64,000 nt of DNA, taken from Clostridium beijerinckii HUN142 (GTDB lineage Bacteria > Bacillota > Clostridia > Clostridiales > Clostridiaceae). Positions 1 through 64,000 of the stretch are shown here, piece by piece (position 1 is the first letter of the stretch; each line of letters begins with the position of its first letter). The position numbers and the translations under genes were made by a program. The stretch is taken from the NCBI RefSeq assembly GCF_000621745.1, contig NZ_JHXK01000011.1, forward strand, positions 62,001-126,000, read 5' to 3'. Under the pieces are notes generated by a model. The model saw only the letters and a list, made by a program, of their open reading frames with translations. It had not been told where the DNA came from and searched no databases.

Positions 1-333
1 GAGTAAAATCTGGCCATATGCCTACAACAATTCTATGTGCATTACTGCTATAATCTCAAAGAATAAATGAAAAGCCAATTATATTATAACCCATTTAGAT
101 TTAAACCTTATAGAATAAGCACGTTTTGCCCACTCGCCTAAAGATTTAAAGCCTCCCATAACTAGTGACGTTACTACTGCTCCTATAAATGGTCCAAATG
201 AAGAAATATAAAATTGTCCTGATATTATTGGCAAGTTCATACCAAAGTGCCTATTTAATAGTAATGGCAGCCACAATGTCCAGGTAAAACTATAAGAAAT
301 TGTAATATAGGCAATAACTTTTTTTAGATTCAC
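1..333 (-). pseudogene. CPBP-type intramembrane protease remnant (N-terminus plus displaced C-terminal scrap)
   Basis: The first 84 codons (start 333) encode a hydrophobic N-terminus with the ITISYSFTWTLWLPLL pattern typical of CPBP/Abi-family membrane proteases, then hit TAA at 79-81. Past the stop, in another frame, the bases 1-50 encode SNAHRIVVGIWPDFT, which resembles the C-terminal end of the same family. The conserved catalytic EExxR and HxxxN motifs are absent, so an internal deletion with frame change is the simplest reading. The gene continues off the window edge. The family assignment of the N-terminus is reasonably good; the C-terminal scrap is inference from a short match. Confidence 0.55.
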
Positions 334-863
334 AAAATCATCTCCTTGTTAAGTTCGATGTACCTTTACTAAAAACTTTTATCTGCAATGTAACATTTTG
401 TGTATCTATTTTCTTAGTCCTATTTCTGAAAACTTGCTTGAAAGCAACTAAAAAATAGCGTTTATGAATACTACATTTCGACACTAAGCGATGGTCTTAT
501 TTTTTATAAGTGATTTACTGGTTTTGTACTACACATGATTCTTATGTTTACAGATTATGTGCTGATGAATTGTAGTTAAGTCTTCCATAAATAGCCTTAT
601 GAATATCTTACCATCTTTTCGAACTCCAATGTAAATTAATTGATTGTTTTCCATTATAGGGATATAATTAATTGTGCGATAAAAAAACAAACTTAGTCGA
701 ATTAAATATCATGACCTAAGTTTTATACACCAAAAGAACTACAAAGGAAGCTAATATCATACTATTGTTAGCTAAGTTCGAGTAACCAAATGTAAAATTT
801 GGACTCTCACTTATCACTTATCGCTCACAATTTATTACTTATTAGTTAGGGGGAAAATTATCA
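334..863. other. Intergenic stretch, no convincing gene
   Basis: AT-rich region between the broken protease and the DUF4179-like gene. A 41-codon minus-strand reading frame (529-654, begins MENNQLIYIGVRKDG) has no ribosome binding site and is probably decayed coding sequence. A small hairpin, CCAAAT with ATTTGG, lies at 786-802. The promoter of the downstream gene should be here but no hexamer pair stands out. Confidence 0.4.
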
Positions 864-2117
864 ATGATAAACAAAAAAATTAGTAAATTATTAGGGCCAG
901 CTCTTGGAATTATGGGCTTTATGTTAACCATGGGTGCATTAGAAATGCCAGCTTTAGCAGCTGATAATGTACAAGCAATTTCTTCTTACACAAGTAGTAC
1001 AACTTCGGCTGCAGCTACTTATAAAGATTATTCAGTTGATATAAATAAGAGCGTTACTCAAAATGGATTAAAGGTAACATTAGAAAAGGCAGTTGTAACA
1101 AAGCATAAGTTAAATGCAGTGATTAAAGTTGAAAGCACACAACCTTTTGATAAAACTAAATACAATGATAATTCAATATTTCAATTACTTTATGGTGAAA
1201 CTCACCGGGGCGGAGAAGGTATGTCCACTGATTTTATAGATGATAAAACTCTATTAATTACTATAGATCAAGACAATGACGACGAAGAATTTCCTGAAAG
1301 TGGTGATTTAAGGCTAGATGTAGTATTTCCCAATTATAAAGTTAACATAGGGATGGATGCAAACGCAGATTTTTCAGGATCTTTTAATAACATAATTGAA
1401 AAAGATTTATCAACAAAAATTTCTGGATCTGACAGGACCTTAGATAAATTAGAATCTGATGTTTTAGGAACAACAGTTACTTATAGCGAACCTCAAAAAG
1501 ACCATGATGATAGGTATATGGATTCTTCAATGATCTTAAAGGTTGGAGATAAAATGTATAAGTTAAGATCTTCTGGAAGTTCTTCAGATGATAAAGTAAT
1601 AAAAGGGAGATATGAATCAAATACAGCCACCTATGATATTCTTAAAGACCAGAAAGATATAAGCATAATGCCTTTAACTTGTAATATAACTTGGGACGAA
1701 TTTAGAAAAACACATGAAAATGGTAATAAAAAAGAAGATACAAATAAAGAAACAACTAATAATGTAACCTATTCAAAATCTTTCGATTTTTCTGATGGAA
1801 GTAAAGGGGAAATATATAATATTGAAAGAAATGATAATACTGTAAAAGTATATTGTAAGGGAAGTTCAGAAAAAGCAAGTTTATTAATGGCAAGTAGCAT
1901 GAGTATGTATTATCATCTTACAGAAGGTCAAGTTTATTACTCTAATTATGATAGCGATAAAAATATGAGTTTCTATAAAGACCCAAATGTTGCTCTTGGA
2001 TATATCGTAGAGTTTAATAATGTAGAAAAAGATAAAGCATTTGATATAATTTCTAGAGATAATATACAACAAATAGATAGATATAATCTAGGAAGTGAAA
2101 TACAAATTTCTAAATAA
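864..2117 (+). CDS. Secreted DUF4179/DUF5643-like protein
   Basis: A 417-aa exported protein of unknown role. Residues 1-32 form a signal peptide (positive start, hydrophobic core, cleavage after ALA). Residues about 58-100 (DINKSVTQNGLKVTLEKAVV) match the start of the extracytoplasmic domain seen in DUF4179/DUF5643 anti-sigma-like proteins, but here there is no cytoplasmic anti-sigma part and no membrane anchor, so the domain is simply secreted. The rest is polar, rich in D, N, K and S. The start ATG has an AGGGGG ribosome binding site at 848-853. It is monocistronic and ends at a hairpin terminator. Family call is from motif resemblance; function is not known. Confidence 0.7.
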   Translation: MINKKISKLLGPALGIMGFMLTMGALEMPALAADNVQAISSYTSSTTSAAATYKDYSVDINKSVTQNGLKVTLEKAVVTKHKLNAVIKVESTQPFDKTKYNDNSIFQLLYGETHRGGEGMSTDFIDDKTLLITIDQDNDDEEFPESGDLRLDVVFPNYKVNIGMDANADFSGSFNNIIEKDLSTKISGSDRTLDKLESDVLGTTVTYSEPQKDHDDRYMDSSMILKVGDKMYKLRSSGSSSDDKVIKGRYESNTATYDILKDQKDISIMPLTCNITWDEFRKTHENGNKKEDTNKETTNNVTYSKSFDFSDGSKGEIYNIERNDNTVKVYCKGSSEKASLLMASSMSMYYHLTEGQVYYSNYDSDKNMSFYKDPNVALGYIVEFNNVEKDKAFDIISRDNIQQIDRYNLGSEIQISK

Positions 2118-2125
2118 AATAATGA

Positions 2126-2160
2126 AATAAAGCAGCATCTAATCAAGCTACTGCTTTATT
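2126..2160 (+). terminator. Intrinsic terminator of the DUF4179-like gene
   Basis: AATAAAGCAG pairs perfectly with CTGCTTTATT around a 15-nt loop, 8 bases after the stop codon; the right arm ends in T residues. It may also serve the convergent antiporter gene. Confidence 0.7.
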
Positions 2161-2255
2161 CTACTCTTTGTTTCACTGTTGTCCTTAACATGGAAAAGCA
2201 TAACCCATTGCATGCCATACCATAAAAACTGTTTTATCATAGTTATTTATATGAA

Positions 2256-4289
2256 TTATTCTGCATGCTTATATAAAATCACACTTTCAATATAATTTAT
2301 ATACCTTCTTAATTCATTTGATTCTTCTCTAGTAATTTCTCCTGATTCATACATATTACGAACTGCTGAACGCTCTATATCCATGGCTTTAATTCTTAGT
2401 TCTTCCTTTTGTTTTATGCTTTCCTCATTATATTTAACTACGTTTCTTTTGAATCTATTAATCATGGTTCTATAATATAGAATTATGTCTTGTGCAGCGT
2501 TTGATCCTTCATGACTTCTTAGATATTCCTCTAAGACTTCAATTGCAGCTTGAAAGGATTTCAATTGAATATCTTTTACTAATTTCAAATTATTTAGCTT
2601 GATTTCTTTTCTCTTTTTGGACTTTTTGTAAAAAATTTTCGTTGCTCTCATTAATTTTCTTACAAGAAACATAGTATCTTGACTAGGATTTCTTAGAAAG
2701 ACTTCTTCTCTATAATCTAAAGATTTGTCAAGTGCTTTAAATACTTGTTCATCAATCTCACTTTTACCCATTAATTCATTAATATATTTTCGTTCTGCCT
2801 TTAACGCTATTAATTGTATTTCAACCATTTCTTGTTGATTAAAATTTCTCTCGACTGCGTTTGAAGTTTGCTCAAATCTAAGATTTTGAGATATATGTTT
2901 ATATTCATGAATTAATTCATAAGCCACTGCTTCATTTTTATCATTTATTTCTGACTCAATAGCTTTAATACCAGCAAATAAAAGTTTATTTTTGGCTTCG
3001 ATTAGGTTTTTATCCCCAATCTTTTTATCTTCTTCTAATTCGCCTTTACATAAAAATGGTAGAAATATTGTTGCGCATATTAATGTAAATAATATTACAC
3101 CAGCAGTTAAAAAAAGTATCAGTGAACGTTCTGGAAATGCATCTCCGTTATCCAAGAAAAAAGGTATTGATAGAACTCCCGCCATTGTAACCGTACCTCT
3201 AACACCTGTTAAACTAGTTAATAACGCTATCCTTACATTAGGCACTTCTATATTTTTACTTTTGCTTAAACGATATTCATAAAAAGCTGAAATATAAGAC
3301 CAAATAAAACGAATTGCCAAAATAACAAATCCAATTGCAATAACATACCCGATAGCTTTTAAATTTCCTATATAGGGATCAGCTATTGTGTCACTCATTG
3401 ATAAAGGAATATTTAATCCCAATAATAAAAATACAATTCCATTTAACACAAATAAAATAATTGACCATATATTTTCTGTAAGTACCTGCTCTTCCGCTAT
3501 GCTAGTTTCAAATCTTCTGCTGATAAGTGAATGAACAATACCTGCAACCACCACAGCAATTACTCCTGATGCGTGCAAAAGTTCTTCAGTAATTATAAAT
3601 ATTACAAATGGAGCTAATATCTGCAAAAGGGAGTGAAAGACAACATCATTTATTCCCTCTTTACGCAAATTAAATCTTATTAATGTCAAAATCAAGGCAA
3701 AAATCAACCCTAAGACTGCCCCCGCTAAAAATAAATACGAAAAATTTAAAATTGCGTCTTTTAATGAGAAATAGCCTGTTACTACAGCAGCTATAGCATA
3801 ATTAAAGGCTACTATACCTGATGCATCATTTATCAAAGATTCTCCTTTAACAAGAGTTAGTACTTTTTCAGGTATATGAATTCTCTTTGCTATACCATTC
3901 ACAGCCACTGGATCAGTTGGTGATAAAATAGCTGCTAATGCAAAGGCAGCTGCAAGCGGAATTTCTGGTATCATCCAATGAATAAAATATCCTCCACCTA
4001 TAGTTGCTAATAAAACTAATATTAAAGAATTTCCAAATATTGAACGCCTCATTTTCCATAACTCTTCTCGTGGAAAGTATTTTCCATCATTATATAAAAT
4101 CGGTGCTACGAATAATAGAAAAAACCATTCTTCTTCTAATTCAAAAGAAGTATGTTTAAATGCAAATGCAATAATTACACCCAAAACAATTTGTGTCAAA
4201 GCTGTAGGTATAGATGGAACATAGTGACTAATAATATTTGAAATCAATAAACATCCCATAAGTAATAATATCGTCATTAGTAAATCCAC
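2256..4289 (-). CDS. Na+/H+ antiporter, CPA1 (NhaP-like) family
   Basis: A 677-aa protein with about twelve membrane segments in residues 1-430 and a long charged cytoplasmic tail (430-677) rich in helix-forming residues. Residues 122-158 carry the CPA1 signature SPTDPVAVNGIAKR followed by KGESLINDASGIV, where the ND pair is the ion-binding site. It would exchange cytoplasmic Na+ (or K+) and H+ for pH and salt homeostasis. The tail is typical of bacterial CPA1 members that sense cytoplasmic signals. Translation starts at GTG 4289 behind AGGAGGGGATAT; the nearby in-frame ATG is four codons later with no better site. Single gene, own promoter at 4335-4364. Confidence 0.9.
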   Translation of the reverse strand: MDLLMTILLLMGCLLISNIISHYVPSIPTALTQIVLGVIIAFAFKHTSFELEEEWFFLLFVAPILYNDGKYFPREELWKMRRSIFGNSLILVLLATIGGGYFIHWMIPEIPLAAAFALAAILSPTDPVAVNGIAKRIHIPEKVLTLVKGESLINDASGIVAFNYAIAAVVTGYFSLKDAILNFSYLFLAGAVLGLIFALILTLIRFNLRKEGINDVVFHSLLQILAPFVIFIITEELLHASGVIAVVVAGIVHSLISRRFETSIAEEQVLTENIWSIILFVLNGIVFLLLGLNIPLSMSDTIADPYIGNLKAIGYVIAIGFVILAIRFIWSYISAFYEYRLSKSKNIEVPNVRIALLTSLTGVRGTVTMAGVLSIPFFLDNGDAFPERSLILFLTAGVILFTLICATIFLPFLCKGELEEDKKIGDKNLIEAKNKLLFAGIKAIESEINDKNEAVAYELIHEYKHISQNLRFEQTSNAVERNFNQQEMVEIQLIALKAERKYINELMGKSEIDEQVFKALDKSLDYREEVFLRNPSQDTMFLVRKLMRATKIFYKKSKKRKEIKLNNLKLVKDIQLKSFQAAIEVLEEYLRSHEGSNAAQDIILYYRTMINRFKRNVVKYNEESIKQKEELRIKAMDIERSAVRNMYESGEITREESNELRRYINYIESVILYKHAE

Positions 4290-4334
4290 TTCATATCCCC
4301 TCCTCTGGTCTATTTTAACTTATATGTTATTACT

Positions 4335-4364
4335 ATTATACATGATAAAATTACTCAACAATAA
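4335..4364 (-). promoter_or_regulatory. Probable sigma-A promoter of the antiporter gene
   Basis: On the minus strand TTATTG (4359-4364) and a perfect TATAAT (4335-4340) are separated by 18 nt, about 45 nt upstream of the GTG start. The -35 is only a partial match. Confidence 0.5.
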
Positions 4365-4433
4365 CACTTTTTATAAATTAGTATTTTGGGGATGTAATCC
4401 TTGTAATCTTACTTCTAGTCTGCCCTATAAATA

Positions 4434-4470
4434 TAAAAAAACTTATTAGCTTTTTAGAAGCTAATAAGTT
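4434..4470 (-). terminator. Intrinsic terminator of the aminopeptidase gene
   Basis: AACTTATTAGC pairs with GCTAATAAGTT (4440-4470), and on the minus strand the stem is followed by a run of T residues. It lies about 50 nt past the pepA stop codon. Confidence 0.85.
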
Positions 4471-4520
4471 CTATTTTCTCGAAGAATTTAATATAAACTA
4501 TAAGAATACTTTTACTGATT

Positions 4521-5990
4521 TTAACACTTATTCTTTGCTAAATAGTAAAGAGTTCTTACGCCAACTCCTGTACCACCTTTAGAACAATAACCAGTTTCCT
4601 TTTCAGTCCATGCTGTACCTGCAATATCTAAATGTAACCAAGGCTTATTTTGTACAAATTCACCTATAAATAATCCAGCAGTAATAGTTCCTGCATGCCT
4701 GCCTCCAGTATTTTTCAAATCTGCTATATCGGACTTAATAAGTTTTTTATAATCATCAAAGTTAGGTAATCTCCAAACTTTTTCGTCAGCTTTAAGTGAT
4801 GCGCTTTCTAACTCTTTATAAAACTCATCGTTATTAGATACTACAGCCGTTGTAGTATCTCCAAGTGCAACTAAAGCAGCTCCTGTTAATGTAGCTAAAT
4901 CTATAACCTTATTAACTTTTTCCTTTTCTATTATATAATGTACTGCATCTATAAGAGTAAGTCTTCCTTCTGCATCTGTATTTAAAACTTCAATATATTT
5001 ACCAGCCATAGAACCAATTATATCTCCTGGTTTATATGCTTTGCCAGATATTAAATTCTCGCATGCAGCAATTACTCCTACAACATTTATCTTTAGCTTT
5101 TTCTTTGCTATAGCACTTATTGCTCCAATAACTGATGCAGCTCCACCCATGTCTGATTTCATTGAATCCATGCTGCTAGTTGGCTTGATAGAATATCCAC
5201 CTGAATCATAAGTGACTCCCTTTCCAACTAGACCTAATATGTCGTCCTTTTTGCTTTCATCTCCAAAATATCTCATTACAATAAGTCTAGGAGGAAGTTC
5301 TGATCCTTTAGCTACTGATAGGAAAGATTCCATTCCAAGTTCATTAATTTTCTTTTCATCAAATACTTCAACTTCAAATCCATATTTGTTTCCAGAACCA
5401 ATAACCTTTTCTGCAAGAGTTTCTGGATATAGTACATTAGCTGGTTCATTCACTAAATCCCTTGCAAATTTGGTTGTTTCAATAAGTATCAAAGCTTCAT
5501 CTATATATTCATCTATTGAGTTTTGCTTTCCATTTTCATCAGTGCAGATACTTACTTCAATTTCCGAAGTTTCATTAGCTTCAGTCTTGTATTTATCAAA
5601 TCTATATTCTCCAAAACCAATTCCTTCAACCATAGACTTTGTAATATCTTCAACTGATAAATTCTCATTAGATATCATATTTAATGCTATTTTTTTAGCT
5701 TTTAATTCAATTGCCTTTTTTATTGCCTTTCCAAAAGAACCTCTTATAATTTCTGTTGTCAACTCGTCCTTGCTTCCAAGTCCAATAAATATTATGTCTT
5801 GAACTCCACTTTCAACTACATTAGTAGCCACACATAGTTCCCCAGCATTACCTTTAAATTTATTGCTTTCTTTAAAATGCTTATATATCACTGTAAGCTT
5901 TTCATCTTGCAAATCTTTATTTTCACTATAAACAGGAAGCATAACTAAGTCACCTTCATTAGCTTTAATTGTATTAATTTTAAATTCCAT
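4521..5990 (-). CDS. pepA: Leucyl (cytosol) aminopeptidase, M17 family
   Basis: A 489-aa cytoplasmic metallo-aminopeptidase that removes N-terminal residues from peptides. The C-terminal catalytic domain (about 180-489) has all family hallmarks: VGKG (K257) then DSGGYSIKP (D262, K269), DMGG (D280) and NTDAEGRL (337-344), giving the five ligands of the two-metal centre and the catalytic lysine. The N-terminal macro-like domain (1-165) is present and the total length is normal for the family. The start ATG at 5990 is preceded by GGAGGGAATAGT. Monocistronic, ending at the hairpin at 4440-4470. The family canonical DSGGISIKP reads DSGGYSIKP here, a mild change. Confidence 0.95.
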
Positions 5991-6559
5991 ACTATTCCCT
6001 CCATCTATAAAAGTTAGTTGATATTCACAATTTTATATTCACTGTTCACTACGTGCACATGCACTGGAAATATTTCATTCCTTTATAGTTTATTATTTCA
6101 ATCATAAACTCTTTATATGTTATCTATATTCAAATAATAAATCTGCACTAATTGCTCACTTAAGATTCAAATTTAGAAACTTGACTATAATATACATATT
6201 AAAATTGTAAACAGTATAGATATAATTTATTTAAGCCTTAACATCTATCATTAATGTTACGCTTTTATTGTAGTTATTATACCATATAATACGAATATGA
6301 ATACTTTTTTCCATCTTTATTCAATTGGTTCTTTTCAAAACAATTGAAAATCATATTATATAAGTTATAACTTCAAATAAAGTACAACAGCAGCAAACTT
6401 AACTAAATTATAATTTACTACAATGTAAAGCTATTTTTATTATACTTTATGAAAGCTTTGCCTTAATAGGTAGTTCCTAAATAATGAAAAGCACTGTACT
6501 AAATATATCGATTTAGCACAATGCTTATATATAGCAAATTTAGTTTACAAGTTTTAGAT
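5991..6559. other. Intergenic stretch with a hairpin repeat
   Basis: No gene is visible. It should hold the pepA promoter (minus strand, near 6010-6300) and contains the 38-bp hairpin repeat copy 1 at 6489-6526. The rest is very AT-rich without evident structure. Confidence 0.5.
6489..6526 (-). terminator. 38-bp hairpin repeat, copy 1; likely ugp operon terminator
   Basis: AAGCACTGTACTAAAT and ATTTAGCACAATGCTT form a 16-bp stem with one mismatch and one G-U pair and a 6-nt loop. It lies 34 nt after the ugpQ stop; on the minus strand it is followed by TTTTCATTATT, so it can act as the operon terminator. A copy differing at two positions lies at 12005-12042, on the other side of the operon. 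Confidence 0.65.
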
Positions 6560-7291
6560 TTACAGATTGTTTCTTATTCTTCTTGCTACATCTGGATAAT
6601 TAGTTATTATTGAATCAACCTTGTTTTTGTATAAAAAGTTCATTTCATCTTCTTCATTAACAGTCCAAACATGAAGTCGCATATTTTCCTTCTTACATTC
6701 TTCTATTAGATTTTCATACTGAAGATTGTAGCCACATGGATGTAATGCAGTTACACCTAATTTTTTAGCATATTCTAAAATACCTATCCATCCATCACAA
6801 TATAATAATCCAGTTCTTGCTTTATTATTAAGTTCCTTAATTTTCTTTATTGTATAATGATTGAATGACGAATATATTACTCTATCCTCCAAATCCATAT
6901 CTTTTGATAACTTTAATACCTTTTCTTCAATTCCCTCATAAAATATAATTCCAGTTTTAAGTTCTACATTTATACTTAAATTGGTTGGCTTTAAAAGCTC
7001 GTAAACTTCCCTGAGAGTAGGAATTTCAGCATGATCATAATTAGGATTAGAATAATTAAAGTTAAAATTCTTAAGTTCATTTAATGCATAGTCTATTACA
7101 TTACCCTTTCCATTACTTGTTCTATCAATTGTTTCGTCATGTATTACCACTAATTCTCCATCTTTTGTAAGTTGCACATCTAATTCAACACCATCTGCCT
7201 CTTGGACAACTGCAAGTTCAAATGCTTCTAAAGTGTTTTCTGGCGCATATCCTGAAGCACCTCTATGTGCCCATATCCTTGTATCACACAT
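6560..7291 (-). CDS. ugpQ: Glycerophosphodiester phosphodiesterase
   Basis: A 243-aa cytoplasmic GDPD enzyme that hydrolyses glycerophosphodiesters to glycerol-3-phosphate and an alcohol. The TIM-barrel catalytic residues are visible: HR (9-10), EN (18-19), E36 and D38 of ELDV, and H51 of IHDETIDRTSNG. C-terminal W-T-V-N pattern is also typical. Length is standard for bacterial cytoplasmic GDPDs and no signal peptide is present. Start ATG 7291 follows GGAAGGTGATAGAGT. It is the last gene of the ABC importer operon, about 165 nt after the binding-protein gene, as in E. coli where ugpQ ends the ugpBAECQ operon; this supports import of glycerophosphodiesters followed by cleavage. Confidence 0.93.
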   Translation of the reverse strand: MCDTRIWAHRGASGYAPENTLEAFELAVVQEADGVELDVQLTKDGELVVIHDETIDRTSNGKGNVIDYALNELKNFNFNYSNPNYDHAEIPTLREVYELLKPTNLSINVELKTGIIFYEGIEEKVLKLSKDMDLEDRVIYSSFNHYTIKKIKELNNKARTGLLYCDGWIGILEYAKKLGVTALHPCGYNLQYENLIEECKKENMRLHVWTVNEEDEMNFLYKNKVDSIITNYPDVARRIRNNL

Positions 7292-7456
7292 ACTCTATCA
7301 CCTTCCACATAATTTATATAATGCAAAAAAGTATCAAGTATTTAATTACTGTTGATACTCTTTTTATATGTTTGATAAACTTTAATTTTAATATATTTTA
7401 TAAAACTACAGAATTAGTTTATACATCAAGGCTCAAAAATTGCCGCATGAATCATG

Positions 7457-8809
7457 CTACTTATTAATCTTGTTATATTCGCCAATTGACTTATTAATAC
7501 TATCTGCCATAGCTTTTACAGTTTCTTCTGGAGTTTGTTTTCCATTAAGCATATTTTCAATTTCAGTTTCAACTGTTTGCCTAGCTTCTGGGAATACGCT
7601 TAACAGTGCTCCTGCATACTCTGGTGATGAGCTGTGAAGCTGATCAACTGCTGTCTTAAATTGTGGGAATTTATTAATATTATCTTTATATACTTGTTCA
7701 TTTTGAGCATCAGCTGTAACAGGGAAATATCCAGTGTTAGCATTCCAATAAGCTTGTGATTCTCGAGAAATCAAGAATTTTACAAATTCCCATGTGGCCT
7801 TCTTTTTAGCGTCATCTTTATTATCTAATGCCCATAAAGATGCACCTCCAATTGAAACTCCACCTTTTGAACCATCGACAGCAGTTGGAAAGTATGCAGT
7901 ACCAACTTCAAATTTACCATTAACATCAGTTAAAATTTGTTTTAATGAAGCTGTTGAACCTAATGTCATTGCAGATTTTCCTGCTGAGAAATCAGCAAGC
8001 CCTGCATCTCCGCCACGTCCTACATTAGATGTACATCCCTTATCATATAAACTCTTCCATGAATTTAAAATACTTAAAGCCGCACCATTTTTGTCAAAGT
8101 CAACTGCAGTTGCTGCACCCTGTCTACCGTTTCCGTTATCTGCATATTTAAGCCCTTGTTTAGCAATAAATTCTTCAAAGAACCAGCCATAAATACCAAG
8201 AGAAATTGCATTAGCAGCTCCACCTTTAGACTTTAAATCGCCTGAAATGTTTTCAATTTGAGAAAAACTTTGGGGTACATCTTTAATACCAGCCTTAGCA
8301 AACATATCTTTATTATAATATAGTATTGGGGTTGATGAATTAAATGGCATTGAATATAACTTCTTATCTACAGTATAATATGCGGCTATATTAGGTTCGA
8401 TTTTCGAAATGTCATAATTATCTTTATCAATTAATTCCTGCATCGGAACTATATACCCTGAATCTATCATAAAACGAGTCCCAATGTCATAAATTTGTAC
8501 TAAATCTGCTCCCATATTTCCAAGCTGTGCACTTTTAAGTTTATTTATTGAATCATCGTATTCTCCTTGATATTGTGCATCTACATAAATTCCTTTATCA
8601 TTTTCGCTGTTAAATTTATCTACTAAATGAGTAAGAGCATCTCCATTTACGCCTCCCATAGAGTGCCAAAACGTTATTGTTGTTTTTCCTTTATTATTAC
8701 CATTAGATGAGTTATTCACAGTTTCTTTACTAGCGCCACCGCATCCTGCAAGTAAAGTCAGGGCCATTGTAGCCGTTAAAACAAGTGGTAAGAATTTTTT
8801 TAATTTCAT
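7457..8809 (-). CDS. ugpB: ABC importer substrate-binding lipoprotein, glycerol-3-phosphate type
   Basis: A 450-aa extracellular solute-binding protein of family 1. Signal peptide 1-22 ends in a lipobox (LLAGC, Cys23), so it is anchored to the outer face of the membrane. The mature N-terminus ITFWHSMGGVNGDALTHLVDKF, then YQGEYDD and QIYDIGTRFM, closely follows UgpB of E. coli, where these segments line the glycerol-3-phosphate pocket. Start ATG 8809 follows GGGAGAAAATAGA. The gap of about 120 nt before it contains a hairpin, which may tune its level relative to the permease genes. Assignment to glycerol-3-phosphate or glycerophosphodiesters rests on this resemblance and on the neighbouring phosphodiesterase gene. 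Confidence 0.85.
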   Translation of the reverse strand: MKLKKFLPLVLTATMALTLLAGCGGASKETVNNSSNGNNKGKTTITFWHSMGGVNGDALTHLVDKFNSENDKGIYVDAQYQGEYDDSINKLKSAQLGNMGADLVQIYDIGTRFMIDSGYIVPMQELIDKDNYDISKIEPNIAAYYTVDKKLYSMPFNSSTPILYYNKDMFAKAGIKDVPQSFSQIENISGDLKSKGGAANAISLGIYGWFFEEFIAKQGLKYADNGNGRQGAATAVDFDKNGAALSILNSWKSLYDKGCTSNVGRGGDAGLADFSAGKSAMTLGSTASLKQILTDVNGKFEVGTAYFPTAVDGSKGGVSIGGASLWALDNKDDAKKKATWEFVKFLISRESQAYWNANTGYFPVTADAQNEQVYKDNINKFPQFKTAVDQLHSSSPEYAGALLSVFPEARQTVETEIENMLNGKQTPEETVKAMADSINKSIGEYNKINK

Positions 8810-8857
8810 TTCTATTTTCTCCCTTCAATTTTGAAAATCATAATATTCCTATATTTA

Positions 8858-8888
8858 AACAGCTTATATTTTTTAATTAAATGCTGTT
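8858..8888. terminator. Hairpin between ugpE and ugpB
   Basis: AACAGC pairs with GCTGTT around a 19-nt AT loop, followed on the plus strand by TTTTTT. It lies inside the operon, so on the minus-strand transcript it is more likely a processing or partial-termination element than a full terminator. Confidence 0.4.
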
Positions 8889-8930
8889 TTTTAACCATTA
8901 TCTGTACTTTAATAAATCTTACTGTTCGAT

Positions 8931-9830
8931 TTAGCCTTTAACAGCACCAGAGAACATACCTCTTATAAGTTGTTTTTGCCCTGCAACAAAGATTAATAGT
9001 GATGGTATTATTACCATTACAACACCTGCAATCATCATTGTTATGGACTGTGAGTCAATACTATTAAGCATACTTATACCAATTTGAACTGTTCGCATTT
9101 TATCAGATCCAGTTACTAGAAGTGGCCACATATACATATTCCAAGCATTTATAAATGTATAAACTGCCATTGCACCTATTGATGATTTTGTAAGAGGCAT
9201 TAAAATTTTACATATGAACTTTATATTTGAGCATCCATCAATCTTTGCTGATTCATAAAGTGCAATTGGAAAGGATAAATAAAATTGTCTAAATAAAAAT
9301 ATTCCCATTGCTGATGCCAAATATGGAACTATAAGTACTTGATATGAATCCAGCCAATTCCATGAACTTACTGTTAAATAATTTGAAATGATCGTTGCTT
9401 CTCCTGGTATCATCATTGTTGACATAACAATCATAAACAATAATTCCTTACCTTTAAAATTTAAGAATGAAAATGAAAATGCCGCTAGTGAACACGATAC
9501 TATTTGCCCAACTGTTATTAATCCTGCTACTAAAAATGAGTTAAATACAAATTTAAATAATGGAACTTTTTTTAATACATCTAAAAAGTTCGATAATGTA
9601 GGATTTTTGGGTATTAAATTTAAATCTGCTGAAAATACCTCACTTGATTCCATAAATGCAATGCTTAAAGCATATAAAAGAGGTAGAAGTACAATTAAAA
9701 CAACAATCAAATTAATTAATAGTCTCAAAGAAGAGTTAATTCTTTTTCTATTTTTATGTCTTCTTCTCATCTTAGTTTGAATATCTTCTATTTCCTTTTT
9801 CGTTATATTTTCATTAATTACAGCTTCCAT
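8931..9830 (-). CDS. ugpE: ABC importer inner-membrane permease, UgpE/MalG type
   Basis: A 299-aa permease with a basic N-terminal tail (MRRRHKNRKR), six membrane segments, and the EAA-loop pattern YESAKIDGCSNIKFICKILMPLTK that docks to the ATPase. It forms the channel together with the UgpA-type permease. ATG 9830 shares one base with the TAA of the preceding gene (TAATG), giving translational coupling, and AAAGGAG lies inside the end of that gene. Substrate is inferred from the operon. Confidence 0.88.
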   Translation of the reverse strand: MEAVINENITKKEIEDIQTKMRRRHKNRKRINSSLRLLINLIVVLIVLLPLLYALSIAFMESSEVFSADLNLIPKNPTLSNFLDVLKKVPLFKFVFNSFLVAGLITVGQIVSCSLAAFSFSFLNFKGKELLFMIVMSTMMIPGEATIISNYLTVSSWNWLDSYQVLIVPYLASAMGIFLFRQFYLSFPIALYESAKIDGCSNIKFICKILMPLTKSSIGAMAVYTFINAWNMYMWPLLVTGSDKMRTVQIGISMLNSIDSQSITMMIAGVVMVIIPSLLIFVAGQKQLIRGMFSGAVKG

Positions 9831-10693
9831 TAATACTTAACTCCTTTCTTTTCTACTCTGAACATTATTAATGTAAGTATCATTATTATTGCAAAAAGTA
9901 CAACTGATTGTGCGGCTGCGCTACCAAATCGATAATTGAAAAATGCATCCCTATAAATTGAATAAACAAGAAGATTGGTTGACTCCCCTGGTCCACCTTG
10001 AGTTAATATTTTAACTTGTCCAAATGCTTGAAATGCTTGGATAATATTTACTACGAGCGTATAGAATAGAATTGGACTAAGTCCAGGTAACGTTAATTTA
10101 AAAAATTTATGAAGTGAGTTTGCCCCATCAATTGATGCTCTTTCATATATAGATTCATCAATATTGCTTAGTCCCGCCGAAAAATACAGGAAATTAATAC
10201 CGCTGTTAAGCCATGCAGTTAATACTGCAACACAAATTAATGCATACTTAGGATCAGTTAACCAATTTATATTAACATTGAGAATTTTATTTACAATACC
10301 TACAGATGGGTGAAGAATAATTTTAAATATCATTGATGCTGATGTAGATGCAATTGCCATTGGAAGAGCATACGCAGTGCTAAAAATTCGTATTCCCGGA
10401 AAGGTTTTGTTACATAATAAGGCTGTTATAAGTCCTAAAGCCATGCTTACTAAAACAACTATTGCTACAAATATAACTGTAACAATTAGGCTATTATAAA
10501 ATGATGATGATGAAAATAAATCTGTATAATTTTCAATTCCTACAAATAATTTAGGCTGTCCCATTTTATCTGTTTTATATAAACTTAAATATATTGTTTT
10601 AAAAAATGGATAAAATAAAAATAATATAAAAATTATAAGGCTTGGTATAATAAACAAATATGGTCCAATTTCAAATTTTTTTATTTTATTCAT
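9830..10693 (-). CDS. ugpA: ABC importer inner-membrane permease, UgpA/MalF type
   Basis: A 287-residue permease with six predicted membrane segments and the EAA-type docking loop YERASIDGANSLHKFFKLTLPGLSP. Although the frame is open further upstream, the start is placed at ATG 10693 (MNKIKKFEIGPYLF) because AAAGGAGGCC lies at the right distance and it overlaps the ATPase stop by only 8 nt. Partner of UgpE in the heterodimeric channel. Confidence 0.88.
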   Translation of the reverse strand: MNKIKKFEIGPYLFIIPSLIIFILFLFYPFFKTIYLSLYKTDKMGQPKLFVGIENYTDLFSSSSFYNSLIVTVIFVAIVVLVSMALGLITALLCNKTFPGIRIFSTAYALPMAIASTSASMIFKIILHPSVGIVNKILNVNINWLTDPKYALICVAVLTAWLNSGINFLYFSAGLSNIDESIYERASIDGANSLHKFFKLTLPGLSPILFYTLVVNIIQAFQAFGQVKILTQGGPGESTNLLVYSIYRDAFFNYRFGSAAAQSVVLFAIIMILTLIMFRVEKKGVKY

Positions 10694-11837
10694 TACATAG
10701 GCCTCCTTTAACTTCATCATGCAAAATATTCTTTTCTGTGGTTTCATCAAAAATACAAATATTTTTTGTATTTATTAGAATCTGAGCCTCATCCCCAGTG
10801 CTTAAGCTAACGCTATCTTTAAAAATTGCTGTCAGCTCACTATTTCCAATTTTAAAATAAACATATGTCTTGTCTCCAAGCATTTCGCTTAATTCCACTT
10901 TTATATTAATTACTGAAGATACATATTCTTTATCTTCGTCCTTTATATCTGCACTTTGCGTAATATGCTCGGGTCTTATGCCGATAATTACATTTTTATT
11001 TTCATAGGATTTTTTTATTAATAACTTACTTTTACTTTTAGGTAAGTACACTTTTTCATTACCAAATATGAAATACACTTCATCATGTTCCTGTTTTAAT
11101 TGGCATTTTATAAAATTCATTGACGGTGATCCTATAAAACCTGCAACAAATTTATTGATTGGATTATTATATAATTGCTCTGGAGTATCTACTTGATGCA
11201 CTATTCCACCTTTTAATACAACTATTTTGGTACCAAGTGTCATTGCCTCTGTTTGATCGTGCGTTACATATATAATTGTATTGTTTAATTTTTTATGAAG
11301 TTTTGACATTTCAACTCTCATATGGTTTCGCAATTTTGCATCTAAATTTGACAAAGGCTCATCCATAAGCAAAATTTTAGGGTTTCTAATTATTGCACTT
11401 GCTATCGCAACTCTTTGCTTCTGACCTCCAGATAATTCTTTTGGCATTCTCTTTAATAATTCTTGTATTTCTAAAATTTCTGCAACTTTATTTACTTTTT
11501 CTTTTATAGTAGCTTTATCAACTTTTCTCACCTTTAAAGAAAATGCTATATTATCATAAACGGACATCATTGGATATAGTGCGTAATTTTGAAATACCAT
11601 GCTTAAATCTCTTTCTTTGTGAGTAAGATAATTTGCAAACTGTCCGTCCAGCCACATTTCGCCTTCGCTTATTTCTTCAAGACCAGCTATCATTCTAAGT
11701 GTTGTTGATTTACCACATCCTGATGGCCCAACTAAAATCAAAAAATCTTTATCATCAACTTCTAAATTGACATTTTTGACTGCATATGATTCATCATCGT
11801 ATTTTTTACATACGTTTTTGAGCAATAATTTTGACAC
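10686..11837 (-). CDS. ugpC: ABC importer ATPase, UgpC/MsmK/MalK type
   Basis: A 383-aa ATP-binding subunit. Walker A GPSGCGKST (37-45), Q-loop VFQNYALYP, signature LSGGQKQR (about 136-143), Walker B LLMDEPLSNLD and switch H (THDQTEA) are all intact. Residues about 240-375 form the extra OB/TOBE domain of carbohydrate-type (CUT1) ATPases. Start is GTG 11837 behind AAGGAGGAAAACTA. It is the first gene of the operon, which differs from E. coli ugpBAECQ, where the binding protein comes first. In Gram-positive bacteria such ATPases can serve several importers, so having its own copy here suggests a dedicated system. Confidence 0.9.
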   Translation of the reverse strand: MSKLLLKNVCKKYDDESYAVKNVNLEVDDKDFLILVGPSGCGKSTTLRMIAGLEEISEGEMWLDGQFANYLTHKERDLSMVFQNYALYPMMSVYDNIAFSLKVRKVDKATIKEKVNKVAEILEIQELLKRMPKELSGGQKQRVAIASAIIRNPKILLMDEPLSNLDAKLRNHMRVEMSKLHKKLNNTIIYVTHDQTEAMTLGTKIVVLKGGIVHQVDTPEQLYNNPINKFVAGFIGSPSMNFIKCQLKQEHDEVYFIFGNEKVYLPKSKSKLLIKKSYENKNVIIGIRPEHITQSADIKDEDKEYVSSVINIKVELSEMLGDKTYVYFKIGNSELTAIFKDSVSLSTGDEAQILINTKNICIFDETTEKNILHDEVKGGLCNE

Positions 11838-11886
11838 TAGTTTTCCTCCTTAAACATTACTTTTAACAAATCTTCCAACAATTTGA

Positions 11887-11915
11887 ATATTATCATTGTA
11901 AAAATTCAAAGTCAA
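11887..11915 (-). promoter_or_regulatory. Promoter of the ugpCAEB-ugpQ operon
   Basis: Minus-strand TTGACT (11910-11915), 17-nt spacer, TAATAT (11887-11892), about 50 nt upstream of the ugpC start. Near-consensus sigma-A promoter. Confidence 0.85.
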
Positions 11916-11918
11916 TTT

Positions 11919-11933
11919 ATAGGAAACGTTTAA
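11919..11933 (-). promoter_or_regulatory. cre/LacI-family-like operator upstream of the ugp promoter
   Basis: TAGGAAACGTTTAAC contains the AAACGTTT palindrome characteristic of LacI/CcpA-family sites. It starts 4 nt upstream of the -35 hexamer. It departs from the cre consensus at the outer positions, so carbon-catabolite control or another LacI-type regulator are both possible. Confidence 0.4.
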
Positions 11934-12004
11934 CATGAGTATTTACATAGTATTAACCTAAGCTTTACAGTTTTATGCCAATACCTTTACCTTAATTTAA
12001 CAAA

Positions 12005-12042
12005 GAGCACTGTACTAAATATATTGATTTAGCACAATGCTT
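12005..12042 (-). repeat. 38-bp hairpin repeat, copy 2
   Basis: Same hairpin as at 6489-6526, identical at 36 of 38 positions and in the same orientation. It lies upstream of the ugp promoter, between ugpC and the divergent acetyltransferase, where neither neighbour needs a terminator. Confidence 0.75.
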
Positions 12043-12216
12043 ACATATTAAAAATAATGGCAATTTTGTAGTTTTAATAATCTATTTTTATAAGCCTATC
12101 TCATTTGGTAGTGATATAATAATTATTATATGAAGCTATAATCTAATCAATAATATAATTTTTTCAAAATTTATAAGTGAGGCAAATTAAAAGCAATATA
12201 GAAAAGAGGAATATAT

Positions 12217-12705
12217 TTGGAAGTAGTAAATGTAACCCACAAAAGTATCGATATTTTTTCAAATGTTCTAAATGAGTCTGCCACATGGCTTAATTCTATA
12301 AATCAACCAATGTGGAAGTATGAAGATATAACAAGTGAAGAATTGCTAAAGAAATATAGCATCGATGATATGAAATTATGCTACGAGAACAGAACCTTAA
12401 TTGGAGTATATATTTTGCAATGGTATGATCCTCTATTTTGGGCAAATTTACAAAAGAATGAATCTGGAATACTGCACAAATTAGCTGTTTGTAGAAAAAG
12501 TGTAAAAAAGGGATATGGACGCAAACTAATACAATCTGCTGAATTAATTTGCAAAGAGCACAATGTAAACTGGTTAAGGTTAAATTGTGGTACATTTAGA
12601 GACAGGCTAAGAAACTTTTACGAAAGCAATGATTTTAAGATTGTAGACAGAGTATTTATTGATAATAGAGATCAAATTAGATATGAAAAATTTCTGAATC
12701 TATAA
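12217..12705 (+). CDS. GNAT-family N-acetyltransferase
   Basis: A 162-aa cytoplasmic acetyltransferase. The acetyl-CoA binding region is the segment LHKLAVCRKSVKKGYGRKLIQSAE (about residues 87-110), with R/Q-x-x-G-x-G/A here reading KKGYGRK; motif B is LRLNCGTFRDRLRNFYESNDF, where the N-x-x-x-R-x-x-Y pattern is typical of GNAT proteins that acetylate small amines. The substrate is unknown. Start is TTG 12217, six nt after AAGAGGA; no ATG or GTG with a ribosome binding site is available. Divergent from the ugp operon. Confidence 0.8.
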   Translation: MEVVNVTHKSIDIFSNVLNESATWLNSINQPMWKYEDITSEELLKKYSIDDMKLCYENRTLIGVYILQWYDPLFWANLQKNESGILHKLAVCRKSVKKGYGRKLIQSAELICKEHNVNWLRLNCGTFRDRLRNFYESNDFKIVDRVFIDNRDQIRYEKFLNL

Positions 12706-12709
12706 AAAA

Positions 12710-12733
12710 TAAGAATATACTTAAATATTCTTA
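12710..12733 (+). terminator. Weak hairpin after the acetyltransferase gene
   Basis: TAAGAATAT pairs with ATATTCTTA around a 6-nt loop, directly after the stop codon; the stem is all but one pair A-T on each side and no clear T run follows. Confidence 0.45.
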
Positions 12734-12843
12734 TCTATAATTAAATGACTTTAAATTTAGATAAACATTATATATATCTATGAAAAAATTTGAATATTTA
12801 TAGTTATGTTGTACATAACTAATGTACTATAGGGAGGTGACGC

Positions 12844-13175
12844 CATGACATATATGTCAATTGATTTATTAATTGCAGCTGTATTTGTAATTATAGGTAT
12901 ATTATTTATAAAATCCAATGGAAAAGGTTGTTATTTTATTTCAGGATATAACCTTGCATCTCCAGAAGAAAGAAAAAAACTATGACGAAGTGAAAATTTG
13001 TAACTACTTTGGGAAAACAATTTTGATATGGTCAGTTTTCTTTATCATAGGAGCTCTTGTGGATTACTTCTATTATGGAACTGGAATGAAACTTGCATTC
13101 TTACTTTTAACAATTGCCCTAGTATATCACATTTATATACGCTATAAGAAATTTGATGAAAAATTTAAAGTATAA
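12844..13175 (+). pseudogene. DUF3784-like small membrane protein, frameshifted
   Basis: A strong GGGAGGTGACGCC site precedes ATG 12844. The first frame encodes one membrane helix and the DUF3784 hallmark ISGYNLASPEERKK, then stops at TGA. The next frame continues smoothly with YDEVKICNYFGKTILIW and two further membrane helices to 13175. The switch is at a run of seven A (12972-12979 region); removing one A would restore a protein of about 109 aa. It is either a true single-base mutation, a phase-variable or slippery run, or a sequence error. Known DUF3784 proteins are about this size with three helices and unknown function. Confidence 0.8.
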
Positions 13176-13205
13176 AATGTGATATATAGATCCTAGCTTT
13201 AAAAC

Positions 13206-13478
13206 TAGATTTATGTTGTAGCTTACCGAAATAATAAATGTTTTGTTCCGAAAAACTATGAAATATAGCAAAATAGAAAGCAGAAACATTTTTATGCAGT
13301 AGGCATTTGAAAATAAGCTGTTAAAAGTTCTTAATTGTAGTTTGTTCTACTAATGCTTGTCACGAAATTGGGAGCAAGCATTAGTGATGCAAACTGTAAT
13401 TTAGCACTTTCAGCGAAATTTTCATAGTCCTGCGAAATAATAATGTTTCTGCTTTCGGTGTAGTATGGCATAAATCTA
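13206..13478. repeat. Long imperfect palindrome, MITE-like or structured RNA element
   Basis: The ends are 26-bp inverted repeats: TAGATTTATG...ACCGAAA (13206-13231) against its complement at 13453-13478, with 10 and 7 identical bases at the outer and inner ends. Inside, GAAAGCAGAAACATT (13276-13290) pairs perfectly with 13442-13456, and ACTAATGCTTG pairs with CAAGCATTAGT around the centre (about 13350-13390), with partial pairing along the arms between. The whole could fold into one long hairpin. It has no coding frame. It fills the space between the DUF3784 remnant and the yeh-like operon. Confidence 0.7.
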
Positions 13479-13493
13479 ATGTTGTTTATAAAC

Positions 13494-13790
13494 TTAAAGC
13501 TTTTTCATCTTCTCCTTAATCAAGCTAAAATAACTTCCAAGCACCGCAAGAATTTTCACCACTTCATCCAGATCAAAATTCAAAGAATGTCTTTTCATTT
13601 TTAGAGCTTCCTCCAGCTTAAAAAGCATAGATACTCCTTCCTTTAATCCAAATTTATCACAACTTACTGCGAGTCTATTCACTTCTCTTAAATTGCCGTC
13701 TAAAGTTACGCTTACTCCACTTAATAAAATTCCATCCAAAAGCACCTCTATATCATCAATCACAGTTCTCAAGTCTTGATTATTTTCCAT
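13494..13790 (-). CDS. Small unknown protein closing the MoxR/VWA/SWIM operon
   Basis: A 98-aa soluble, helix-rich protein that I do not recognise. It is acidic at the N-terminus (MENNQDLRTVIDDIEVLLDG) and has amphipathic helical segments with Leu/Ile spacing (FKLEEALKMKR, LDEVVKILAVLGSYFSLIKEK). The frame is open further upstream, but the start at ATG 13790 has AAAGGATGTGATTTT before it. It lies 115 nt after the SWIM gene on the same strand and is presumably co-transcribed. An adaptor for the operon is possible but is only inference. Confidence 0.6.
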   Translation of the reverse strand: MENNQDLRTVIDDIEVLLDGILLSGVSVTLDGNLREVNRLAVSCDKFGLKEGVSMLFKLEEALKMKRHSLNFDLDEVVKILAVLGSYFSLIKEKMKKL

Positions 13791-13906
13791 AAAATCACAT
13801 CCTTTATGTAATTGAATTAAACAAACTACTGTATACATATTGATAGCTATATTACGCTGTCTTTTCTGTAAGATAAGAAGATAAGGCAAGTTAAATCAAT
13901 TACCAT

Positions 13907-15673
13907 CTATATAGTCAAATTCATTAACGTACCATTTTTATAATAAGCTGTTATAGGGATTGCTGTAAGTCCAGTTTCGTTACTGAATACTTTAGTCAAG
14001 AGCATAAATGGATAGTTTTTCATTCTTTCCATTCTCTCCAGCTTTTCTATAAGCTTCTTATTATGACTAGAATACTTGACTTCAATGGTTACAGATTCTT
14101 CTTTTTCATCATATAATTGCATTTTGAAGAGCTGCTGTATTTTATCAAAGCTGCTTTCTCCAAACTTCAATGGCTTTATAAGAAATAAATTATAATTTTC
14201 TTCTCTTTCATTAAAATATAATCCTGAGTTCTTAGAAACTGTTAAAAATAAATCCTTCCAAGAATTAAAGGTCTTGTCCTTAAGATAAATACTTTGAATA
14301 TCTGTGGTACCTACAATTTCCCCTTTGCTATTTTCACTAGAAGATAACCTAAAATCTCCATTTATCTTTCCATTAACCAGCTTTATTCTAGATTTAGAGA
14401 AGCTTTCTATATCAGAAGCAATTCCCCAAGGACAGCTTTCTCTGCTACAGCTGTTTTTATTATTGTAGGATGAATTTCTAGATATAGTGTAAGTAAACCA
14501 TTTGTTAAAGCCTTCTACTGTAAAGTAAAATGTAGTTCCTTCATAGCCTGACTCTGTTATCCACTTGCTAGATCCTACTGCTGTAAGTTCTATAGGAGGA
14601 ATTTCATAATAAGAACTTTTATGCTCTCCCATTAATTCTACTAAAGTTTTTTCATCACTGCAGTTTTCAATAACCATGGTCAAAACATAAATGCTTTGAA
14701 GCAAATACCTAAAACTTTCTACAGAAAAAGAAGCATTTTTATTAATATATAATCTGAGTTTTCCTTGAAGTGCTCTTATCTTCTTCTCAATACTTGGAAT
14801 ATCACTATTATGACAAATAATTGATACCTGTTCCAGCTTATCTAAAAAACTTTCAGGAATTCTTGCAAGACCTGTAAAATATATTTCATCTATAGTTTTT
14901 CTAACTTCCTTTATACATCTTTCTAAAGTTTCTTTACTTACAATTTTGTCCTTAGCAATTAAAGAAGTAACCTCTTCTTTCTTTAACATGCCTTTGTAAA
15001 GACCATAGTGAATTACTGCCTCTGCCTTATGTCTACAAAGTGCTTTACTCTTGCAGCTGCATAAAGCATTATTGACTATACTGCTATCCTTTATGGATAT
15101 ATATTTCTTTTTTTCGCCATTCACAGAAATAAACTTTACAATTGCTTCTCCTGCAAATTCTACTTCAAGAAGAGCTTCTTCTTTTATATCTGCTTTTAAT
15201 CCAAACTCCATTCTTTTAACAATATTTCCAAATTCTCTGTCACCCAAAGCAGTTTTTATGCTCTTTAAGGTTATATTTAAAAGTTCTGAATAATCTGGAC
15301 TGAATTCCTTCTGTTGTTTTGATATGTCCCTTTCTTCACTAGAATCCCCATTTGAAGAAGAGGACTCTCCAAAGATTTCTTCCATATGATTTTTTATATA
15401 TAAATAACTCATTACAGCATGCTTACAAATATTCCTTGATGGACAGCTGCACTTAAAGGCTTGGATATCTTCATTTACGCTACATGAATTTCCATCTGGC
15501 AGTTCACATTTTACAGATGCTTCTTCCACTGTAATTTTAACACCAGCATCAGAGTTTAAGTCCTTTGACGCTCTATTAAATATACCTTTATTAGTAACTC
15601 CAATAAGATACTCATCATTAATAGAAAGAATATAAGATTTTAACTTACTTAAGAAATTATCTTTGCTATCCAT
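13907..15673 (-). CDS. SWIM zinc-finger protein with two CxC-CxH motifs (YehQ-like)
   Basis: A 588-aa cytoplasmic protein. Two SWIM-type metal sites are visible: C75-S-C77...C83-K-H85 (AFKCSCPSRNICKH) and C205-S-C207...C213-R-H215 (ALCSCKSKALCRH). SWIM fingers bind DNA or proteins. The remaining 370 residues have no motif I recognise. Its start ATG 15673 sits behind GGAGGGTTAGCTAA and overlaps the end of the VWA gene by 25 nt, so the two are translationally coupled. Together with the upstream AAA+ ATPase, DUF5682 and VWA genes this matches the E. coli yehL-yehM-yehP-yehQ set, where YehQ is the SWIM protein. The molecular role is unknown. Confidence 0.88.
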   Translation of the reverse strand: MDSKDNFLSKLKSYILSINDEYLIGVTNKGIFNRASKDLNSDAGVKITVEEASVKCELPDGNSCSVNEDIQAFKCSCPSRNICKHAVMSYLYIKNHMEEIFGESSSSNGDSSEERDISKQQKEFSPDYSELLNITLKSIKTALGDREFGNIVKRMEFGLKADIKEEALLEVEFAGEAIVKFISVNGEKKKYISIKDSSIVNNALCSCKSKALCRHKAEAVIHYGLYKGMLKKEEVTSLIAKDKIVSKETLERCIKEVRKTIDEIYFTGLARIPESFLDKLEQVSIICHNSDIPSIEKKIRALQGKLRLYINKNASFSVESFRYLLQSIYVLTMVIENCSDEKTLVELMGEHKSSYYEIPPIELTAVGSSKWITESGYEGTTFYFTVEGFNKWFTYTISRNSSYNNKNSCSRESCPWGIASDIESFSKSRIKLVNGKINGDFRLSSSENSKGEIVGTTDIQSIYLKDKTFNSWKDLFLTVSKNSGLYFNEREENYNLFLIKPLKFGESSFDKIQQLFKMQLYDEKEESVTIEVKYSSHNKKLIEKLERMERMKNYPFMLLTKVFSNETGLTAIPITAYYKNGTLMNLTI

Positions 15674-16779
15674 TTAGCTAACCCTCCTGGCGTCATCGCT
15701 GCAACTTCTGCTCCAAGTGCAGTCATTTTACCTGCAGCCTTCTTATCATAAAAGCCATTCGCTTTATCATCCAAAGCTGTAAGAATTATAAGCTTAGCTC
15801 CAGTTTCAATTATTGCCTTAGCCCTTGCATACATTATGTTGTAATTATACCCATCATAAAGGTCTGTCACCATTACTACCATAGTTCTTAAAGGACTTTC
15901 TATCAATTTTTCTGCATAACCTAAAGCCCTTCCTATATTAGTCCCTCCTCCCAGCTGAACACTCATAAGTGTTTGAACTGCATCATCCACATAAGAAGTT
16001 AAGTCTACTATTTCCGTGTCAAAAATAAAAAGGCTGGTTTTTAACATAGGGAGCTTTGAAAATATGCCTGCCATTATAGCACTGTGAATGACAGAAGAGA
16101 GCATACTGCCACTTTCATCTACAGCAATTACTATGTTCCAAGTATTATATTTTCTTACTCTACCATAAAAATAAACTTTGTCTACAATTATTCTCTCTTC
16201 TTCTTTATCATAATTTTTTAAATTAGCTCTTATCGTTCTTTTAAAATCAATGTTTCTAGCAGACTTCACAGCACTTCTTTTGTTTCTGTCCACTTTTCCT
16301 ATAATAGTAAGCTTTACTTCATTTTCTAGACTTTTAGTTATTTCATCGACTACCTTTTTAACTATTTTTCTTGCTGTATCTAAAACATCTCCCTTCATTA
16401 AATGTTTCATCTGCAATATATTTTTTAAAAGCTCTGCATTAGGCTCCATGGCCTCTAGCACTTTTTTATCTGTTAAAAGCTCCTTCATGTTATATTTTTC
16501 TAGAGCATGCTTTTCTAATATTTCCACTGTTTCTTTAGGAAATAAGGTTCTAACCTTTGTTATCCAAGAAGGCACTGTAAACTTAGAACTTCCTCTTCCT
16601 CCTCTTGGGTCATCTACTCTTATTCCTCTTTCTTCATCATAATCCCTATCATATAAGAACTCTAGCAAATCACTAAGCTCTGAGTAATTGCTGCTATCTT
16701 CCGAAAATCCTATTCTATCCTCTGCAAACTTTCCAAGTACTAATCGCCATCTATTTAAACCAATTAAATCTTCATTCAT
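15649..16779 (-). CDS. VWA-domain protein (YehP-like), MIDAS intact
   Basis: A 376-aa cytoplasmic protein. The N-terminal 200 residues are a helical region unique to this family; the von Willebrand A domain covers about 212-376. The metal-ion dependent adhesion site is intact: DESGS (221-225), the T of LGGGTNIGRAL (about 276-286), and D in VTDLYDG (about 307-313). Such proteins partner MoxR-type AAA+ ATPases as substrate adaptors in metal insertion or complex remodelling. Start ATG 16779 has AAGGGTAAGGT before it. It overlaps the SWIM gene. About 140 nt separates it from the DUF5682 gene upstream, without an obvious terminator. Confidence 0.9.
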   Translation of the reverse strand: MNEDLIGLNRWRLVLGKFAEDRIGFSEDSSNYSELSDLLEFLYDRDYDEERGIRVDDPRGGRGSSKFTVPSWITKVRTLFPKETVEILEKHALEKYNMKELLTDKKVLEAMEPNAELLKNILQMKHLMKGDVLDTARKIVKKVVDEITKSLENEVKLTIIGKVDRNKRSAVKSARNIDFKRTIRANLKNYDKEEERIIVDKVYFYGRVRKYNTWNIVIAVDESGSMLSSVIHSAIMAGIFSKLPMLKTSLFIFDTEIVDLTSYVDDAVQTLMSVQLGGGTNIGRALGYAEKLIESPLRTMVVMVTDLYDGYNYNIMYARAKAIIETGAKLIILTALDDKANGFYDKKAAGKMTALGAEVAAMTPGGLAKWIAKIIS

Positions 16780-16916
16780 ACCTTACCCTTTCTCTTTTAA
16801 AGTAAAACTTACACTTAGCAAATATTATTTCACCTCATATAACTGTTAACTCAAACCAATTCCCACAATATAAGTTATTTAATCTGCACTTTATCTAGAA
16901 TCTTACACCTGGTATT

Positions 16917-19325
16917 TTATGGATGTATATTCCACTTCTTCAAAATCTCCATTGCATATTTATCTAATGATACTGCTAGGTTTATATCCTCTTCTTTTAA
17001 TGCCTTTTCATATAGAATATTATCATCATCAGTGCTGTACACTTTTGCTGCCTCTTTAGCAATGCTGTCAATTTCAAAAGGATTAAAGAATGTAAAACTA
17101 AATCTCAAATCTGGAAGAAGCGCCATGAAGTGTTCCTCTTCTATGTTTCTCATAAAGCTATCTATTCCATTAAGTAAATCCTCTTCAATAAGTAATAAGT
17201 CTTTAGCTGTAGAAAATAGTCCTTTTAAAAAGCTTCCTGACTTCATAAGTTTTTCCCCAGTTCCATAAAGATACTGCATTGCCTTATCTGTTACTTCCTT
17301 AGAATTAATAGAATTTAATCCGTATAATATACCTAATGCTGCTCCTTCAACTGCGCTGTTTAGATTCTTCTTATTAATAAGCAGTTTTAAGCTGTCGATT
17401 AAAGTTTCACTATCAAAATCAGCTTTATTAGAAATATGATAAATATCTTTTAGCTTAGATATAACTTCATTTTCATTGTCATAATCTACAGTGCTTAAAC
17501 TTGTTATTTGAGACACAGCTTTATTATAAGCAGCATTAAAGAATTCTTTAAGCTTTCCATTTATATTAATATTAAGCAAATCCTCTGAATTACATAAAAA
17601 ATTTAGATTGTAACAAGAATTTGTAACTGATACAAAATCTTCATCGCCATTTAAGATCTCACCAAAGGATGGAAGAAGTCCCTGAAAACTGCTTTCAACG
17701 CCCATAAGTGCAGCTTCTATTAAAAGCAGTGAAGCTTCTCCTGATACATTTTCACAAGAGATAAACCTCTTTGCAAGTATAGAACTTGCTGCCTCCTTTA
17801 AGCTCCCACCATGCACTGAAAGTTCTATAAGTGTAGCTTGAAGTTTAGTAGTCCATTTATACTTCCATACTTCTCTTACTAAATTGGTATTTTTCCTTTT
17901 AATAAAATCAGGTCCCTTTTCCATGAAGCAAAAGCTAGTATTTAAAAACTTCATTATATGAAAAAACTTACTTTGCTCCCTATGCTTTTTACTCTTATAA
18001 ATACTTAATGGCACTTCATTTTCTAAATTAGTGTTTTTTATGTTAAACTTTCTGCACAATTCATTAAAATCTTGTACTATAGGTGGCACTTCTGCTAATG
18101 CGCATAACTTACCTATTTTATTTCCTGTAAGCAGGTCTCTCAAATATTTTAAAGAAACCTGTGCCTCTGCATCCATTTCACCTTTTACAAAAGAAGATGT
18201 TATGCCATCCTTAAGCTCATAAACTCCACATTCATACTTGTTCCTTAGAGATTTAAGTCCCTTTGCCATATTAAAGACTTCAATTTCATCTGCTGTAGAA
18301 AGATTTCCGTGATTTTTTCTTATAAGTTTCCCGCAGTGTACAATATAATTAAGAACAGCATCTTCATAAGGCTTATCCACCTTTTTCTGAATATTTTCAA
18401 AAACTCGTTGATAAAAAGCAGGATGAGGCATTCCGCTGGCATAACCATTTAATTGATCACTTTCCTCAAAAGAATAAGCCATGGCATATACTCCAGTGTC
18501 CTCTTGAGCTATATTATGAAGAGTTATTTCCTCATTAGATTCGAGTCCATCAATAAGGGCAGAAGTATGAAAGCCTCCGCTTACTACAAGAACTTTATTG
18601 TATTTTTTAACAGCTTCTCTTATTTTAATACTCATAAATGTTTCTCTAGAAAGACAGCCATCCTCTTTAAGCATTTGTTCATTATAGCCTGCTCTAGAAA
18701 GATAACAGGAAAATATCATATTTTCTATGAACTTCTCAGTACTTATCTTAAGTCCATCTATTTCGAATAATTTTTCCCAAAGCTCATTATAATTTCTGCA
18801 GCCTTCCTTTTCACAAAGGGTTTTAATAAAAATACTTTCCTTCATTAAATAATCATCATTATAGGTATTTTTCTCCTGAGCTTTTCCCATGATCTCTAGT
18901 TTTTTGCTGTTTATAAGTATTTCAGAATATGATAAGTCTATAAACTCACAGGCAATATTTCTCTTTTTTCCTTCTCTTAATGCTAAAAGCTCTGGAGAAA
19001 AATCTAAAAAGGGATAATAGCACCTATACTTTTCTTTGTTTTCTTCTATAAGCGCATTTCTATCATAGTAACTATAGTAAATACATACAGGGGCTTTCGT
19101 TTCCTCATGAGCTATATACTTTATTACTTTATTAGCCTCTGCAGGCCCTTCAATTAATATAATTTCAGGATTATAACTCTCTATTACCTTTTTCAGATGA
19201 AAGCTACAGGCAGGACTATGGTGTCTTACTGGGAAAAACATTACTTTGCTTTCTAAATTGTAAGCTTTTTTCACATAGTTTTTTATTTTATTATCTATAT
19301 TCTGATTGTCTATATTTTTACCCAT
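16917..19325 (-). CDS. DUF5682 family protein (YehM-like)
   Basis: An 802-residue cytoplasmic protein. The N-terminal hallmark FFPVRHHSPACSFHLKKVI and LIEGPAEANKVI (about 30-65) defines the DUF5682 family; further blocks EFIDLSY, VVSGGFHTSALIDGL and AYSFEESDQLNGYASGMPHPAFYQ also look family-like. The RHHSP plus EGP pattern and later conserved GGFH recall TraB/Tiki-like enzyme folds, but that is only my inference. ATG 19325 with GGTGGAG is chosen over the longer open frame, which would overlap the ATPase gene. It sits between the MoxR ATPase and VWA genes, as yehM does in E. coli. Confidence 0.85.
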   Translation of the reverse strand: MGKNIDNQNIDNKIKNYVKKAYNLESKVMFFPVRHHSPACSFHLKKVIESYNPEIILIEGPAEANKVIKYIAHEETKAPVCIYYSYYDRNALIEENKEKYRCYYPFLDFSPELLALREGKKRNIACEFIDLSYSEILINSKKLEIMGKAQEKNTYNDDYLMKESIFIKTLCEKEGCRNYNELWEKLFEIDGLKISTEKFIENMIFSCYLSRAGYNEQMLKEDGCLSRETFMSIKIREAVKKYNKVLVVSGGFHTSALIDGLESNEEITLHNIAQEDTGVYAMAYSFEESDQLNGYASGMPHPAFYQRVFENIQKKVDKPYEDAVLNYIVHCGKLIRKNHGNLSTADEIEVFNMAKGLKSLRNKYECGVYELKDGITSSFVKGEMDAEAQVSLKYLRDLLTGNKIGKLCALAEVPPIVQDFNELCRKFNIKNTNLENEVPLSIYKSKKHREQSKFFHIMKFLNTSFCFMEKGPDFIKRKNTNLVREVWKYKWTTKLQATLIELSVHGGSLKEAASSILAKRFISCENVSGEASLLLIEAALMGVESSFQGLLPSFGEILNGDEDFVSVTNSCYNLNFLCNSEDLLNININGKLKEFFNAAYNKAVSQITSLSTVDYDNENEVISKLKDIYHISNKADFDSETLIDSLKLLINKKNLNSAVEGAALGILYGLNSINSKEVTDKAMQYLYGTGEKLMKSGSFLKGLFSTAKDLLLIEEDLLNGIDSFMRNIEEEHFMALLPDLRFSFTFFNPFEIDSIAKEAAKVYSTDDDNILYEKALKEEDINLAVSLDKYAMEILKKWNIHP

Positions 19326-19338
19326 GCTAGCTCCACCC

Positions 19339-20454
19339 TTATTTAATCCACTTTTTAGCTTCATAGAAATCCTTCCAGTTACCACCCATTTTTGCACTTT
19401 TACCTTTAACTACAATGTTAAAATAACTCCTTAGCTTATCCACATCTTCACGGCTTTCCTTAAGGACAGAACCTAGTATGTTTTGTACCATAGTACTCAT
19501 ATCAATTTTAGAATCTCCATAATAAAAGCTGCTCATAAGAGTTTGATAATAAACTGACACTGCCTCAGCTGTACTCATTACTGCAGAAGGCTTGTCAATT
19601 CTACTACCTTCAGAAGAGATTCCTTCCCTTAATTCATGGAAGGTTGTAGCAAGAATTTCCGCTGCATCTCTATCCACTTCCATATCAATATTTGAATTCT
19701 TAATAAGCTTCTCAACTTCTCCTTCTATAATCTTAGCTTCTAAAGAAACATCGCTTATTGGGAATACAGTTTCAAAATTAAATCTTCTCTTTAAGGCACT
19801 ACTCATTTCATTAACTCCACGGTCTCTAGTATTAGCAGTAGCTATAACATTGAAACCAGGAGATGCACAAAGCAGTCCTTCTTCTCCAAACTCTGGTATA
19901 TTTAAAACTTTATCACTAAGTATACTGATTAAACTATCTTGCACCTCTGCTGGGCATCTAGTGATTTCCTCAAATCTAGTTATAATTCCCTTTTTCATGC
20001 CTACATACAAAGGAGAAGGAACTAATGCTTCTTTAACTGGTCCTTTAGCTAAAAGCAAAGCATAATTCCAAGTATACTTAATCATGTCCTCTGTAGTTCC
20101 TGCTGTTCCCTGTATAGTATTTGTGCTACATCCACAAATAGCAGCCGATAAAAGCTCACTTAACATGGTTTTAGCTGTTCCCGGCTCTCCAACCAGCATA
20201 AGTCCCCTATTTCCAGCTAAAGTTATAATACATCTCTCAATAAGAGTATCATCTCCATAAAATTTCTTTGTAATATTAACATTCTTTCTTTTTAGCTTTA
20301 AAGGCTTACTTCTTCCTAAAATAAAAGTCCTTACAGCCTTAGGAGATAATCTCCAGTTTTCTGGTTTAGGCCCGTCATCGTTAGCTTCTAATGCAGCTAA
20401 TTCATCTGCATATAATATTTCAACGGTAGGTTTTAATGCTTTTATTTCACTCAT
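19339..20454 (-). CDS. MoxR-type AAA+ ATPase (YehL-like)
   Basis: A 371-aa AAA+ ATPase. Walker A is GEPGTAKT (89-96); the Walker B position reads ITRFEEI (158-164), sensor 1 is ATANTRDRG (205-213), and LKRRF (221-225) supplies the arginine finger, all as in MoxR/RavA/CbbQ-type ATPases. A helical lid follows. MoxR ATPases form hexamers and act with VWA proteins to remodel or load metal into client proteins; here the VWA partner is two genes downstream. No ribosome binding site is visible before ATG 20454, only a TATAAT-like stretch, so its expression may depend on a hairpin at 20463-20505 and on upstream translation. It overlaps nothing downstream (14 nt gap to DUF5682). Confidence 0.92.
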   Translation of the reverse strand: MSEIKALKPTVEILYADELAALEANDDGPKPENWRLSPKAVRTFILGRSKPLKLKRKNVNITKKFYGDDTLIERCIITLAGNRGLMLVGEPGTAKTMLSELLSAAICGCSTNTIQGTAGTTEDMIKYTWNYALLLAKGPVKEALVPSPLYVGMKKGIITRFEEITRCPAEVQDSLISILSDKVLNIPEFGEEGLLCASPGFNVIATANTRDRGVNEMSSALKRRFNFETVFPISDVSLEAKIIEGEVEKLIKNSNIDMEVDRDAAEILATTFHELREGISSEGSRIDKPSAVMSTAEAVSVYYQTLMSSFYYGDSKIDMSTMVQNILGSVLKESREDVDKLRSYFNIVVKGKSAKMGGNWKDFYEAKKWIK

Positions 20455-20462
20455 ATATTATA

Positions 20463-20505
20463 TTTAGTGAGAGAGTATACTAAAAATTATCAAGCCCTCA
20501 CTAAA
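20463..20505 (-). promoter_or_regulatory. Hairpin between the SUKH-like gene and the MoxR gene
   Basis: TTTAGTGAG (20463-20471) pairs perfectly with CTCACTAAA (20497-20505). The stem spans the stop codon of the upstream gene and ends 9 nt before the MoxR start. There is no T run after it on the minus strand, so it looks more like an attenuator or translation-control structure than a terminator. Confidence 0.45.
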
Positions 20506-21244
20506 TCCTCCCTTCTTTATTTTCAAACTTAAATATTTCATATCTGGGATACCCAATAGCCACTTTTAATTTATCGTTAAATAATTTTTTAATTAGTTCT
20601 ATAGAAGATGCATAAACAAGTTTATTTTCTGTCCCATCTTCATATCTTTGTATTGTTAGAAAAAATTCATCATTTTTATCCTTTAAATAAGTACTACAGC
20701 TGTCACAAGCTTCATCTATCTGTATCAAAGAATATTCTTTGTTAGTCTTCCACTCATTTAAATCATGGTCTTCAAAACTTGCACTAACCCATTGTGGCTG
20801 CTTTTCTAAAAAATAGTTTTTAACTGCATCTTTTTCAATAAATTTTTCAATTGAATCTGCCAATAAATATGGTTTGTTGTCATTATACTCTTTGCCATAA
20901 ATCTTTCCTTTTGAATCAATTACCATGTATATTGATTCATTATAGTGAAAAGTTGCACAAGTAAAATAATATTCTTCATCAATTTCCTCTGCACCTACAT
21001 AATAATCATAATCCATTGTACGTGGATTAAATTGAGAGCCTATCATATCTAAAGAAAATCCTTCAAAGGATTTTCCTAATTTATATGACATGCCAGCATA
21101 AAGCTTTTGAAATCTTATTACACTATCATACAATGGATATCCAATATCTTTTAGAACCTTAATTATAACTTCCTCATCTTGCGGTACCTTATGCCTTTTT
21201 GATTTATTAAGCATATTAATTGCTCTTGCACTTAAATTATACAT
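20501..21244 (-). CDS. SUKH (SMI1/KNR4)-like protein
   Basis: A 247-aa soluble protein. The N-terminal half looks like a SUKH domain: a helical start (IIKVLKDIGYPLYDSVIRFQKLYAGM), then the sheet with YYFTCATFHYNESIYMVIDSKGKIYG and the closing ADSIEKFIEKDA helix, which is the usual SUKH end (ID..G.iy....i..s...Fl). SUKH proteins are best known as immunity proteins against contact-dependent or polymorphic nuclease toxins. The C-terminal 100 residues are unassigned. Start ATG 21244 follows GAGGTGGCGAA and overlaps the end of the preceding small gene by 13 nt. Family call is by eye. Confidence 0.6.
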   Translation of the reverse strand: MYNLSARAINMLNKSKRHKVPQDEEVIIKVLKDIGYPLYDSVIRFQKLYAGMSYKLGKSFEGFSLDMIGSQFNPRTMDYDYYVGAEEIDEEYYFTCATFHYNESIYMVIDSKGKIYGKEYNDNKPYLLADSIEKFIEKDAVKNYFLEKQPQWVSASFEDHDLNEWKTNKEYSLIQIDEACDSCSTYLKDKNDEFFLTIQRYEDGTENKLVYASSIELIKKLFNDKLKVAIGYPRYEIFKFENKEGRI

Positions 21245-21438
21245 TTCGCCACCTCATTTTTAAGCCCTCCTTTTGTACGTAGAAGAGCTGCATGAGGAAG
21301 ATGCGAAAACTGAGATATTTGCAATAATTCAGCGTCTACTTCTTCTAAACTATCAATACCACTTTCTATTGAGACAATTCCCATTAACTTTAAAATTGTA
21401 TTATGAAAATTTTCTATTTCTTTTGGATAGTTACTCAT
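21232..21438 (-). CDS. Small unknown protein coupled to the SUKH-like gene
   Basis: A 68-aa protein with a good ribosome binding site (AGGGTGATAAT) before ATG 21438 and a 13-nt overlap with the next gene. I do not recognise it. The last third (LPHAALLRTKGGLKNEVAKC) ends abruptly and may be a truncated version of a longer domain. Confidence 0.5.
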   Translation of the reverse strand: MSNYPKEIENFHNTILKLMGIVSIESGIDSLEEVDAELLQISQFSHLPHAALLRTKGGLKNEVAKCII

Positions 21439-21579
21439 ATTATCACCCTAACTTTTTTTATTCTTATTACTCTAAGTTTTAACAACAATCCCAATTATAT
21501 GAGACCTTAATAAAACATTATAATTTGCAGCTTTTAAAAAGATTGTTTATTATTGCACTTTGGCATGTTCAAGAATTAT

Positions 21580-21840
21580 TTACATATTTTTTTCATCATA
21601 ATCTTTTACCTTTGCACATACCTCTTCAAACTCATCTTTACTTACTATTTCGTCCATTTCGCTTATGTCAATTGAGCCTTCTGCTAAGAAAAATCCCATA
21701 TCTCTCTCTTCTCTATTTGATTCTATATACCTGTTATCACCTATCATTATTTGTCTTTCTGCATGTCCATTTACTATTTCCATATATGTATCATATTCTT
21801 TTCCATTCTCAAACCAATCCCATTTGAACTTTATATACGC
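21580..21840 (-). pseudogene. Small duplicated gene, copy 1: start codon lost
   Basis: The bases 21580-21840 encode about 86 residues (YIKFKWDWFENGKEYDTYM, then IVNGHAERQIMIG and FFLAEGSIDISEMDEIVS) to a proper stop, but the ATG found in the other copy (30774-30776) is GCG here (21838-21840). An in-frame ATG at 21783 allows a shorter 67-aa product without a ribosome binding site. The second copy keeps its ATG but carries a nonsense codon. The family is unknown to me. Confidence 0.65.
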
Positions 21841-21851
21841 TCAATCATTCC

Positions 21852-22346
21852 TTATCTAGTAACTTCTCCTATGGCAAGTTTTCTTTTCAATTCTGGATAA
21901 ATCTTATAGTAAAGATTTTTACTCAAAATAGAATGATAAATAGCAAGAATTATAGTAACACCAATTAAAATAGCAGGTATTATATATAGTACAGGATTAT
22001 TTAGAAAGAATCCGAACACGTCAAATTTTTTATCAATCCACTTTGCATATACGTAAACCATCAAAATTATAATAAAAACAGGAAATGCAAAAACTCCTGA
22101 CATAATATTAACAATATTCATTTTTTTATGAATAGATTGAAAGTGCTCCTCACCAATATAGCGCTCTAACAAAAAGCATTGTTTGTCAAAGGAATCACTT
22201 TTTTGAACTTGAAGATTATTTTTAGTAATATGCTTATGTAAAATGTCTAACTCATTACTGAATTCTAAAGTTTCATATAATATTTTTCCAAAGCCCACAA
22301 ATCTACCTCCATGTAATTCAATAAAATTATTTTCTTTTTCCCTCAT
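21852..22346 (-). CDS. Unknown protein with two membrane helices
   Basis: A 164-aa protein. Residues about 78-100 (MNIVNIMSGVFAFPVFIIIL) and 115-140 (NPVLYIIPAILIGVTIILAI) are hydrophobic helices; the N-terminal 75 residues are cytoplasmic and charged, starting MREKENNFIELHGGRFVGFGK. No Shine-Dalgarno site is visible; ATG 22346 comes 3 nt after the stop of a gene fragment (22356-22490), suggesting it was translated by coupling. It is inserted between the two duplicated genes in copy 1 and absent from copy 2. I do not recognise the family. Confidence 0.6.
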   Translation of the reverse strand: MREKENNFIELHGGRFVGFGKILYETLEFSNELDILHKHITKNNLQVQKSDSFDKQCFLLERYIGEEHFQSIHKKMNIVNIMSGVFAFPVFIIILMVYVYAKWIDKKFDVFGFFLNNPVLYIIPAILIGVTIILAIYHSILSKNLYYKIYPELKRKLAIGEVTR

Positions 22347-22352
22347 TTACTA

Positions 22353-22493
22353 TTTTAAAACCCAATCTGTAAATTCTTTAATAACTTCTTCAGGATTAGC
22401 TCGCTTGTTTTGTTCTGCAATCAAATCATAATATTCAAGTTCTGTATTATTAAAGGTATAGCTTTTCCAAACCTTTGTTCAATTACGCCTTCT
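22353..22493 (-). pseudogene. C-terminal gene fragment between the duplicated gene and the membrane gene
   Basis: One frame reads EGVIEQRFGKA and, one base shifted, the next reads SYTFNNTELEYYDLIAEQ followed by NKRANPEEVIKEFTDWVLK and a stop. Together they look like the end of a lost gene that has been cut off by the recombination placing the 404-codon gene here. Confidence 0.45.
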
Positions 22494-23708
22494 TCATGGA
22501 GATTTCCTCCTAATTAATACTGCTGCTCTGTTTCTATGCTTATTATCAGTTATTCCATCAAAGTATAATGAATAACTTTTACCACAGGCCTTTAATTTAC
22601 GAAGTATTATATTATCCATATTAAGTGTAATCTTTTCCCCTGAAACTTGATTAATATAACTCTTTTTATCTATATGCTGTAACCAGCATTCAATAAGTTC
22701 TCCAGATTTAACTACAAGCCATCCGTTACCTCCTTTTATTGGTTCATCATCGCTGCCATATGTAAAGGTTAATGCATATGTATCATTATCCAACTTCACA
22801 CTTTCCATATAATATATAGAACATAATTGAGTAAATTCAAATAGCTTCTTTTCCTCTATATGTTTACCATCGATACCGTAAACTGCGTAGAATATTTCAC
22901 TAGGCCTTTCTACATGAAATATGCTTCCGCCATTTGCAGTTACCTCAATTGTCTCATGATTTTTCCAATTGATAACAGAACTATTCTTTTCAAAATATGC
23001 ATCCAAAAACATACCTTCTACTAAAACTTTACGTTCCCTAATAGATACTCCTTTATCATCAAGTAAGCGATGCAATATTACATTTTTATCAATTGTTGAA
23101 AAGGCCTGTATTCCTTCTTCATTATACAAGCATCTACTTACCAATGGCTCTTCTATTTTCACACGCTTTACCGACTGAAAGTATTTATTCTTAGAAAATT
23201 TATATTCACCTAGTTTTGTAGGTTTTTTATTAAAGGTTCCATCAGTATAAGATAATATCTTATCTCCATCTCTAAAAATATGCTCAGCTACTGATGCCAT
23301 TAGTTTACAATCCTCAATATCTTTTCTATCCCCTATGGGCAAGCATACAACCTTGTTTAAAGATGTTTTGTTATATCCAATTACACACCAAATTTCATTA
23401 TTTGGTCCTTCGAACAAATCATATGGTACTCCATCATATTCACAGTAGCATGTGGTTTGTAATTTTTCTAAGTCCAATTTAATATAGCAAAAGTTATCTT
23501 TATATTTATCTATTTCATCTAAATGTGATGAAATATCAGTTGCATCTTTATAATTATTTATACTAAAAAACACTTGATTTTTTGATGGTAAGTAACACAT
23601 ATCTCCTGTGCTCAGGCGATAATCAGCATCGATATATATACCATAAAATTCATCCATATGATAATTGCTAATTTTAAAAATATTATTATCTATAATTAAA
23701 TCCTCCAA
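22494..23708 (-). CDS. Unknown 404-codon protein, copy 1 of a duplicated gene
   Basis: A soluble protein rich in beta-strand pattern and aromatic residues (DEFYGIYIDADYRLSTG, DLFEGPNNEIWCVIGY, GSDDEPIKGGNGWLVVKSGELIECW). It has no signal peptide or catalytic motif I know; the repeated short strand-turn segments suggest a propeller-like or beta-rich fold. Start is TTG 23708 behind AGGAGGGAAAAC, although the frame is open further upstream. A paralogue at 30820-32031 is roughly 85% identical by eye. The two C-termini differ: this one ends IRRKSP, the other KNLI, consistent with recombination at the 3' end. Confidence 0.7.
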   Translation of the reverse strand: MEDLIIDNNIFKISNYHMDEFYGIYIDADYRLSTGDMCYLPSKNQVFFSINNYKDATDISSHLDEIDKYKDNFCYIKLDLEKLQTTCYCEYDGVPYDLFEGPNNEIWCVIGYNKTSLNKVVCLPIGDRKDIEDCKLMASVAEHIFRDGDKILSYTDGTFNKKPTKLGEYKFSKNKYFQSVKRVKIEEPLVSRCLYNEEGIQAFSTIDKNVILHRLLDDKGVSIRERKVLVEGMFLDAYFEKNSSVINWKNHETIEVTANGGSIFHVERPSEIFYAVYGIDGKHIEEKKLFEFTQLCSIYYMESVKLDNDTYALTFTYGSDDEPIKGGNGWLVVKSGELIECWLQHIDKKSYINQVSGEKITLNMDNIILRKLKACGKSYSLYFDGITDNKHRNRAAVLIRRKSP

Positions 23709-23876
23709 AGTTTTCCCTCCTAAATTCAATCTAATTATATCAACCACTTATTTGCTATTTCTTCAAACCAATCTACAAAATTATTTCATCCATTTATTAT
23801 ATAAAAGGTATATTCAAAACATTGTACATAGCAAGTAACCTAAAACCGCATGTTTCCCTCGTCAACATATATTCTT

Positions 23877-24680
23877 TTATCCTGCTATATCAGCTGATTC
23901 AAAACTTCCGTCGATATTTCCACAAACTATGATACAGTGCCCTGCAAACAAGTCTCCATCATAAAAGAAAATCTCAAACTCACCTTTAGGATAAACGCTT
24001 ATAGTATCTAATTCTATGGATTTAATAAACATTTCTTCTGAAACTTCTTCAATTTCTGCTTCTTCATCAATCCAATCATTAGCAAGTTCTAAAAGTTCAC
24101 TTGCAGCATAAGCTCTAACTTTAACACTCCAACTCTTTTGATTTTGGAAAAGTTCATGAGCAGTTTTAAGAGAATCTTTCATTTCTTCTTTATTATCTAG
24201 ATCAAAATACAATCGTCCTTTTTCCTCTGCCCATGTGATATCAGTTTGAAAAGTCTTAATTCCCTTATCTAATTCAAATTTTCCAAGGATCTCATCTTCA
24301 TAAAATACTGGCTTTAGTTCTTCAACTAATATGTCTTGAAGTTCTTCATCCTTATAGTCTGCATCTATGAGTTCTAATAGCATGAAGGCTCTTTCGCCTT
24401 TTCTTAGCTTAAGTTTAATTATTGAATTTCCTTTAATAGTCTTTTGCCATTCCTTTAAGCCTTCGTTATCAGTAAGCCACGATAAATTAATCTCCTCTTT
24501 TACTGATGGCTCATTGCTGTTTAAATCCTTCCAAGCAATAAGGTTTATAGACGCTCTCCATAATTCGTCTTTCCCTCCCTTTCCTGCACCAACTCCACTA
24601 GAAGCTGTTATAGCAGCTGCCTCGAATACTTCATCTGAAAAATTTTCATCAAATTTTTTTATCTCACTATTTTTACTCAT
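23877..24680 (-). CDS. DUF2262 family protein
   Basis: A 267-aa soluble acidic protein. The C-terminal half matches DUF2262: LGKFELDKGIKTFQTDITW (about 130-150), the helix ending ASELLELANDWIDEE (about 185-200), and the closing FFYDGDLFAGHCIIVCGNIDG with SADIAG. The N-terminal 120 residues (with VLLELIDADYKDEELQDIL) are also part of this family in many proteins. DUF2262 genes often appear in immunity-type gene clusters, function unknown. ATG 24680 follows AGGAGGAATTC. No obvious partner; within the minus-strand island. Confidence 0.8.
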   Translation of the reverse strand: MSKNSEIKKFDENFSDEVFEAAAITASSGVGAGKGGKDELWRASINLIAWKDLNSNEPSVKEEINLSWLTDNEGLKEWQKTIKGNSIIKLKLRKGERAFMLLELIDADYKDEELQDILVEELKPVFYEDEILGKFELDKGIKTFQTDITWAEEKGRLYFDLDNKEEMKDSLKTAHELFQNQKSWSVKVRAYAASELLELANDWIDEEAEIEEVSEEMFIKSIELDTISVYPKGEFEIFFYDGDLFAGHCIIVCGNIDGSFESADIAG

Positions 24681-24709
24681 GAATTCCTCCTATTTTAAGT
24701 AAATTATAC

Positions 24710-25323
24710 TTATAACTGAAATTTCTCATTAAAATTGCCAGGATGTATTACCTTATATTCATTCTCATCTTCACCATTACCATGTGCAATAGCTACAATG
24801 CCTGATTTATAAATGTCATTATCTAAAAACTTTTCATTTTTTAGAATTTCCAAGACGTCATTTACATCTTCTTCAGGATTTTCTGATGTCATGAAAACAA
24901 TTATGGAATTTGTATCGTCTAAGCTTATTTAAATCTTTCAAGAAATCAATTTTATTAATCTCAATGTAACAATCCATAAATCTCAAACCTTCTAATTCTG
25001 TAAAATACTTAAAATCATCTGTATTTAATAGGCTCTCATTTTTAGCATCTCAAATATGCATTTTTACGATATTCATCTGATAATAATTTGTTTTCCTCTA
25101 AATATCCTTTAACCTTCTTTTCTATATTTAACTGTGACAAAAACTCAAGTATTTCTTTTATAGGACCTGCATCTGTATACCATTCGTAATTCTCTGTGCA
25201 CTCTTCAACTAATACTTCTAATTCTTTTTCAAATGATGGATTCTTATCTAATAAAGCATCAATCACTACAAGCTTGAAATTAAAGTCTTCAAATATTCCT
25301 GATTTATCTATATATTCTGCCAT
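24710..25323 (-). pseudogene. DUF6892-like gene broken by two frameshifts
   Basis: The start (ATG 25323) encodes FNFKLVVIDALLDKNPSFEKE and YEWYTDAGPIKEILEFL, which matches the N-terminus of DUF6892-type proteins, and stops after 93 codons at 25042. One base over, the next frame continues DAKNESLLNTDDFKYFTELEG in a leucine-rich-repeat-like pattern to KLRRYKF, and a further frame carries SIIVFMTSENPEEDVNDVL to a stop at 24710. This reads as one gene of about 200 codons broken twice. The first 93-codon part could still be translated. Family recognition is from the first block. Confidence 0.6.
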
Positions 25324-25380
25324 TCAAAAAAGCTCCTTTACCGCTATACCTTATATTATAATACTTATATTTCAACTTTC

Positions 25381-26040
25381 TCACACTAAATATTCCCTAT
25401 CCAAATCCACCACATCTTTTGATTTGAGCATATGCATAACGGCATCACTCCCATTTCTTCTCACTAATTCTTCTTCTAATTCTGTTATAGGAACTAATGT
25501 ATAAAAATCTATCTTCGCACCATCATCAAATACATATGGCGGAATATCATCAGATACGCATATCATAATTCTACTTAACTCAGTTCCATTCTTAAATGGA
25601 ATTACAGCTCCTCCATTCTGCCCATTAGGAATGATTACTTCTTCATTTACAATACCTTCATATATATGTGGTAAATGGCCGATTAGCCTTAACATTTTAA
25701 TAGGCCAATAGTTTTCTTCATCTTTGCAGGATTCTTGATCCAACTTCCAATCAGATGGTAACTTAATTAATAATTCAGCATATTTGTATTGGTTGTCTTC
25801 TGTTGAAAATCCCATTGGATATTCACACATTCCAGTGGTTACTAATGTAAAATAGTTTTTCTCTTTACTTGGCTTAATTACATTTACTTGTATGGATACT
25901 TTACTTCCAGGAACTATTTCATATATACTAGAATCAATACATCCTAAATATTTTTCTATATGCTCTACAACAACATCTCCATCATCTTCAATCATATCTT
26001 CTTCATAGTTCTCATAATCTTTGCTGCTCAATTTATACAC
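25381..26040 (-). CDS. SUFU (suppressor of fused)-domain protein
   Basis: A 219-aa soluble protein. The SUFU domain is visible through HIEKYLGCIDSSIYEIVPGSKVSIQVNVI (28-60), the conserved LVTTGMCEYPMGF with AELLIKLPSDWKL, NYWPIKMLRLIGHLPHIY, and the final ISDDIPPY-like segment with L-x-P-I-T-E-L-E. In bacteria SUFU proteins are predicted immunity proteins in polymorphic toxin systems. Start ATG 26040; the gene lies 55 nt after the DUF4132 gene and is on the same strand, so they are probably co-transcribed. Confidence 0.85.
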   Translation of the reverse strand: MYKLSSKDYENYEEDMIEDDGDVVVEHIEKYLGCIDSSIYEIVPGSKVSIQVNVIKPSKEKNYFTLVTTGMCEYPMGFSTEDNQYKYAELLIKLPSDWKLDQESCKDEENYWPIKMLRLIGHLPHIYEGIVNEEVIIPNGQNGGAVIPFKNGTELSRIMICVSDDIPPYVFDDGAKIDFYTLVPITELEEELVRRNGSDAVMHMLKSKDVVDLDREYLV

Positions 26041-26094
26041 CTCACCTTTCTATAGATACATTTAAACTTTTATAAAAATAAGAGAATTCTCAAA

Positions 26095-29000
26095 CTATTT
26101 TTCTTCTCTCCACTTATCATTAGTTCCTGTTTTAGAAACTAATGCTTTGTTTACTTGATAAAGAATTTCACTAAAGAATCTTTCAGGCAGTGTTTCTATT
26201 GATACTATATTTTGCTTATAGGTTTTCTCATCCATATAAGCATATTTTGACATAGTTCCTAATTTATAAAAACATAAATCATAAACTGTTGCTTCTTCAT
26301 TTTCATAGCCTACAGATACGCCGCTGAAATTCAGCCCAGATTCTACTTTATAACTACTGTCTTCTTTATAAAAAGCATAATAACCGCCACCATCTCCAAT
26401 GGCTCCTCTAATCCAACCAAAGTCTGTTAGCTTGCCAAGCAAGGACAAACCATTTAACATAGTTCCACCAAAGCGTTCCACAGTATTTTTCTTCTTTTCT
26501 TCTTCTGTAACAGTAAATATTTCTCTATTTAGCTGTTCAAAAGGCTGTTTAATTTCATAGTTTTCAAATTGTTCTTTCCATAAAGCTATGTCTTCACTAT
26601 TTAATTCAATAGGATGAACAATTCCTATTATCATTCCATCTTGTAATTCATACTCTTCCTCATCTTTAGTATTAAAGCTGCCATCCTCCATATATCTGAA
26701 ACTTCCATTTAAAACATTGTCTTTATAAACACCCCAAACAAGACCTATAGCAAACTTATGCATAATAGGATTTTCAACAAAAAGTTTTATCCAAGATTCT
26801 TTTGTCCATTTTCTATTGCTAGATAAGGCCATTTCTAGACGAATCACTTGTATATTAGCAACTGTTTTTAACTGTTTCTTTAAATTTTTAAATTCTTCAG
26901 AAGCTTCCTTTGCCTTAACTTCATCATCCTTCTTAGCTGGAGTTGGCAGGCTTTTAAGCTTTTTGCCACTTTCATCAGTTACTTCTAAAGTAAGCTCTGG
27001 AGTAAGTGATGCTGTAAATTTTCTATTTCCATAATCAAAAACTCTTTCTCCCCTTACATCAAAGCCTAAATTTGTAACTATCCTATCAGAAAGCTCTTCT
27101 ATGTCTATTCCAATTTGCTCTGCCGCAAATTTAAGAGCTGAAGCTGCTGCATTTTTAACTTGCTTAAATTTAAACTTTCTTGATATATTGTCTACTATTA
27201 TCAAAGCCTCATTACTTCCATTTAGAGCAAGAGCCTTAACTGCTTCACTAGCTATTGTACCTCTTGAATTCTTAGGCCACTCTTCTATATTCTTTTTAAT
27301 TAAACTTATTACTTCATAGTCTCCATAAACTGAAGCAAATGGTAGTACCCATTTTTTCTTACTTTCTGCATCTGCATCCAGCCACCTTTGTAGAATTTCT
27401 AAGGCAAGTTTAGATAAGTCCTTTTTATCTAAAAGTTCTCCTACCTTTAAAGCTTCACTACTTAATCCAATTTCAATACAAGAAGCATAACATACAAGCA
27501 TATATTTTATAATTTCACTTTCTGCATAAGCTTCACTATCCTTAAACTTTACCTTTGTCAAAGTATCACAATTCAGCCATCTTAGAGTTGCTGCTTTATT
27601 CCCTTTTAAACCCTGCTTACAGTATTTTAAAATATCTAATTCTTCATTTTTTTCTTCCAAAGCACTTTCTAGATTTAAAGCTTCCCTTATAAGAGCTTTT
27701 ATCTTTTCACTTTTTTCTACTTCCAAGGCTTTGTTTAAGGCTTCCAAAACTTTTTCATCACTGCTCTTTAAAAGCACCTTTACTGCCGATTCCCTAACTG
27801 CCTGTTTTTTTGAACTTAAGCTAGTTATCACCATCTGCTGCTTTATCTTGCTTGAGCTTAAAAGCTTTATTACTGTTTCCTTTACGACTTTAGAGGAATC
27901 GCCTAAATACTCTATAAGAGTTTTTGCACTTTTAGTCTCCTCAAGAGTTTTATTTAAAGTTTCTAAAATTCCCTTTCTACTTTCAGCATCACAATTAGGG
28001 ATATTTTCTATTACCTCTTCTTCCTTTGTTTCAATTAACTTTTCTATAATTTTAACGGCTTGGCTACTTAAGCTATTTCTGACGTAATTACCAAATGCAC
28101 AATGTCCTAAATAACTTATATAGTTTTTAATAGATGCTCCACAACTTACAAGTAGTTCAATGTAAGAATTCAAATCATCTTCCGATGCTTTTTTTCCCTC
28201 GTACTTAAGATAATCATTATACATATTTCTTAATATGTCTGGATTTCCTATGGCAATAAATATATCCATGGCCCTTGAAAACATCGAAGATTGATTTTTT
28301 AACCAAAATAGAATTTTAGAAAAATTAAATGAAGACATGTACATATCTCGTTTTCCAAATAAGCCTTCCAAAGACTTATCTATGTCACTAAAAGAGATAT
28401 TTCCTTCTAAGTATTGTATAAAATCTTCGTAAACCTCTCTTTCAATACCATTCTTGTCCATAAACGTAGAAAATTCATGTATAAAAGCATCTTCTGCATC
28501 ATTTAGGAATTCCTTACCTTCTCCTTTTTGCCAAAGGATGAAGGCCATATAAGCTTTATTCATGCCAAAACACATTTCTGTAGCTTTTTTAAATTCTCCT
28601 ATGTGTTTATCTGCTTCTTCCTTTAATTCTTTTCCATAGGTATAGTTATAATTTAAATTGTTAGATGCTCCAAGCCATGCAATGTATGATTCTCTTTTAA
28701 TTTGAAGCGCATCCACAAGGTTTGATATTACATTATATCTGTTATATTTTAGATAGTTATGTAAATCGTAAAAGAACTCTTTATAATCAAATTCTGCAGC
28801 AAATTTAGTAAATCTTCTTGCTATTTCAGATTCAACGCATATAGTACAACTAATTCCTATAAAAAACCTGAAAACATACTTATTAAGGTTCAAAACTAAT
28901 CTGCTGTCATTTTTTAAAGTTTCCACTATCTCTTTTAAATCTGAAGTTCCCTCTTTTAAATATTCAATTAATGCATCTTTCTGCATTTCAGATATACTAT

Positions 29001-29601
29001 TATTAAATAAATTTCCTATGGATTCAATCATGTCATTTTCTAACCACTGGAAATATTCTTTATCTTTTTCCTTGTAAGCTAAATAAGTTATTATTATAGC
29101 TTTTTCATTTATTTCGCTTATCTTAATAGCTTCTAAAAATGAATCTCTATGCTTTTCATAAAGACTATCATAAAACAATATAAATCCACGATCTAAAGTT
29201 CTTTCCTGCTCAGTAATAGATGTTGCGTAATAAGCTATAACGAAGACTGGGCTTAAACCGTATTTTAAAAACTCTTTATAATAAGAAGTTGGTTTATAAT
29301 AACTTGTCTTATCTAAAGCAAAGAATAATGAAGACTTGCCCATTTTAAATAGTATTCTTAAATATTTTGATAAATAATCATTAGCTTTATGCTTGACTAA
29401 AGAATGATATACACTAACTACAGCATCTAGTACATCAATCTTTAACTGTTTCATATCTATACTAGGAAGTTTATTAAAGAAATCCTCTTCTTTGATGTTG
29501 CCTTCCACATATTCTTTAAAATCATCAATAACTTCATACGTTAAGCCTAAATCTAAAAACACATTACTTATTTTTTCCGTTAAATGCTGTTCCAATCCCA
29601 T
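26095..29601 (-). CDS. DUF4132 protein with HEAT-like repeats, paralogue I (YehI-like)
   Basis: A giant soluble protein of about 1168 residues. The middle (about 540-700) has HEAT-like helical repeats (VVKETVIKLLSSSKIKQQM, AVRESAVKVLLKSSDEKVLEAL). The C-terminal DUF4132 module has NPIMHKFAIGLVWGVYKDN, SFRYMEDGSFNTKDEEEYEL, VHPIELNSEDIALWKEQFEN, ERFGGTMLNGLSLLGKL and a final FSEILYQVNKAL. E. coli YehI (once called MolR) is the reference member, encoded beside a MoxR-VWA-SWIM set. Start at ATG 29601 (MGLEQHLTEK) is preferred, since the alternative GTG 29613 abuts its GAGGAG site. Role unknown; a scaffold for the ATPase/VWA machine is inferred. Confidence 0.85.
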   Translation of the reverse strand: MGLEQHLTEKISNVFLDLGLTYEVIDDFKEYVEGNIKEEDFFNKLPSIDMKQLKIDVLDAVVSVYHSLVKHKANDYLSKYLRILFKMGKSSLFFALDKTSYYKPTSYYKEFLKYGLSPVFVIAYYATSITEQERTLDRGFILFYDSLYEKHRDSFLEAIKISEINEKAIIITYLAYKEKDKEYFQWLENDMIESIGNLFNNSISEMQKDALIEYLKEGTSDLKEIVETLKNDSRLVLNLNKYVFRFFIGISCTICVESEIARRFTKFAAEFDYKEFFYDLHNYLKYNRYNVISNLVDALQIKRESYIAWLGASNNLNYNYTYGKELKEEADKHIGEFKKATEMCFGMNKAYMAFILWQKGEGKEFLNDAEDAFIHEFSTFMDKNGIEREVYEDFIQYLEGNISFSDIDKSLEGLFGKRDMYMSSFNFSKILFWLKNQSSMFSRAMDIFIAIGNPDILRNMYNDYLKYEGKKASEDDLNSYIELLVSCGASIKNYISYLGHCAFGNYVRNSLSSQAVKIIEKLIETKEEEVIENIPNCDAESRKGILETLNKTLEETKSAKTLIEYLGDSSKVVKETVIKLLSSSKIKQQMVITSLSSKKQAVRESAVKVLLKSSDEKVLEALNKALEVEKSEKIKALIREALNLESALEEKNEELDILKYCKQGLKGNKAATLRWLNCDTLTKVKFKDSEAYAESEIIKYMLVCYASCIEIGLSSEALKVGELLDKKDLSKLALEILQRWLDADAESKKKWVLPFASVYGDYEVISLIKKNIEEWPKNSRGTIASEAVKALALNGSNEALIIVDNISRKFKFKQVKNAAASALKFAAEQIGIDIEELSDRIVTNLGFDVRGERVFDYGNRKFTASLTPELTLEVTDESGKKLKSLPTPAKKDDEVKAKEASEEFKNLKKQLKTVANIQVIRLEMALSSNRKWTKESWIKLFVENPIMHKFAIGLVWGVYKDNVLNGSFRYMEDGSFNTKDEEEYELQDGMIIGIVHPIELNSEDIALWKEQFENYEIKQPFEQLNREIFTVTEEEKKKNTVERFGGTMLNGLSLLGKLTDFGWIRGAIGDGGGYYAFYKEDSSYKVESGLNFSGVSVGYENEEATVYDLCFYKLGTMSKYAYMDEKTYKQNIVSIETLPERFFSEILYQVNKALVSKTGTNDKWREEK

Positions 29602-29774
29602 TTTACTTAACACTCCTCATCTACCTATACTTCATTAATAATTTTTATACCTTCTATCTTCATCTTACTTTCCCTACTTAACAATTATGTATTGTCTATA
29701 TCTTATTTTTTGAGATTCTACTGAAATATTGATAATTATGATTAAAATCAGTTCAGTATTTTAGGAAATATCTT

Positions 29775-29936
29775 TTAAATATCATTATTTGTTACATCGC
29801 TATAAATTGTCATGATTGATAACTTCCATGCTACACCTTCATCTTCTTCTATTTTTGTTTTTAATAAGAATTCTTTTGTCTCCTGTGGAAGGGTTAAATT
29901 CACAATAGTTTCTCTCATTCTCTCTTTCCTTTCCAT
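29775..29936 (-). CDS. Possible 53-aa small protein
   Basis: ATG 29936 is preceded by TTGGAG and encodes MERKERMRETIVNLTLPQET and so on for 53 residues, with coding-like composition. No family recognised. It may be real or the tail of a decayed gene. Confidence 0.35.
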   Translation of the reverse strand: MERKERMRETIVNLTLPQETKEFLLKTKIEEDEGVAWKLSIMTIYSDVTNNDI

Positions 29937-29973
29937 ACTTTTTCTCCAACTTATTTAATTGTGTATTTTTTAC

Positions 29974-30100
29974 TTATATATTCTCACCGTATAAATCTCT
30001 AATTTTCCTTATTTTAAAAGCCTTCTCTGCAATTTATCTTGCACTTAGCTCATGACCATATTCCACAACAACATACCAATATATTAAATCTGAAATATTA
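29974..30100 (-). pseudogene. Decayed C-terminal gene fragment
   Basis: Frame reads SDLIYWYVVVEYGHELSAR, an in-frame TAA, then IAEKAFKIRKIRDLYGENI and a stop. It is directly downstream of the 145-aa gene and has no start codon. Likely the end of a gene lost by recombination. Confidence 0.4.
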
Positions 30101-30538
30101 TTATAATTTATATTCTTCTGGTAACTTGTCTCCAATCAATTGAATTAACCTTTTATAAATATGGCTACTTATAACATTTTTTTCTTCTAATCCAAATTCC
30201 ATATCCTCTAATACTAATGGCTTTGAAAATTCTAACACTTCAATTTCCTTGTTATTAAATGCTGTTTTCTTATACTTTTTAACCTTAAGATTTTTCAAAT
30301 TTGTTACATTATTCTTATTAACTTCCTTTAAAACCTCATCCTCAAATGAATAAACCTCAATTCCATTTATACTTAAAGCTTTAGAATTGTCTATTTCCCA
30401 TTTAAATAATTCAATTTCATCATATTCTATATTCATGTAATAAATAAAACCCAAATTATTCTCCATAAATCCCACATAGGATTCTTCAAAACTTCCATAA
30501 TAAATACTTCCTACAGACCACAATCCTGTAATTTCCAT
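30101..30538 (-). CDS. Unknown small protein of the immunity-like island
   Basis: A 145-aa soluble protein starting MEITGLWSVGSIYYGSFE, with alternating strands and a helical end (HIYKRLIQLIGDKLPEEYKL). I do not recognise the family; size and composition resemble other single-domain immunity proteins. The start at ATG 30538 has GGGGAGGTGTTTA before it; the frame is open further upstream but without a site. Confidence 0.55.
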   Translation of the reverse strand: MEITGLWSVGSIYYGSFEESYVGFMENNLGFIYYMNIEYDEIELFKWEIDNSKALSINGIEVYSFEDEVLKEVNKNNVTNLKNLKVKKYKKTAFNNKEIEVLEFSKPLVLEDMEFGLEEKNVISSHIYKRLIQLIGDKLPEEYKL

Positions 30539-30557
30539 TAAACACCTCCCCATTAGA

Positions 30558-30776
30558 CTATACCTCTTCAAACTCATTTTTGCTAACTATTTCATCCAAT
30601 TCATTTGATTCAATTAAGCCTTATGCTAAGAAAAATCCCATATCTTCTCTATTTGAGGCTATATATCCGTTATCACGTATCATTATTTGTCTCTCAGCAT
30701 ATCCATTTACTTTTTCCATATACGTATCGTATTCTTTTCCATTCTCAAACCACTCCCATTTGAACTTTATATACAT
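30558..30776 (-). pseudogene. Small duplicated gene, copy 2: nonsense mutation
   Basis: ATG 30776 begins YIKFKWEWFENGKEYDTYM and NGYAERQIMIRDNGYIA, hits an in-frame TAA at 30621-30623 (GAA in copy 1), then continues SNELDEIVSKNEFEEV to TAG. It lies 44 nt after the 404-codon gene copy 2. The first copy of this small gene (21580-21840) is damaged differently. Confidence 0.7.
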
Positions 30777-30819
30777 TGAATCATTCCTGACTGTTAAATT
30801 TTAACAAGGCAATTTTATA

Positions 30820-32031
30820 TTAAATAAGGTTCTTTATTACTACTGCCGCTCTATTTCTATGTTTACTATCAATTATTCCATCAAAATATAATGAATAACT
30901 ACTACCACAAGCCTTCAATTTACGAAGTATTACATTATTCATATTAAGTGTAATCTTTCTGCCTGTAACTTGATCAATATAACTCTTTTTATCTATATGC
31001 TGTAACCAACATTCAAGAAGCTCTCCAGATTTAACTACAAGCCAGCCGTTACCTCCTTTTATGGGTTCATCATCGCTGCCATATGTAAAAGTTAATGCAT
31101 ATGTATCGTTATCTAACTTCACACTTTCCATATAATATATAGAACATAATTCTGTAAATTCAAATAACTTCTTTTCTTCTATCCGTTCACCGTCAATGCC
31201 ATAAACTACATAGAATATTTCGCTGGGTCTTTCTACATGAAATATGTTTCCGCCATTTGCTGTTACCTCAACTGTCTCATAATTTTTCCAATTGATAACA
31301 GGACTATTCTTTTCAAAATATGCATCAAAAAACATACCTTCTACATAAACTTTACGTTCCTTAATAGATACTCCTTTATCATCAAGCAAGCGATGCAATA
31401 TCACATTTTCATCAATTGTTGAAAAAGCGTGTATTCCTTCTTCGTTATACAAGCATCTACTTACTAATGGCTCTTCTATTTTCACACGCTTTACTGACTG
31501 GAAGTGCTTATCCTTAGAAAATTTGTATTCTCCTAGCTTTGTAGTTTTTTTATTAAAAGTTCCATCAGTATAAGATAATATTTTATCTCCATCTCTAAAA
31601 ATATGTTCAGCTACTGATGCCATTGGTTTACAATCCTCGATATCCTTTCTATCTCCTATAGGAAGACATACAACCCTATTTAAAGAAGTTTTCGAATATC
31701 CAATTACACACCAAATTTCATCATTTGGCCATTGGAACAGATCATATGGGACTCCTTCAGATTCGCAGTAACATGTGGTTTGTAAAGTTTCCACATCCAT
31801 TTTAATATAGCAAAAGTTATCTTTATATTTCTCTAGCTGATCTAAATGTGATGCAATATTAGATACATCTTTATAATTATTTATACTAAAGAATATTTGA
31901 TTCTTTGATGGTAAATAGTACATATGCCCTGTGCTTAGTCGGAAATCAGCATCAATATATATACCATAAAACTCATTGATATGATAATTGCTGATTTTAA
32001 AAATATTGTTATCTATAATTAAATCTTCCAC
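30820..32031 (-). CDS. Unknown 403-aa protein, copy 2 of a duplicated gene
   Basis: Paralogue of the gene at 22494-23708, roughly 85% identical by eye along the whole length, same beta-rich pattern (EFYGIYIDADFRLSTG, FTYGSDDEPIKGGNGWLV). Start is GTG 32031 behind AGGAGGGAAGATT. No signal peptide or known domain. The substitutions are spread evenly and the frame is clean, so both copies may be functional. It is followed by the damaged small gene copy 2. Confidence 0.7.
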   Translation of the reverse strand: MEDLIIDNNIFKISNYHINEFYGIYIDADFRLSTGHMYYLPSKNQIFFSINNYKDVSNIASHLDQLEKYKDNFCYIKMDVETLQTTCYCESEGVPYDLFQWPNDEIWCVIGYSKTSLNRVVCLPIGDRKDIEDCKPMASVAEHIFRDGDKILSYTDGTFNKKTTKLGEYKFSKDKHFQSVKRVKIEEPLVSRCLYNEEGIHAFSTIDENVILHRLLDDKGVSIKERKVYVEGMFFDAYFEKNSPVINWKNYETVEVTANGGNIFHVERPSEIFYVVYGIDGERIEEKKLFEFTELCSIYYMESVKLDNDTYALTFTYGSDDEPIKGGNGWLVVKSGELLECWLQHIDKKSYIDQVTGRKITLNMNNVILRKLKACGSSYSLYFDGIIDSKHRNRAAVVIKNLI

Positions 32032-32165
32032 AATCTTCCCTCCTAATATATTAAATATAAGAAATATTGCTTATAAAATTAAAATTTTGAGAACAATAAA
32101 TCAATACATTTTTAAGTGCTACCTTTGCTAAAACTTGTTTTGAATATAAATATCTTCATAATCTT

Positions 32166-32687
32166 CTACCCTAATGTTTTAATAATTTCCTCGATTGATA
32201 TAGGCATATAATTATTTGCATCAACACCTACATCGTATCTCTTTACTTCATTTTTTAGCATTTCAAGATTATATGTAATATCTGAATGTATATGTCCATG
32301 TAAATGAATAGAACCATGCCCTTTTTTGTTCCATTCCATTATAGGATAATGAAACAGTACAAATTTATAATTTCTATATTCAATTTCATGATAATCTTTA
32401 ATCCATTGAAATAAGTCTTTATTAAAAGCATTATCGTCAATAAAATTATCATGATTTCCTTTTATTAAGTATTTAGTACCACATAATAATTGTAAATAAT
32501 GATTGGCAATTATGCCGCCTTTCATAGTAAAATCCCCTAAAATATAAACTTCATCATTAGGTCTTATAACATTATTCCAATTTTTTATTAATCTTCCATT
32601 CATTTCATCTACCGTATGAAATGGTCTGTTTGTGTGCTTGATGATTTTTTCATGATTAAAATGTAAATCTGATGTAAAATAAATCAT
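32166..32687 (-). CDS. Calcineurin-like metallophosphoesterase
   Basis: A 173-aa cytoplasmic phosphoesterase. Metal-binding motifs are intact: DLHFNHEKII (D7, H9), GDFTMKGG, GNHDN (about 72-76), HYP and HGHIHSD (about 126-132). Residue counts are for the chosen start, ATG 32687 (MIYFTSD), seven codons into the open frame, because AGGAGAG precedes it. Single-domain members of this size are common near phage and toxin/immunity loci; the substrate is unknown. Confidence 0.85.
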   Translation of the reverse strand: MIYFTSDLHFNHEKIIKHTNRPFHTVDEMNGRLIKNWNNVIRPNDEVYILGDFTMKGGIIANHYLQLLCGTKYLIKGNHDNFIDDNAFNKDLFQWIKDYHEIEYRNYKFVLFHYPIMEWNKKGHGSIHLHGHIHSDITYNLEMLKNEVKRYDVGVDANNYMPISIEEIIKTLG

Positions 32688-32755
32688 ATTTCTCTCCTGA
32701 TCCGCCAATATACTATTTTAATTTACCACTCTAACATTAATATATTAGGCAATTT

Positions 32756-33301
32756 CTACATAGTTTCATAATCAATCCAGGTTTCATCTATAAAACCACA
32801 ATTTGTACACCTTGTGCTTATTGTAATCCAGCTAAAAGCATTTACCCATTCCTCTTCACTAAACTCTGTATCTTCACAATTTTCTAAGAAATCTTCTTTA
32901 CCTCCAGATGAAATGGCTACTGATACTTCATGGTGCTCGTCATTACATTTTGGGCATCTCCATAATTTTTTAAATTTTTCCATTGGAAAATCTTCATATC
33001 CCTTAAATCCAGATTTGTCACCACAAACGAATCCATTCCAACCATGAAGATTATCATCAAATATTAAATGTACTTTCCCACATTTTTTACATTTGTATTC
33101 TATTGCTAAATAAAAAACGCCTTCATATTCACATAATGTAATAATTTCGTTCTCATATGCTCCAAGGTAACTTAAAGAAAATTCTTTGTTTCCGCATGTA
33201 CAAGCAATATCTCCTGCCACAAAAAATTCATCATTCTTGCCTCCTTTAGGAATTAATATATTTTTAAGATGTGTCGGTATTGGTAAAATGCTTTTTTTCA
33301 T
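32756..33301 (-). CDS. Unknown protein with four CxxC-type zinc-ribbon knuckles
   Basis: A 181-aa soluble protein. Four knuckles are visible: CTCG (34-37), CKKCG (about 71-75), CPKCN (about 116-119) and CTNCG (about 164-168), which could build two zinc ribbons. Between them are strand-rich segments and an acidic loop (NCEDTEFSEEEW). I do not recognise the family. It belongs to the immunity-like island. Confidence 0.65.
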   Translation of the reverse strand: MKKSILPIPTHLKNILIPKGGKNDEFFVAGDIACTCGNKEFSLSYLGAYENEIITLCEYEGVFYLAIEYKCKKCGKVHLIFDDNLHGWNGFVCGDKSGFKGYEDFPMEKFKKLWRCPKCNDEHHEVSVAISSGGKEDFLENCEDTEFSEEEWVNAFSWITISTRCTNCGFIDETWIDYETM

Positions 33302-33303
33302 TA

Positions 33304-33448
33304 TTTATTCACTCCAATCTTCTAATAGTTTTTTATATTTCTCTATTATCTCGTGCAAATTCTTTTTCAATTAATTCATCAATTGACTTGCATACAATCT
33401 CATCACTTATAGCAAAATTACAGAGTTTAGTTCTAAGCAAATATAACT
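33304..33448 (-). pseudogene. Frameshifted C-terminal fragment, SUKH-like
   Basis: Between the ankyrin and zinc-ribbon genes, one frame reads LYLLRTKLCNFAISDEIV then SIDELIEK, and after a one-base shift NLHEIIEKYKKLLEDWSE and a stop. The closing helix with KKLLEDW resembles SMI1/KNR4-type C-termini. No N-terminal part or start codon remains. Confidence 0.4.
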
Positions 33449-33449
33449 T

Positions 33450-34148
33450 TTACAAGTACCCAAGTTCATAATAATTATTAATTTGTGGATATTTTAATAG
33501 TATATATTTGATTAGCTCATATGAATTTTCATCATACTCTGATTTCTCATGTTCAAGCAAATATCTCCCATCAAGCAATTGAAAGACTTCAATTGCTGTA
33601 ATTTCTTTGCATATAGCGTTTTCTAACAAATATTTAATGGGTTTAAGATCATCATCGTAATTAAATCCTAAAATATAACCATGAATAAGTTCTGAAGTAT
33701 TCAATTTATCAAGCTTACTAAAACATTCTTCATCATATAATAAATCATCAATTAATTGTTTCTCCTCTTCATAGAGTCTAAGACGAATGGAATTATGTGT
33801 AGCTATGAGTAAATCTGCTATATTACAATCATTCCTTGCAAAAAACCACGGTGTATCAATGATTCCAATGTCTGAATTAAGTTCAAATCCATAGTTTATC
33901 AAATACTTAATGACATCAACATCTTTAAATTTAATTGCTTTTATCATAGCATTTTGTCCAGATTTATCCTTTAAATAGGGATTGGCTCCTTTATCTATCA
34001 TATCTTTAAATATATCTAGTGGTAATTTATTAATAATTAAATTATGTAGTATTGTTCTTCCAAACTTATCTGTTTCATTAATATTTTCACTCGTATAATA
34101 TTTAATAATTTCATCATATTGTTTTTCTTTAATCAATTTTTGAATCAT
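33450..34148 (-). CDS. Ankyrin-repeat protein
   Basis: A 232-residue protein. Residues about 25-105 contain ankyrin repeats with the TDKFGRTILHNLIINK, GANPYLKDKSGQNAMIKAIKFKDVDVIKYLINYG patterns; the C-terminal half is helical and divergent. Single ankyrin proteins are known immunity factors in polyimmunity clusters. The start at ATG 34148 (MIQKLIKEK) has AGAGGGAATTAT before it. Confidence 0.8.
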   Translation of the reverse strand: MIQKLIKEKQYDEIIKYYTSENINETDKFGRTILHNLIINKLPLDIFKDMIDKGANPYLKDKSGQNAMIKAIKFKDVDVIKYLINYGFELNSDIGIIDTPWFFARNDCNIADLLIATHNSIRLRLYEEEKQLIDDLLYDEECFSKLDKLNTSELIHGYILGFNYDDDLKPIKYLLENAICKEITAIEVFQLLDGRYLLEHEKSEYDENSYELIKYILLKYPQINNYYELGYL

Positions 34149-34176
34149 ATAATTCCCTCTTTCACTAATGCGTACT

Positions 34177-34350
34177 TTACTCAATTTCATTATCTTCTAT
34201 ATTTTTGCCACATTCTAAAAGGCCTCTAAAAATGAAATCTTCCATATTTTTAGATAATACTTTCATATATTCAGCATCGTGATACACAATTACAATTGGT
34301 ATTTTAATTCTGCTCCATTGATTTCTAATAAAAATTCTTTATATATATTG
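34177..34350 (-). pseudogene. Decayed SUKH-like fragment
   Basis: YKEFLLEINGAELK in one frame and, shifted, IPIVIVYHDAEYMKVLSKN, followed by FIFRGLLECGKNIEDNEIE and a stop. The EFLLEINGAE segment is the common SMI1/KNR4 (SUKH) motif. The beginning is missing. Confidence 0.45.
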
Positions 34351-34397
34351 GGAATGTTGTATTATTCTCTATTAATTATTGCAACATCAATTATTCT

Positions 34398-34430
34398 GCG
34401 GAGTGTTACTGATTTTCAGCACCACTCCGC
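34398..34430 (-). terminator. GC-rich hairpin after the second DUF4132 transcript
   Basis: GCGGAGTG pairs with CACTCCGC and, inside, CTGA with TCAG. It is the most GC-rich stem in the island, 20 nt past the small frameshifted gene. No T run follows on the minus strand, so terminator activity is uncertain. Confidence 0.45.
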
Positions 34431-34449
34431 AAGTTAAAATTTTTGAAAA

Positions 34450-34700
34450 TTATACAACTTGCTCCAGTATGCTTGGATCTTTTATTTTACTATCTTCTGC
34501 TAAAATAGCAATTTTAGATATTATTTCCGCACTCTTTGGATCACTGTCTATAAGTGGTAAGAATAATTTTCCTCTTTGTCCAGAATGAATAGGAATTATG
34601 TTAATAGCACCGCTTCCCATCTTATGGACAACACCACTTCCTCTTTTGTTATAAAATTTTTACGTGAACCTGCCTGCTTTATATTAAAATATAATCTCAT
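34450..34700 (-). pseudogene. Small gene coupled to DUF4132 paralogue II, frameshifted
   Basis: ATG 34700 lies 5 nt after the DUF4132 stop and encodes MRLYFNIKQAGSRKNFITK. In another frame the sequence continues RGSGVVHKMGSGAINIIPIH, LFLPLIDSDPKSAEIISKIA and ILEQVV to a stop at 34450. Adding one A at the AAAA run (about 34638-34645) would join them into one 83-aa protein. The C-terminal part is not a repeat of known immunity families. Tight coupling suggests that it belongs to the DUF4132 machine, but no counterpart follows paralogue I. Confidence 0.6.
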
Positions 34701-34705
34701 GATTT

Positions 34706-37700
34706 TTACCTATCCATTTTCCAATTAGCTGTAAAACCAGTCTTAGCTTCTAACGTTCTGTCCACATCATAAAGTATCTCGCTAAAGAATCTTTTGGGAA
34801 CCTTCATTGGTACAATTGTATTCTCATCAGTTACTTCATCATAAACATAGCTTCCTCTTTCGACTGTACTTGCTTTGTAGAAAACAAGTTCATAAATAGT
34901 AGTTTCTTCATCTTCATAACCAACTCCAAGATACTCAAATTGAAGCTCTGCACCTATTCCTATTTTTTCATCTTCCTTATAAAACTGATAATAGCATCCT
35001 GCATCTTGTATTGAACCTCTATACCATCCCATTTTAGTAAGCTTACCTACAAGTGAAAGCCCATTAATCTTAGTTCCAGCAAAACGTTCTATATTCTTCA
35101 TTTCCTTTTCTTCTTCAGTCACAGTATAAACTTTTCTTTGAAGCTGTGGGAAAGGCTGTACTATTTCATAATCTTCAAATTGCTGTTTCCAAGTTTCTAA
35201 TATTTCTGAATCAAGTTCTAAAGGGTGTACAAGTCCTATAAAAGAATTGTCTATAAGATTATATTCTTCCTCATCAACTGTATTAAAACTACCATCTTCC
35301 ATATATCTAAAGGTATCCTTTAGTTCTCCATCTTCATAAATACCCCATACCAAACCAAGAGAAAAATTATGCATTATAGGGTTTTCTACAAAAAGTTTTT
35401 CCCAATCTTTTTTCTTCCATAGTCTGTTTACTGCAAGAGCCATTTCTAGTCTTAAGCTTTGGGCTGAAACAATAGTTTTCATCTGTTTCTTTAAAGCTTT
35501 GAATTCATTTGCTGCCTCTTTAGCTTTTAGCTCATCATCAGATTTATTTGGTTTTGGCATAGTCTTAATTATTTTTCCAGTATTATCTGTAATCTTCAAA
35601 GAGAAATCTAAGCCTAAACTTACAGTAAAACTTCTGCTTCCAAAATCAAATACTCTTTCTCCCCTTTTGTCAAAACTTAAATCTGGTATTATTTTATCTG
35701 CTAAATCATCTTCAGTTAAATTAAACATCTTTGCTGCTGACACAAAAGCTTCTGCTGCTGCTTTTTTAATCTGTTTATGCTTAAATTTTCTAGCTATACT
35801 ATCTATTATTATCAAGGCATCATCACTGCCATTTAAAGCTAAAGCTTTTACCGCCTCACAAGCGATAGCTCCTCTTGAAGTTTTTGACCAAACATCTATT
35901 TGAGTTTTTAATGTGTTTACTACATTGAAGCCTCCAATTGCTGAAACTAGAGCTAGTACCCATTTTTGTTTTGTATCTGCACCATTATTAATCCAAAGGT
36001 TTAGAATTTCACTTCCAAGGGCATCTAAATCAGCCTTATTGCACATTTCTATTACCTTTTCTGCTATAAGATTTCGTTCTACCACATTTTCAAGAGAGTA
36101 TTTACTTATAATATAAGTTATTACATCCTTTGATAAAACATTTCCATCTTCATACTTTACGTCTGTGAAACCTTCTACAACCATCCATTCTGGTGCAGTA
36201 TACGAAGTTTTCTTGAGCCTCTCACTGCAGTAACTACTTATACTATTAGCACTTTCAAGTATTTTGGCGTCTAAATAATCTGCATTTACAATGTTTAAAA
36301 GTAAAATCTTAACTTTTTCATTTTTTTCTTTCTCCGCAAATTTTTCGATTTCTGCTTTAAATTCTCTCATATCAAAATTCATTAATATTTTGGCAGCAAT
36401 TTCTCGGGTTGCTGTCTTTTTGCTTGCTAATATCCATAAAACTTGCTTTTTGCATCCTTCATAAGAACTAAGTAGTCCTGCAATTTTATCTCTAATAAAC
36501 TTTGAATTATCTGATAAACTTCTAACTAAAATCTCAGAATATTTTTCCTTATTAACTTTAAATAAAGCCTCAAGTACAACTTCTTTTGACTCACCTTTTA
36601 AATCCTCTGCAATATTTATAATCTCAGTATTTTCTTCATGACATAACATTTTTAAATATTCCTTGGCTTTTGGATTTAAAACTGCATCAGCAACTAGAAT
36701 TAAGTGCTTTTCATTTATCCCTTCACTTAAAAGTTTTTTTGCAAAACTTATGTAACTTATATCATTATATCCAGTTACATATGATATAACTGAAGCTACT
36801 AAGGCATATTCTCCAATATTAACTGATATATATATAAATCTATGTATAATATCTCTAATTTCATCTATAGAATACATTAATTGAAAACAGAGACCATGAT
36901 ATCGCCATATATAACCACTATGTCCATCAAATTTCTCAGTCCTATGAAAAAAGTCCTCTAATAAATCTTCATTTTTGCCTTCTAATACATACTCTAGTAT
37001 TTTAGCTTTTTCTTTTCTCTCTAAAATTTCTAATGTTCTATCAGTACATATGAAAAGATTCAAAATTATTCCTATAACATTTTTTAAGTTTTCAAGATCT
37101 GCTTCTTCCTTAGAGTAGCTATAAATAAAATAAGCAAGTAAGAATACTTCTAAATCATGAAAATTATCTTGACCAAGCTTCTTTTTCTTTAAAGCTTCAA
37201 AAGTTTCTCTAAAAACTAAAGGTATTTCTTTTATCCTTTCTTCTATCTCTTCACGTATCTTCTTATTTTCTTCTCTAACATATATACTTATTAATCTATG
37301 TACATATAGCTTTTTATCAATATTAAATCTATTTGCAATATCATAACTTTGTGCTGTTTTATCATAAAAACAAATAAATTCTACTAATTCATAAAATAAC
37401 ATTCTTCTATTAGTGCTTTTACTAATGATATTGCTGACAACTTCCTTTAAATCCTCATTTTTATCGCAAGCATAAGAGAAAAAATCAATTAGAGCTGTTT
37501 GCTTATCTTTTAAATATTTATTTATATTATCTGCATCTTCAAAATTATGTTTTATAAATTCTTCTTCATTCTCTGGTAAACTACAGCCATTTTTAATTGC
37601 TAAGGCTGCTAATGACAATTTAGTAAACTCGTCTTCTGCTTCTAAAAAAGTTTTTGATAATATTTCCTTGTCTTCTGATACCATTTCTTCAACGATTGTA

Positions 37701-38101
37701 ATTACTTCTATTACATTTCTACGATAAAGACAATTTTTTATAAGCCATAATAGAAGCTTTTCTTTATGTTCCATAGGTTTTAAATAATTTACAGTTTTAG
37801 ATACAGAATAAAATCTTCCATTTATTATTTGAAAGAAGCTTTCTCCTCCTATAGCAAAGAATACATTTATTATTCTATTAAAAATTTCTTCTTTCTCTAT
37901 AAAACCGTCCATTAGCTTCCAAAAATCTGCTCTTATGTTATAGTGACTTCTAAGAGCCTTTTCCATATTATATTTATGAAATTCTTCTAAATTTAAAGAA
38001 TTTTCTTCACTTTCAATATAAGCTTTAATCTTTATAATTTCTTCATCTTTTATAGTACAGTTACAAAGCTTAACCTTTAGTAAATTTAATAATTCATCCA
38101 T
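34706..38101 (-). CDS. DUF4132 protein, paralogue II (YehI-like)
   Basis: A 1131-aa soluble protein, paralogous to 26095-29601. The last 350 residues share DUF4132 blocks: NPIMHNFSLGLVWGIYEDGE, SFNTVDEEEYNLIDNSFIGL, VHPLELDSEILETWKQQFEDYE, ERFAGTKINGLSLVGKLTKMG, and KRFFSEILYDVDRTL at the end. HEAT-like helical units occur around 540-690. The N-terminal third differs almost completely from paralogue I. Start ATG 38101 is preceded by GGGGGAAAAATAA. It is the first gene of the 24.6-kb minus-strand run; nothing lies upstream on that strand for at least 450 nt, so the run probably starts here. Confidence 0.85.
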   Translation of the reverse strand: MDELLNLLKVKLCNCTIKDEEIIKIKAYIESEENSLNLEEFHKYNMEKALRSHYNIRADFWKLMDGFIEKEEIFNRIINVFFAIGGESFFQIINGRFYSVSKTVNYLKPMEHKEKLLLWLIKNCLYRRNVIEVITIVEEMVSEDKEILSKTFLEAEDEFTKLSLAALAIKNGCSLPENEEEFIKHNFEDADNINKYLKDKQTALIDFFSYACDKNEDLKEVVSNIISKSTNRRMLFYELVEFICFYDKTAQSYDIANRFNIDKKLYVHRLISIYVREENKKIREEIEERIKEIPLVFRETFEALKKKKLGQDNFHDLEVFLLAYFIYSYSKEEADLENLKNVIGIILNLFICTDRTLEILERKEKAKILEYVLEGKNEDLLEDFFHRTEKFDGHSGYIWRYHGLCFQLMYSIDEIRDIIHRFIYISVNIGEYALVASVISYVTGYNDISYISFAKKLLSEGINEKHLILVADAVLNPKAKEYLKMLCHEENTEIINIAEDLKGESKEVVLEALFKVNKEKYSEILVRSLSDNSKFIRDKIAGLLSSYEGCKKQVLWILASKKTATREIAAKILMNFDMREFKAEIEKFAEKEKNEKVKILLLNIVNADYLDAKILESANSISSYCSERLKKTSYTAPEWMVVEGFTDVKYEDGNVLSKDVITYIISKYSLENVVERNLIAEKVIEMCNKADLDALGSEILNLWINNGADTKQKWVLALVSAIGGFNVVNTLKTQIDVWSKTSRGAIACEAVKALALNGSDDALIIIDSIARKFKHKQIKKAAAEAFVSAAKMFNLTEDDLADKIIPDLSFDKRGERVFDFGSRSFTVSLGLDFSLKITDNTGKIIKTMPKPNKSDDELKAKEAANEFKALKKQMKTIVSAQSLRLEMALAVNRLWKKKDWEKLFVENPIMHNFSLGLVWGIYEDGELKDTFRYMEDGSFNTVDEEEYNLIDNSFIGLVHPLELDSEILETWKQQFEDYEIVQPFPQLQRKVYTVTEEEKEMKNIERFAGTKINGLSLVGKLTKMGWYRGSIQDAGCYYQFYKEDEKIGIGAELQFEYLGVGYEDEETTIYELVFYKASTVERGSYVYDEVTDENTIVPMKVPKRFFSEILYDVDRTLEAKTGFTANWKMDR

Positions 38102-38555
38102 TTATTTTTCCCCCATTTATTTATTCTAAAATTTAAAATAAATCTTATTTCAGCGAACTATATTCATAAGTTCAAGTTTAATCTGAGATATTTATATGAA
38201 TAAAATTATACCATACCTTTCTATTTATCATAATAATTGTAGTTTAAACTAAAATATGTTAAATTGTTCTTTCTTAAATTCTCAATGGTTTTCCTATAAA
38301 TTTCTATATAGTTTGTCTTGTTTAAAAATAGCATGTCTATAGTAAGTTCAGTAAGTTTTACGAAATAAATGTGCATTATTACTCAATCAAAGCCTCATTA
38401 TCACTTAATATTTGATTATCGATGATTCCATTATGTAACATCCATTTAATTACTACCTTTTTAACACATGTAAACTTTACCATAATTGATAAAAATGGTA
38501 TAATTTAAGACATAATAATTAATATACATTGTTAAAGAGTTAAGGGGGAGTTTTT
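38102..38555. other. Divergent intergenic region
   Basis: Contains promoters of the DUF4132 run (minus strand) and of glycerol dehydrogenase (38476-38504). No gene or strong structure seen elsewhere. Confidence 0.5.
38476..38504 (+). promoter_or_regulatory. Promoter of glycerol dehydrogenase
   Basis: TTTACC (38476-38481), 17-nt spacer, perfect TATAAT (38499-38504), 52 nt before the ATG. No operator-like palindrome is obvious. Confidence 0.75.
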
Positions 38556-39647
38556 ATGGCAAAAATTATGATTGCACCAAGTAAATACATTCAAGGTAAT
38601 GGTGAATTAAAAAATATTGCAGAATACGTATCTGTACTTGGTGAAAAAGCATTATGCTTGATTAGTGAAAGTGGCTTAAAAAGGGTAAAAGATACTATAG
38701 ACAAAAGTTTTGAGACTGAAAATATAGGTGTAAAATATGATTTATTTAACGAAGAATGCTCTATAACTGAAGTAAATCGTATTATCAAAATTTGTGATGA
38801 AAATCAATTAACTGTTCTCATTGGTATTGGCGGTGGAAAAATTATTGATACTATTAAGGCTGTTGGATATTATGCAAATCTTCCTGTTGTAATTGTACCT
38901 ACCATAGCTGCTACAGATGCTCCATGCAGTGCTTTATCAGTTTTATATACTGATGATGGCGTCTTTGATAAATACTTATTCTTAAAGCAAAATCCTAATA
39001 TAGTTTTGGTTGATACTGGTATTATTGCAAAAGCTCCAGTTCGTCTTTTAGTATCTGGTATGGGTGATGCCTTAGCGACATATTTTGAAGCAAGAGCTTG
39101 TGAAAAATCCAATGCTGGAACATGTGCTTTTGGTACTACTACTATTACAGCTCAAGCATTAGCTAGACTATGCTATGATACATTAATTACTGAAGGATAT
39201 AAGGCAAAACTTGCTGTAGAAGAAGGAGTTTGTACAAAATCAGTAGAAAAAATAGTTGAAGCTAATACTCTTCTTAGTGGTCTTGGATTTGAAAGCGGTG
39301 GTATTGCAGCTGCTCATGCTATCCATAATGGTTTAACTGTATTGCCAGCTTGCCATCATATGTACCACGGTGAAAAAGTTGCATTTGGTACATTAGCTCA
39401 ATTAGTACTTGAAAATGCTCCAATGGATGAAATTGAAGAAGTATTAGATTTCTGTACTAGGGTTGGTCTTCCAGTTACTTTAAAACAATTAGGTATCGAT
39501 GAAATAAAACCAGAAGAAATTATGGAAGTTGCAAGAGCTGCTACTTCAAAAGAAGATACTGCACATAACATGCCATTTGAAGTTACCCCTGAAGATGTTT
39601 ACGCTGCTATTTTAACAGCTAACAAATTAGGACATGAATACATGTAA
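38556..39647 (+). CDS. gldA: Glycerol dehydrogenase (NAD-dependent)
   Basis: A 363-aa iron/zinc-containing alcohol dehydrogenase of the glycerol type, oxidising glycerol to dihydroxyacetone with NAD. The nucleotide-binding GIGGGKIIDT (90-99) and VPTIAATDAPCSALSV are characteristic; metal ligands are D171 (GMGDALATY), H254 (AAAHAIHNGL) and H271 (YHGEKVAFG). Length is standard. ATG 38556 follows AAGGGGGAG. It is monocistronic, ending at a clear terminator. It fits physiologically with the glycerophosphodiester uptake operon, but the genes are 26 kb apart. Confidence 0.95.
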   Translation: MAKIMIAPSKYIQGNGELKNIAEYVSVLGEKALCLISESGLKRVKDTIDKSFETENIGVKYDLFNEECSITEVNRIIKICDENQLTVLIGIGGGKIIDTIKAVGYYANLPVVIVPTIAATDAPCSALSVLYTDDGVFDKYLFLKQNPNIVLVDTGIIAKAPVRLLVSGMGDALATYFEARACEKSNAGTCAFGTTTITAQALARLCYDTLITEGYKAKLAVEEGVCTKSVEKIVEANTLLSGLGFESGGIAAAHAIHNGLTVLPACHHMYHGEKVAFGTLAQLVLENAPMDEIEEVLDFCTRVGLPVTLKQLGIDEIKPEEIMEVARAATSKEDTAHNMPFEVTPEDVYAAILTANKLGHEYM

Positions 39648-39772
39648 GAATTAAAAAACTGTAGGCGGATAAGATTTCTTTTTTGTTCTTTTTGGAATAT
39701 AAAAATTATTCAATAAATTTTTTTAAGTTGTCTATAGGTTTTACTAGAATATAAATTCCTATAAAATAAAAA

Positions 39773-39812
39773 AAGGCTTAAAGTAAGTAAATATTTGCTC
39801 ACTTTAAGTCTT
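39773..39812 (+). terminator. Intrinsic terminator of gldA
   Basis: AAGGCTTAAAGT pairs with ACTTTAAGTCTT (one G-U pair) around a 16-nt loop, followed by TCTTTATATT. Confidence 0.75.
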
Positions 39813-39828
39813 CTTTATATTAGCCTAA

Positions 39829-40090
39829 ACACATCTTTCAGAAATTTTATATATATTATTTAAACATTCATTAGTTAAATCTTCAACTTTATTCTTAATT
39901 TATTCATACTTAAGTTTTATAACACCGTATGTTTCTTTAATAGCTGATTCTGGCAAAATATCATGGAACAGATTAATTAAAAAAGTCTTACATATTAAAT
40001 CGATTTCCGCCTTAGGATAAGACATACCATCTTTCTCAGCTCAGACTGAAAGCATCTATAAATTCGTTTGAGCAAATTCACTCCTACGAT
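39829..40090 (-). pseudogene. Heavily decayed regulator-like gene (possibly TetR C-terminus)
   Basis: On the minus strand one frame reads MSYPKAEIDLICKTFLINLF and HDILPESAIKETYGVIKLKYE, then an in-frame TAA, then IKNKVEDLTNECLNNIYKISE to a stop. Upstream the frame has further stops. The pattern resembles the helical C-terminal ligand domain of TetR-family regulators, but no DNA-binding part is left. Confidence 0.35.
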
Positions 40091-40205
40091 TACTACATTC
40101 ATTTCCAGAAAAGATGTATAGGTTCCTAAAAATTAAAATCTGTAGCATATCACCTCTTAGTTCATAAACTACTTATATGAAAAACTATAATGTAAAGGAG
40201 TAATT

Positions 40206-40922
40206 ATGCATAATGGTTATTTGAGGGATGATATGGCAACTCCCAGTATTGTTTCTTTAGTACGTGGAGATGTAAATGGTGATGGAATACCTGATAATGT
40301 GTATTTAACAGGTATAAAAACATCAGATAGTCCATTTACTCAAAACATTACCCTTGTAATACAGGATGGAAAAACAAGCAGATTTATAAGCGTTCCTCTC
40401 ATTGACAATTCAGAATATAGTCCAAAGCTTTCTTTAGGTAAATTTACCGATAATGGTATATATGATATTTTCATAAGTATTAATTCAGGTGGAAGTGGCG
40501 GAATAATGTATTACTATATTTATTCCTTTATAGACAATAATCCACAATTGCTGTTTGATTTTAATTCATACAATGAGGAATACGACTATAATGTTACTTA
40601 TAAGGATAACTATAAGGTTGAGGTTGTCAGTAGACAAAATGATAAAAACTACATTATAGATATATCCAATAGTAGAGATGATGAATATTTACATGAAATA
40701 TATTATGAGAACGGTAAGCTTAAAAGTCCAATTAGTGGATTTGTAAATCCTTTGAGTGGCTTATATCCAGTAGATTTTGATTCAAATAATGTTTATGAGC
40801 TGCTAGCCTATCAAAGGATAGCTGGAAGATATAACGCAGATTCTTTAGGTTATGTTTTAAATACCCTAAAGTGGAAGAATAATATGTTTATTTTAGATAA
40901 TCAGTATGTGGCAATTTTTTAA
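40206..40922 (+). CDS. FG-GAP/VCBS-like protein of unknown role
   Basis: A 238-aa protein with the calcium-binding-like VRGDVNGDGIPDNVYLTG (18-36) and similar beta-propeller elements (GKFTDNGIYDIFISINSGGSGG, PVDFDSNNVYELLAYQ). No signal peptide is visible, so it is either cytoplasmic or exported by another route. Similar proteins are common in clostridia. ATG 40206 follows GTAAAGGAGTAATT. Single gene. Confidence 0.65.
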   Translation: MHNGYLRDDMATPSIVSLVRGDVNGDGIPDNVYLTGIKTSDSPFTQNITLVIQDGKTSRFISVPLIDNSEYSPKLSLGKFTDNGIYDIFISINSGGSGGIMYYYIYSFIDNNPQLLFDFNSYNEEYDYNVTYKDNYKVEVVSRQNDKNYIIDISNSRDDEYLHEIYYENGKLKSPISGFVNPLSGLYPVDFDSNNVYELLAYQRIAGRYNADSLGYVLNTLKWKNNMFILDNQYVAIF

Positions 40923-41295
40923 TAACACCACTTATTGATTCAAACTATGTACATCCCTTTTTTTCTTAATAAGCTACGCTTTGGTTGATATAATATAATC
41001 ATATCTATGACTACAATGTGGATATAGATATGATTAAATATAATACTTATGTGCTATCTATATTTTGTAAAACATGCCATCAAAAAACATTTCGTCCTTT
41101 TAAATTCTTAACTTTTTAAATTGTGAAAAAGTTTTATTTAAAACAATGTTCCTTTAAGAGAATATCATACAATATATCTTTCACAAATGTTTATAAACTT
41201 CCGAATCTATGATACAATCAAGTGTAAAATTCTACGATATATAACATAATATAAATGATTATAAAATTTAATCATATGAAAAACGAGGTAATAAA
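40923..41295. other. Intergenic stretch with a 13-bp hairpin
   Basis: No gene. Contains the hairpin at 40996-41036 and, near 41255-41275, a small stem (ATGATT/AATCAT) just before the ABC-F ribosome binding site that could influence its translation. Confidence 0.45.
40996..41036. terminator. Perfect 13-bp hairpin
   Basis: TAATCATATCTAT pairs with ATAGATATGATTA around a 15-nt loop. It lacks a T run. It may terminate the upstream gene or be a binding palindrome. Confidence 0.45.
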
Positions 41296-43035
41296 ATGAT
41301 AAAAATTGATAACTTGTCGTACTCATTTCCAAATAAGGATCTATATCATAATATTTCATTTACTTTAGAAAATGATCAGCATTGTGCTTTTATAGGTTCT
41401 AGTGGTAGTGGAAAAAGTACACTAATAGATATAATCATGGATCCTGAGAACTATATGTTTGATGGTACTCTAGAGATTGATCCAAATTGCAGGATTGGAT
41501 ATGTGAGTCAGTTCTGTGAGGTAGACAACACAAAAGAAACAACAGTTTTCGAATATTTATGTGAAGATTATATTAAACTACAAAATGAGATAACTTCTAT
41601 TTGTAGCTTAATGGAAACCTCTTCTGATATTGATGCCCTACTAGAAAAATATCAGGAAGCTTTAGATGCTCTTGACGTAATCGGTGGAGATGATTTTGAA
41701 AGCACTCTTAGTAAGAAATTAAATCTTGCAAACCTAAGTAAACTTAAGGATTCAAAGATATCTGATTTAAGTGGTGGAGAATTTAAGCTTATCCAAGTAA
41801 TTAGGGAAATGCTTAATAGTCCAGACTTAATGATTATGGATGAACCTGATGTATTTTTAGACTTTGAAAATCTTAATTCTCTTAAAAACCTAATAAATTC
41901 TCATAAGGGAATAATGTTAGTTATTACTCACAATAGATATCTATTAAATAATTGTTTTAATAAAATTATTCATCTAGAAAATCATGAACTCCAAGAATTT
42001 GATGGAAGCTATATAGACTATAACTTCACATTGCTTCAAACTAAAATCGAGCTTCAAGAACTGTCTGTTGCTGATGATGAAGAAATTGAGAGAAATGAAC
42101 GCATAATAAAGCGACTAAGAGATAGAGCTGAAGTTACAGGGGAAACTGCTGCTGGAAGGTATCTAAAAGGTAAAATGAAATTCCTAGAAAGATTAGAAGC
42201 ACGTAGAATAAAAAGACCTTTTGTTGAGATTAAGCAGCCTTATATCCGTTTAACTACTAACAATCAAGTTGAAGAAAAAGTAGCTCTAAAAGTTAACAAT
42301 TATAGTGCTGGCTTTGATGAGATACTTTTAGAAAATGTTAATTTTGAGATTAAATCTAACGATAAAGTAGCTATTGTTGGGTTAAATGGTACTGGAAAAA
42401 CTACTTTGCTTAGAGACATCTATAAAAATGGCAACCCTGCTATTGAAATAGATTCTGAAATTGAAGTTGCATATTTATCACAGCTTCAAGGAGAAATATT
42501 AAATGAGTCTAATACAATACTTGAAGAATTCCTAGATGCAGGATTTAAAACTTATGATGATGTTGAAACTTACATTTCAAACTATGATTTTGAAGAAGAA
42601 AGAATCAACCAAAAAATAAAAGATTTATCTGGTGGAGAGAAAAATATACTTCAACTAGCTAAAATTTCTGCAAGCAAAGCAAATATGCTGCTTTTAGATG
42701 AGCCAACAAGCCATTTAGATATATATTCACAAATGGCCCTTGAAGAAGCCATAGAAAAATATAATGGTGCTATTTTAATGATATCTCATGATTACTATTC
42801 TATAATTAATTGCGTAGATTATGTTTTACTCATTGAAGATAAAACAATCAGAAAAATGAATATGAGAAAATTTAGAAAGATGATTTATGCGAAATACTTT
42901 GATAAAGACTATTTAGAAATTGAACAAAAGAAAAGAGATTTAGAAATGAAAATAGCCATCTCTCTAAGAAACACAGATTTTGAACGTGCAAAAGCCTTAT
43001 CTGAAGAGTTAGAAGCACTGATTAAATCGCTTTAA
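41296..43035 (+). CDS. ABC-F family ATPase
   Basis: A 579-aa cytoplasmic protein with two ABC cassettes and no membrane segments, as in ribosome-acting ABC-F proteins. Cassette 1 has GSSGSGKST (34-42), signature LSGGEF and a Walker B reading MDEPDVFLDFENL; cassette 2 has GLNGTGKTT, LSGGEKN and LLLDEPTSHLD. The usual DEPTNHLD of the first cassette is changed to DEPDVFLD. A charged linker (about 240-310) joins them, and a helical extension closes the protein. ABC-F proteins act on the ribosome in translation control or antibiotic protection; which one cannot be told here. ATG 41296 follows ACGAGGTAATAAA. Confidence 0.9.
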   Translation: MIKIDNLSYSFPNKDLYHNISFTLENDQHCAFIGSSGSGKSTLIDIIMDPENYMFDGTLEIDPNCRIGYVSQFCEVDNTKETTVFEYLCEDYIKLQNEITSICSLMETSSDIDALLEKYQEALDALDVIGGDDFESTLSKKLNLANLSKLKDSKISDLSGGEFKLIQVIREMLNSPDLMIMDEPDVFLDFENLNSLKNLINSHKGIMLVITHNRYLLNNCFNKIIHLENHELQEFDGSYIDYNFTLLQTKIELQELSVADDEEIERNERIIKRLRDRAEVTGETAAGRYLKGKMKFLERLEARRIKRPFVEIKQPYIRLTTNNQVEEKVALKVNNYSAGFDEILLENVNFEIKSNDKVAIVGLNGTGKTTLLRDIYKNGNPAIEIDSEIEVAYLSQLQGEILNESNTILEEFLDAGFKTYDDVETYISNYDFEEERINQKIKDLSGGEKNILQLAKISASKANMLLLDEPTSHLDIYSQMALEEAIEKYNGAILMISHDYYSIINCVDYVLLIEDKTIRKMNMRKFRKMIYAKYFDKDYLEIEQKKRDLEMKIAISLRNTDFERAKALSEELEALIKSL

Positions 43036-43138
43036 TCATGATAAAAAATGGTATCTCACTAACATATATTCTTCTTTAAAAGGGCAGATTAACTACATAT
43101 AATCAAATTAATTTTAAATATCATAAAAGAGGTGTACT

Positions 43139-44068
43139 ATGATAGCGGAAAAAAAGCTCGCAGAAAAGCGATTAACAGAAGCTTATAAGAATGCTAAAAT
43201 TGAATATTTTGATAACAACTCTAAATACATATTTTTCAGTGATTGCCATAGAGGTGATGGTACACCCTCTGATGAATTTGCAAAAAATCAAAATATCTTT
43301 TTATTCGCATTAGAATTCTATTTTAATAATGGATATACTTATGTTGAAGTTGGGGATGGAGATGAACTTTGGGAACACTCTAACTTTAAACATATAAGAC
43401 TTGCACATGATGAAGTATATGCTCTATTAAAAAAATTCTTTGATTCTGATAGATTGATTATGTTATATGGTAATCATAATGTACACTTAAAATATAGCAA
43501 TTTTGTAGAAAAGAATTATTATAAATTCTACGATGAATATAACGAAGAAGAAATAGAGTTGTTTCCTGGGATTACACCATATGAGGCAGTAGTCTTTAAA
43601 CATAAAAATACTGAACAGGAAATACTAACTGTTCATGGTCATCAGGGAGACAGAATGAATGACAATTTGTGGCGTTTTAATATGCTTACAGTAAGATATT
43701 TTTGGAAATTTCTTCACTCAATAGGATTCATAAATCCTGCAAGCCCTGTAAAGAGTTCCGAAAAGATTCATAAAATCGAGCGTATTTATAGTCATTGGAT
43801 TAAAATGAACAAAATTATGATCATCTGCGGACATACTCATAGACCCCATTTTCCAAAAGTTAAGGAGTTGCCTTACTTCAATGACGGATCATGTGTTAGA
43901 GCAAGCGGGATACAAGGCATTGAAATAGTAGATGGAAAAATAATGTTGATTGAATGGAGAATCAGAACTGATTCAGAGGGTGTTCTTCATATAAAAAGAA
44001 AAATATTAAGAGGTCCAGAGCAAATTGAAAAATTTGATCTAAGAAATAATAAAACAAGTATGAAATAA
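43139..44068 (+). CDS. Metallophosphoesterase
   Basis: A 309-aa cytoplasmic calcineurin-like phosphoesterase. Motifs: FFSDCHRGDG (D and H ligands, about 32-40), GDGDELWEHS (about 78-87), GNHN (about 120-123), HGHQGDRMND and GHTHRPHF. Many homologues are called UDP-2,3-diacylglucosamine-like hydrolases, but the substrate here is unknown. ATG 43139 follows AAAGAGGTGTACT. Close behind the ABC-F gene (104 nt) and possibly co-transcribed. Confidence 0.85.
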   Translation: MIAEKKLAEKRLTEAYKNAKIEYFDNNSKYIFFSDCHRGDGTPSDEFAKNQNIFLFALEFYFNNGYTYVEVGDGDELWEHSNFKHIRLAHDEVYALLKKFFDSDRLIMLYGNHNVHLKYSNFVEKNYYKFYDEYNEEEIELFPGITPYEAVVFKHKNTEQEILTVHGHQGDRMNDNLWRFNMLTVRYFWKFLHSIGFINPASPVKSSEKIHKIERIYSHWIKMNKIMIICGHTHRPHFPKVKELPYFNDGSCVRASGIQGIEIVDGKIMLIEWRIRTDSEGVLHIKRKILRGPEQIEKFDLRNNKTSMK

Positions 44069-44109
44069 ACCATAACATCATCAAGTTTTTCTAAAACATG
44101 TTATTTATT

Positions 44110-44148
44110 AAAGCTGAGACTTTCTAAATAAAAGAAAATATCAGCTTT
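44110..44148 (+). terminator. Hairpin after the phosphoesterase gene
   Basis: AAAGCTGA pairs with TCAGCTTT, inner CTTTCT/AAGAAA adds to it. The T run afterwards is weak. Confidence 0.5.
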
Positions 44149-44150
44149 AT

Positions 44151-44284
44151 AAAACTACTAATTTACTGACTGCTGCTTAATCTTAAGAATTCCCTACAAT
44201 TTTATTATGATCTACACCAGCTTTATTTAAAAGTTGTTTCACTGATTCACTTTTTACATTAAACAAAGTATTTTTACATACATA
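44151..44284 (-). repeat. Duplicated 3' end of the BspA-like gene
   Basis: About 130 nt closely match 46378-46512, the last coding part and downstream flank of the LRR surface protein, including the sequence coding for the terminal KIVGNS. It is a detached copy without the rest of the gene, 2.2 kb from its parent, on the same strand. Confidence 0.75.
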
Positions 44285-44367
44285 AAATATACTACAATAT
44301 ATGCTCTTCTATCTTCATCCAATTTTATAAATTAGATTTCTACTTAAATTTTATAATTTTCTCACTA

Positions 44368-45105
44368 TTATACTAATGGCCTTTGAACTTTATCTTCAAA
44401 TATATCTTTAATAGCCTTTTTATTATCATCATTATAAAGTCTATCTAATAATAAATTATAGTATGGATCATTTACGCCTGTACAATAATAAGTAATTTTA
44501 TATTTATCTACAAATAATCTATGAACCTTATCAAGTTTATAAATTTGATTCTCATCTATATCTTTTGATAATTCAATTGTATCTCCATCGTTCATTATAA
44601 TAAAATATTTAAACTCATATGATGAGCCATTTTTACCTGTTCTCTTTGTACAGTATGATTGTATTTTATCAACATTTTCAAATTTATAATTCTTCTCTTT
44701 TGATACAGCTCCCCCTACATAAAACCCATCATAAGTTATATTTATATATGAATGTAGCATGCTATTTAGTCCAATTGTTCCTGTTATAATGCAAATCAAA
44801 GTCAATGTCACAGCTAACTTTGATATACGTCTTTTCAAAAAACAGCATCCAATTGTTACAAAGATAATTCCCAGGCTGATAGCGACTATAAAGTCATACC
44901 TTAAAGAATTACTAAGAAAAACTAATGTATCAAATTTTGAAAAATTTAATTCAGATATATGTGTTACCTTTGTTCTCAATGCCTCTTCTATTAGCCATAC
45001 TATCAAGACAAATATTCCAGTAAGAATAAAATATAACAGCATCTTAAGTGCTTCTAGAATTCTTTTGAGTTTTCCTTTGAATCTTTTATAACTTTTATAT
45101 TTCAT
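44368..45105 (-). CDS. Unknown membrane protein
   Basis: A 245-residue protein. Membrane segments at about 20-42 (ALKMLLYFILTGIFVLIVWLI), 68-90 and 95-115, then a cytoplasmic or external domain with YKFENVDKIQSYCTKRTG and YEFKYFIIMNDGDTIELSKDI. I do not recognise the family; PH-like domain folds after such membrane segments are common. Two ATG codons are near the 5' end; the second at 45105 has GAGGAAAATAA before it and is preferred. Confidence 0.6.
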   Translation of the reverse strand: MKYKSYKRFKGKLKRILEALKMLLYFILTGIFVLIVWLIEEALRTKVTHISELNFSKFDTLVFLSNSLRYDFIVAISLGIIFVTIGCCFLKRRISKLAVTLTLICIITGTIGLNSMLHSYINITYDGFYVGGAVSKEKNYKFENVDKIQSYCTKRTGKNGSSYEFKYFIIMNDGDTIELSKDIDENQIYKLDKVHRLFVDKYKITYYCTGVNDPYYNLLLDRLYNDDNKKAIKDIFEDKVQRPLV

Positions 45106-45123
45106 ATTTATTTTCCTCATATT

Positions 45124-45243
45124 TTAATAATAATTTATATGATAGCTCATTACACTTAAAATATCAGACATCTGTATATAATAAGGCATAACATCTGCAA
45201 GTTTCTCCTTAAATCTTTTTATTCTATTTATTATTTCTTTCAT
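45124..45243 (-). CDS. Possible 39-aa small protein
   Basis: ATG 45243 encodes MKEIINRIKRFKEKLADVMP and MSDILSVMSYHINYY, 3 nt upstream of the membrane-protein gene and on the same strand. The N-terminal half is a basic amphipathic helix. A weak GAAGAGCGG precedes the start. Real coding status is uncertain. Confidence 0.3.
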   Translation of the reverse strand: MKEIINRIKRFKEKLADVMPYYIQMSDILSVMSYHINYY

Positions 45244-45469
45244 CGAATCCGCTCTTCAGATTTTTCTAGCTTCTTATATTTATTATAACATATATTTACA
45301 TAAGATAATTAACCATAAGAATTTCACTTTATAATAGCCATCCGCTTTAGATTTATATACAACTTTAGTCTTTTAGCATTGAACTTCCATATATAATCCT
45401 GCTGTTTAAGTAATATTTATTGAGACATAGAAGTAAACTAGAAGTTTTATATTATTAATATATCCCCTA

Positions 45470-46198
45470 TATGTGCCCCATTAATATTTAGAAAATAGAT
45501 TAGCATCTAGTGAATTGGGAATCCTTCTGCTTTGTATTTCTTGCTACTTAAATAGTTCTCTTACTCAAAATTCTTTAAATATAGATATTATTTTAAGATT
45601 AATTGTTGCTGGCTCTGGTACAGGCTTAAGTATCGCAACCTTAATAGCCTCTACAATGGCTAACGTTCCTGTAGGCAAAATAGGAATAGCTTCTGGAATA
45701 AACAATATGACAAGAACACTTGGAACTATACTCGGGGTTACTTTATTTTTAACTATATTTACATCAAATATAACTATCCAGATGTCTGATGCTAAGGAAT
45801 CTGTCGTTCAAACAATACAAAATAAATGATACTGTATTTGATGATGAGGCTAAACTACAGATGATTTCTTCTATCAAAGTAAGTAGTAATAAAAACGTTA
45901 GTCTTTCAGAAATATTAAATACAATTGATGAAAAAGAAACTGCTGTGTTAGCCTTATCGCCAACAATAGATGAAAATTAAATCAAAGAAAGTTTTGAGGC
46001 TCAAAAGAAAGAAATACAAGAAATAGTATCTAATATCCAAGATACTTTTTTGACATATACTGTTAAATCATTTAGTTTTACATTTAAGGTGGGTGCTTCA
46101 ATTTTTTACCAAGAATACTTTTTGCATTATTTAGTGATAAGAAGAGAAATCATGGTATAGAAAATAAGTCGTTTGTCGAAAACATAGATAATGTATAA
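45470..46198 (+). pseudogene. MFS (DHA2-type) efflux transporter remnant
   Basis: Fragments in several frames: a membrane stretch with GSGTGLSIATLIASTMANV and GKIGIASGINNMTRTLGTIL typical of the C-terminal half of DHA2 drug exporters, then INDTVFDDEAKLQMISSIK, an in-frame TAA, IKESFEAQKKEIQEIVSNI and a last frame LPRILFALFSDKKRN. The N-terminal half is missing. Confidence 0.7.
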
Positions 46199-46210
46199 GT
46201 AAACCAATAA

Positions 46211-46247
46211 TAAAAATGTGCTGCATAATAACCGCAACACATTTTTA
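46211..46247. terminator. Bidirectional hairpin terminator
   Basis: TAAAAATGTG pairs with CACATTTTTA, with TGC/GCA inside. T runs on both strands allow termination in either direction between the transporter remnant and the LRR gene. Confidence 0.7.
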
Positions 46248-46355
46248 TGATAATAGCCAATATATTGTTTTTCAAAAAGATTAATTTATAGATACTAAGA
46301 ACTACTCTTCTGTTTAATCATCTTTTATTCTCTATTTTAATTTAATCAAACAAAA

Positions 46356-46381
46356 ATAGAGTAGCTTTTGCACCACTCTAT
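46356..46381 (-). terminator. Terminator of the BspA-like gene
   Basis: On the minus strand ATAGAGT pairs with ACTCTAT, followed by TTTTTGTTTG. Located about 35 nt past the stop. Confidence 0.75.
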
Positions 46382-46414
46382 AAAACTAACTAATTTACTA
46401 CTCACTGTTTAATC

Positions 46415-47506
46415 TTAGGAATTCCCTACAATTTTATTATAATCTACACCAGCTTTAATTAAAAGTTGCTTCACTGACTCACTTTTTACATTAAACAAAG
46501 TATTTTTACACCCATTAAATGCTCCTTTTCCTATTTTAGTTATACTGTCAGGAAGAACTATTTTTGTTAAGCTAATGCAGTTTTGAAATGCACTATGCTC
46601 TATTGTTATAACAGTATTAGGAATTTTTATACTACTTAAGTTTGTACATCCATAAAAAGTACCAATTCCTATATCTATAACTCCATCAGGAATAGTTATA
46701 CTGCTTAAATTCTTACATCCCTCAAATGCACTACTTCCTATGCTTGTTACAGTGCTAGGTATTTCTATGCTTTTTAAATTTACTCCTCCAGAAAATGCAT
46801 TCCACCCTATATCTGTCACACCATCTGGAATTGCGTATTTTTCGTCAACTTTCCCAGCAGGATAATTTAACAATTTAGTTCCATCTTTGCTATACAATAA
46901 TCCATCAACGCTCTTAAAAGTTATATTGTTGCTATCTACAGATATATTTTTTAAGTTTGTGCATCCTGATAATGCATATCCATCTATACTTTTTACGCTG
47001 GCAGGAATGTTTATGCTTGTTAAACCTGTACATCCAAAAAGTGCTGATCTTCCTAAGGCTTTTATACTATTTGGAATAGTTATATTTGTTATATTCTTAT
47101 TTAAATAAAATGCTTTATTCCCTATACCTGTTATTGCAACGTTATCAATTTTATCTGGAATTACAACATTGCTGTCATTACCTACATAAGCCACTATTAC
47201 ACCAGTTTTTTTACAAAAAGCCCATGCGCCTTCAATCGTGACATTTTGAAATTGACCACTACTATTAACTACATGTTCATCCCCAAACTCATTTGGCGTA
47301 CTACCTAACATATAGCCTCTTATATCAAAATAATATAAACTTCCATCAATTACTCTCCAGCCTGTAGCCCATGAATTTCCTTCTGAATACCACCAACCTG
47401 TTTTATTCTGTTTCCATTCTGCACTTGCACTTATTGGATTTAACATTAATACTGAAGCTACTACTAAAGCACTAGCTATTACTTTTGTTAATTTTAATTT
47501 TTTCAT
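46415..47506 (-). CDS. BspA-like leucine-rich repeat surface protein
   Basis: A 363-residue secreted protein. Signal peptide about 1-30 (KKLKLTKVIASALVVAS... ending ASA). A single cell-wall binding repeat follows (WWYSEGNSWATGWRVIDGSL), related to choline-binding repeats. Residues about 110-340 are LRR_5/BspA repeats with the pattern ITIPNSIKALGRSALFGCTG, repeated some eight times with I-x-x-I-x-x-x-A-F-x-x-C. Such proteins mediate adhesion or matrix binding. The start at ATG 47506 has GGGGGATAAT. The frame is open further upstream. Terminator at 46356-46381. Confidence 0.85.
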   Translation of the reverse strand: MKKLKLTKVIASALVVASVLMLNPISASAEWKQNKTGWWYSEGNSWATGWRVIDGSLYYFDIRGYMLGSTPNEFGDEHVVNSSGQFQNVTIEGAWAFCKKTGVIVAYVGNDSNVVIPDKIDNVAITGIGNKAFYLNKNITNITIPNSIKALGRSALFGCTGLTSINIPASVKSIDGYALSGCTNLKNISVDSNNITFKSVDGLLYSKDGTKLLNYPAGKVDEKYAIPDGVTDIGWNAFSGGVNLKSIEIPSTVTSIGSSAFEGCKNLSSITIPDGVIDIGIGTFYGCTNLSSIKIPNTVITIEHSAFQNCISLTKIVLPDSITKIGKGAFNGCKNTLFNVKSESVKQLLIKAGVDYNKIVGNS

Positions 47507-47649
47507 ATTATCCCCCATTCTTTTAAAGTCATAAAATTCCAATTTATTGTATGTTAACATAACTATTAATAATATTCCACAATATTGTTTAGATCTCTAT
47601 TATTAAAATAATTTATGTAAAGTATTTTGTAAATTCTAATGGCTTATTC

Positions 47650-49029
47650 TTAACCCCTGACTTTTTCTAAGGGAAGTGAAATTGTCACTGTTGTTCCATT
47701 TCCATATTCACTATCAATTTTAAGAATGCCATTATGCATCTCTACAATATTGCTAGAAATGACCAATCCAAGTCCTGCACCAATAGATTTAGGGTCAATT
47801 TTATAGAATGACTCCATAACATGCTTTATATCCTCCTTTTTAATTCCAATACCTGTATCGCTAATTTTAATAGAAATAGAGTCTTCGTTAACTGATTGAA
47901 TAACATAAATTTTACTATTTTTATATGAAAACTTAATTGCGTTATCTAATACATTTAGTATTACTTGCCTTAACCTATCACCATCTGCTTTAATAATTGC
48001 TGGATGTGTTTCCAAAATTAATTTAATTTCTTTTTTTTCCGCTTTCTTTTGGAGCTGAAATGTTACTTCACTAATAATTTTTTCTATCTTAACCTCTGAT
48101 AAAATTAGTTTAATTCTATCTGATTGATATCTTGAAAAATCCAAAAGATTCTCCACTAGACTGATAAGGCGATCTGATTCATCATTAATAATCGCTAAAC
48201 CAAATCGAAATTCCTCATCAGATAATTCGTCTGGATCTCTCATTGTCTCAATCCACCCCTTAATTCCTGTCAAAGGTGTCCTAAGCTCATGAGAAATTGA
48301 TGATATAAAATCATTCTTTAAACGATCAGTTTTTAATATTTCATCACCCATGTAGTTAAGTGTTTTCGCTATTTCCCCAAGTTCATTTGGATAAGTATTT
48401 TTAATTTTTTCCTTGTATTTCCCCTCTGCTATTTTCTTTGTAAAATTGATAATATCATTTAATGGTTCTACAATTATATTCCCTAAACGCAAGCTCACAA
48501 GAAATACAATAACAGCAATAAAAATGCATATTATTCCCCCATAGATCAACAGATTCATAATTAAAGCATTCACTTGTGTTAATGATGTTGTATATCGCAA
48601 AATCCCCAACACTTGGCCATCGAAAACAAGAGGAGTATATATCGCCATAATTTTCTGACCTGAATATGAATTTTTCTCAATTTTATACGTAGTTTTCAAA
48701 TCTAGCACATCAGAATCAACCGAATAAGTTTTATCATCATAAAAACCTGTAGATGATTGAATCACTTTCCCACTTCTCTTCAGTAGTTGTAACTCCGCTC
48801 CTTTAAACTGATAAGCTTTGATAATTTTATCGCTAAATTTCATCAAATTACTATTAGTAAAATCAGTTTCTTTTGTGAATATAGAAGGAACTGCCTCTGC
48901 TTGGCTTTGAAATGTATTAGCAATTCCCTGATAATAATATTGTCTTATTCCAATTCCAAACCCTATCATTACAAGACTTAATGTAAGTAAACTAATGATC
49001 ATAAAGTAAGCAATGATCTTTCGCTTCAT
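47650..49029 (-). CDS. Sensor histidine kinase
   Basis: A 459-residue membrane sensor. Transmembrane helix 1 at about 5-28, an extracytoplasmic sensor region of 130 residues, transmembrane helix 2 near 165-185, HAMP about 185-240, then the HisKA phospho-acceptor FISSISHELRTPLTGIKGW, and the ATPase domain with NVLDNAIKFS (N box), DTGIGIKKEDIKHVME and GAGLGLVIS. Start ATG 49029 follows AAGGAGTAAACCT and lies 4 nt after the response-regulator stop. Works with the response regulator and with the upstream lipoprotein in a three-gene operon. Confidence 0.9.
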   Translation of the reverse strand: MKRKIIAYFMIISLLTLSLVMIGFGIGIRQYYYQGIANTFQSQAEAVPSIFTKETDFTNSNLMKFSDKIIKAYQFKGAELQLLKRSGKVIQSSTGFYDDKTYSVDSDVLDLKTTYKIEKNSYSGQKIMAIYTPLVFDGQVLGILRYTTSLTQVNALIMNLLIYGGIICIFIAVIVFLVSLRLGNIIVEPLNDIINFTKKIAEGKYKEKIKNTYPNELGEIAKTLNYMGDEILKTDRLKNDFISSISHELRTPLTGIKGWIETMRDPDELSDEEFRFGLAIINDESDRLISLVENLLDFSRYQSDRIKLILSEVKIEKIISEVTFQLQKKAEKKEIKLILETHPAIIKADGDRLRQVILNVLDNAIKFSYKNSKIYVIQSVNEDSISIKISDTGIGIKKEDIKHVMESFYKIDPKSIGAGLGLVISSNIVEMHNGILKIDSEYGNGTTVTISLPLEKVRG

Positions 49030-49033
49030 AGGT

Positions 49034-49720
49034 TTACTCCTTCCATAAGTACCCATATCCCCAATCCGTACATAAATACTTTGGAGCTGATGGATCATTC
49101 TCAATTTTCCTTCGTATACGTCTTATATTTACATCAACAACTTTTACATCACCAACGTAATTTATTCCCCAAACTTCATCCAAAATATCATTTCGTGTAA
49201 ATACCTTATTCTTATTATTTATTAAAAATTGAAGTAAGCAATATTCTGTTGGAGTTACTTTAATATCTTTTCCAAGGTAAGATACTTTTTTGTTTATTAC
49301 ATTAAGCTCGAATGGTCCCGATTTAATAATTGAACTTTCTTTCTTTATATATACATAATTCAATCTTCGCGCTAAAGAGATAATCCTTGCCTCTAGCTCA
49401 ACCATACTAAAAGGTTTTAGCAAATAATCGTCCGCTCCTTCTACAAGTCCTTTAACCCTATCTTCCTCCTGAGATCTAGCAGTAAGCATAATTATACCAA
49501 CAGATTGGTTTATTCTTCTAATTTCCTTACATACCTCAAATCCATCGATACCTGGAAGCATTAAATCTAGCAAAACAATATCAATCTTTTTACTGTTAAA
49601 AATAGATAACGCCTCTTCTCCATTCTCAGCTTCTAGAACTTCATACTTTTTCTTTCTTAAGTTTAGACAGATAAAACTTCTAATTGATAGTTCATCCTCA
49701 ACAACAAGAATTGTTTCCAT
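49034..49720 (-). CDS. OmpR-family response regulator
   Basis: A 228-residue regulator. Receiver domain with acidic pocket EDE, phospho-acceptor D52 (LLDLMLPG) and K102 (LLKPFSM); C-terminal winged helix with VTPTEYCLLQFLINN and VDVNIRRIRRKIENDPS, WGYGYLW. Start is ATG 49720 (METILVVEDE): the GGAGG site lies after an earlier ATG that overlaps the previous stop. Its target is unknown, likely the envelope genes nearby. Confidence 0.92.
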   Translation of the reverse strand: METILVVEDELSIRSFICLNLRKKKYEVLEAENGEEALSIFNSKKIDIVLLDLMLPGIDGFEVCKEIRRINQSVGIIMLTARSQEEDRVKGLVEGADDYLLKPFSMVELEARIISLARRLNYVYIKKESSIIKSGPFELNVINKKVSYLGKDIKVTPTEYCLLQFLINNKNKVFTRNDILDEVWGINYVGDVKVVDVNIRRIRRKIENDPSAPKYLCTDWGYGYLWKE

Positions 49721-49731
49721 ATTTTCCTCCA

Positions 49732-50985
49732 TTAAAATTCATCTTTAAGTAAATGAAAATTCTCCTTTGAAATAGACTGTTCTTCTTTAATATCCGCATA
49801 AAATATAATATCCTTCGTTTCTCCAAGCTTGGTTTTGTTCTCACCATATGAACCTTTATTTATCCATTTTACCTCAAATAAATTTTCTTGGCTTTCATTA
49901 TCTATAAGTCTAACACCTTGATCAAGTTTCTTAATTGTAACTTTCCCATGCCACTTGGAAGGGATTGTAATATAGAAATGCTGTACACTATCTGTATATC
50001 TTTCTTCTACAATTTCATGTGTTCCATCTTCTCTATAATCAGAGTAAATATACATAAAAGGAATTTCCGCCATCGCTGCATCTTCAAAACCTTTAGGAAT
50101 ATACATTCCTCCGACATCTATAATACCATCGTTGTTGATATCTCTGCTATATAATGGATATGCCTTAAATAAAATACCGTCATTTTCATCTCCAATTTTA
50201 ATAAACCTTCCACTATCGTATGCAACAATTTCAGTTAGCATAGAATGCGCTCCTAGTGCACTATCAATAAATAACGCTTTCTTCCCATCAGCTAATTTTC
50301 CACTAACGACATTTTCAATTAAACCCTCAGAGTTTATGTTTATAAATGCACTAGATTTTAACTGCTTGTTTTCATAATTAGACATTTCTACTATTTGCGA
50401 TTTATTTATTTCTCCATCGAGAATGAGAATATCAGGCTTCTTATTTTCATCGTAATCAGATATATCTATCCATTCGTAAGTACGATTAACTTTATCAACT
50501 AATTCTTTTCCATTTACTTCATATATAAATAACTGCTTACTTGGCTCAGAATCTGATATTGAAGCACCTAAAATCACTTCTTTTTTCCCATCTCCATCAA
50601 GATCTTCAAGCCTAAAATAATCAAGAATATTAAAATTAGTAGCTATATCAAGCATTTTATTCCATTTTCCATTTTCTTCTTTGAGTATCAATAGATGAAC
50701 TTGTCTATTTTCTTTCATATCCCTGTATAATACAAAGGCTTCGCTTTTACCATCTTTATCTACATCATCTACAAAAACGCTTTGTTTTTCTTGTGAATTC
50801 TTAGGAACCAAGAATTCGCTTCCAGGAAGTAAGATTTCTTTTAGCTCTTTATTAATTTCATTTTCTTTCACATTTGAAAGAATAGGAGCTTGAATTAAAC
50901 TAGCTGCATTTACAATATTCCCACAACCTGTTAGAATACTCCCTAAAGAAATAATCAGTATTACAACTCTTGCATATTTCCTCAT
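49732..50985 (-). CDS. Lipoprotein with EF-hand/FG-GAP-like loops, operon with two-component system
   Basis: A 417-aa exported lipoprotein. Signal peptide with lipobox LTGC (Cys21). Several loops of D-x-D-x-D-G type are visible: DVDKDGKSE, DLDGDGKKE, DYDENKKPD and DINNDGIID, as in FG-GAP/VCBS beta-propeller repeats that bind calcium. The stop overlaps the region of the response-regulator gene start, so it is translated with the regulator and kinase. It may be the input-side partner that senses or reports envelope state. Start ATG 50985 follows GGGGTATATAAGTT. Confidence 0.8.
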   Translation of the reverse strand: MRKYARVVILIISLGSILTGCGNIVNAASLIQAPILSNVKENEINKELKEILLPGSEFLVPKNSQEKQSVFVDDVDKDGKSEAFVLYRDMKENRQVHLLILKEENGKWNKMLDIATNFNILDYFRLEDLDGDGKKEVILGASISDSEPSKQLFIYEVNGKELVDKVNRTYEWIDISDYDENKKPDILILDGEINKSQIVEMSNYENKQLKSSAFININSEGLIENVVSGKLADGKKALFIDSALGAHSMLTEIVAYDSGRFIKIGDENDGILFKAYPLYSRDINNDGIIDVGGMYIPKGFEDAAMAEIPFMYIYSDYREDGTHEIVEERYTDSVQHFYITIPSKWHGKVTIKKLDQGVRLIDNESQENLFEVKWINKGSYGENKTKLGETKDIIFYADIKEEQSISKENFHLLKDEF

Positions 50986-51188
50986 AACTTATATACCCCA
51001 CTTTTCATTCTGATTATTATTTATTTTCACCTTATTCATGACATATAATTGCTTCATATCCATAATTTTTAGCATTTAGATACAGTATTGCGTTTTTATT
51101 GTATTTTTCAGTAAATTCTCTGTGCTTCAATGCTTAACCTACAACTATAATTCTATAATTTTAAAATAGGAAAGCTGTTTTCAATTTA

Positions 51189-51890
51189 CTAAAAATCGTT
51201 CTTTAAAATATATACGGCATACGTTTGTTCAGTATTTGTATCATAATTTACAAATAAAAATATATTGTTATACTTAAAATGTGCATCTCCATTTTTATTG
51301 CTAACTGGATTTCCAAAGACTTCTTTAAATATACTTATCTTGTCACCAATCTTAGCACCATTTAAATTCAAATCATTTCTCATAGTAAATATTTGCTCTA
51401 CCTGATTATTATTTTTCTTATCAAACCAAACTCTAATGCCAGCTTTTTCAAATTCTATTCCACCTTCTCCAATGGAACTTGGCTTTTCATTTAATGTACC
51501 TACAAGTTTTTCTTTGCTCATACCTAATAGATCTATATATTCTGTAAAATTGTTCTTTTCAGCGTCTGACTTTGAGACAGCTATAGGCTTGTCATTTTTA
51601 GTTATCTTAACTGAATCATTTTTCTTTTTTACTTGTAAATCTGTTATTTCTTTATTATCATCATTATTGGAGGATTTATCAATACGGACTACTTCTTCTG
51701 ATATATTTTCACCTTCTATTTCATCACTATTTTCTGAAACTTTCTCAGCTACTATTCCCTTATTTTCAGCATCTATTTCAGGTGACTTTTTAGCACTGCA
51801 CCCCACTATGCTTGCAGAACTTATAGTGATAGCACCTATTATAGCTGCTGCAAACAATATTTTAAATCTCTTTTCAACTTTATTTATCAT
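51189..51890 (-). CDS. Unknown lipoprotein
   Basis: A 233-aa lipoprotein: signal peptide ending in lipobox IVGC (Cys31), a low-complexity acidic/Lys-rich linker to about 110, and a C-terminal domain of two similar halves (LGMSKEKLVGTLNEKPSSIG; NGAKIGDKISIFKEVFGNPV), a pattern seen in small SmpA/DUF4309-like envelope proteins. Start ATG 51890 has AGGAGAATAAGT. Own transcription unit between two envelope genes. Confidence 0.7.
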   Translation of the reverse strand: MINKVEKRFKILFAAAIIGAITISSASIVGCSAKKSPEIDAENKGIVAEKVSENSDEIEGENISEEVVRIDKSSNNDDNKEITDLQVKKKNDSVKITKNDKPIAVSKSDAEKNNFTEYIDLLGMSKEKLVGTLNEKPSSIGEGGIEFEKAGIRVWFDKKNNNQVEQIFTMRNDLNLNGAKIGDKISIFKEVFGNPVSNKNGDAHFKYNNIFLFVNYDTNTEQTYAVYILKNDF

Positions 51891-52077
51891 ACTTATTCTC
51901 CTAACTAATCTTCATTATTTTTTATACATAAGTAAAATTTATTTAATTAATTTACCTATAAATTCGTAATATATATACTTTAATATTTTTTATAACCCAC
52001 CTAAAGTATAAAAGTTTTCTAAACTAAAAGCGTTACAAAAAAGTTACAGTTTTTTGTTCTTTACTTTAAATGCTAAT

Positions 52078-53064
52078 TTATCTAATGATCTTAAATTCAT
52101 ATTCCTGATCTTTTAAATATTTTATTATACCAGATAATGCTTTCGCTGTTTCTTCTTTTCCATATGTATCATGCATTAATATTACAGCTTTTTCTTTTCC
52201 ATCCACAGATTTTATAACTTCTTGTTTCAATTGCTCTGCATTTTTGTGCTGCCCTTCAGCATCTTTAGATAGTGAATTCCAATCAATTTCATGATAATCT
52301 TTATCGTGTAAAAACTTGTCTAATTTACCTACTCCATCAGAATCTTTAATGTTCCATGTCATACGCCCTCCTGGTAATCTAATTACTCTAGTCGAGAAAT
52401 CATCACCGAGTATCTTTCTTAAAGATTGATTTGTTTTTTCAATCTCCGACATAAAATTATCTAAATTAACCTTTTTACCTGGATATAAATAATCATAGTT
52501 ATGAGAATATGTATGATTTGCTATTGCATGCCCTTCAGCAACCTCTCTTTTCACAAGATTCTTAGCATTATTATTATCATCTATAGCTTTTCCTACAAGA
52601 AAAAAAGTTGCATGTACGTTCTCTTGCTTAAGTATATCCAATATTTTAGGAGTAACTGTTACTGATGGCCCGTCATCAAAGGTTAAATAAACAACCTTTT
52701 TACCATATGATCTATCACATTTTTCTCCTTTTATTTCTTTGCTTAGATAGCTTTCTAAATAAGCAACATCTTCAACTTCAAACTTATTTTTTTGAGTAAA
52801 AGAACCATTTGTACTTTCTTTCTTATAACTAGTTCCTAAATCTCTATTTAGGTTATTAGAAATTTCATTTATTTTATTCTCTGAACTTGAATTAATATTA
52901 TTCAAATCAAATGCTTGCGCTTCTTGTCCATTGTATAATGTTTTTATATCAATTAATGATCTTATAGATACTACAAATAAAACTATAAATATAAATGAGA
53001 CTATTAGCCTCGCGAGTTTTGTATTCTTATTCCTCATTGTTTTATATCGTCTCTGTTTTCTCAT
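52078..53064 (-). CDS. Polysaccharide deacetylase (peptidoglycan/chitin type)
   Basis: A 328-aa exported carbohydrate esterase family 4 enzyme. An N-terminal membrane helix (19-38) anchors it. NodB motifs: TFDDGP (128-133), HTYSH (184-188), RLPGG (about 228-232), W near 252 (EIDWNS), and LMHDT (about 298-302) supply the metal triad and the catalytic base. It probably removes N-acetyl groups from peptidoglycan sugars, making cells lysozyme resistant. ATG 53064 follows AAGGAGGAGAAGTCA. Confidence 0.9.
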   Translation of the reverse strand: MRKQRRYKTMRNKNTKLARLIVSFIFIVLFVVSIRSLIDIKTLYNGQEAQAFDLNNINSSSENKINEISNNLNRDLGTSYKKESTNGSFTQKNKFEVEDVAYLESYLSKEIKGEKCDRSYGKKVVYLTFDDGPSVTVTPKILDILKQENVHATFFLVGKAIDDNNNAKNLVKREVAEGHAIANHTYSHNYDYLYPGKKVNLDNFMSEIEKTNQSLRKILGDDFSTRVIRLPGGRMTWNIKDSDGVGKLDKFLHDKDYHEIDWNSLSKDAEGQHKNAEQLKQEVIKSVDGKEKAVILMHDTYGKEETAKALSGIIKYLKDQEYEFKIIR

Positions 53065-53355
53065 TGACTTCTCCTCCTTAGTTGAAATTAAATACTATTT
53101 AATTTTTAACTATACTTGTATGCCGCATAGGAAAATTTAATAGTGTACTTGTATTTATACTATTTAATATGCAACTATATTGGATTCATTATTCCTACAC
53201 TTATATAACCTATATAAAGCTTAAAAGTTTTCCACACTAAATGAATCAAAAAAAGTTACAATATTATTATGAAACTTTTCATTAAATTCATCCGTTCAAT
53301 CAATAAATGATTTTATTTCAAAAATATTAATAGATCATAATAAGGCATTTTTTCG

Positions 53356-53475
53356 TTTTGTAGCATAGAACAAAATCGCAAGCGACTTTGGAGCTGAAGA
53401 TTTTTTTACGCATCTGCCTTTTCGAACGCATGTGAGAAAAATTTGGCAGGTGAATATGATTTATTTTTTTATTCT
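53356..53475 (+). ncRNA. Possible structured RNA or repeat
   Basis: AAAATC (53372-53377) can pair with GATTTT (53399-53404), and CATCTGCC (53411-53418) with GGCAGGTG (53445-53452), with TTTTC/GAAAA inside; a TTATTTTTTTATTC stretch follows. No coding frame. It could be an RNA element or a dispersed repeat. Strand is uncertain; the T-rich tract favours plus. Confidence 0.3.
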
Positions 53476-53560
53476 TTTATAGTAATTAACCCTAGTAAAA
53501 TAGACTACTATAAAAGTTATCCACAGATTTAATTGCATTATAATTTCCTAAAGAATAAAA

Positions 53561-53586
53561 AAAGCCATCCTTTAAGGATAGCTTTT
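53561..53586 (-). terminator. Terminator of the lysozyme gene
   Basis: AAGCTATCCTT and AAGGATGGCTT (minus strand) form a strong stem followed by TTTTT, 36 nt past the stop. Confidence 0.9.
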
Positions 53587-53621
53587 CTTTTAACAGATTT
53601 ATCTACTTTTTTATAAAACAT

Positions 53622-55094
53622 TTAATTATTAAGAATATTTTCTGTGAATTCATCTAAGTCAACATCTCCATAGATCCCATCAATAACACCTTTATCTGTA
53701 TATTGATGTCCTGCTCTAGAATTCCATACACTATTTGCTGGTAAGTTAAATGGGCTCTTATAATAATTGGCTTCCCATAATGTATATTTAGATAATCTGC
53801 TATCTAAATTATTCTTTATGAAATCTGAATATGTATATATACAAATGTCCATATTACTTAATTTCTTGAATTCATCTATGAACCTTAATGCATAACCCAT
53901 GACATCAAATCCATCTTGTTCTATATCTAAAGCCGGTTTTAAGTCATTCTGTTTATCTTTTATGCTATTATAAAAATTACGTGCTTGTGTTTCAGGAGAG
54001 CTTGTCCCAACTAGAAAGTGATAAAAACCTGTCTTTAATCCTGCATTTTTCGCGCCACTATAACTAATTCCTAAATAATTATCCACATAGGTTGTCCCTT
54101 CTGTAGCTTTTATGTATACACATTGGATCCCTGAAGCTTTAACTTTTTTAAAATCTATATCCCCATTGTAATGACTAATATCTATACCTTTTAATAAAGT
54201 ATCAGTTACAGTACCTGAATTATTATTGCCTGGATTTCCTGATCCTATTTTTTTGCCATCAGAACCAATTTTATAACCATCTATTGTGGAATTTGTAACT
54301 AACGCTCCAGATGATTTATCTAAATAATAAGTATCATTTCCAGAATTTATCCATCCTGTTGACATTGCTCCACTAGATTTTAAATAATACCACTTTCCAT
54401 CAATATTAACCCATCCTTTAGCCATAGCACCAGTATCATATAAATAATACCAAGTTCCATTATCTTTAATCCATCCATTTGCCATACTTCCACTGCTACC
54501 ATAATAATACCAATTATCTCCTAATTTATACCATCCTTTAGCCATTTCACCACTACTATAAAACATATAAATTTTATCATCTATTTTATTTAGTCCTGTC
54601 ACCATAGCCCCCGAATTGTTTAAGAAATACCAAACATTGTTCAATTTACTCCAACCAGTAACCATACTGCCTGATTGATCTAAGTAATACCATATACCAT
54701 TGGTATTAAACCACCCTGTTACCATTCTTCCATCATATTTCAAGTAATACCAGCTTTTATCTGGCTTAATCCACCCAGTTGCCCTTGTGTTATCTGATTT
54801 ATAGTAATACCAGTATCCACTTTCTTTTCTCCAACCAATAGTTGATGTTATATTAACTTTTATATCATCACTATTACTAATACTTTGAGTACTATATTTA
54901 GAAATAACATTTAATTCATTAGGCTTATTTTCAGGTATACCTGGATTAGGAATTTCCTCTGACGACTTGTTAAGAGTGTTACTTGATACTATTGTTGAAT
55001 CAGCAGTTGCAGCTTGTGCATTTAACGCTTGTCCAAAACTTATACTAATAAAAAAAACTAGTATAAATGAAGTAAGTTTTTTTCTAATATTCAC
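53622..55094 (-). CDS. GH25 lysozyme with choline-binding-like repeats
   Basis: A 490-residue secreted muramidase. Signal peptide about 1-30 (core KKLTSFILVFFISISF, ending AQA). About nine W-Y-Y repeats follow (GWIKPDKSWYYLKYDGRMVT type) that would bind choline-containing or other cell-wall polymers. The C-terminal 190 residues are the GH25 domain with GIDISHYNGDIDFKKVK, YIKATEGTTYVDNYL and ALDIEQDGFD, which hold the catalytic acids. The start is GTG 55094 behind AAGGAGACTGATCCAT; the ATG just before it is directly followed by TGA. A clear terminator follows. Confidence 0.9.
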   Translation of the reverse strand: MNIRKKLTSFILVFFISISFGQALNAQAATADSTIVSSNTLNKSSEEIPNPGIPENKPNELNVISKYSTQSISNSDDIKVNITSTIGWRKESGYWYYYKSDNTRATGWIKPDKSWYYLKYDGRMVTGWFNTNGIWYYLDQSGSMVTGWSKLNNVWYFLNNSGAMVTGLNKIDDKIYMFYSSGEMAKGWYKLGDNWYYYGSSGSMANGWIKDNGTWYYLYDTGAMAKGWVNIDGKWYYLKSSGAMSTGWINSGNDTYYLDKSSGALVTNSTIDGYKIGSDGKKIGSGNPGNNNSGTVTDTLLKGIDISHYNGDIDFKKVKASGIQCVYIKATEGTTYVDNYLGISYSGAKNAGLKTGFYHFLVGTSSPETQARNFYNSIKDKQNDLKPALDIEQDGFDVMGYALRFIDEFKKLSNMDICIYTYSDFIKNNLDSRLSKYTLWEANYYKSPFNLPANSVWNSRAGHQYTDKGVIDGIYGDVDLDEFTENILNN

Positions 55095-55527
55095 ATGGAT
55101 CAGTCTCCTTTTAATTTTCACTAAATACTTAGTTATTCTTTAATCCGGTTCAATCAACTCATCTAAAATTATACAATTAATGTCATTTTCAATCAATTAA
55201 TTTACTATGGGTATTGAGGATAATAATGGAAGCAACATTTTTATGTAACTTTCTCATTTCTTCTTTTAGTAAATCATAATTGCAACTATACTAGCTATTT
55301 ATTATCTAATAGCATAGATAAAATTTACTAGATGAAAAAATTAATAAATCTTACTTATACATCATAGATTTATAATAAGAGTGGAATAAGAAAACTATTA
55401 TGCTTTTCTATTCTATAAAAATGAATGTATTATACTGGATAATAATTATTATTCATTAATAAAATGTTGCAATTTTCCGAATATTCCAATATAATTAATG
55501 TAACATATAGGTAAGGAGTGATGTTAA
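55095..55527. other. Intergenic region with the small-protein promoter
   Basis: AT-rich; holds the promoter at 55467-55495 and the divergent lysozyme promoter, which I could not place. No gene seen. Confidence 0.5.
55467..55495 (+). promoter_or_regulatory. Promoter of the 49-aa gene
   Basis: TTGCAA (55467-55472), 17-nt spacer, perfect TATAAT (55490-55495), 32 nt before the ATG. Confidence 0.8.
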
Positions 55528-55677
55528 ATGAGAAAAATACTCGTTAAGGCTTTTACTAAGAAAATCATCGAATTTTTGATATATGGTCCAGGGTATAAAG
55601 CTCCTGAATATGCATATGTTCGTGTAACTCCTCCATCTTCTAGGAAAGATATTTACGAAGATAATTTGAGGCGATAA
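55528..55677 (+). CDS. Small 49-aa basic protein
   Basis: ATG 55528 follows AAGGAGTGATGTTAA; the product MRKILVKAFTKKIIEFLIYG continues to SRKDIYEDNLRR. The first 20 residues form a cationic amphipathic helix, the rest is tyrosine- and proline-rich (YKAPEYAYVRVTPPS). It has its own consensus promoter and its own terminator, so it is a real short gene. No family recognised. Confidence 0.7.
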   Translation: MRKILVKAFTKKIIEFLIYGPGYKAPEYAYVRVTPPSSRKDIYEDNLRR

Positions 55678-55737
55678 AATTATAATTTTAATATATACAA
55701 CTTGTTAATAGTAAATATTTACGTGTGCATATAAAAA

Positions 55738-55769
55738 AATAACTAGTAGAATTTAATCTGCTAGTTATT
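55738..55769 (+). terminator. Terminator of the 49-aa gene
   Basis: AATAACTAG pairs with CTAGTTATT around a 14-nt loop and is followed by TTCTTTT. Confidence 0.8.
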
Positions 55770-56094
55770 TTCTTTTATTTAATTAATAACTTCTAGTATT
55801 TTTCAAAATATAATTAATTTAATATTCCAAGCACTTTTTTATTATATTTTGGCTGTAATTGTTATAAATTTTCCTTTTTAACTTTGAAACAATTTATATT
55901 TAGAACAATAAAAATTTTAAAAAAGGTTTATTGTAATATTAAAATGTTTCTTTAAAAATCCAGAATCTTTTTCTTAATCCTTACTAATTTTTATTATTCT
56001 TGAAAAGTATTAAAATATTTAGTACTATAAAATTATTATAATGTAACATATTTAATAATAAATCTATATTTATTAAGAGGAGAAGTGGTGTTCG
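55770..56094. other. Intergenic, nothing recognised
   Basis: AT-rich leader of the thioesterase gene. A TATAAT occurs at 56037-56042 but no matching -35 is seen. Confidence 0.4.
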
Positions 56095-56484
56095 ATGGAA
56101 TTTAATTTAACTGAAGGTACTTCATATATTAAAGAGTTGAAAGTTACAGAAAATGAAACGGCTATAAAAATGGGATCAGGGGATCTAGAAGTCTATGCAA
56201 CCCCAGCTATGATTGCTCTAATGGAAAATGTATCAAAAAGTTTAGTAATAGAGGAACTTCCAAGTGGCTATACTACAGTAGGCATTGACATGAGTGTTAA
56301 ACATATTAAAGCATCTCCAATTGGCGCAAATATAAAATGTAAAGCTACCCTTACAAAAGTAGATGGGAAAAAATTATTTTTTGATGTAGAGGCTAGTGAT
56401 GATCAAGGTACTATCGGAAAAGGTTCTCATATAAGGTATATAGTAAATTCAGAAGATTTTATGAGAAAAACAAAAAATCCATAA
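56095..56484 (+). CDS. Hotdog-fold thioesterase (FlK-like)
   Basis: A 129-aa single hotdog domain. The N-terminal VYATPAMIALMENVSKSLVI (about 32-52) is the central hotdog helix with the conserved ATP-AMIALME pattern of fluoroacetyl-CoA-thioesterase-like (FlK) proteins, and TVGIDMSVKHIKASPIG is the following strand pair. It likely hydrolyses an acyl-CoA. Start ATG 56095 with GAGGAGAAG before it. Terminator follows. Confidence 0.85.
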   Translation: MEFNLTEGTSYIKELKVTENETAIKMGSGDLEVYATPAMIALMENVSKSLVIEELPSGYTTVGIDMSVKHIKASPIGANIKCKATLTKVDGKKLFFDVEASDDQGTIGKGSHIRYIVNSEDFMRKTKNP

Positions 56485-56497
56485 CTATATTACACGT

Positions 56498-56548
56498 AAA
56501 AAGAATTATAATTAAAAGGACACTCTCCTTTCAACTATAATTCTTTTT
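56498..56548 (+). terminator. Terminator of the thioesterase gene
   Basis: AAAAAGAATTATA pairs with TATAATTCTTTTT, with an inner AAAGGA/TCCTTT stem, followed by T residues. Confidence 0.85.
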
Positions 56549-56930
56549 TCTTTTAAATCATTTCTTTTTACTTATCTGCTATATCTTAGAAAAGTTGATT
56601 GGAAAACATTGTTTCTATTATTTTCTTATTTTAATAAACTTCATAGTCTCCGAATATTTTATGAATATATATGCTCATAATCATCTATTTATTCACAAAA
56701 CACGCTCAACATACTATATATGTGAACCCATGAACTTCTTGTATTAAATTGATTTTATAAAAAAGCCTATTATTATCATTTAATATAACTTGCTTCAAAA
56801 TAAATAGTTATATTTTTAATGTAAATTAAGCCTGTATACACTTCAATATCATCTAATAAATTATCAGATTAGAGTATATACAGACTTTTTAATTTAAATT
56901 TATACTTTAGCCTTGAATGTTATTGCCAAT
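56549..56930. other. Intergenic with a bidirectional hairpin
   Basis: No gene. A stem at about 56828-56888 (GCCTGTATAC with GTATATACAGAC, long loop) can terminate the TolC-like gene or the opposite strand. Confidence 0.45.
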
Positions 56931-58205
56931 TTAAGAAAATGCTATCCAAGGTTTTTGAATCTCTTCTTTTAGAGTATTATAGCTATCAATTAAAGTTCTT
57001 AGTTGAATCTCTAAATCTTTACTGTTTACAACTAAGGCATCATAATCTGATTTAGTCATCATTCCTAAATCATATTTAAGCTTAGCATCACTAAGTTGCT
57101 TATTATTTAACTCTATATTTTTCTTTAATGTAGTAATACTATCTTCTGTAGAAAGAAGATTTGTATAGAATGTTCTTAATTGGTCCTTAAATTTTTTCTT
57201 AGTTTCAGTTAAGTTAGTTTCATTTTGATAAACACCCAGTTTTGAATTTAAATAAGTTATACGCTGTGATAACCCCGCTGCATATGCTTGGCTAGCTGCT
57301 AAAGCGTTTTGATAATTTTGATAATCAGTTAAGTACTTACTTATATCTGCTGCATCTGAAGTTGAAGTAAACTTTGGTTCTGACGGCACATCAACTTCTG
57401 CTTGCTTAGATGGTTCCTTTACTTCATTATCTTTTAGGTAATCTTTATTAAGCTTAATTAATTGTTCAGTATATTTTTCAAAATTATCTATTGCGTTATC
57501 TAAGTATCCATCTACAGAACCGTCTATTTTAAATGTATCATATTTAATATCTTGTTCTAGACTATATTGTGACACATCTTTACCAGTTAAAACCTTAAAA
57601 CTCGCTATAGAATCATTTAATGCATTTTTACTTGCTTTCAATGAATTTTGTAAACTTTCAATCTGAAGTTGAGTATTTGTCAAATCTGTTGCTGTTATAA
57701 TTCCTAGACCCTTTTTTAGATTTGCATCATTAAGCTGCTTAGTTTTAACTTCTAAATCTTTTGTTGCTTTATCTATTTTCATTTGACTTGTAACAATTCC
57801 ATTATAAGCTGTAGTAGTTTTTTGTATTAGCTTGTCTTCATCAAAATCTCTTTGTTGCTTAACTTGCTTTAAAGTAGTATCTGCAGTATCACTATCTAAG
57901 TCTTTTTTATCGCTATTAGTTTTACCATTATTATCATCAATTTTTTCATTAAGATCATTAATTTTATCTTGATAACTTATTTTTTGCTCATCAAATGCTA
58001 ATGTATTACTAATGCTAATTGCAGACTTTATAGCTTCATCTAAAGTAATCAATGGCTTTCCGTTTACGATTTGTGAATTTGTTGTAGTGCTTGTACTAAC
58101 AGCAGTTTGTTGAGTTGAATCTGCCGCAAGTGCCGGTACAATACCACCACTCATAACACTAATCCCTATTGCAAATGCTATTATCTTATTTATATTTTTT
58201 CTCAT
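56931..58205 (-). CDS. TolC-family protein with signal peptide
   Basis: A 424-aa exported protein. Signal peptide 1-28 (ending ALA). The remainder is long coiled-coil helices with the TolC-family pattern: ITLDEAIKSAISISNTLAF near the start, repeated long helices with Asn/Gln/Lys heptads, and LGMMTKSDYDALVVNSKDLEIQL near the end, mirrored by LGIITATDLTNTQLQIESLQ earlier. TolC forms outer-membrane channels in diderms; in a clostridium the channel has no outer membrane to cross, so it may line the peptidoglycan or act as an adaptor. Start ATG 58205 follows GAGGAGATTTA. Gene after the RND pump, separated by 240 nt with a hairpin. Confidence 0.8.
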   Translation of the reverse strand: MRKNINKIIAFAIGISVMSGGIVPALAADSTQQTAVSTSTTTNSQIVNGKPLITLDEAIKSAISISNTLAFDEQKISYQDKINDLNEKIDDNNGKTNSDKKDLDSDTADTTLKQVKQQRDFDEDKLIQKTTTAYNGIVTSQMKIDKATKDLEVKTKQLNDANLKKGLGIITATDLTNTQLQIESLQNSLKASKNALNDSIASFKVLTGKDVSQYSLEQDIKYDTFKIDGSVDGYLDNAIDNFEKYTEQLIKLNKDYLKDNEVKEPSKQAEVDVPSEPKFTSTSDAADISKYLTDYQNYQNALAASQAYAAGLSQRITYLNSKLGVYQNETNLTETKKKFKDQLRTFYTNLLSTEDSITTLKKNIELNNKQLSDAKLKYDLGMMTKSDYDALVVNSKDLEIQLRTLIDSYNTLKEEIQKPWIAFS

Positions 58206-58389
58206 GTATAAATCTCCTCTTCATTTTCATTAATATTTATTTTAATATAAATTCGACTTTTCTTTTTATTTACTAGATTATTTTTCTGTTGTAGCTTTAT
58301 TTTACTACAATTTTATTGTTTAGTAAATGTAGTCATAATTTAGGATTTACTCCTGAACCTTGTATTTAAACTAATACACTTTATATATA

Positions 58390-58420
58390 GATCATACTAA
58401 AACTTAATTTTAGTATGATC
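58390..58420 (-). terminator. Hairpin between the RND and TolC-like genes
   Basis: GATCATACTAAAA pairs perfectly with TTTTAGTATGATC (13 bp). No strong T run; likely partial terminator or processing site. Confidence 0.5.
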
Positions 58421-58444
58421 TTATTAAAATTAGTGATTTCTTTG

Positions 58445-61400
58445 CTATATGCTTATATTTGATTCACTATCAATTGAAGTTGATTTTTTTCTACGAATTT
58501 TTTTTGCAAATCTTCTCTTTAATCCGTCAAGTAGTGTATAAACTATTGGAACTACGAATAATGTTAATATTGTTGAAGTGATTAATCCTCCAATTACTGC
58601 TTGTGCCATTGGCTTACGCATTTCAGTCCCTGCTCCTGTAGCTATTGCTGTAGGAATCATACCAAATATCATAGCTAAAGTAGTCATAACTATAGGACGT
58701 AATCTTACAAGCCCAGCTTGGACTAATGCTTCATTTCGAGGCATTCCCTCCTTAATCCTTTCTTTTGCAGCATCAACCAGTAAGATACCATTTTTAGCAA
58801 CGAGTCCCATAAGCATTATGATACCTATCATGGCTATCATACTTAATTGACTTCCACCAACAAATAATCCTATTAACGCTCCAATCATTGCAAGTGGTAA
58901 AGCAAACATTATAGATATAGGATCAACAAAACTTTCAAATTGAGCTGCCATAACCAAATATAGAAGAAGAACTGATAAAACTGCATTTTGCACTAAACTA
59001 TCCATACTCTTCTGCATGCTTCCCATTGATCCTCCAACAGATAATGAAACTCCTGGTGGCAGTTCACTTTTTATCTGAGCTAAATATTTATCTTTGAAAG
59101 TACCTGTAGCCAAACTTTTTACGTTACAAGAAAGTTCAACTTGTGCCTGTTTATTGTATCTGTGTAATGTTGAAGAAGTTGTTCCAACAACTTTTTTAGT
59201 TACTTCTGTTATAGGAACCAGCTTATTATTTGAACCAGAAACATAAATTCCATCTAGATCATTAAGATTTTTACGCTCACCATCTTGTAGCATTACCTTA
59301 ACATCATATCTATCTTTTCCACCATCATATTTAGTTACAGTCGATCCATTAAATAATGTAGCCAAAGTGCTCGCAACATCTGAACTATTAACGCCTAAAT
59401 CAGCTGCCTTATCACGATCAACAGTCATCTTAACTTCCGGTGTACCTGAGTTAGTATTAACACCTACATCGCTTGCCTGAGGATCCTTAGCAATCTCTGC
59501 TTTCATTTTTTCTGCAAAAGCTTGAACTTTTGCTCTATCACTACCAACAAGGTCATACGTTACATCTTTAGAAGAGCCTCCGCCTCCTCCACCCATAGAT
59601 GCGGCTGATGCTGTAACCTCCATTCCAGGTAGTGCCTTTAGATCGGTTCCAAGTTTTTGTGCCATATCTCTTGAGCTAATCTTACGCTGTTTCTTATCTA
59701 CCAATGTAATATTAACTGTTGCTTTGCTATTAGTAACTGTTGAATATAAATATTGAACTTCTGGATTCTTCTTAATAATCTCTTCAATCTGTTTAGTCTC
59801 TTGACTTGCAGTATCTAATGTTATGCCAGAATCAAAGTTAGCACTAACAGTTATCTGCCCTTTATCAGTTATAGGTATCAAAGTAAAACCTAATAATGGA
59901 ATAAGGGCAAGACTTGCTATAAACATAACCGCGCAAACAGCTAAAACTATTAACCTTTTATGAAGAAGATAAGCTAATAAATGTGAATATTTTTCAGCTA
60001 ATGTATCAAATTTACTATTAAACCCCTTAAAGAACTTACCAACAAATGTTTTACTCTCTCTTCTTTCTGAGTTAAGCATTCTAGAAGACATCATCGGTAC
60101 AAGGGTAAATGATACAAATAATGAAACCGCCATACTAAAAACAATTGTAAGTGAGAATTCAATGAAGAATTTTCCAATAATTCCCTCTATCATTGCTAAA
60201 GGTAAAAATACAGCGATAACCGCTAAAGTTGTTGCAATTACTGCAAATCCGATTTCTGACGTAGCATCTCTAGCTGCTTCAATTGGACGTTTTCCCATAT
60301 GCAAATGCCGTACAATGTTTTCTATAACAACTATAGAGTCATCAATTAAAAGTCCTACTGCCAGTGATAATGCCATTAGAGACATGGTGTTTAGTGTAAA
60401 GTTCATCTCTTTCATACATACAAACGTAGTTATTATAGATATTGGAAGAGATGATGCACTTATAAGTGTACTTTCCCATTCATTTAAGAACAAGAATACA
60501 ATAACAACTGCTAATATACATCCCTCTATGATAGTATTCATAACATCATCTACTGTATCTCGTATAGATGTTGAATTATCACTAACAATATCAGCGTGCA
60601 TACCCTTAGGTAGTGAAGCTTTAACTTGTTCTAATGCTGCTTTAGCGTCTTTAGCAACTTCTACCGTATTAGCACCAGATTGCTTAACTATATCAATACC
60701 AATTGATGGATTGCCTTGATAATAAGCCTGACTTTTTCTCTCTTCAATCCCATTTTCAACTGTTGCAATATCCCTTATCCTAATTTCTGTGCCATTTTTA
60801 TTAGATACTAAAATATTCTTAAAATCTTCAACTTTTTTTATTTTACTAGTTGTTGTAATAGATATCTGATTATCCCCATCTGTAATTTTTCCGGTGGATT
60901 GATCAATATTATCATTTCTAATACTATTTACCACAGCACTTGATGTAAGGCCGTATTTTAATAATTTATTATTATCTAGCTTTATGTGAATTTCTCTTGT
61001 ATCCTCACCAGATACATTTATTGCTCCAACACCAGATACTGTATATAACTTTGTTTTTAAAGTATTATCTACAAAGTCTGCCATTTCTTGATTATCACTT
61101 GAACCATAAACAGCTATAGATATGATTGATGTTGCTGACATATCAAAATTTGAGACAACTGGATCATTGATATCAGTTGGTAACTGTCCTCGAGCACTTG
61201 ACATCTTATCTCTAACTTCCTGTGCAGCAACCTTACTATCTTTGCTCAAGTCAAATTCTATAACAGTTTGTGACATTCCAGAGCTTACACTTGAAGTTAT
61301 ATTCTGAACTCCAGAAATTTGTTGTACTGAATCTTCAACTTTTTTTGTTATTTTACTTTCAATTTCTTCCGGTGTTGCCCCGTTTTCTGTAACAACAACT

Positions 61401-61537
61401 GAAACATATGGTAAATCAGCGTTTGGCATATCATTAAGTGCTAATTTTTTGTAAGATACAAACCCCAATATAGTAAGGACAATCATTATAACTGATATAA
61501 ATACGGGTCTTTTAATGCTAATATTTGCTATATTCAT
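58445..61537 (-). CDS. RND-family efflux pump
   Basis: A 1030-aa inner-membrane transporter of the AcrB/HAE-like RND type (Bacillus SwrC/YerP relative). It has an N-terminal membrane helix with RPVFISVIMIVLT, two large extracytoplasmic loops, and a second helix set near 335-480 containing GLLIDDSIVVIENIVRH, where the D-D pair is the proton relay, and a third set at 870-1010. The C-terminal end is basic. Start ATG 61537 follows AGGAGGGATAATAA. It is 12 nt downstream of the membrane fusion protein gene. Confidence 0.92.
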   Translation of the reverse strand: MNIANISIKRPVFISVIMIVLTILGFVSYKKLALNDMPNADLPYVSVVVTENGATPEEIESKITKKVEDSVQQISGVQNITSSVSSGMSQTVIEFDLSKDSKVAAQEVRDKMSSARGQLPTDINDPVVSNFDMSATSIISIAVYGSSDNQEMADFVDNTLKTKLYTVSGVGAINVSGEDTREIHIKLDNNKLLKYGLTSSAVVNSIRNDNIDQSTGKITDGDNQISITTTSKIKKVEDFKNILVSNKNGTEIRIRDIATVENGIEERKSQAYYQGNPSIGIDIVKQSGANTVEVAKDAKAALEQVKASLPKGMHADIVSDNSTSIRDTVDDVMNTIIEGCILAVVIVFLFLNEWESTLISASSLPISIITTFVCMKEMNFTLNTMSLMALSLAVGLLIDDSIVVIENIVRHLHMGKRPIEAARDATSEIGFAVIATTLAVIAVFLPLAMIEGIIGKFFIEFSLTIVFSMAVSLFVSFTLVPMMSSRMLNSERRESKTFVGKFFKGFNSKFDTLAEKYSHLLAYLLHKRLIVLAVCAVMFIASLALIPLLGFTLIPITDKGQITVSANFDSGITLDTASQETKQIEEIIKKNPEVQYLYSTVTNSKATVNITLVDKKQRKISSRDMAQKLGTDLKALPGMEVTASAASMGGGGGGSSKDVTYDLVGSDRAKVQAFAEKMKAEIAKDPQASDVGVNTNSGTPEVKMTVDRDKAADLGVNSSDVASTLATLFNGSTVTKYDGGKDRYDVKVMLQDGERKNLNDLDGIYVSGSNNKLVPITEVTKKVVGTTSSTLHRYNKQAQVELSCNVKSLATGTFKDKYLAQIKSELPPGVSLSVGGSMGSMQKSMDSLVQNAVLSVLLLYLVMAAQFESFVDPISIMFALPLAMIGALIGLFVGGSQLSMIAMIGIIMLMGLVAKNGILLVDAAKERIKEGMPRNEALVQAGLVRLRPIVMTTLAMIFGMIPTAIATGAGTEMRKPMAQAVIGGLITSTILTLFVVPIVYTLLDGLKRRFAKKIRRKKSTSIDSESNISI

Positions 61538-61549
61538 TTATTATCCCTC

Positions 61550-62845
61550 CTATTTAGTTGTTGCATCGTCTGCACCGCCATCTTGTTCAGAAGCTGTTTT
61601 ATCTGAATTATTATCTTCCTTTATAGCCACATCTACTTCACTACCATCTTGAATAGTACTTGTATTTGTGCAAATTACTTGATCACCATCTTTAATACCA
61701 TCTGTTATTTCAACACTGTTTTGATTTGTTTCTCCAATAGTTACTTTTTGTTTTTTAGCAGTTCCATTATCATTTATGAAAACAGAACAATCACCTTCAT
61801 TACCAACTAAAGCATTAATTGGAACAGTTAAAACCTGTGTTTTTTTATCACTAATAAGCTGAGCCTTTGCAAATATACCAGGCAGCAATGATTTATCACT
61901 ATTATCTATTTTTATTTTGCAATTAAATACTCTGGTTGTAGCATCTGCAGCTGAATCTATAGTTTGTACAGTTCCATTATAAGTTTTATCACTTCCATCT
62001 ACTGTAATTGTTGCAGCTTGACCTATCTGTACTCCTCCTATTTTTTCTTGCGGTACTTGTATTGTTGCATATACAGATGATATATCATTAACCTTTGCAA
62101 GAGTTGCTCCCTGAGATGCCATCTGCCCTACATTTAAAACTTTATCGCTTATTACGCCACTTATAGGTGCTTTAATCACTGTGTTAGCTAAATCGCTTTG
62201 TGCCTTTTGCAAATTTACCTTTTGTGCCTCTAAACTTGCTTTTGAACTTTCAATGCTTGCTTTTGCTGATTCAATACTTGCTAATCCTGAACTATAATCT
62301 GCTTTAGAAGTGTTTAGAGCTTTTTCAGATGACTCAAAATCTGTTTTTGATATAGCACCTCCATCAAAAAGTGTCTTTTGCCTATCATAATTACGCTGTG
62401 CATCATCCATAAGAATCTGCAACTTCTGTAACGTTACTTGCGATGAATTTAGCTGCTGCTGTGTTGAATTTAGTTGTTGCTCACTAACTTGCACCTGAGC
62501 TTGTGCAGTTTTTATACTATTTTGTATATCTTGGTCATCTAGCGTAGCTATAGTATCACCAGCATTTACATATTGTCCATTTTCAACAGACACATTAACA
62601 ACCTTTGCTGCTATCTTGCTAGTTATAATTCCTTGCTGATAAGCTTCTAAGGTTGCTTTATATGAATCCCCCAAACTTTTCTCTTCTGATTTCACAACCA
62701 GTGCTTCAACAGCTGTTTTACTAGCTGCAACAGCTGTGGTTGCTTGTTTTTTTGCTGTGAATAACTTAGTTTTAGCTACTGCGGCACAACCTATTACAGC
62801 TATAACAATTACAGCATATATAACTATTTTTTTTACATTTTTCAT
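61550..62845 (-). CDS. RND efflux membrane-fusion (adaptor) protein
   Basis: A 431-aa HlyD/MFP-type protein. N-terminal membrane helix (7-26), lipoyl half (IITSKIAAKVVNVSVENGQYVNAGDTIATL, 72-100), a long coiled-coil hairpin (about 110-215) and the second half IKAPISGVISDKVLNVGQMASQGATLAKV. Its C-terminus is acidic and low complexity. It connects the RND pump and the TolC-like protein. Start ATG 62845 follows AGGAGTGTGAAAC. Confidence 0.92.
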   Translation of the reverse strand: MKNVKKIVIYAVIVIAVIGCAAVAKTKLFTAKKQATTAVAASKTAVEALVVKSEEKSLGDSYKATLEAYQQGIITSKIAAKVVNVSVENGQYVNAGDTIATLDDQDIQNSIKTAQAQVQVSEQQLNSTQQQLNSSQVTLQKLQILMDDAQRNYDRQKTLFDGGAISKTDFESSEKALNTSKADYSSGLASIESAKASIESSKASLEAQKVNLQKAQSDLANTVIKAPISGVISDKVLNVGQMASQGATLAKVNDISSVYATIQVPQEKIGGVQIGQAATITVDGSDKTYNGTVQTIDSAADATTRVFNCKIKIDNSDKSLLPGIFAKAQLISDKKTQVLTVPINALVGNEGDCSVFINDNGTAKKQKVTIGETNQNSVEITDGIKDGDQVICTNTSTIQDGSEVDVAIKEDNNSDKTASEQDGGADDATTK

Positions 62846-62904
62846 GTTTCACACTCCTAATCTGTAAACATATAGTTTATTTTGTTAATTTATATATTAT
62901 AAAA

Positions 62905-63519
62905 TTAATTTTTCTTTGCGCCAATTCCACCCATAATAAAATTTATCAGCTTTTCATTTTCCTCTTTTCTTTGTTCTACTGAATAATAATTTTCATGACA
63001 AGTCCGATGACAATGTAATGTCACCATTCCTCCTATAACATTTGTAGCAAAATCAATGTCCATTCCTGTATCTATTACCTCCCCCTCTTCGATTCCTTGT
63101 TTTAAAATATTGTATGTAATGCTTCTCCCATTTCTTTTTATATCTTTTATAAAATCTTCAAGATCACGTTTTGCTTCAGGATTTAATTCTGAAATCTCAT
63201 TTGTTATATAATAACTTATCCTTCCAGCCCTTTCTATAATAGCATGCTCAGTTAATTCTATAAGCTTTCCTAGCTTTTTAAGAAATGATTCTTCTTGTGA
63301 TATCTTCTGGTTTGCATTCATAGTGAAATTTCTATGGTCGTACTTTAAAGCTTGTACAAATAAATCATCTTTACTTCTAAAGTATTCATATATTGTACCC
63401 TTACCTATCTGTGCCTTGTCCGCAATATCCTGCATATTAGTTCCAGAAAAACCTTTTTTGAAAAATATGTCTATTGCAGCGGCAAGAATTTCATTTTCCT
63501 TATTTTTCAATCTTGCCAA
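62905..63519 (-). CDS. TetR-family repressor of the efflux operon
   Basis: A 204-residue TetR/AcrR regulator. The N-terminal helix-turn-helix reads KKGFSGTNMQDIADKAQIGKGTIYEYFRSKDDLF (about 23-56), close to the AcrR type; the C-terminal helical domain is the ligand pocket, with Cys/His residues near the end (TLHCHRTCHE). Start is TTG 63519 behind GAGGTGG; a GTG three codons earlier lacks spacing. It is the first gene of the operon, with a palindromic operator upstream, so autoregulation is likely. Confidence 0.85.
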   Translation of the reverse strand: MARLKNKENEILAAAIDIFFKKGFSGTNMQDIADKAQIGKGTIYEYFRSKDDLFVQALKYDHRNFTMNANQKISQEESFLKKLGKLIELTEHAIIERAGRISYYITNEISELNPEAKRDLEDFIKDIKRNGRSITYNILKQGIEEGEVIDTGMDIDFATNVIGGMVTLHCHRTCHENYYSVEQRKEENEKLINFIMGGIGAKKN

Positions 63520-63569
63520 GAAAACCACCTCACTTATAAAAATACTGTATTACAATAAATTACTGACTC

Positions 63570-63575
63570 ATTATA
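63570..63575 (-). promoter_or_regulatory. -10 box of the tetR-efflux operon
   Basis: Perfect TATAAT on the minus strand, 51 nt before the TTG start. The -35 hexamer is poor and is overlapped by the operator at 63593-63610. Confidence 0.6.
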
Positions 63576-63592
63576 CTCACATTTTATTTAAA

Positions 63593-63610
63593 TGACCGAC
63601 CAGACAGTCA
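63593..63610. promoter_or_regulatory. TetR-type operator palindrome
   Basis: TGACCGACCAGACAGTCA is an 18-bp interrupted palindrome (TGAC-GAC half-sites) of the type bound by AcrR/QacR-like TetR repressors. It overlaps the -35 region of the operon promoter, so binding would block transcription. Confidence 0.7.
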
Positions 63611-64000
63611 ATGATTCACATGCAAATAAATCATTGAAATATTTTATATGTACATGAAAATAATACCACACTTTTAATTTTTCTACTTTTATTATACTAT
63701 AAACATTTTATTATTTATATTTTCCCATTTCCTTATAAGTTTGCTATATTTATCTTTTGTATCCCTGAGATTGCTTGGATTATTATTTATTTATATCTAT
63801 CATTTGCTACTTATGTTATTTTAATATGGAGTGTATCATAGAATTATTAACTGAATTTAAACTTTTCTATTTATTTCAAATTTAATTGTTACAATAAATA
63901 TATTATCTATGATTAAATACTTAGATCTTATATATAAACATGATACTTTTAAACATAGACAAAAGATAGTATAATTGGTACAGAAAAGGGAGGTATCCAA
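63611..64000. other. Upstream flank and start of the next gene
   Basis: No gene in 63620-63960. An inverted repeat AATGATT/AATCATT lies at 63610-63635. At the right edge, TATAAT (63970-63975) and GGGAGGT (63988-63994) look like the promoter and ribosome binding site of a plus-strand gene that starts just beyond the window. Confidence 0.45.

Follow-up and report, generated by a model that had tools for sequence, protein, structure and literature searches.

The yeh region of E. coli K-12 (yehF/yehH/yehI-yehK-yehL-yehM-yehP-yehQ), in which yehH is broken and yehI encodes a DUF4132 protein, comprises the same gene families in the same order as the locus studied here. By "the window" we mean the whole stretch of Clostridium beijerinckii HUN142 DNA that was analysed (64,000 nucleotides); its gene order matches yehH-yehI-yehL-yehM-yehP-yehQ. 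Identities between the window and E. coli are 48% for MoxR-YehL, 42% for VWA-YehP, 25% for DUF5682-YehM, and 30-32% for DUF4132-YehI (C-terminal part), while the SWIM-YehQ similarity is weak (23-25% over two short stretches). A preliminary description of this DNA had proposed the kinship with the yeh locus, and these values agree with it, YehQ being the weak case. Unlike the window, E. coli K-12 and five other E. coli regions have no island of small immunity-like genes within or beside the set.

Such an island recalls the heterogeneous polyimmunity loci of Zhang et al. (2012; PMC3482391). As described in the excerpted text of that paper, those loci consist of small genes of unrelated families in one orientation with mostly short gaps, enclose no toxin-size ORF, and vary in content among close relatives. 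The islands here resemble them in gene size, orientation, spacing, and variable content, with no toxin-size ORF seen inside, and these features match a polyimmunity-like reading. They differ from the loci described there in being anchored on DUF4132 and, in the window, in being embedded in a yeh-type operon; the same excerpts do not mention several of the cargo families found here (DUF1963, DUF2262), nor MoxR or WGR. MoxR-vWA ternary conflict systems (Kaur et al., 2020; PMC7159879), as far as the excerpted text goes, also combine MoxR and VWA with repeat-scaffold proteins. The window's MoxR protein, however, matches the bpMoxR domain (Pfam) at only 22.4 bits, below the cut-off of 27, and the excerpts contain no mention of YehL, SUKH, or SUFU. 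For RavA-ViaA of E. coli, PMC3893208 describes a MoxR ATPase and its cofactor. The window likewise has a MoxR-plus-partner pair, of a different subfamily and with different partners. ViaA is a VWA protein, and RavA-ViaA is not known to include a DUF5682, SWIM, or DUF4132 protein. WGR and DUF4132 are named together for Deinococcus proteins in another excerpted source, whereas Pfam finds no WGR domain in the DUF4132 proteins of the window. Within the open-licence literature (subscription papers fell mostly outside this scope), we found no report linking DUF4132 or the yeh-type set to immunity-like banks.

The gene set and its island in the window

Two DUF4132 genes and the MoxR, DUF5682, VWA, and SWIM genes lie together on the minus strand (Table 1). 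Pfam and motif readings agree on this with the preliminary description, the Walker A (GEPGTAKT), the MIDAS (DESGS...GGGT...TD), and the cysteines and histidines of the SWIM protein (two CxCx6CxH sites, residues 75 and 205) all being intact. The subfamily 'b' DUF4132 protein belongs to a clade of its own, most members of which adjoin islands in other clostridia, and a profile of 53 DUF4132 proteins matched alphaRep/HEAT chains at profile positions ~512-654. The small gene that follows the SWIM gene has 14 cluster members in 14 loci, window counted in, and its true start is probably inside the annotated ORF. Between 19.3 and 38.7 kb, a consensus-only scan of the coding strand, whose total matches did not exceed those of shuffles, gave just two terminator-like matches, each within an ORF. 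PADLOC (E 0.01) matched no system among ten window proteins apart from a weak HEAT-ARM similarity in one DUF4132 protein (7.1e-05); NCBIfam assigned no family at cut-off to ten window proteins, with sub-cut-off matches for the phosphoesterase and zinc-ribbon proteins only.

Table 1. Genes and gene fossils of the locus, in window coordinates.
Feature	Position	Strand	Evidence
Small conserved gene, after SWIM in clostridia	13494..13889	-	ORF cluster 5
SWIM zinc-finger protein (YehQ-like)	13907..15673	-	PF04434 SWIM 2.1e-05 (Pfam)
VWA protein (YehP-like)	15649..16779	-	VWA_CoxE 2.9e-46 (Pfam)
DUF5682 protein (YehM-like)	16917..19397	-	DUF5682 6.5e-93 (Pfam)
MoxR-family AAA+ ATPase (YehL-like)	19339..20454	-	AAA_5 8.2e-36 (Pfam)
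247-aa protein, marginally SUKH-like	20501..21244	-	SUKH-1 E 0.33
Gene fossil, first 63 codons, island gene cluster 75	21250..21438	-	87% aa to 161-aa L073 gene
DUF6097 protein	21852..22346	-	Pfam 2.6e-47
417-aa protein, no family assigned	22494..23747	-	duplicate of 30820..32031
DUF7021 + DUF2262 protein	23877..24680	-	Pfam 3e-32 and 7.7e-45
Remnant, island gene cluster 31	24713..24925	-	blastx 54% over 71 aa
Remnant, island gene cluster 74	24918..25034	-	blastx 92% over 39 aa
DUF6892 protein, shortened, 93 aa	25042..25323	-	PF21832 1.1e-09, profile 3-69 of 136
SUFU-family protein	25381..26040	-	PF05076 6.2e-32
DUF4132 protein, subfamily 'a', 1172 aa, HEAT repeats	26095..29613	-	PF13569 1.9e-53, HEAT_2 3.5e-08
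Fossil, last 36 codons, island gene cluster 17	29992..30099	-	81% aa
158-aa orphan	30101..30577	-	no family match
403-aa protein, no family assigned	30820..32031	-	duplicate of 22494..23747
Calcineurin-like phosphoesterase	32166..32708	-	PF00149 E 7.1e-4, just under cut-off
Small zinc-ribbon-like protein	32756..33301	-	weak zinc-ribbon matches only
Ankyrin-repeat protein, weak C-terminal DUF4274	33450..34190	-	Ank_2 5.5e-16; DUF4274 1.2e-05, below cut-off
Fossil, last 63 codons of L-type (long) DUF4132	34453..34641	-	92% aa to L090 residues 1572-1634
Fossil, start of gene preceding L-type DUF4132 genes	34630..34700 (element 34444..34700)	-	
DUF4132 protein, island-type subfamily 'b', 1131 aa, C-terminal DUF4132	34706..38101	-	PF13569 1.9e-53

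Four immunity-type families had been named for the island. Pfam recovered SUFU, DUF2262, and ankyrin but not SUKH, for which the 247-aa protein is the sole candidate; a SUKH-1 search over the whole source genome gave no match at E 0.001 or better. Clear members of recognised immunity families in the window are the SUFU and ankyrin proteins only. Absent from the preliminary description were the DUF6097 protein (86% aa identity to one of the G040 island genes), the shortened DUF6892 protein (relatives in L059 and L072 have 140 aa), the calcineurin-like phosphoesterase (94% identical to a G040 island gene by tblastn), and the zinc-ribbon protein, as well as the near-duplicate genes, the small gene after SWIM, and several fossils. 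The duplicates share 89.3% DNA identity over 1212 bp, and the 403-aa copy matches no Pfam or NCBIfam family at E 0.01 or better. The 158-aa orphan is absent from the 11 related genome regions compared. Intergenic gaps reach 607 bp and are in part gene fossils; the L-type region 34444..34700 matches at the DNA level in two adjoining stretches (90% and 92%), and its 63-codon fossil is, to judge from the alignment, the tail of a third DUF4132 gene at this locus.

Islands in related clostridia

Island ORFs are almost all on the same strand (184 of 185; one of the 185, in L074, is a truncated DUF4132 fragment). The corresponding figures are 68 of 97 for the remaining ORFs of island loci and 103 of 173 for ORFs of island-free loci, a contrast that is partly circular because island boundaries were set by eye from maps. 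The median gap was 70 bp (179 gaps pooled from 17 island stretches). A single island ORF outside the core exceeded 500 aa (547 aa, DUF6138), and no toxin-size ORF was seen inside the islands, although small toxins may be present, cargo families being known from the top 25 among 111 in Pfam. Recognised immunity families in this cargo include SUKH, SUFU, and ankyrin, whereas much of the remainder consists of DUFs or enzymes; there are also genes for Endonuclease V, GNAT, alpha/beta hydrolase, MATE, ABC-type ATPase, and IS110 transposase, and protein-binding folds (TPR, ankyrin, WD40-like, SUKH, TYPP/DUF1963) are frequent. These counts derive from crude ORF calling (longest non-overlapping ORF), clustering that excluded ORFs below 90 or above 500 aa and ORF clusters 6 and 8, and a scan of 80 of the 85 cluster representatives, five of 100-117 aa having been dropped.

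Island content differs between close relatives. Sister genomes carry insertions in three slots of an otherwise intact backbone; at this locus, G020 has a backbone ~95-97% DNA-identical to that of the window and only DUF2262 of the island genes, and G066 has no island genes. In the Clostridiaceae, the gene set keeps its order, its slots turn over in content, and the arrays are tightly linked to DUF4132.

We evaluated this linkage across the order in 26 genomes that carry DUF4132, counting matches no more than 25 kb away from such a gene. All 11 DUF2262 matches lay within this distance, as did 16 of 18 for DUF1963, 6 of 7 for DUF4303 (these two families having been picked after they were sighted in islands), 4 of 8 for SUFU, and 19 of 77 for SUKH-1. 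Chance expectations for the five families were 0.1-1.1, calculated from rounded genome sizes with contig ends ignored. The corresponding Poisson values treat matches as independent, yet the genomes are related and g1, g5, and g9 dominate; the five families were searched only in DUF4132-bearing genomes. The matches adjoin DUF4132 subfamilies a, b, L, and x. Among the matches listed for a TetR control (10 genomes, roughly half of 318 matches, inspected by eye), none lay within 25 kb and the nearest was at ~25.5 kb. The enrichment in other genomes of the order argues that the neighbourhood is not mere chance in one genome, and we rejected chance neighbourhood as an explanation. SUKH-rich loci without DUF4132 also exist (e.g., G114 4.37-4.39 Mb and G066 C62).

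In G000, G048, G114, and one G104 locus, the island directly adjoins the machine and runs in the same direction. G110, G111, and G113 have an island with its own DUF4132 at a distance of 67-82 kb from DUF5682 or on a different contig, and the other locus of G104 likewise keeps island and machine apart. The G040 island stands beside a long (L-type) DUF4132 in a genome with no DUF5682 match. Because of these islands, the link follows DUF4132 rather than the machine: the anchor of the immunity-like islands is DUF4132. The enrichment of immunity families that had been expected near the five-gene set was found within the order, but around DUF4132. Each of the nine genomes in which a b-type DUF4132 was detected has DUF5682 as well (fragmented in G114), in a count that took one place from each of 20 DUF4132-bearing genomes and left out three genomes without DUF4132 and three extra fragments.

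Loci in other lineages

Among 66 other loci, 8 outside-order genomes, five E. coli regions, and two plasmids, we found at most one comparable island (L138); in the 66 loci and 8 genomes, the search for island relatives consisted solely of blastp with the 85 representatives. Pfam assignment of 140 of the 209 eligible genes flanking the set at the 66 loci placed no immunity family among the 25 commonest of 177. Outside the order, 2 of 53 SUKH-1 matches lay within 25 kb of DUF4132 (~0.8 expected; no clear enrichment), and none of 6 for DUF1963. E. coli was rejected as a second case of filled slots, its five regions reading without immunity genes; four have an unannotated gap of ~1.2 kb, and one carries IS1 with yehL-yehQ missing. 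Of the 5,215 genomes that matched the yehI-yehL query, 1,234 have no single site at which 80% of it is covered.

Explanations for the association

The reading we prefer, a yeh-type operon with an inserted polyimmunity-like bank anchored on DUF4132, has in our estimate about an even chance (roughly 0.5) as a joint account that includes scaffold and machine. In this reading, an ancient operon of two DUF4132, MoxR, DUF5682, VWA, and SWIM genes, here with the small gene, has received same-strand immunity-like and protein-binding genes in its intergenic slots, no large toxin gene being seen among them, and these are continually gained, duplicated, and lost. The array would act as a heterogeneous polyimmunity bank whose proteins may bind incoming toxins; more speculatively, HEAT-bearing DUF4132 might serve as a scaffold working with these binders, and captured material might be remodelled or degraded by a MoxR-VWA-DUF5682-SWIM machine that serves the banks in trans. 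We infer the immunity role of the cargo from family names, and the banks adjoining DUF4132 hint at a common role in protection from the toxins of competitors; any functional link of the islands to the machine is hypothetical. Counting against the bank are the cargo, which belongs only partly to named immunity families, the mostly island-free machine and lack of clear enrichment outside the order, and the G040 island with no DUF5682 match in its genome.

Long, co-directional, non-essential DUF4132 genes could instead be landing or recombination sites that tolerate insertions of immunity and other genes with no working relation to DUF4132 or MoxR, a possible but less probable account. The mixed cargo with its transport and enzyme genes and IS110 transposase, the fossils and duplicated gene, the cargo-free sets elsewhere, and the SUKH-rich loci without DUF4132 all fit it, but the near confinement of DUF2262, DUF1963, and DUF4303, across the 26 genomes, to the surroundings of DUF4132 genes of several diverged subfamilies at different places would not be predicted by a plain hotspot. 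The abundance of protein-binding folds, the HEAT repeats of DUF4132, and the chaperone-like interaction role proposed for DUF1963 (TYPP) in the excerpted text of PMC4275035 agree as well with a library of exchangeable adaptors, whether substrate receptors or chaperone-like clients, for a DUF4132/MoxR-VWA remodelling machine, not immunity proteins. This we consider unlikely, given G040 and the set without island that prevails in the other lineages we examined. A Tiki/TraB-like domain in DUF5682 would also suit the library, and the N-terminal part of DUF5682 is possibly Tiki/TraB/ChaN-like: at E up to 10, 14 of 40 relatives matched ChaN (best ~0.01) and 9 of 40 TraB (best ~0.002), and 6 of 10 N-terminal pieces matched one or the other (best 6.9e-04), always in the C-terminal part of those profiles. 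Such protease-like matches are nevertheless sub-threshold, with none for the window's DUF5682 protein or YehM, and the DUF5682 profile found nothing below E 0.75 among PDB sequences.

The preliminary description had proposed that machine and island, joined in a single locus, would be a conflict locus of a new type, while allowing for mere neighbourhood. This was overstated, the islands standing apart from the machine in G110, G111, G113, and the second G104 locus and the machine being mostly island-free elsewhere; the separated loci weaken a strict one-locus model. The four contiguous, co-directional loci and the two terminator-like matches, both inside ORFs, speak for such a model, which we now regard as very improbable. 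A doubtful extension of the preferred bank would make DUF4132 proteins the organising scaffolds of an exchangeable immunity repertoire, each subfamily with its own bank of binding proteins, the banks recombining between DUF4132 loci, and MoxR-VWA-DUF5682 (a putative protease)-SWIM disposing of captured toxins in trans; if true, the yeh genes of E. coli would function as the core of this machine.

A conserved gene set is tied to immunity-like banks in one bacterial family, and DUF4132 is a concrete candidate for experiments on them. DUF2262, DUF1963, and DUF4303, nearly confined to the vicinity of DUF4132 in the genomes searched, are candidate participants in whatever process is involved.

Between the window and C. 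muellerianum (G113), identity is 82% for the SUKH-like gene and an island gene there, compared with 76% for MoxR and 46% for DUF5682. Exchange of the SUKH-like gene is possible on these sequence identities, and slow evolution of the cargo could also make cargo identity exceed that of the backbone.

Gene content of the locus and its relatives

The preliminary description placed a five-gene machine (MoxR, DUF5682, VWA, SWIM and DUF4132) on one strand with a bank of small immunity-like genes, here called the island and its cargo, and the genes it named do all lie on the minus strand (13494-38101). Pfam agrees on the SWIM, VWA_CoxE, DUF5682, MoxR-like AAA_5, two DUF4132, SUFU, DUF2262 and ankyrin proteins, with DUF2262 fused to DUF7021, and a motif check on the sequence found the MIDAS and other key motifs of the machine proteins intact. 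The SUKH assignment was not confirmed: the gene in question (20501-21244) matches SUKH marginally (E 0.33), and the whole genome has no SUKH-1 match at E ≤0.001. Additional cargo comprises DUF6097, a shortened DUF6892, a phosphoesterase, a zinc-ribbon protein and one orphan, and two cargo genes of no recognised family are 89% DNA-identical to each other. In clostridia, a small gene 3' of SWIM forms an ORF cluster (14 members in 14 loci).

The proposed likeness to the E. coli yeh locus was borne out by K-12, which has the same gene order (a broken DUF4132 gene, yehH, then yehI, yehK, yehL, yehM, yehP and yehQ). Identity to K-12 is 48% for MoxR, 42% for VWA, 25% for DUF5682 and 30-32% for the C-terminal part of DUF4132; SWIM is weakly similar. 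The yehI-yehL stretch was matched in 5,215 of 5,426 E. coli genomes, and in 3,981 of these a single place covers 80% of it or more. Five E. coli regions picked from a spread list had no annotated immunity genes. Between yehK and yehL, K-12 has 0.3 kb (L031:12290-12597), whereas the four regions that retain yehL (L191-L194) have about 1.2 kb with no annotated gene inside; in these regions one or two extra DUF4132 genes, several marked as pseudogenes, lie upstream of yehI.

The yeh-type set can be carried by a mobilizable plasmid, Iodobacter fluviatilis pl1, which has it whole (L175:4961-21245; DUF4132-DUF4132-MoxR-DUF5682-VWA-SWIM). Near it are one gene for type I restriction-modification and one for a PDDEXK nuclease. 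The set is also present, in a different gene order, on an Agrobacterium vitis megaplasmid; two further plasmid regions have DUF4132, with the rest of the set not annotated. Within the sampled order, DUF4132 occurs in 26 and DUF5682 in 23 of 225 genomes (both in 20). Among 66 loci besides 12 from named Clostridium strains, DUF4132 stands with at least three of the four other set genes in 43 and with all four in 32. In C. tagluense (L070:6360-10064), a 478-aa ORF that is probably an inserted element apparently divides the VWA gene into parts of 281 and 105 aa.

Cargo families around DUF4132

The preliminary description proposed that machine and island may form one conflict locus, and the corresponding enrichment of immunity families was found within the order but was not clear in genomes outside it. 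In 26 DUF4132-bearing genomes of the order, matches within 25 kb of a DUF4132 gene accounted for 11 of 11 for DUF2262 (expected at most 0.17), 4 of 8 for SUFU (0.08), 19 of 77 for SUKH-1 (1.1), 6 of 7 for DUF4303 (0.12) and 16 of 18 for DUF1963 (0.33), although P values for this excess are too optimistic because the genomes are related. The near SUKH-1 matches were confined to 6 of the 17 genomes having any. As DUF4303 and DUF1963 were selected for their presence in islands, their weight lies on near-absence elsewhere in the genome. The excess is visible in several genera and next to several DUF4132 subfamilies; by eye, none of the TetR_N control matches listed for 10 genomes fell within 25 kb. 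A DUF1963-domain protein of about 810 aa adjoins short DUF4132 (1018-1020 aa) in Oceanirhabdus genomes and G157 (L087, L088, L096). G114 and G066 also contain SUKH clusters with no DUF4132 match nearby (G114:C1:4373335-4388782; G066:C62), which may represent conventional polyimmunity loci.

A phylum sample of 398 genomes added 8 with DUF4132 from outside the order; these show no clear enrichment nearby of DUF1963 (0 of 6) or SUKH-1 (2 of 53; about 0.8 expected) and only scattered island-gene relatives in the fetched regions. Only one of the 66 loci, L138 (Candidatus Caccousia avistercoris), carries both a DUF2262 relative and a SUFU relative, the latter 695 aa long, no more than 10 kb from DUF4132. 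When 140 of the 209 eligible same-strand neighbours in the 66 loci were scanned with Pfam, the 25 commonest of 177 families covered transporters, ATPases, sporulation and metabolic genes; SUKH, SUFU, DUF2262, DUF1963 and ankyrin were absent from these 25, the last of which have two members each. An ABC/AAA_15-type ATPase gene (about 250 aa) lies upstream of MoxR in 4 of the 66 loci (L127, L154, L161, L169; Clostridia bacterium) and is also found in Clostridium islands.

Turnover of the island and its anchor

The backbone is about 95-97% DNA-identical between the window and genome G020, where this locus has none of the island genes except a DUF2262 gene only 86% alike; against G066 the backbone is 81-89% and all island genes are missing. 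A b-type DUF4132 can thus stand without an island, as in G066, or with DUF2262 alone, as in G020. Island genes occupy three slots (MoxR|DUF2262, DUF2262|DUF4132a, DUF4132a|DUF4132b). Cargo is sometimes closer than backbone to distant genomes: against G113, the SUKH-like gene is 82% identical, MoxR 76% and DUF5682 46%; against G040, the phosphoesterase is 94% and DUF6097 86%. Such identities may also reflect slow evolution of these genes, and the turnover may be due to horizontal transfer or to differential loss. The fossil DUF4132 tail (see table) implies a former third DUF4132 locus, which was either part of the window or recombined with it.

DUF4132 genes, gene remnants and repeats in the window
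Feature	Coordinates	Remark
DUF4132a	26095-29613	subfamily a
DUF4132b	34706-38101	subfamily b, island-type
Fossil of L-type (long) DUF4132	34444-34700	last 63 codons (92% aa to G040); in front of them, the beginning of the gene that normally lies upstream of L-type DUF4132
Remnants of further island genes	near 21.3, 24.7-25.0 and 30.0 kb	within long gaps
Direct repeat	44145-44288 and 46376-46520	~145 bp, 90%
Palindromic stretch	13276-13456	downstream of operon

A tree of 38 DUF4132 proteins, in which some branches are long and of unsure placement, separates island-type b, a, island-less set-type, short x-type and long L-type proteins. Three species, C. carboxidivorans (G110), C. drakei (G111) and C. 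muellerianum (G113), keep the b-type gene and its island apart from DUF5682, at a distance of 67-82 kb or on a separate contig; their MoxR set is accompanied by a DUF4132 of its own and lacks an island. G040, with no DUF5682 match, has an L-type DUF4132 beside DUF1963, DUF4303 and other island genes. DUF5682 is encoded somewhere in all nine genomes found with b-type DUF4132 (in two pieces in G114). DUF4132 is therefore the anchor of the island, which may possibly depend on the machine as well.

Nature of the cargo and a possible mechanism

Among the best 25 of 111 families in a Pfam scan of 80 of 85 cargo cluster representatives, SUKH-1 (8), SUKH_6 (5) and SUKH_5 (4) occur, one protein sometimes counting several times, as do TPR_1 and GNAT (3 each) and SUFU, DUF2262, DUF1963, Ank_2 and HD (2 each). 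Endonuclease V, alpha/beta hydrolase, MATE transporter and IS110 transposase genes also occur. In orientation, short gaps and variability the island fits polyimmunity loci as portrayed in the available part of their description (PMC3482391), and the cargo is a polyimmunity-like array on these features, with a putative role in toxin neutralisation. The cargo may instead comprise interaction or adaptor proteins, a reading kept alive by the proposal that DUF1963 is a chaperone-like interaction domain (PMC4275035).

We prefer a chain in which the cargo would serve as a bank of binder proteins, DUF4132, which contains HEAT repeats, would act as scaffold, MoxR-VWA would carry out remodelling and DUF5682 might cleave. 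RHHSP, EGP and GGFH are invariant across 40 aligned DUF5682 proteins. Weak matches at E up to 10 link 14 of the 40 to ChaN (best about 0.01) and 9 to TraB (best about 0.002); of 10 DUF5682 pieces, 6 match one of these profiles, towards the profile's C-terminal end. A Tiki-like hydrolase is offered as a lead only. The available parts of the literature on DUF4132/DUF5682 and MoxR-VWA systems, including other such systems (PMC10910872, PMC7159879, PMC7824862), contained no link between DUF4132 and immunity arrays. Published studies, as far as their text was available, describe a transposon disrupting the DUF4132 region in E. coli ST131 and induction of DUF4132 and WGR genes in Deinococcus.
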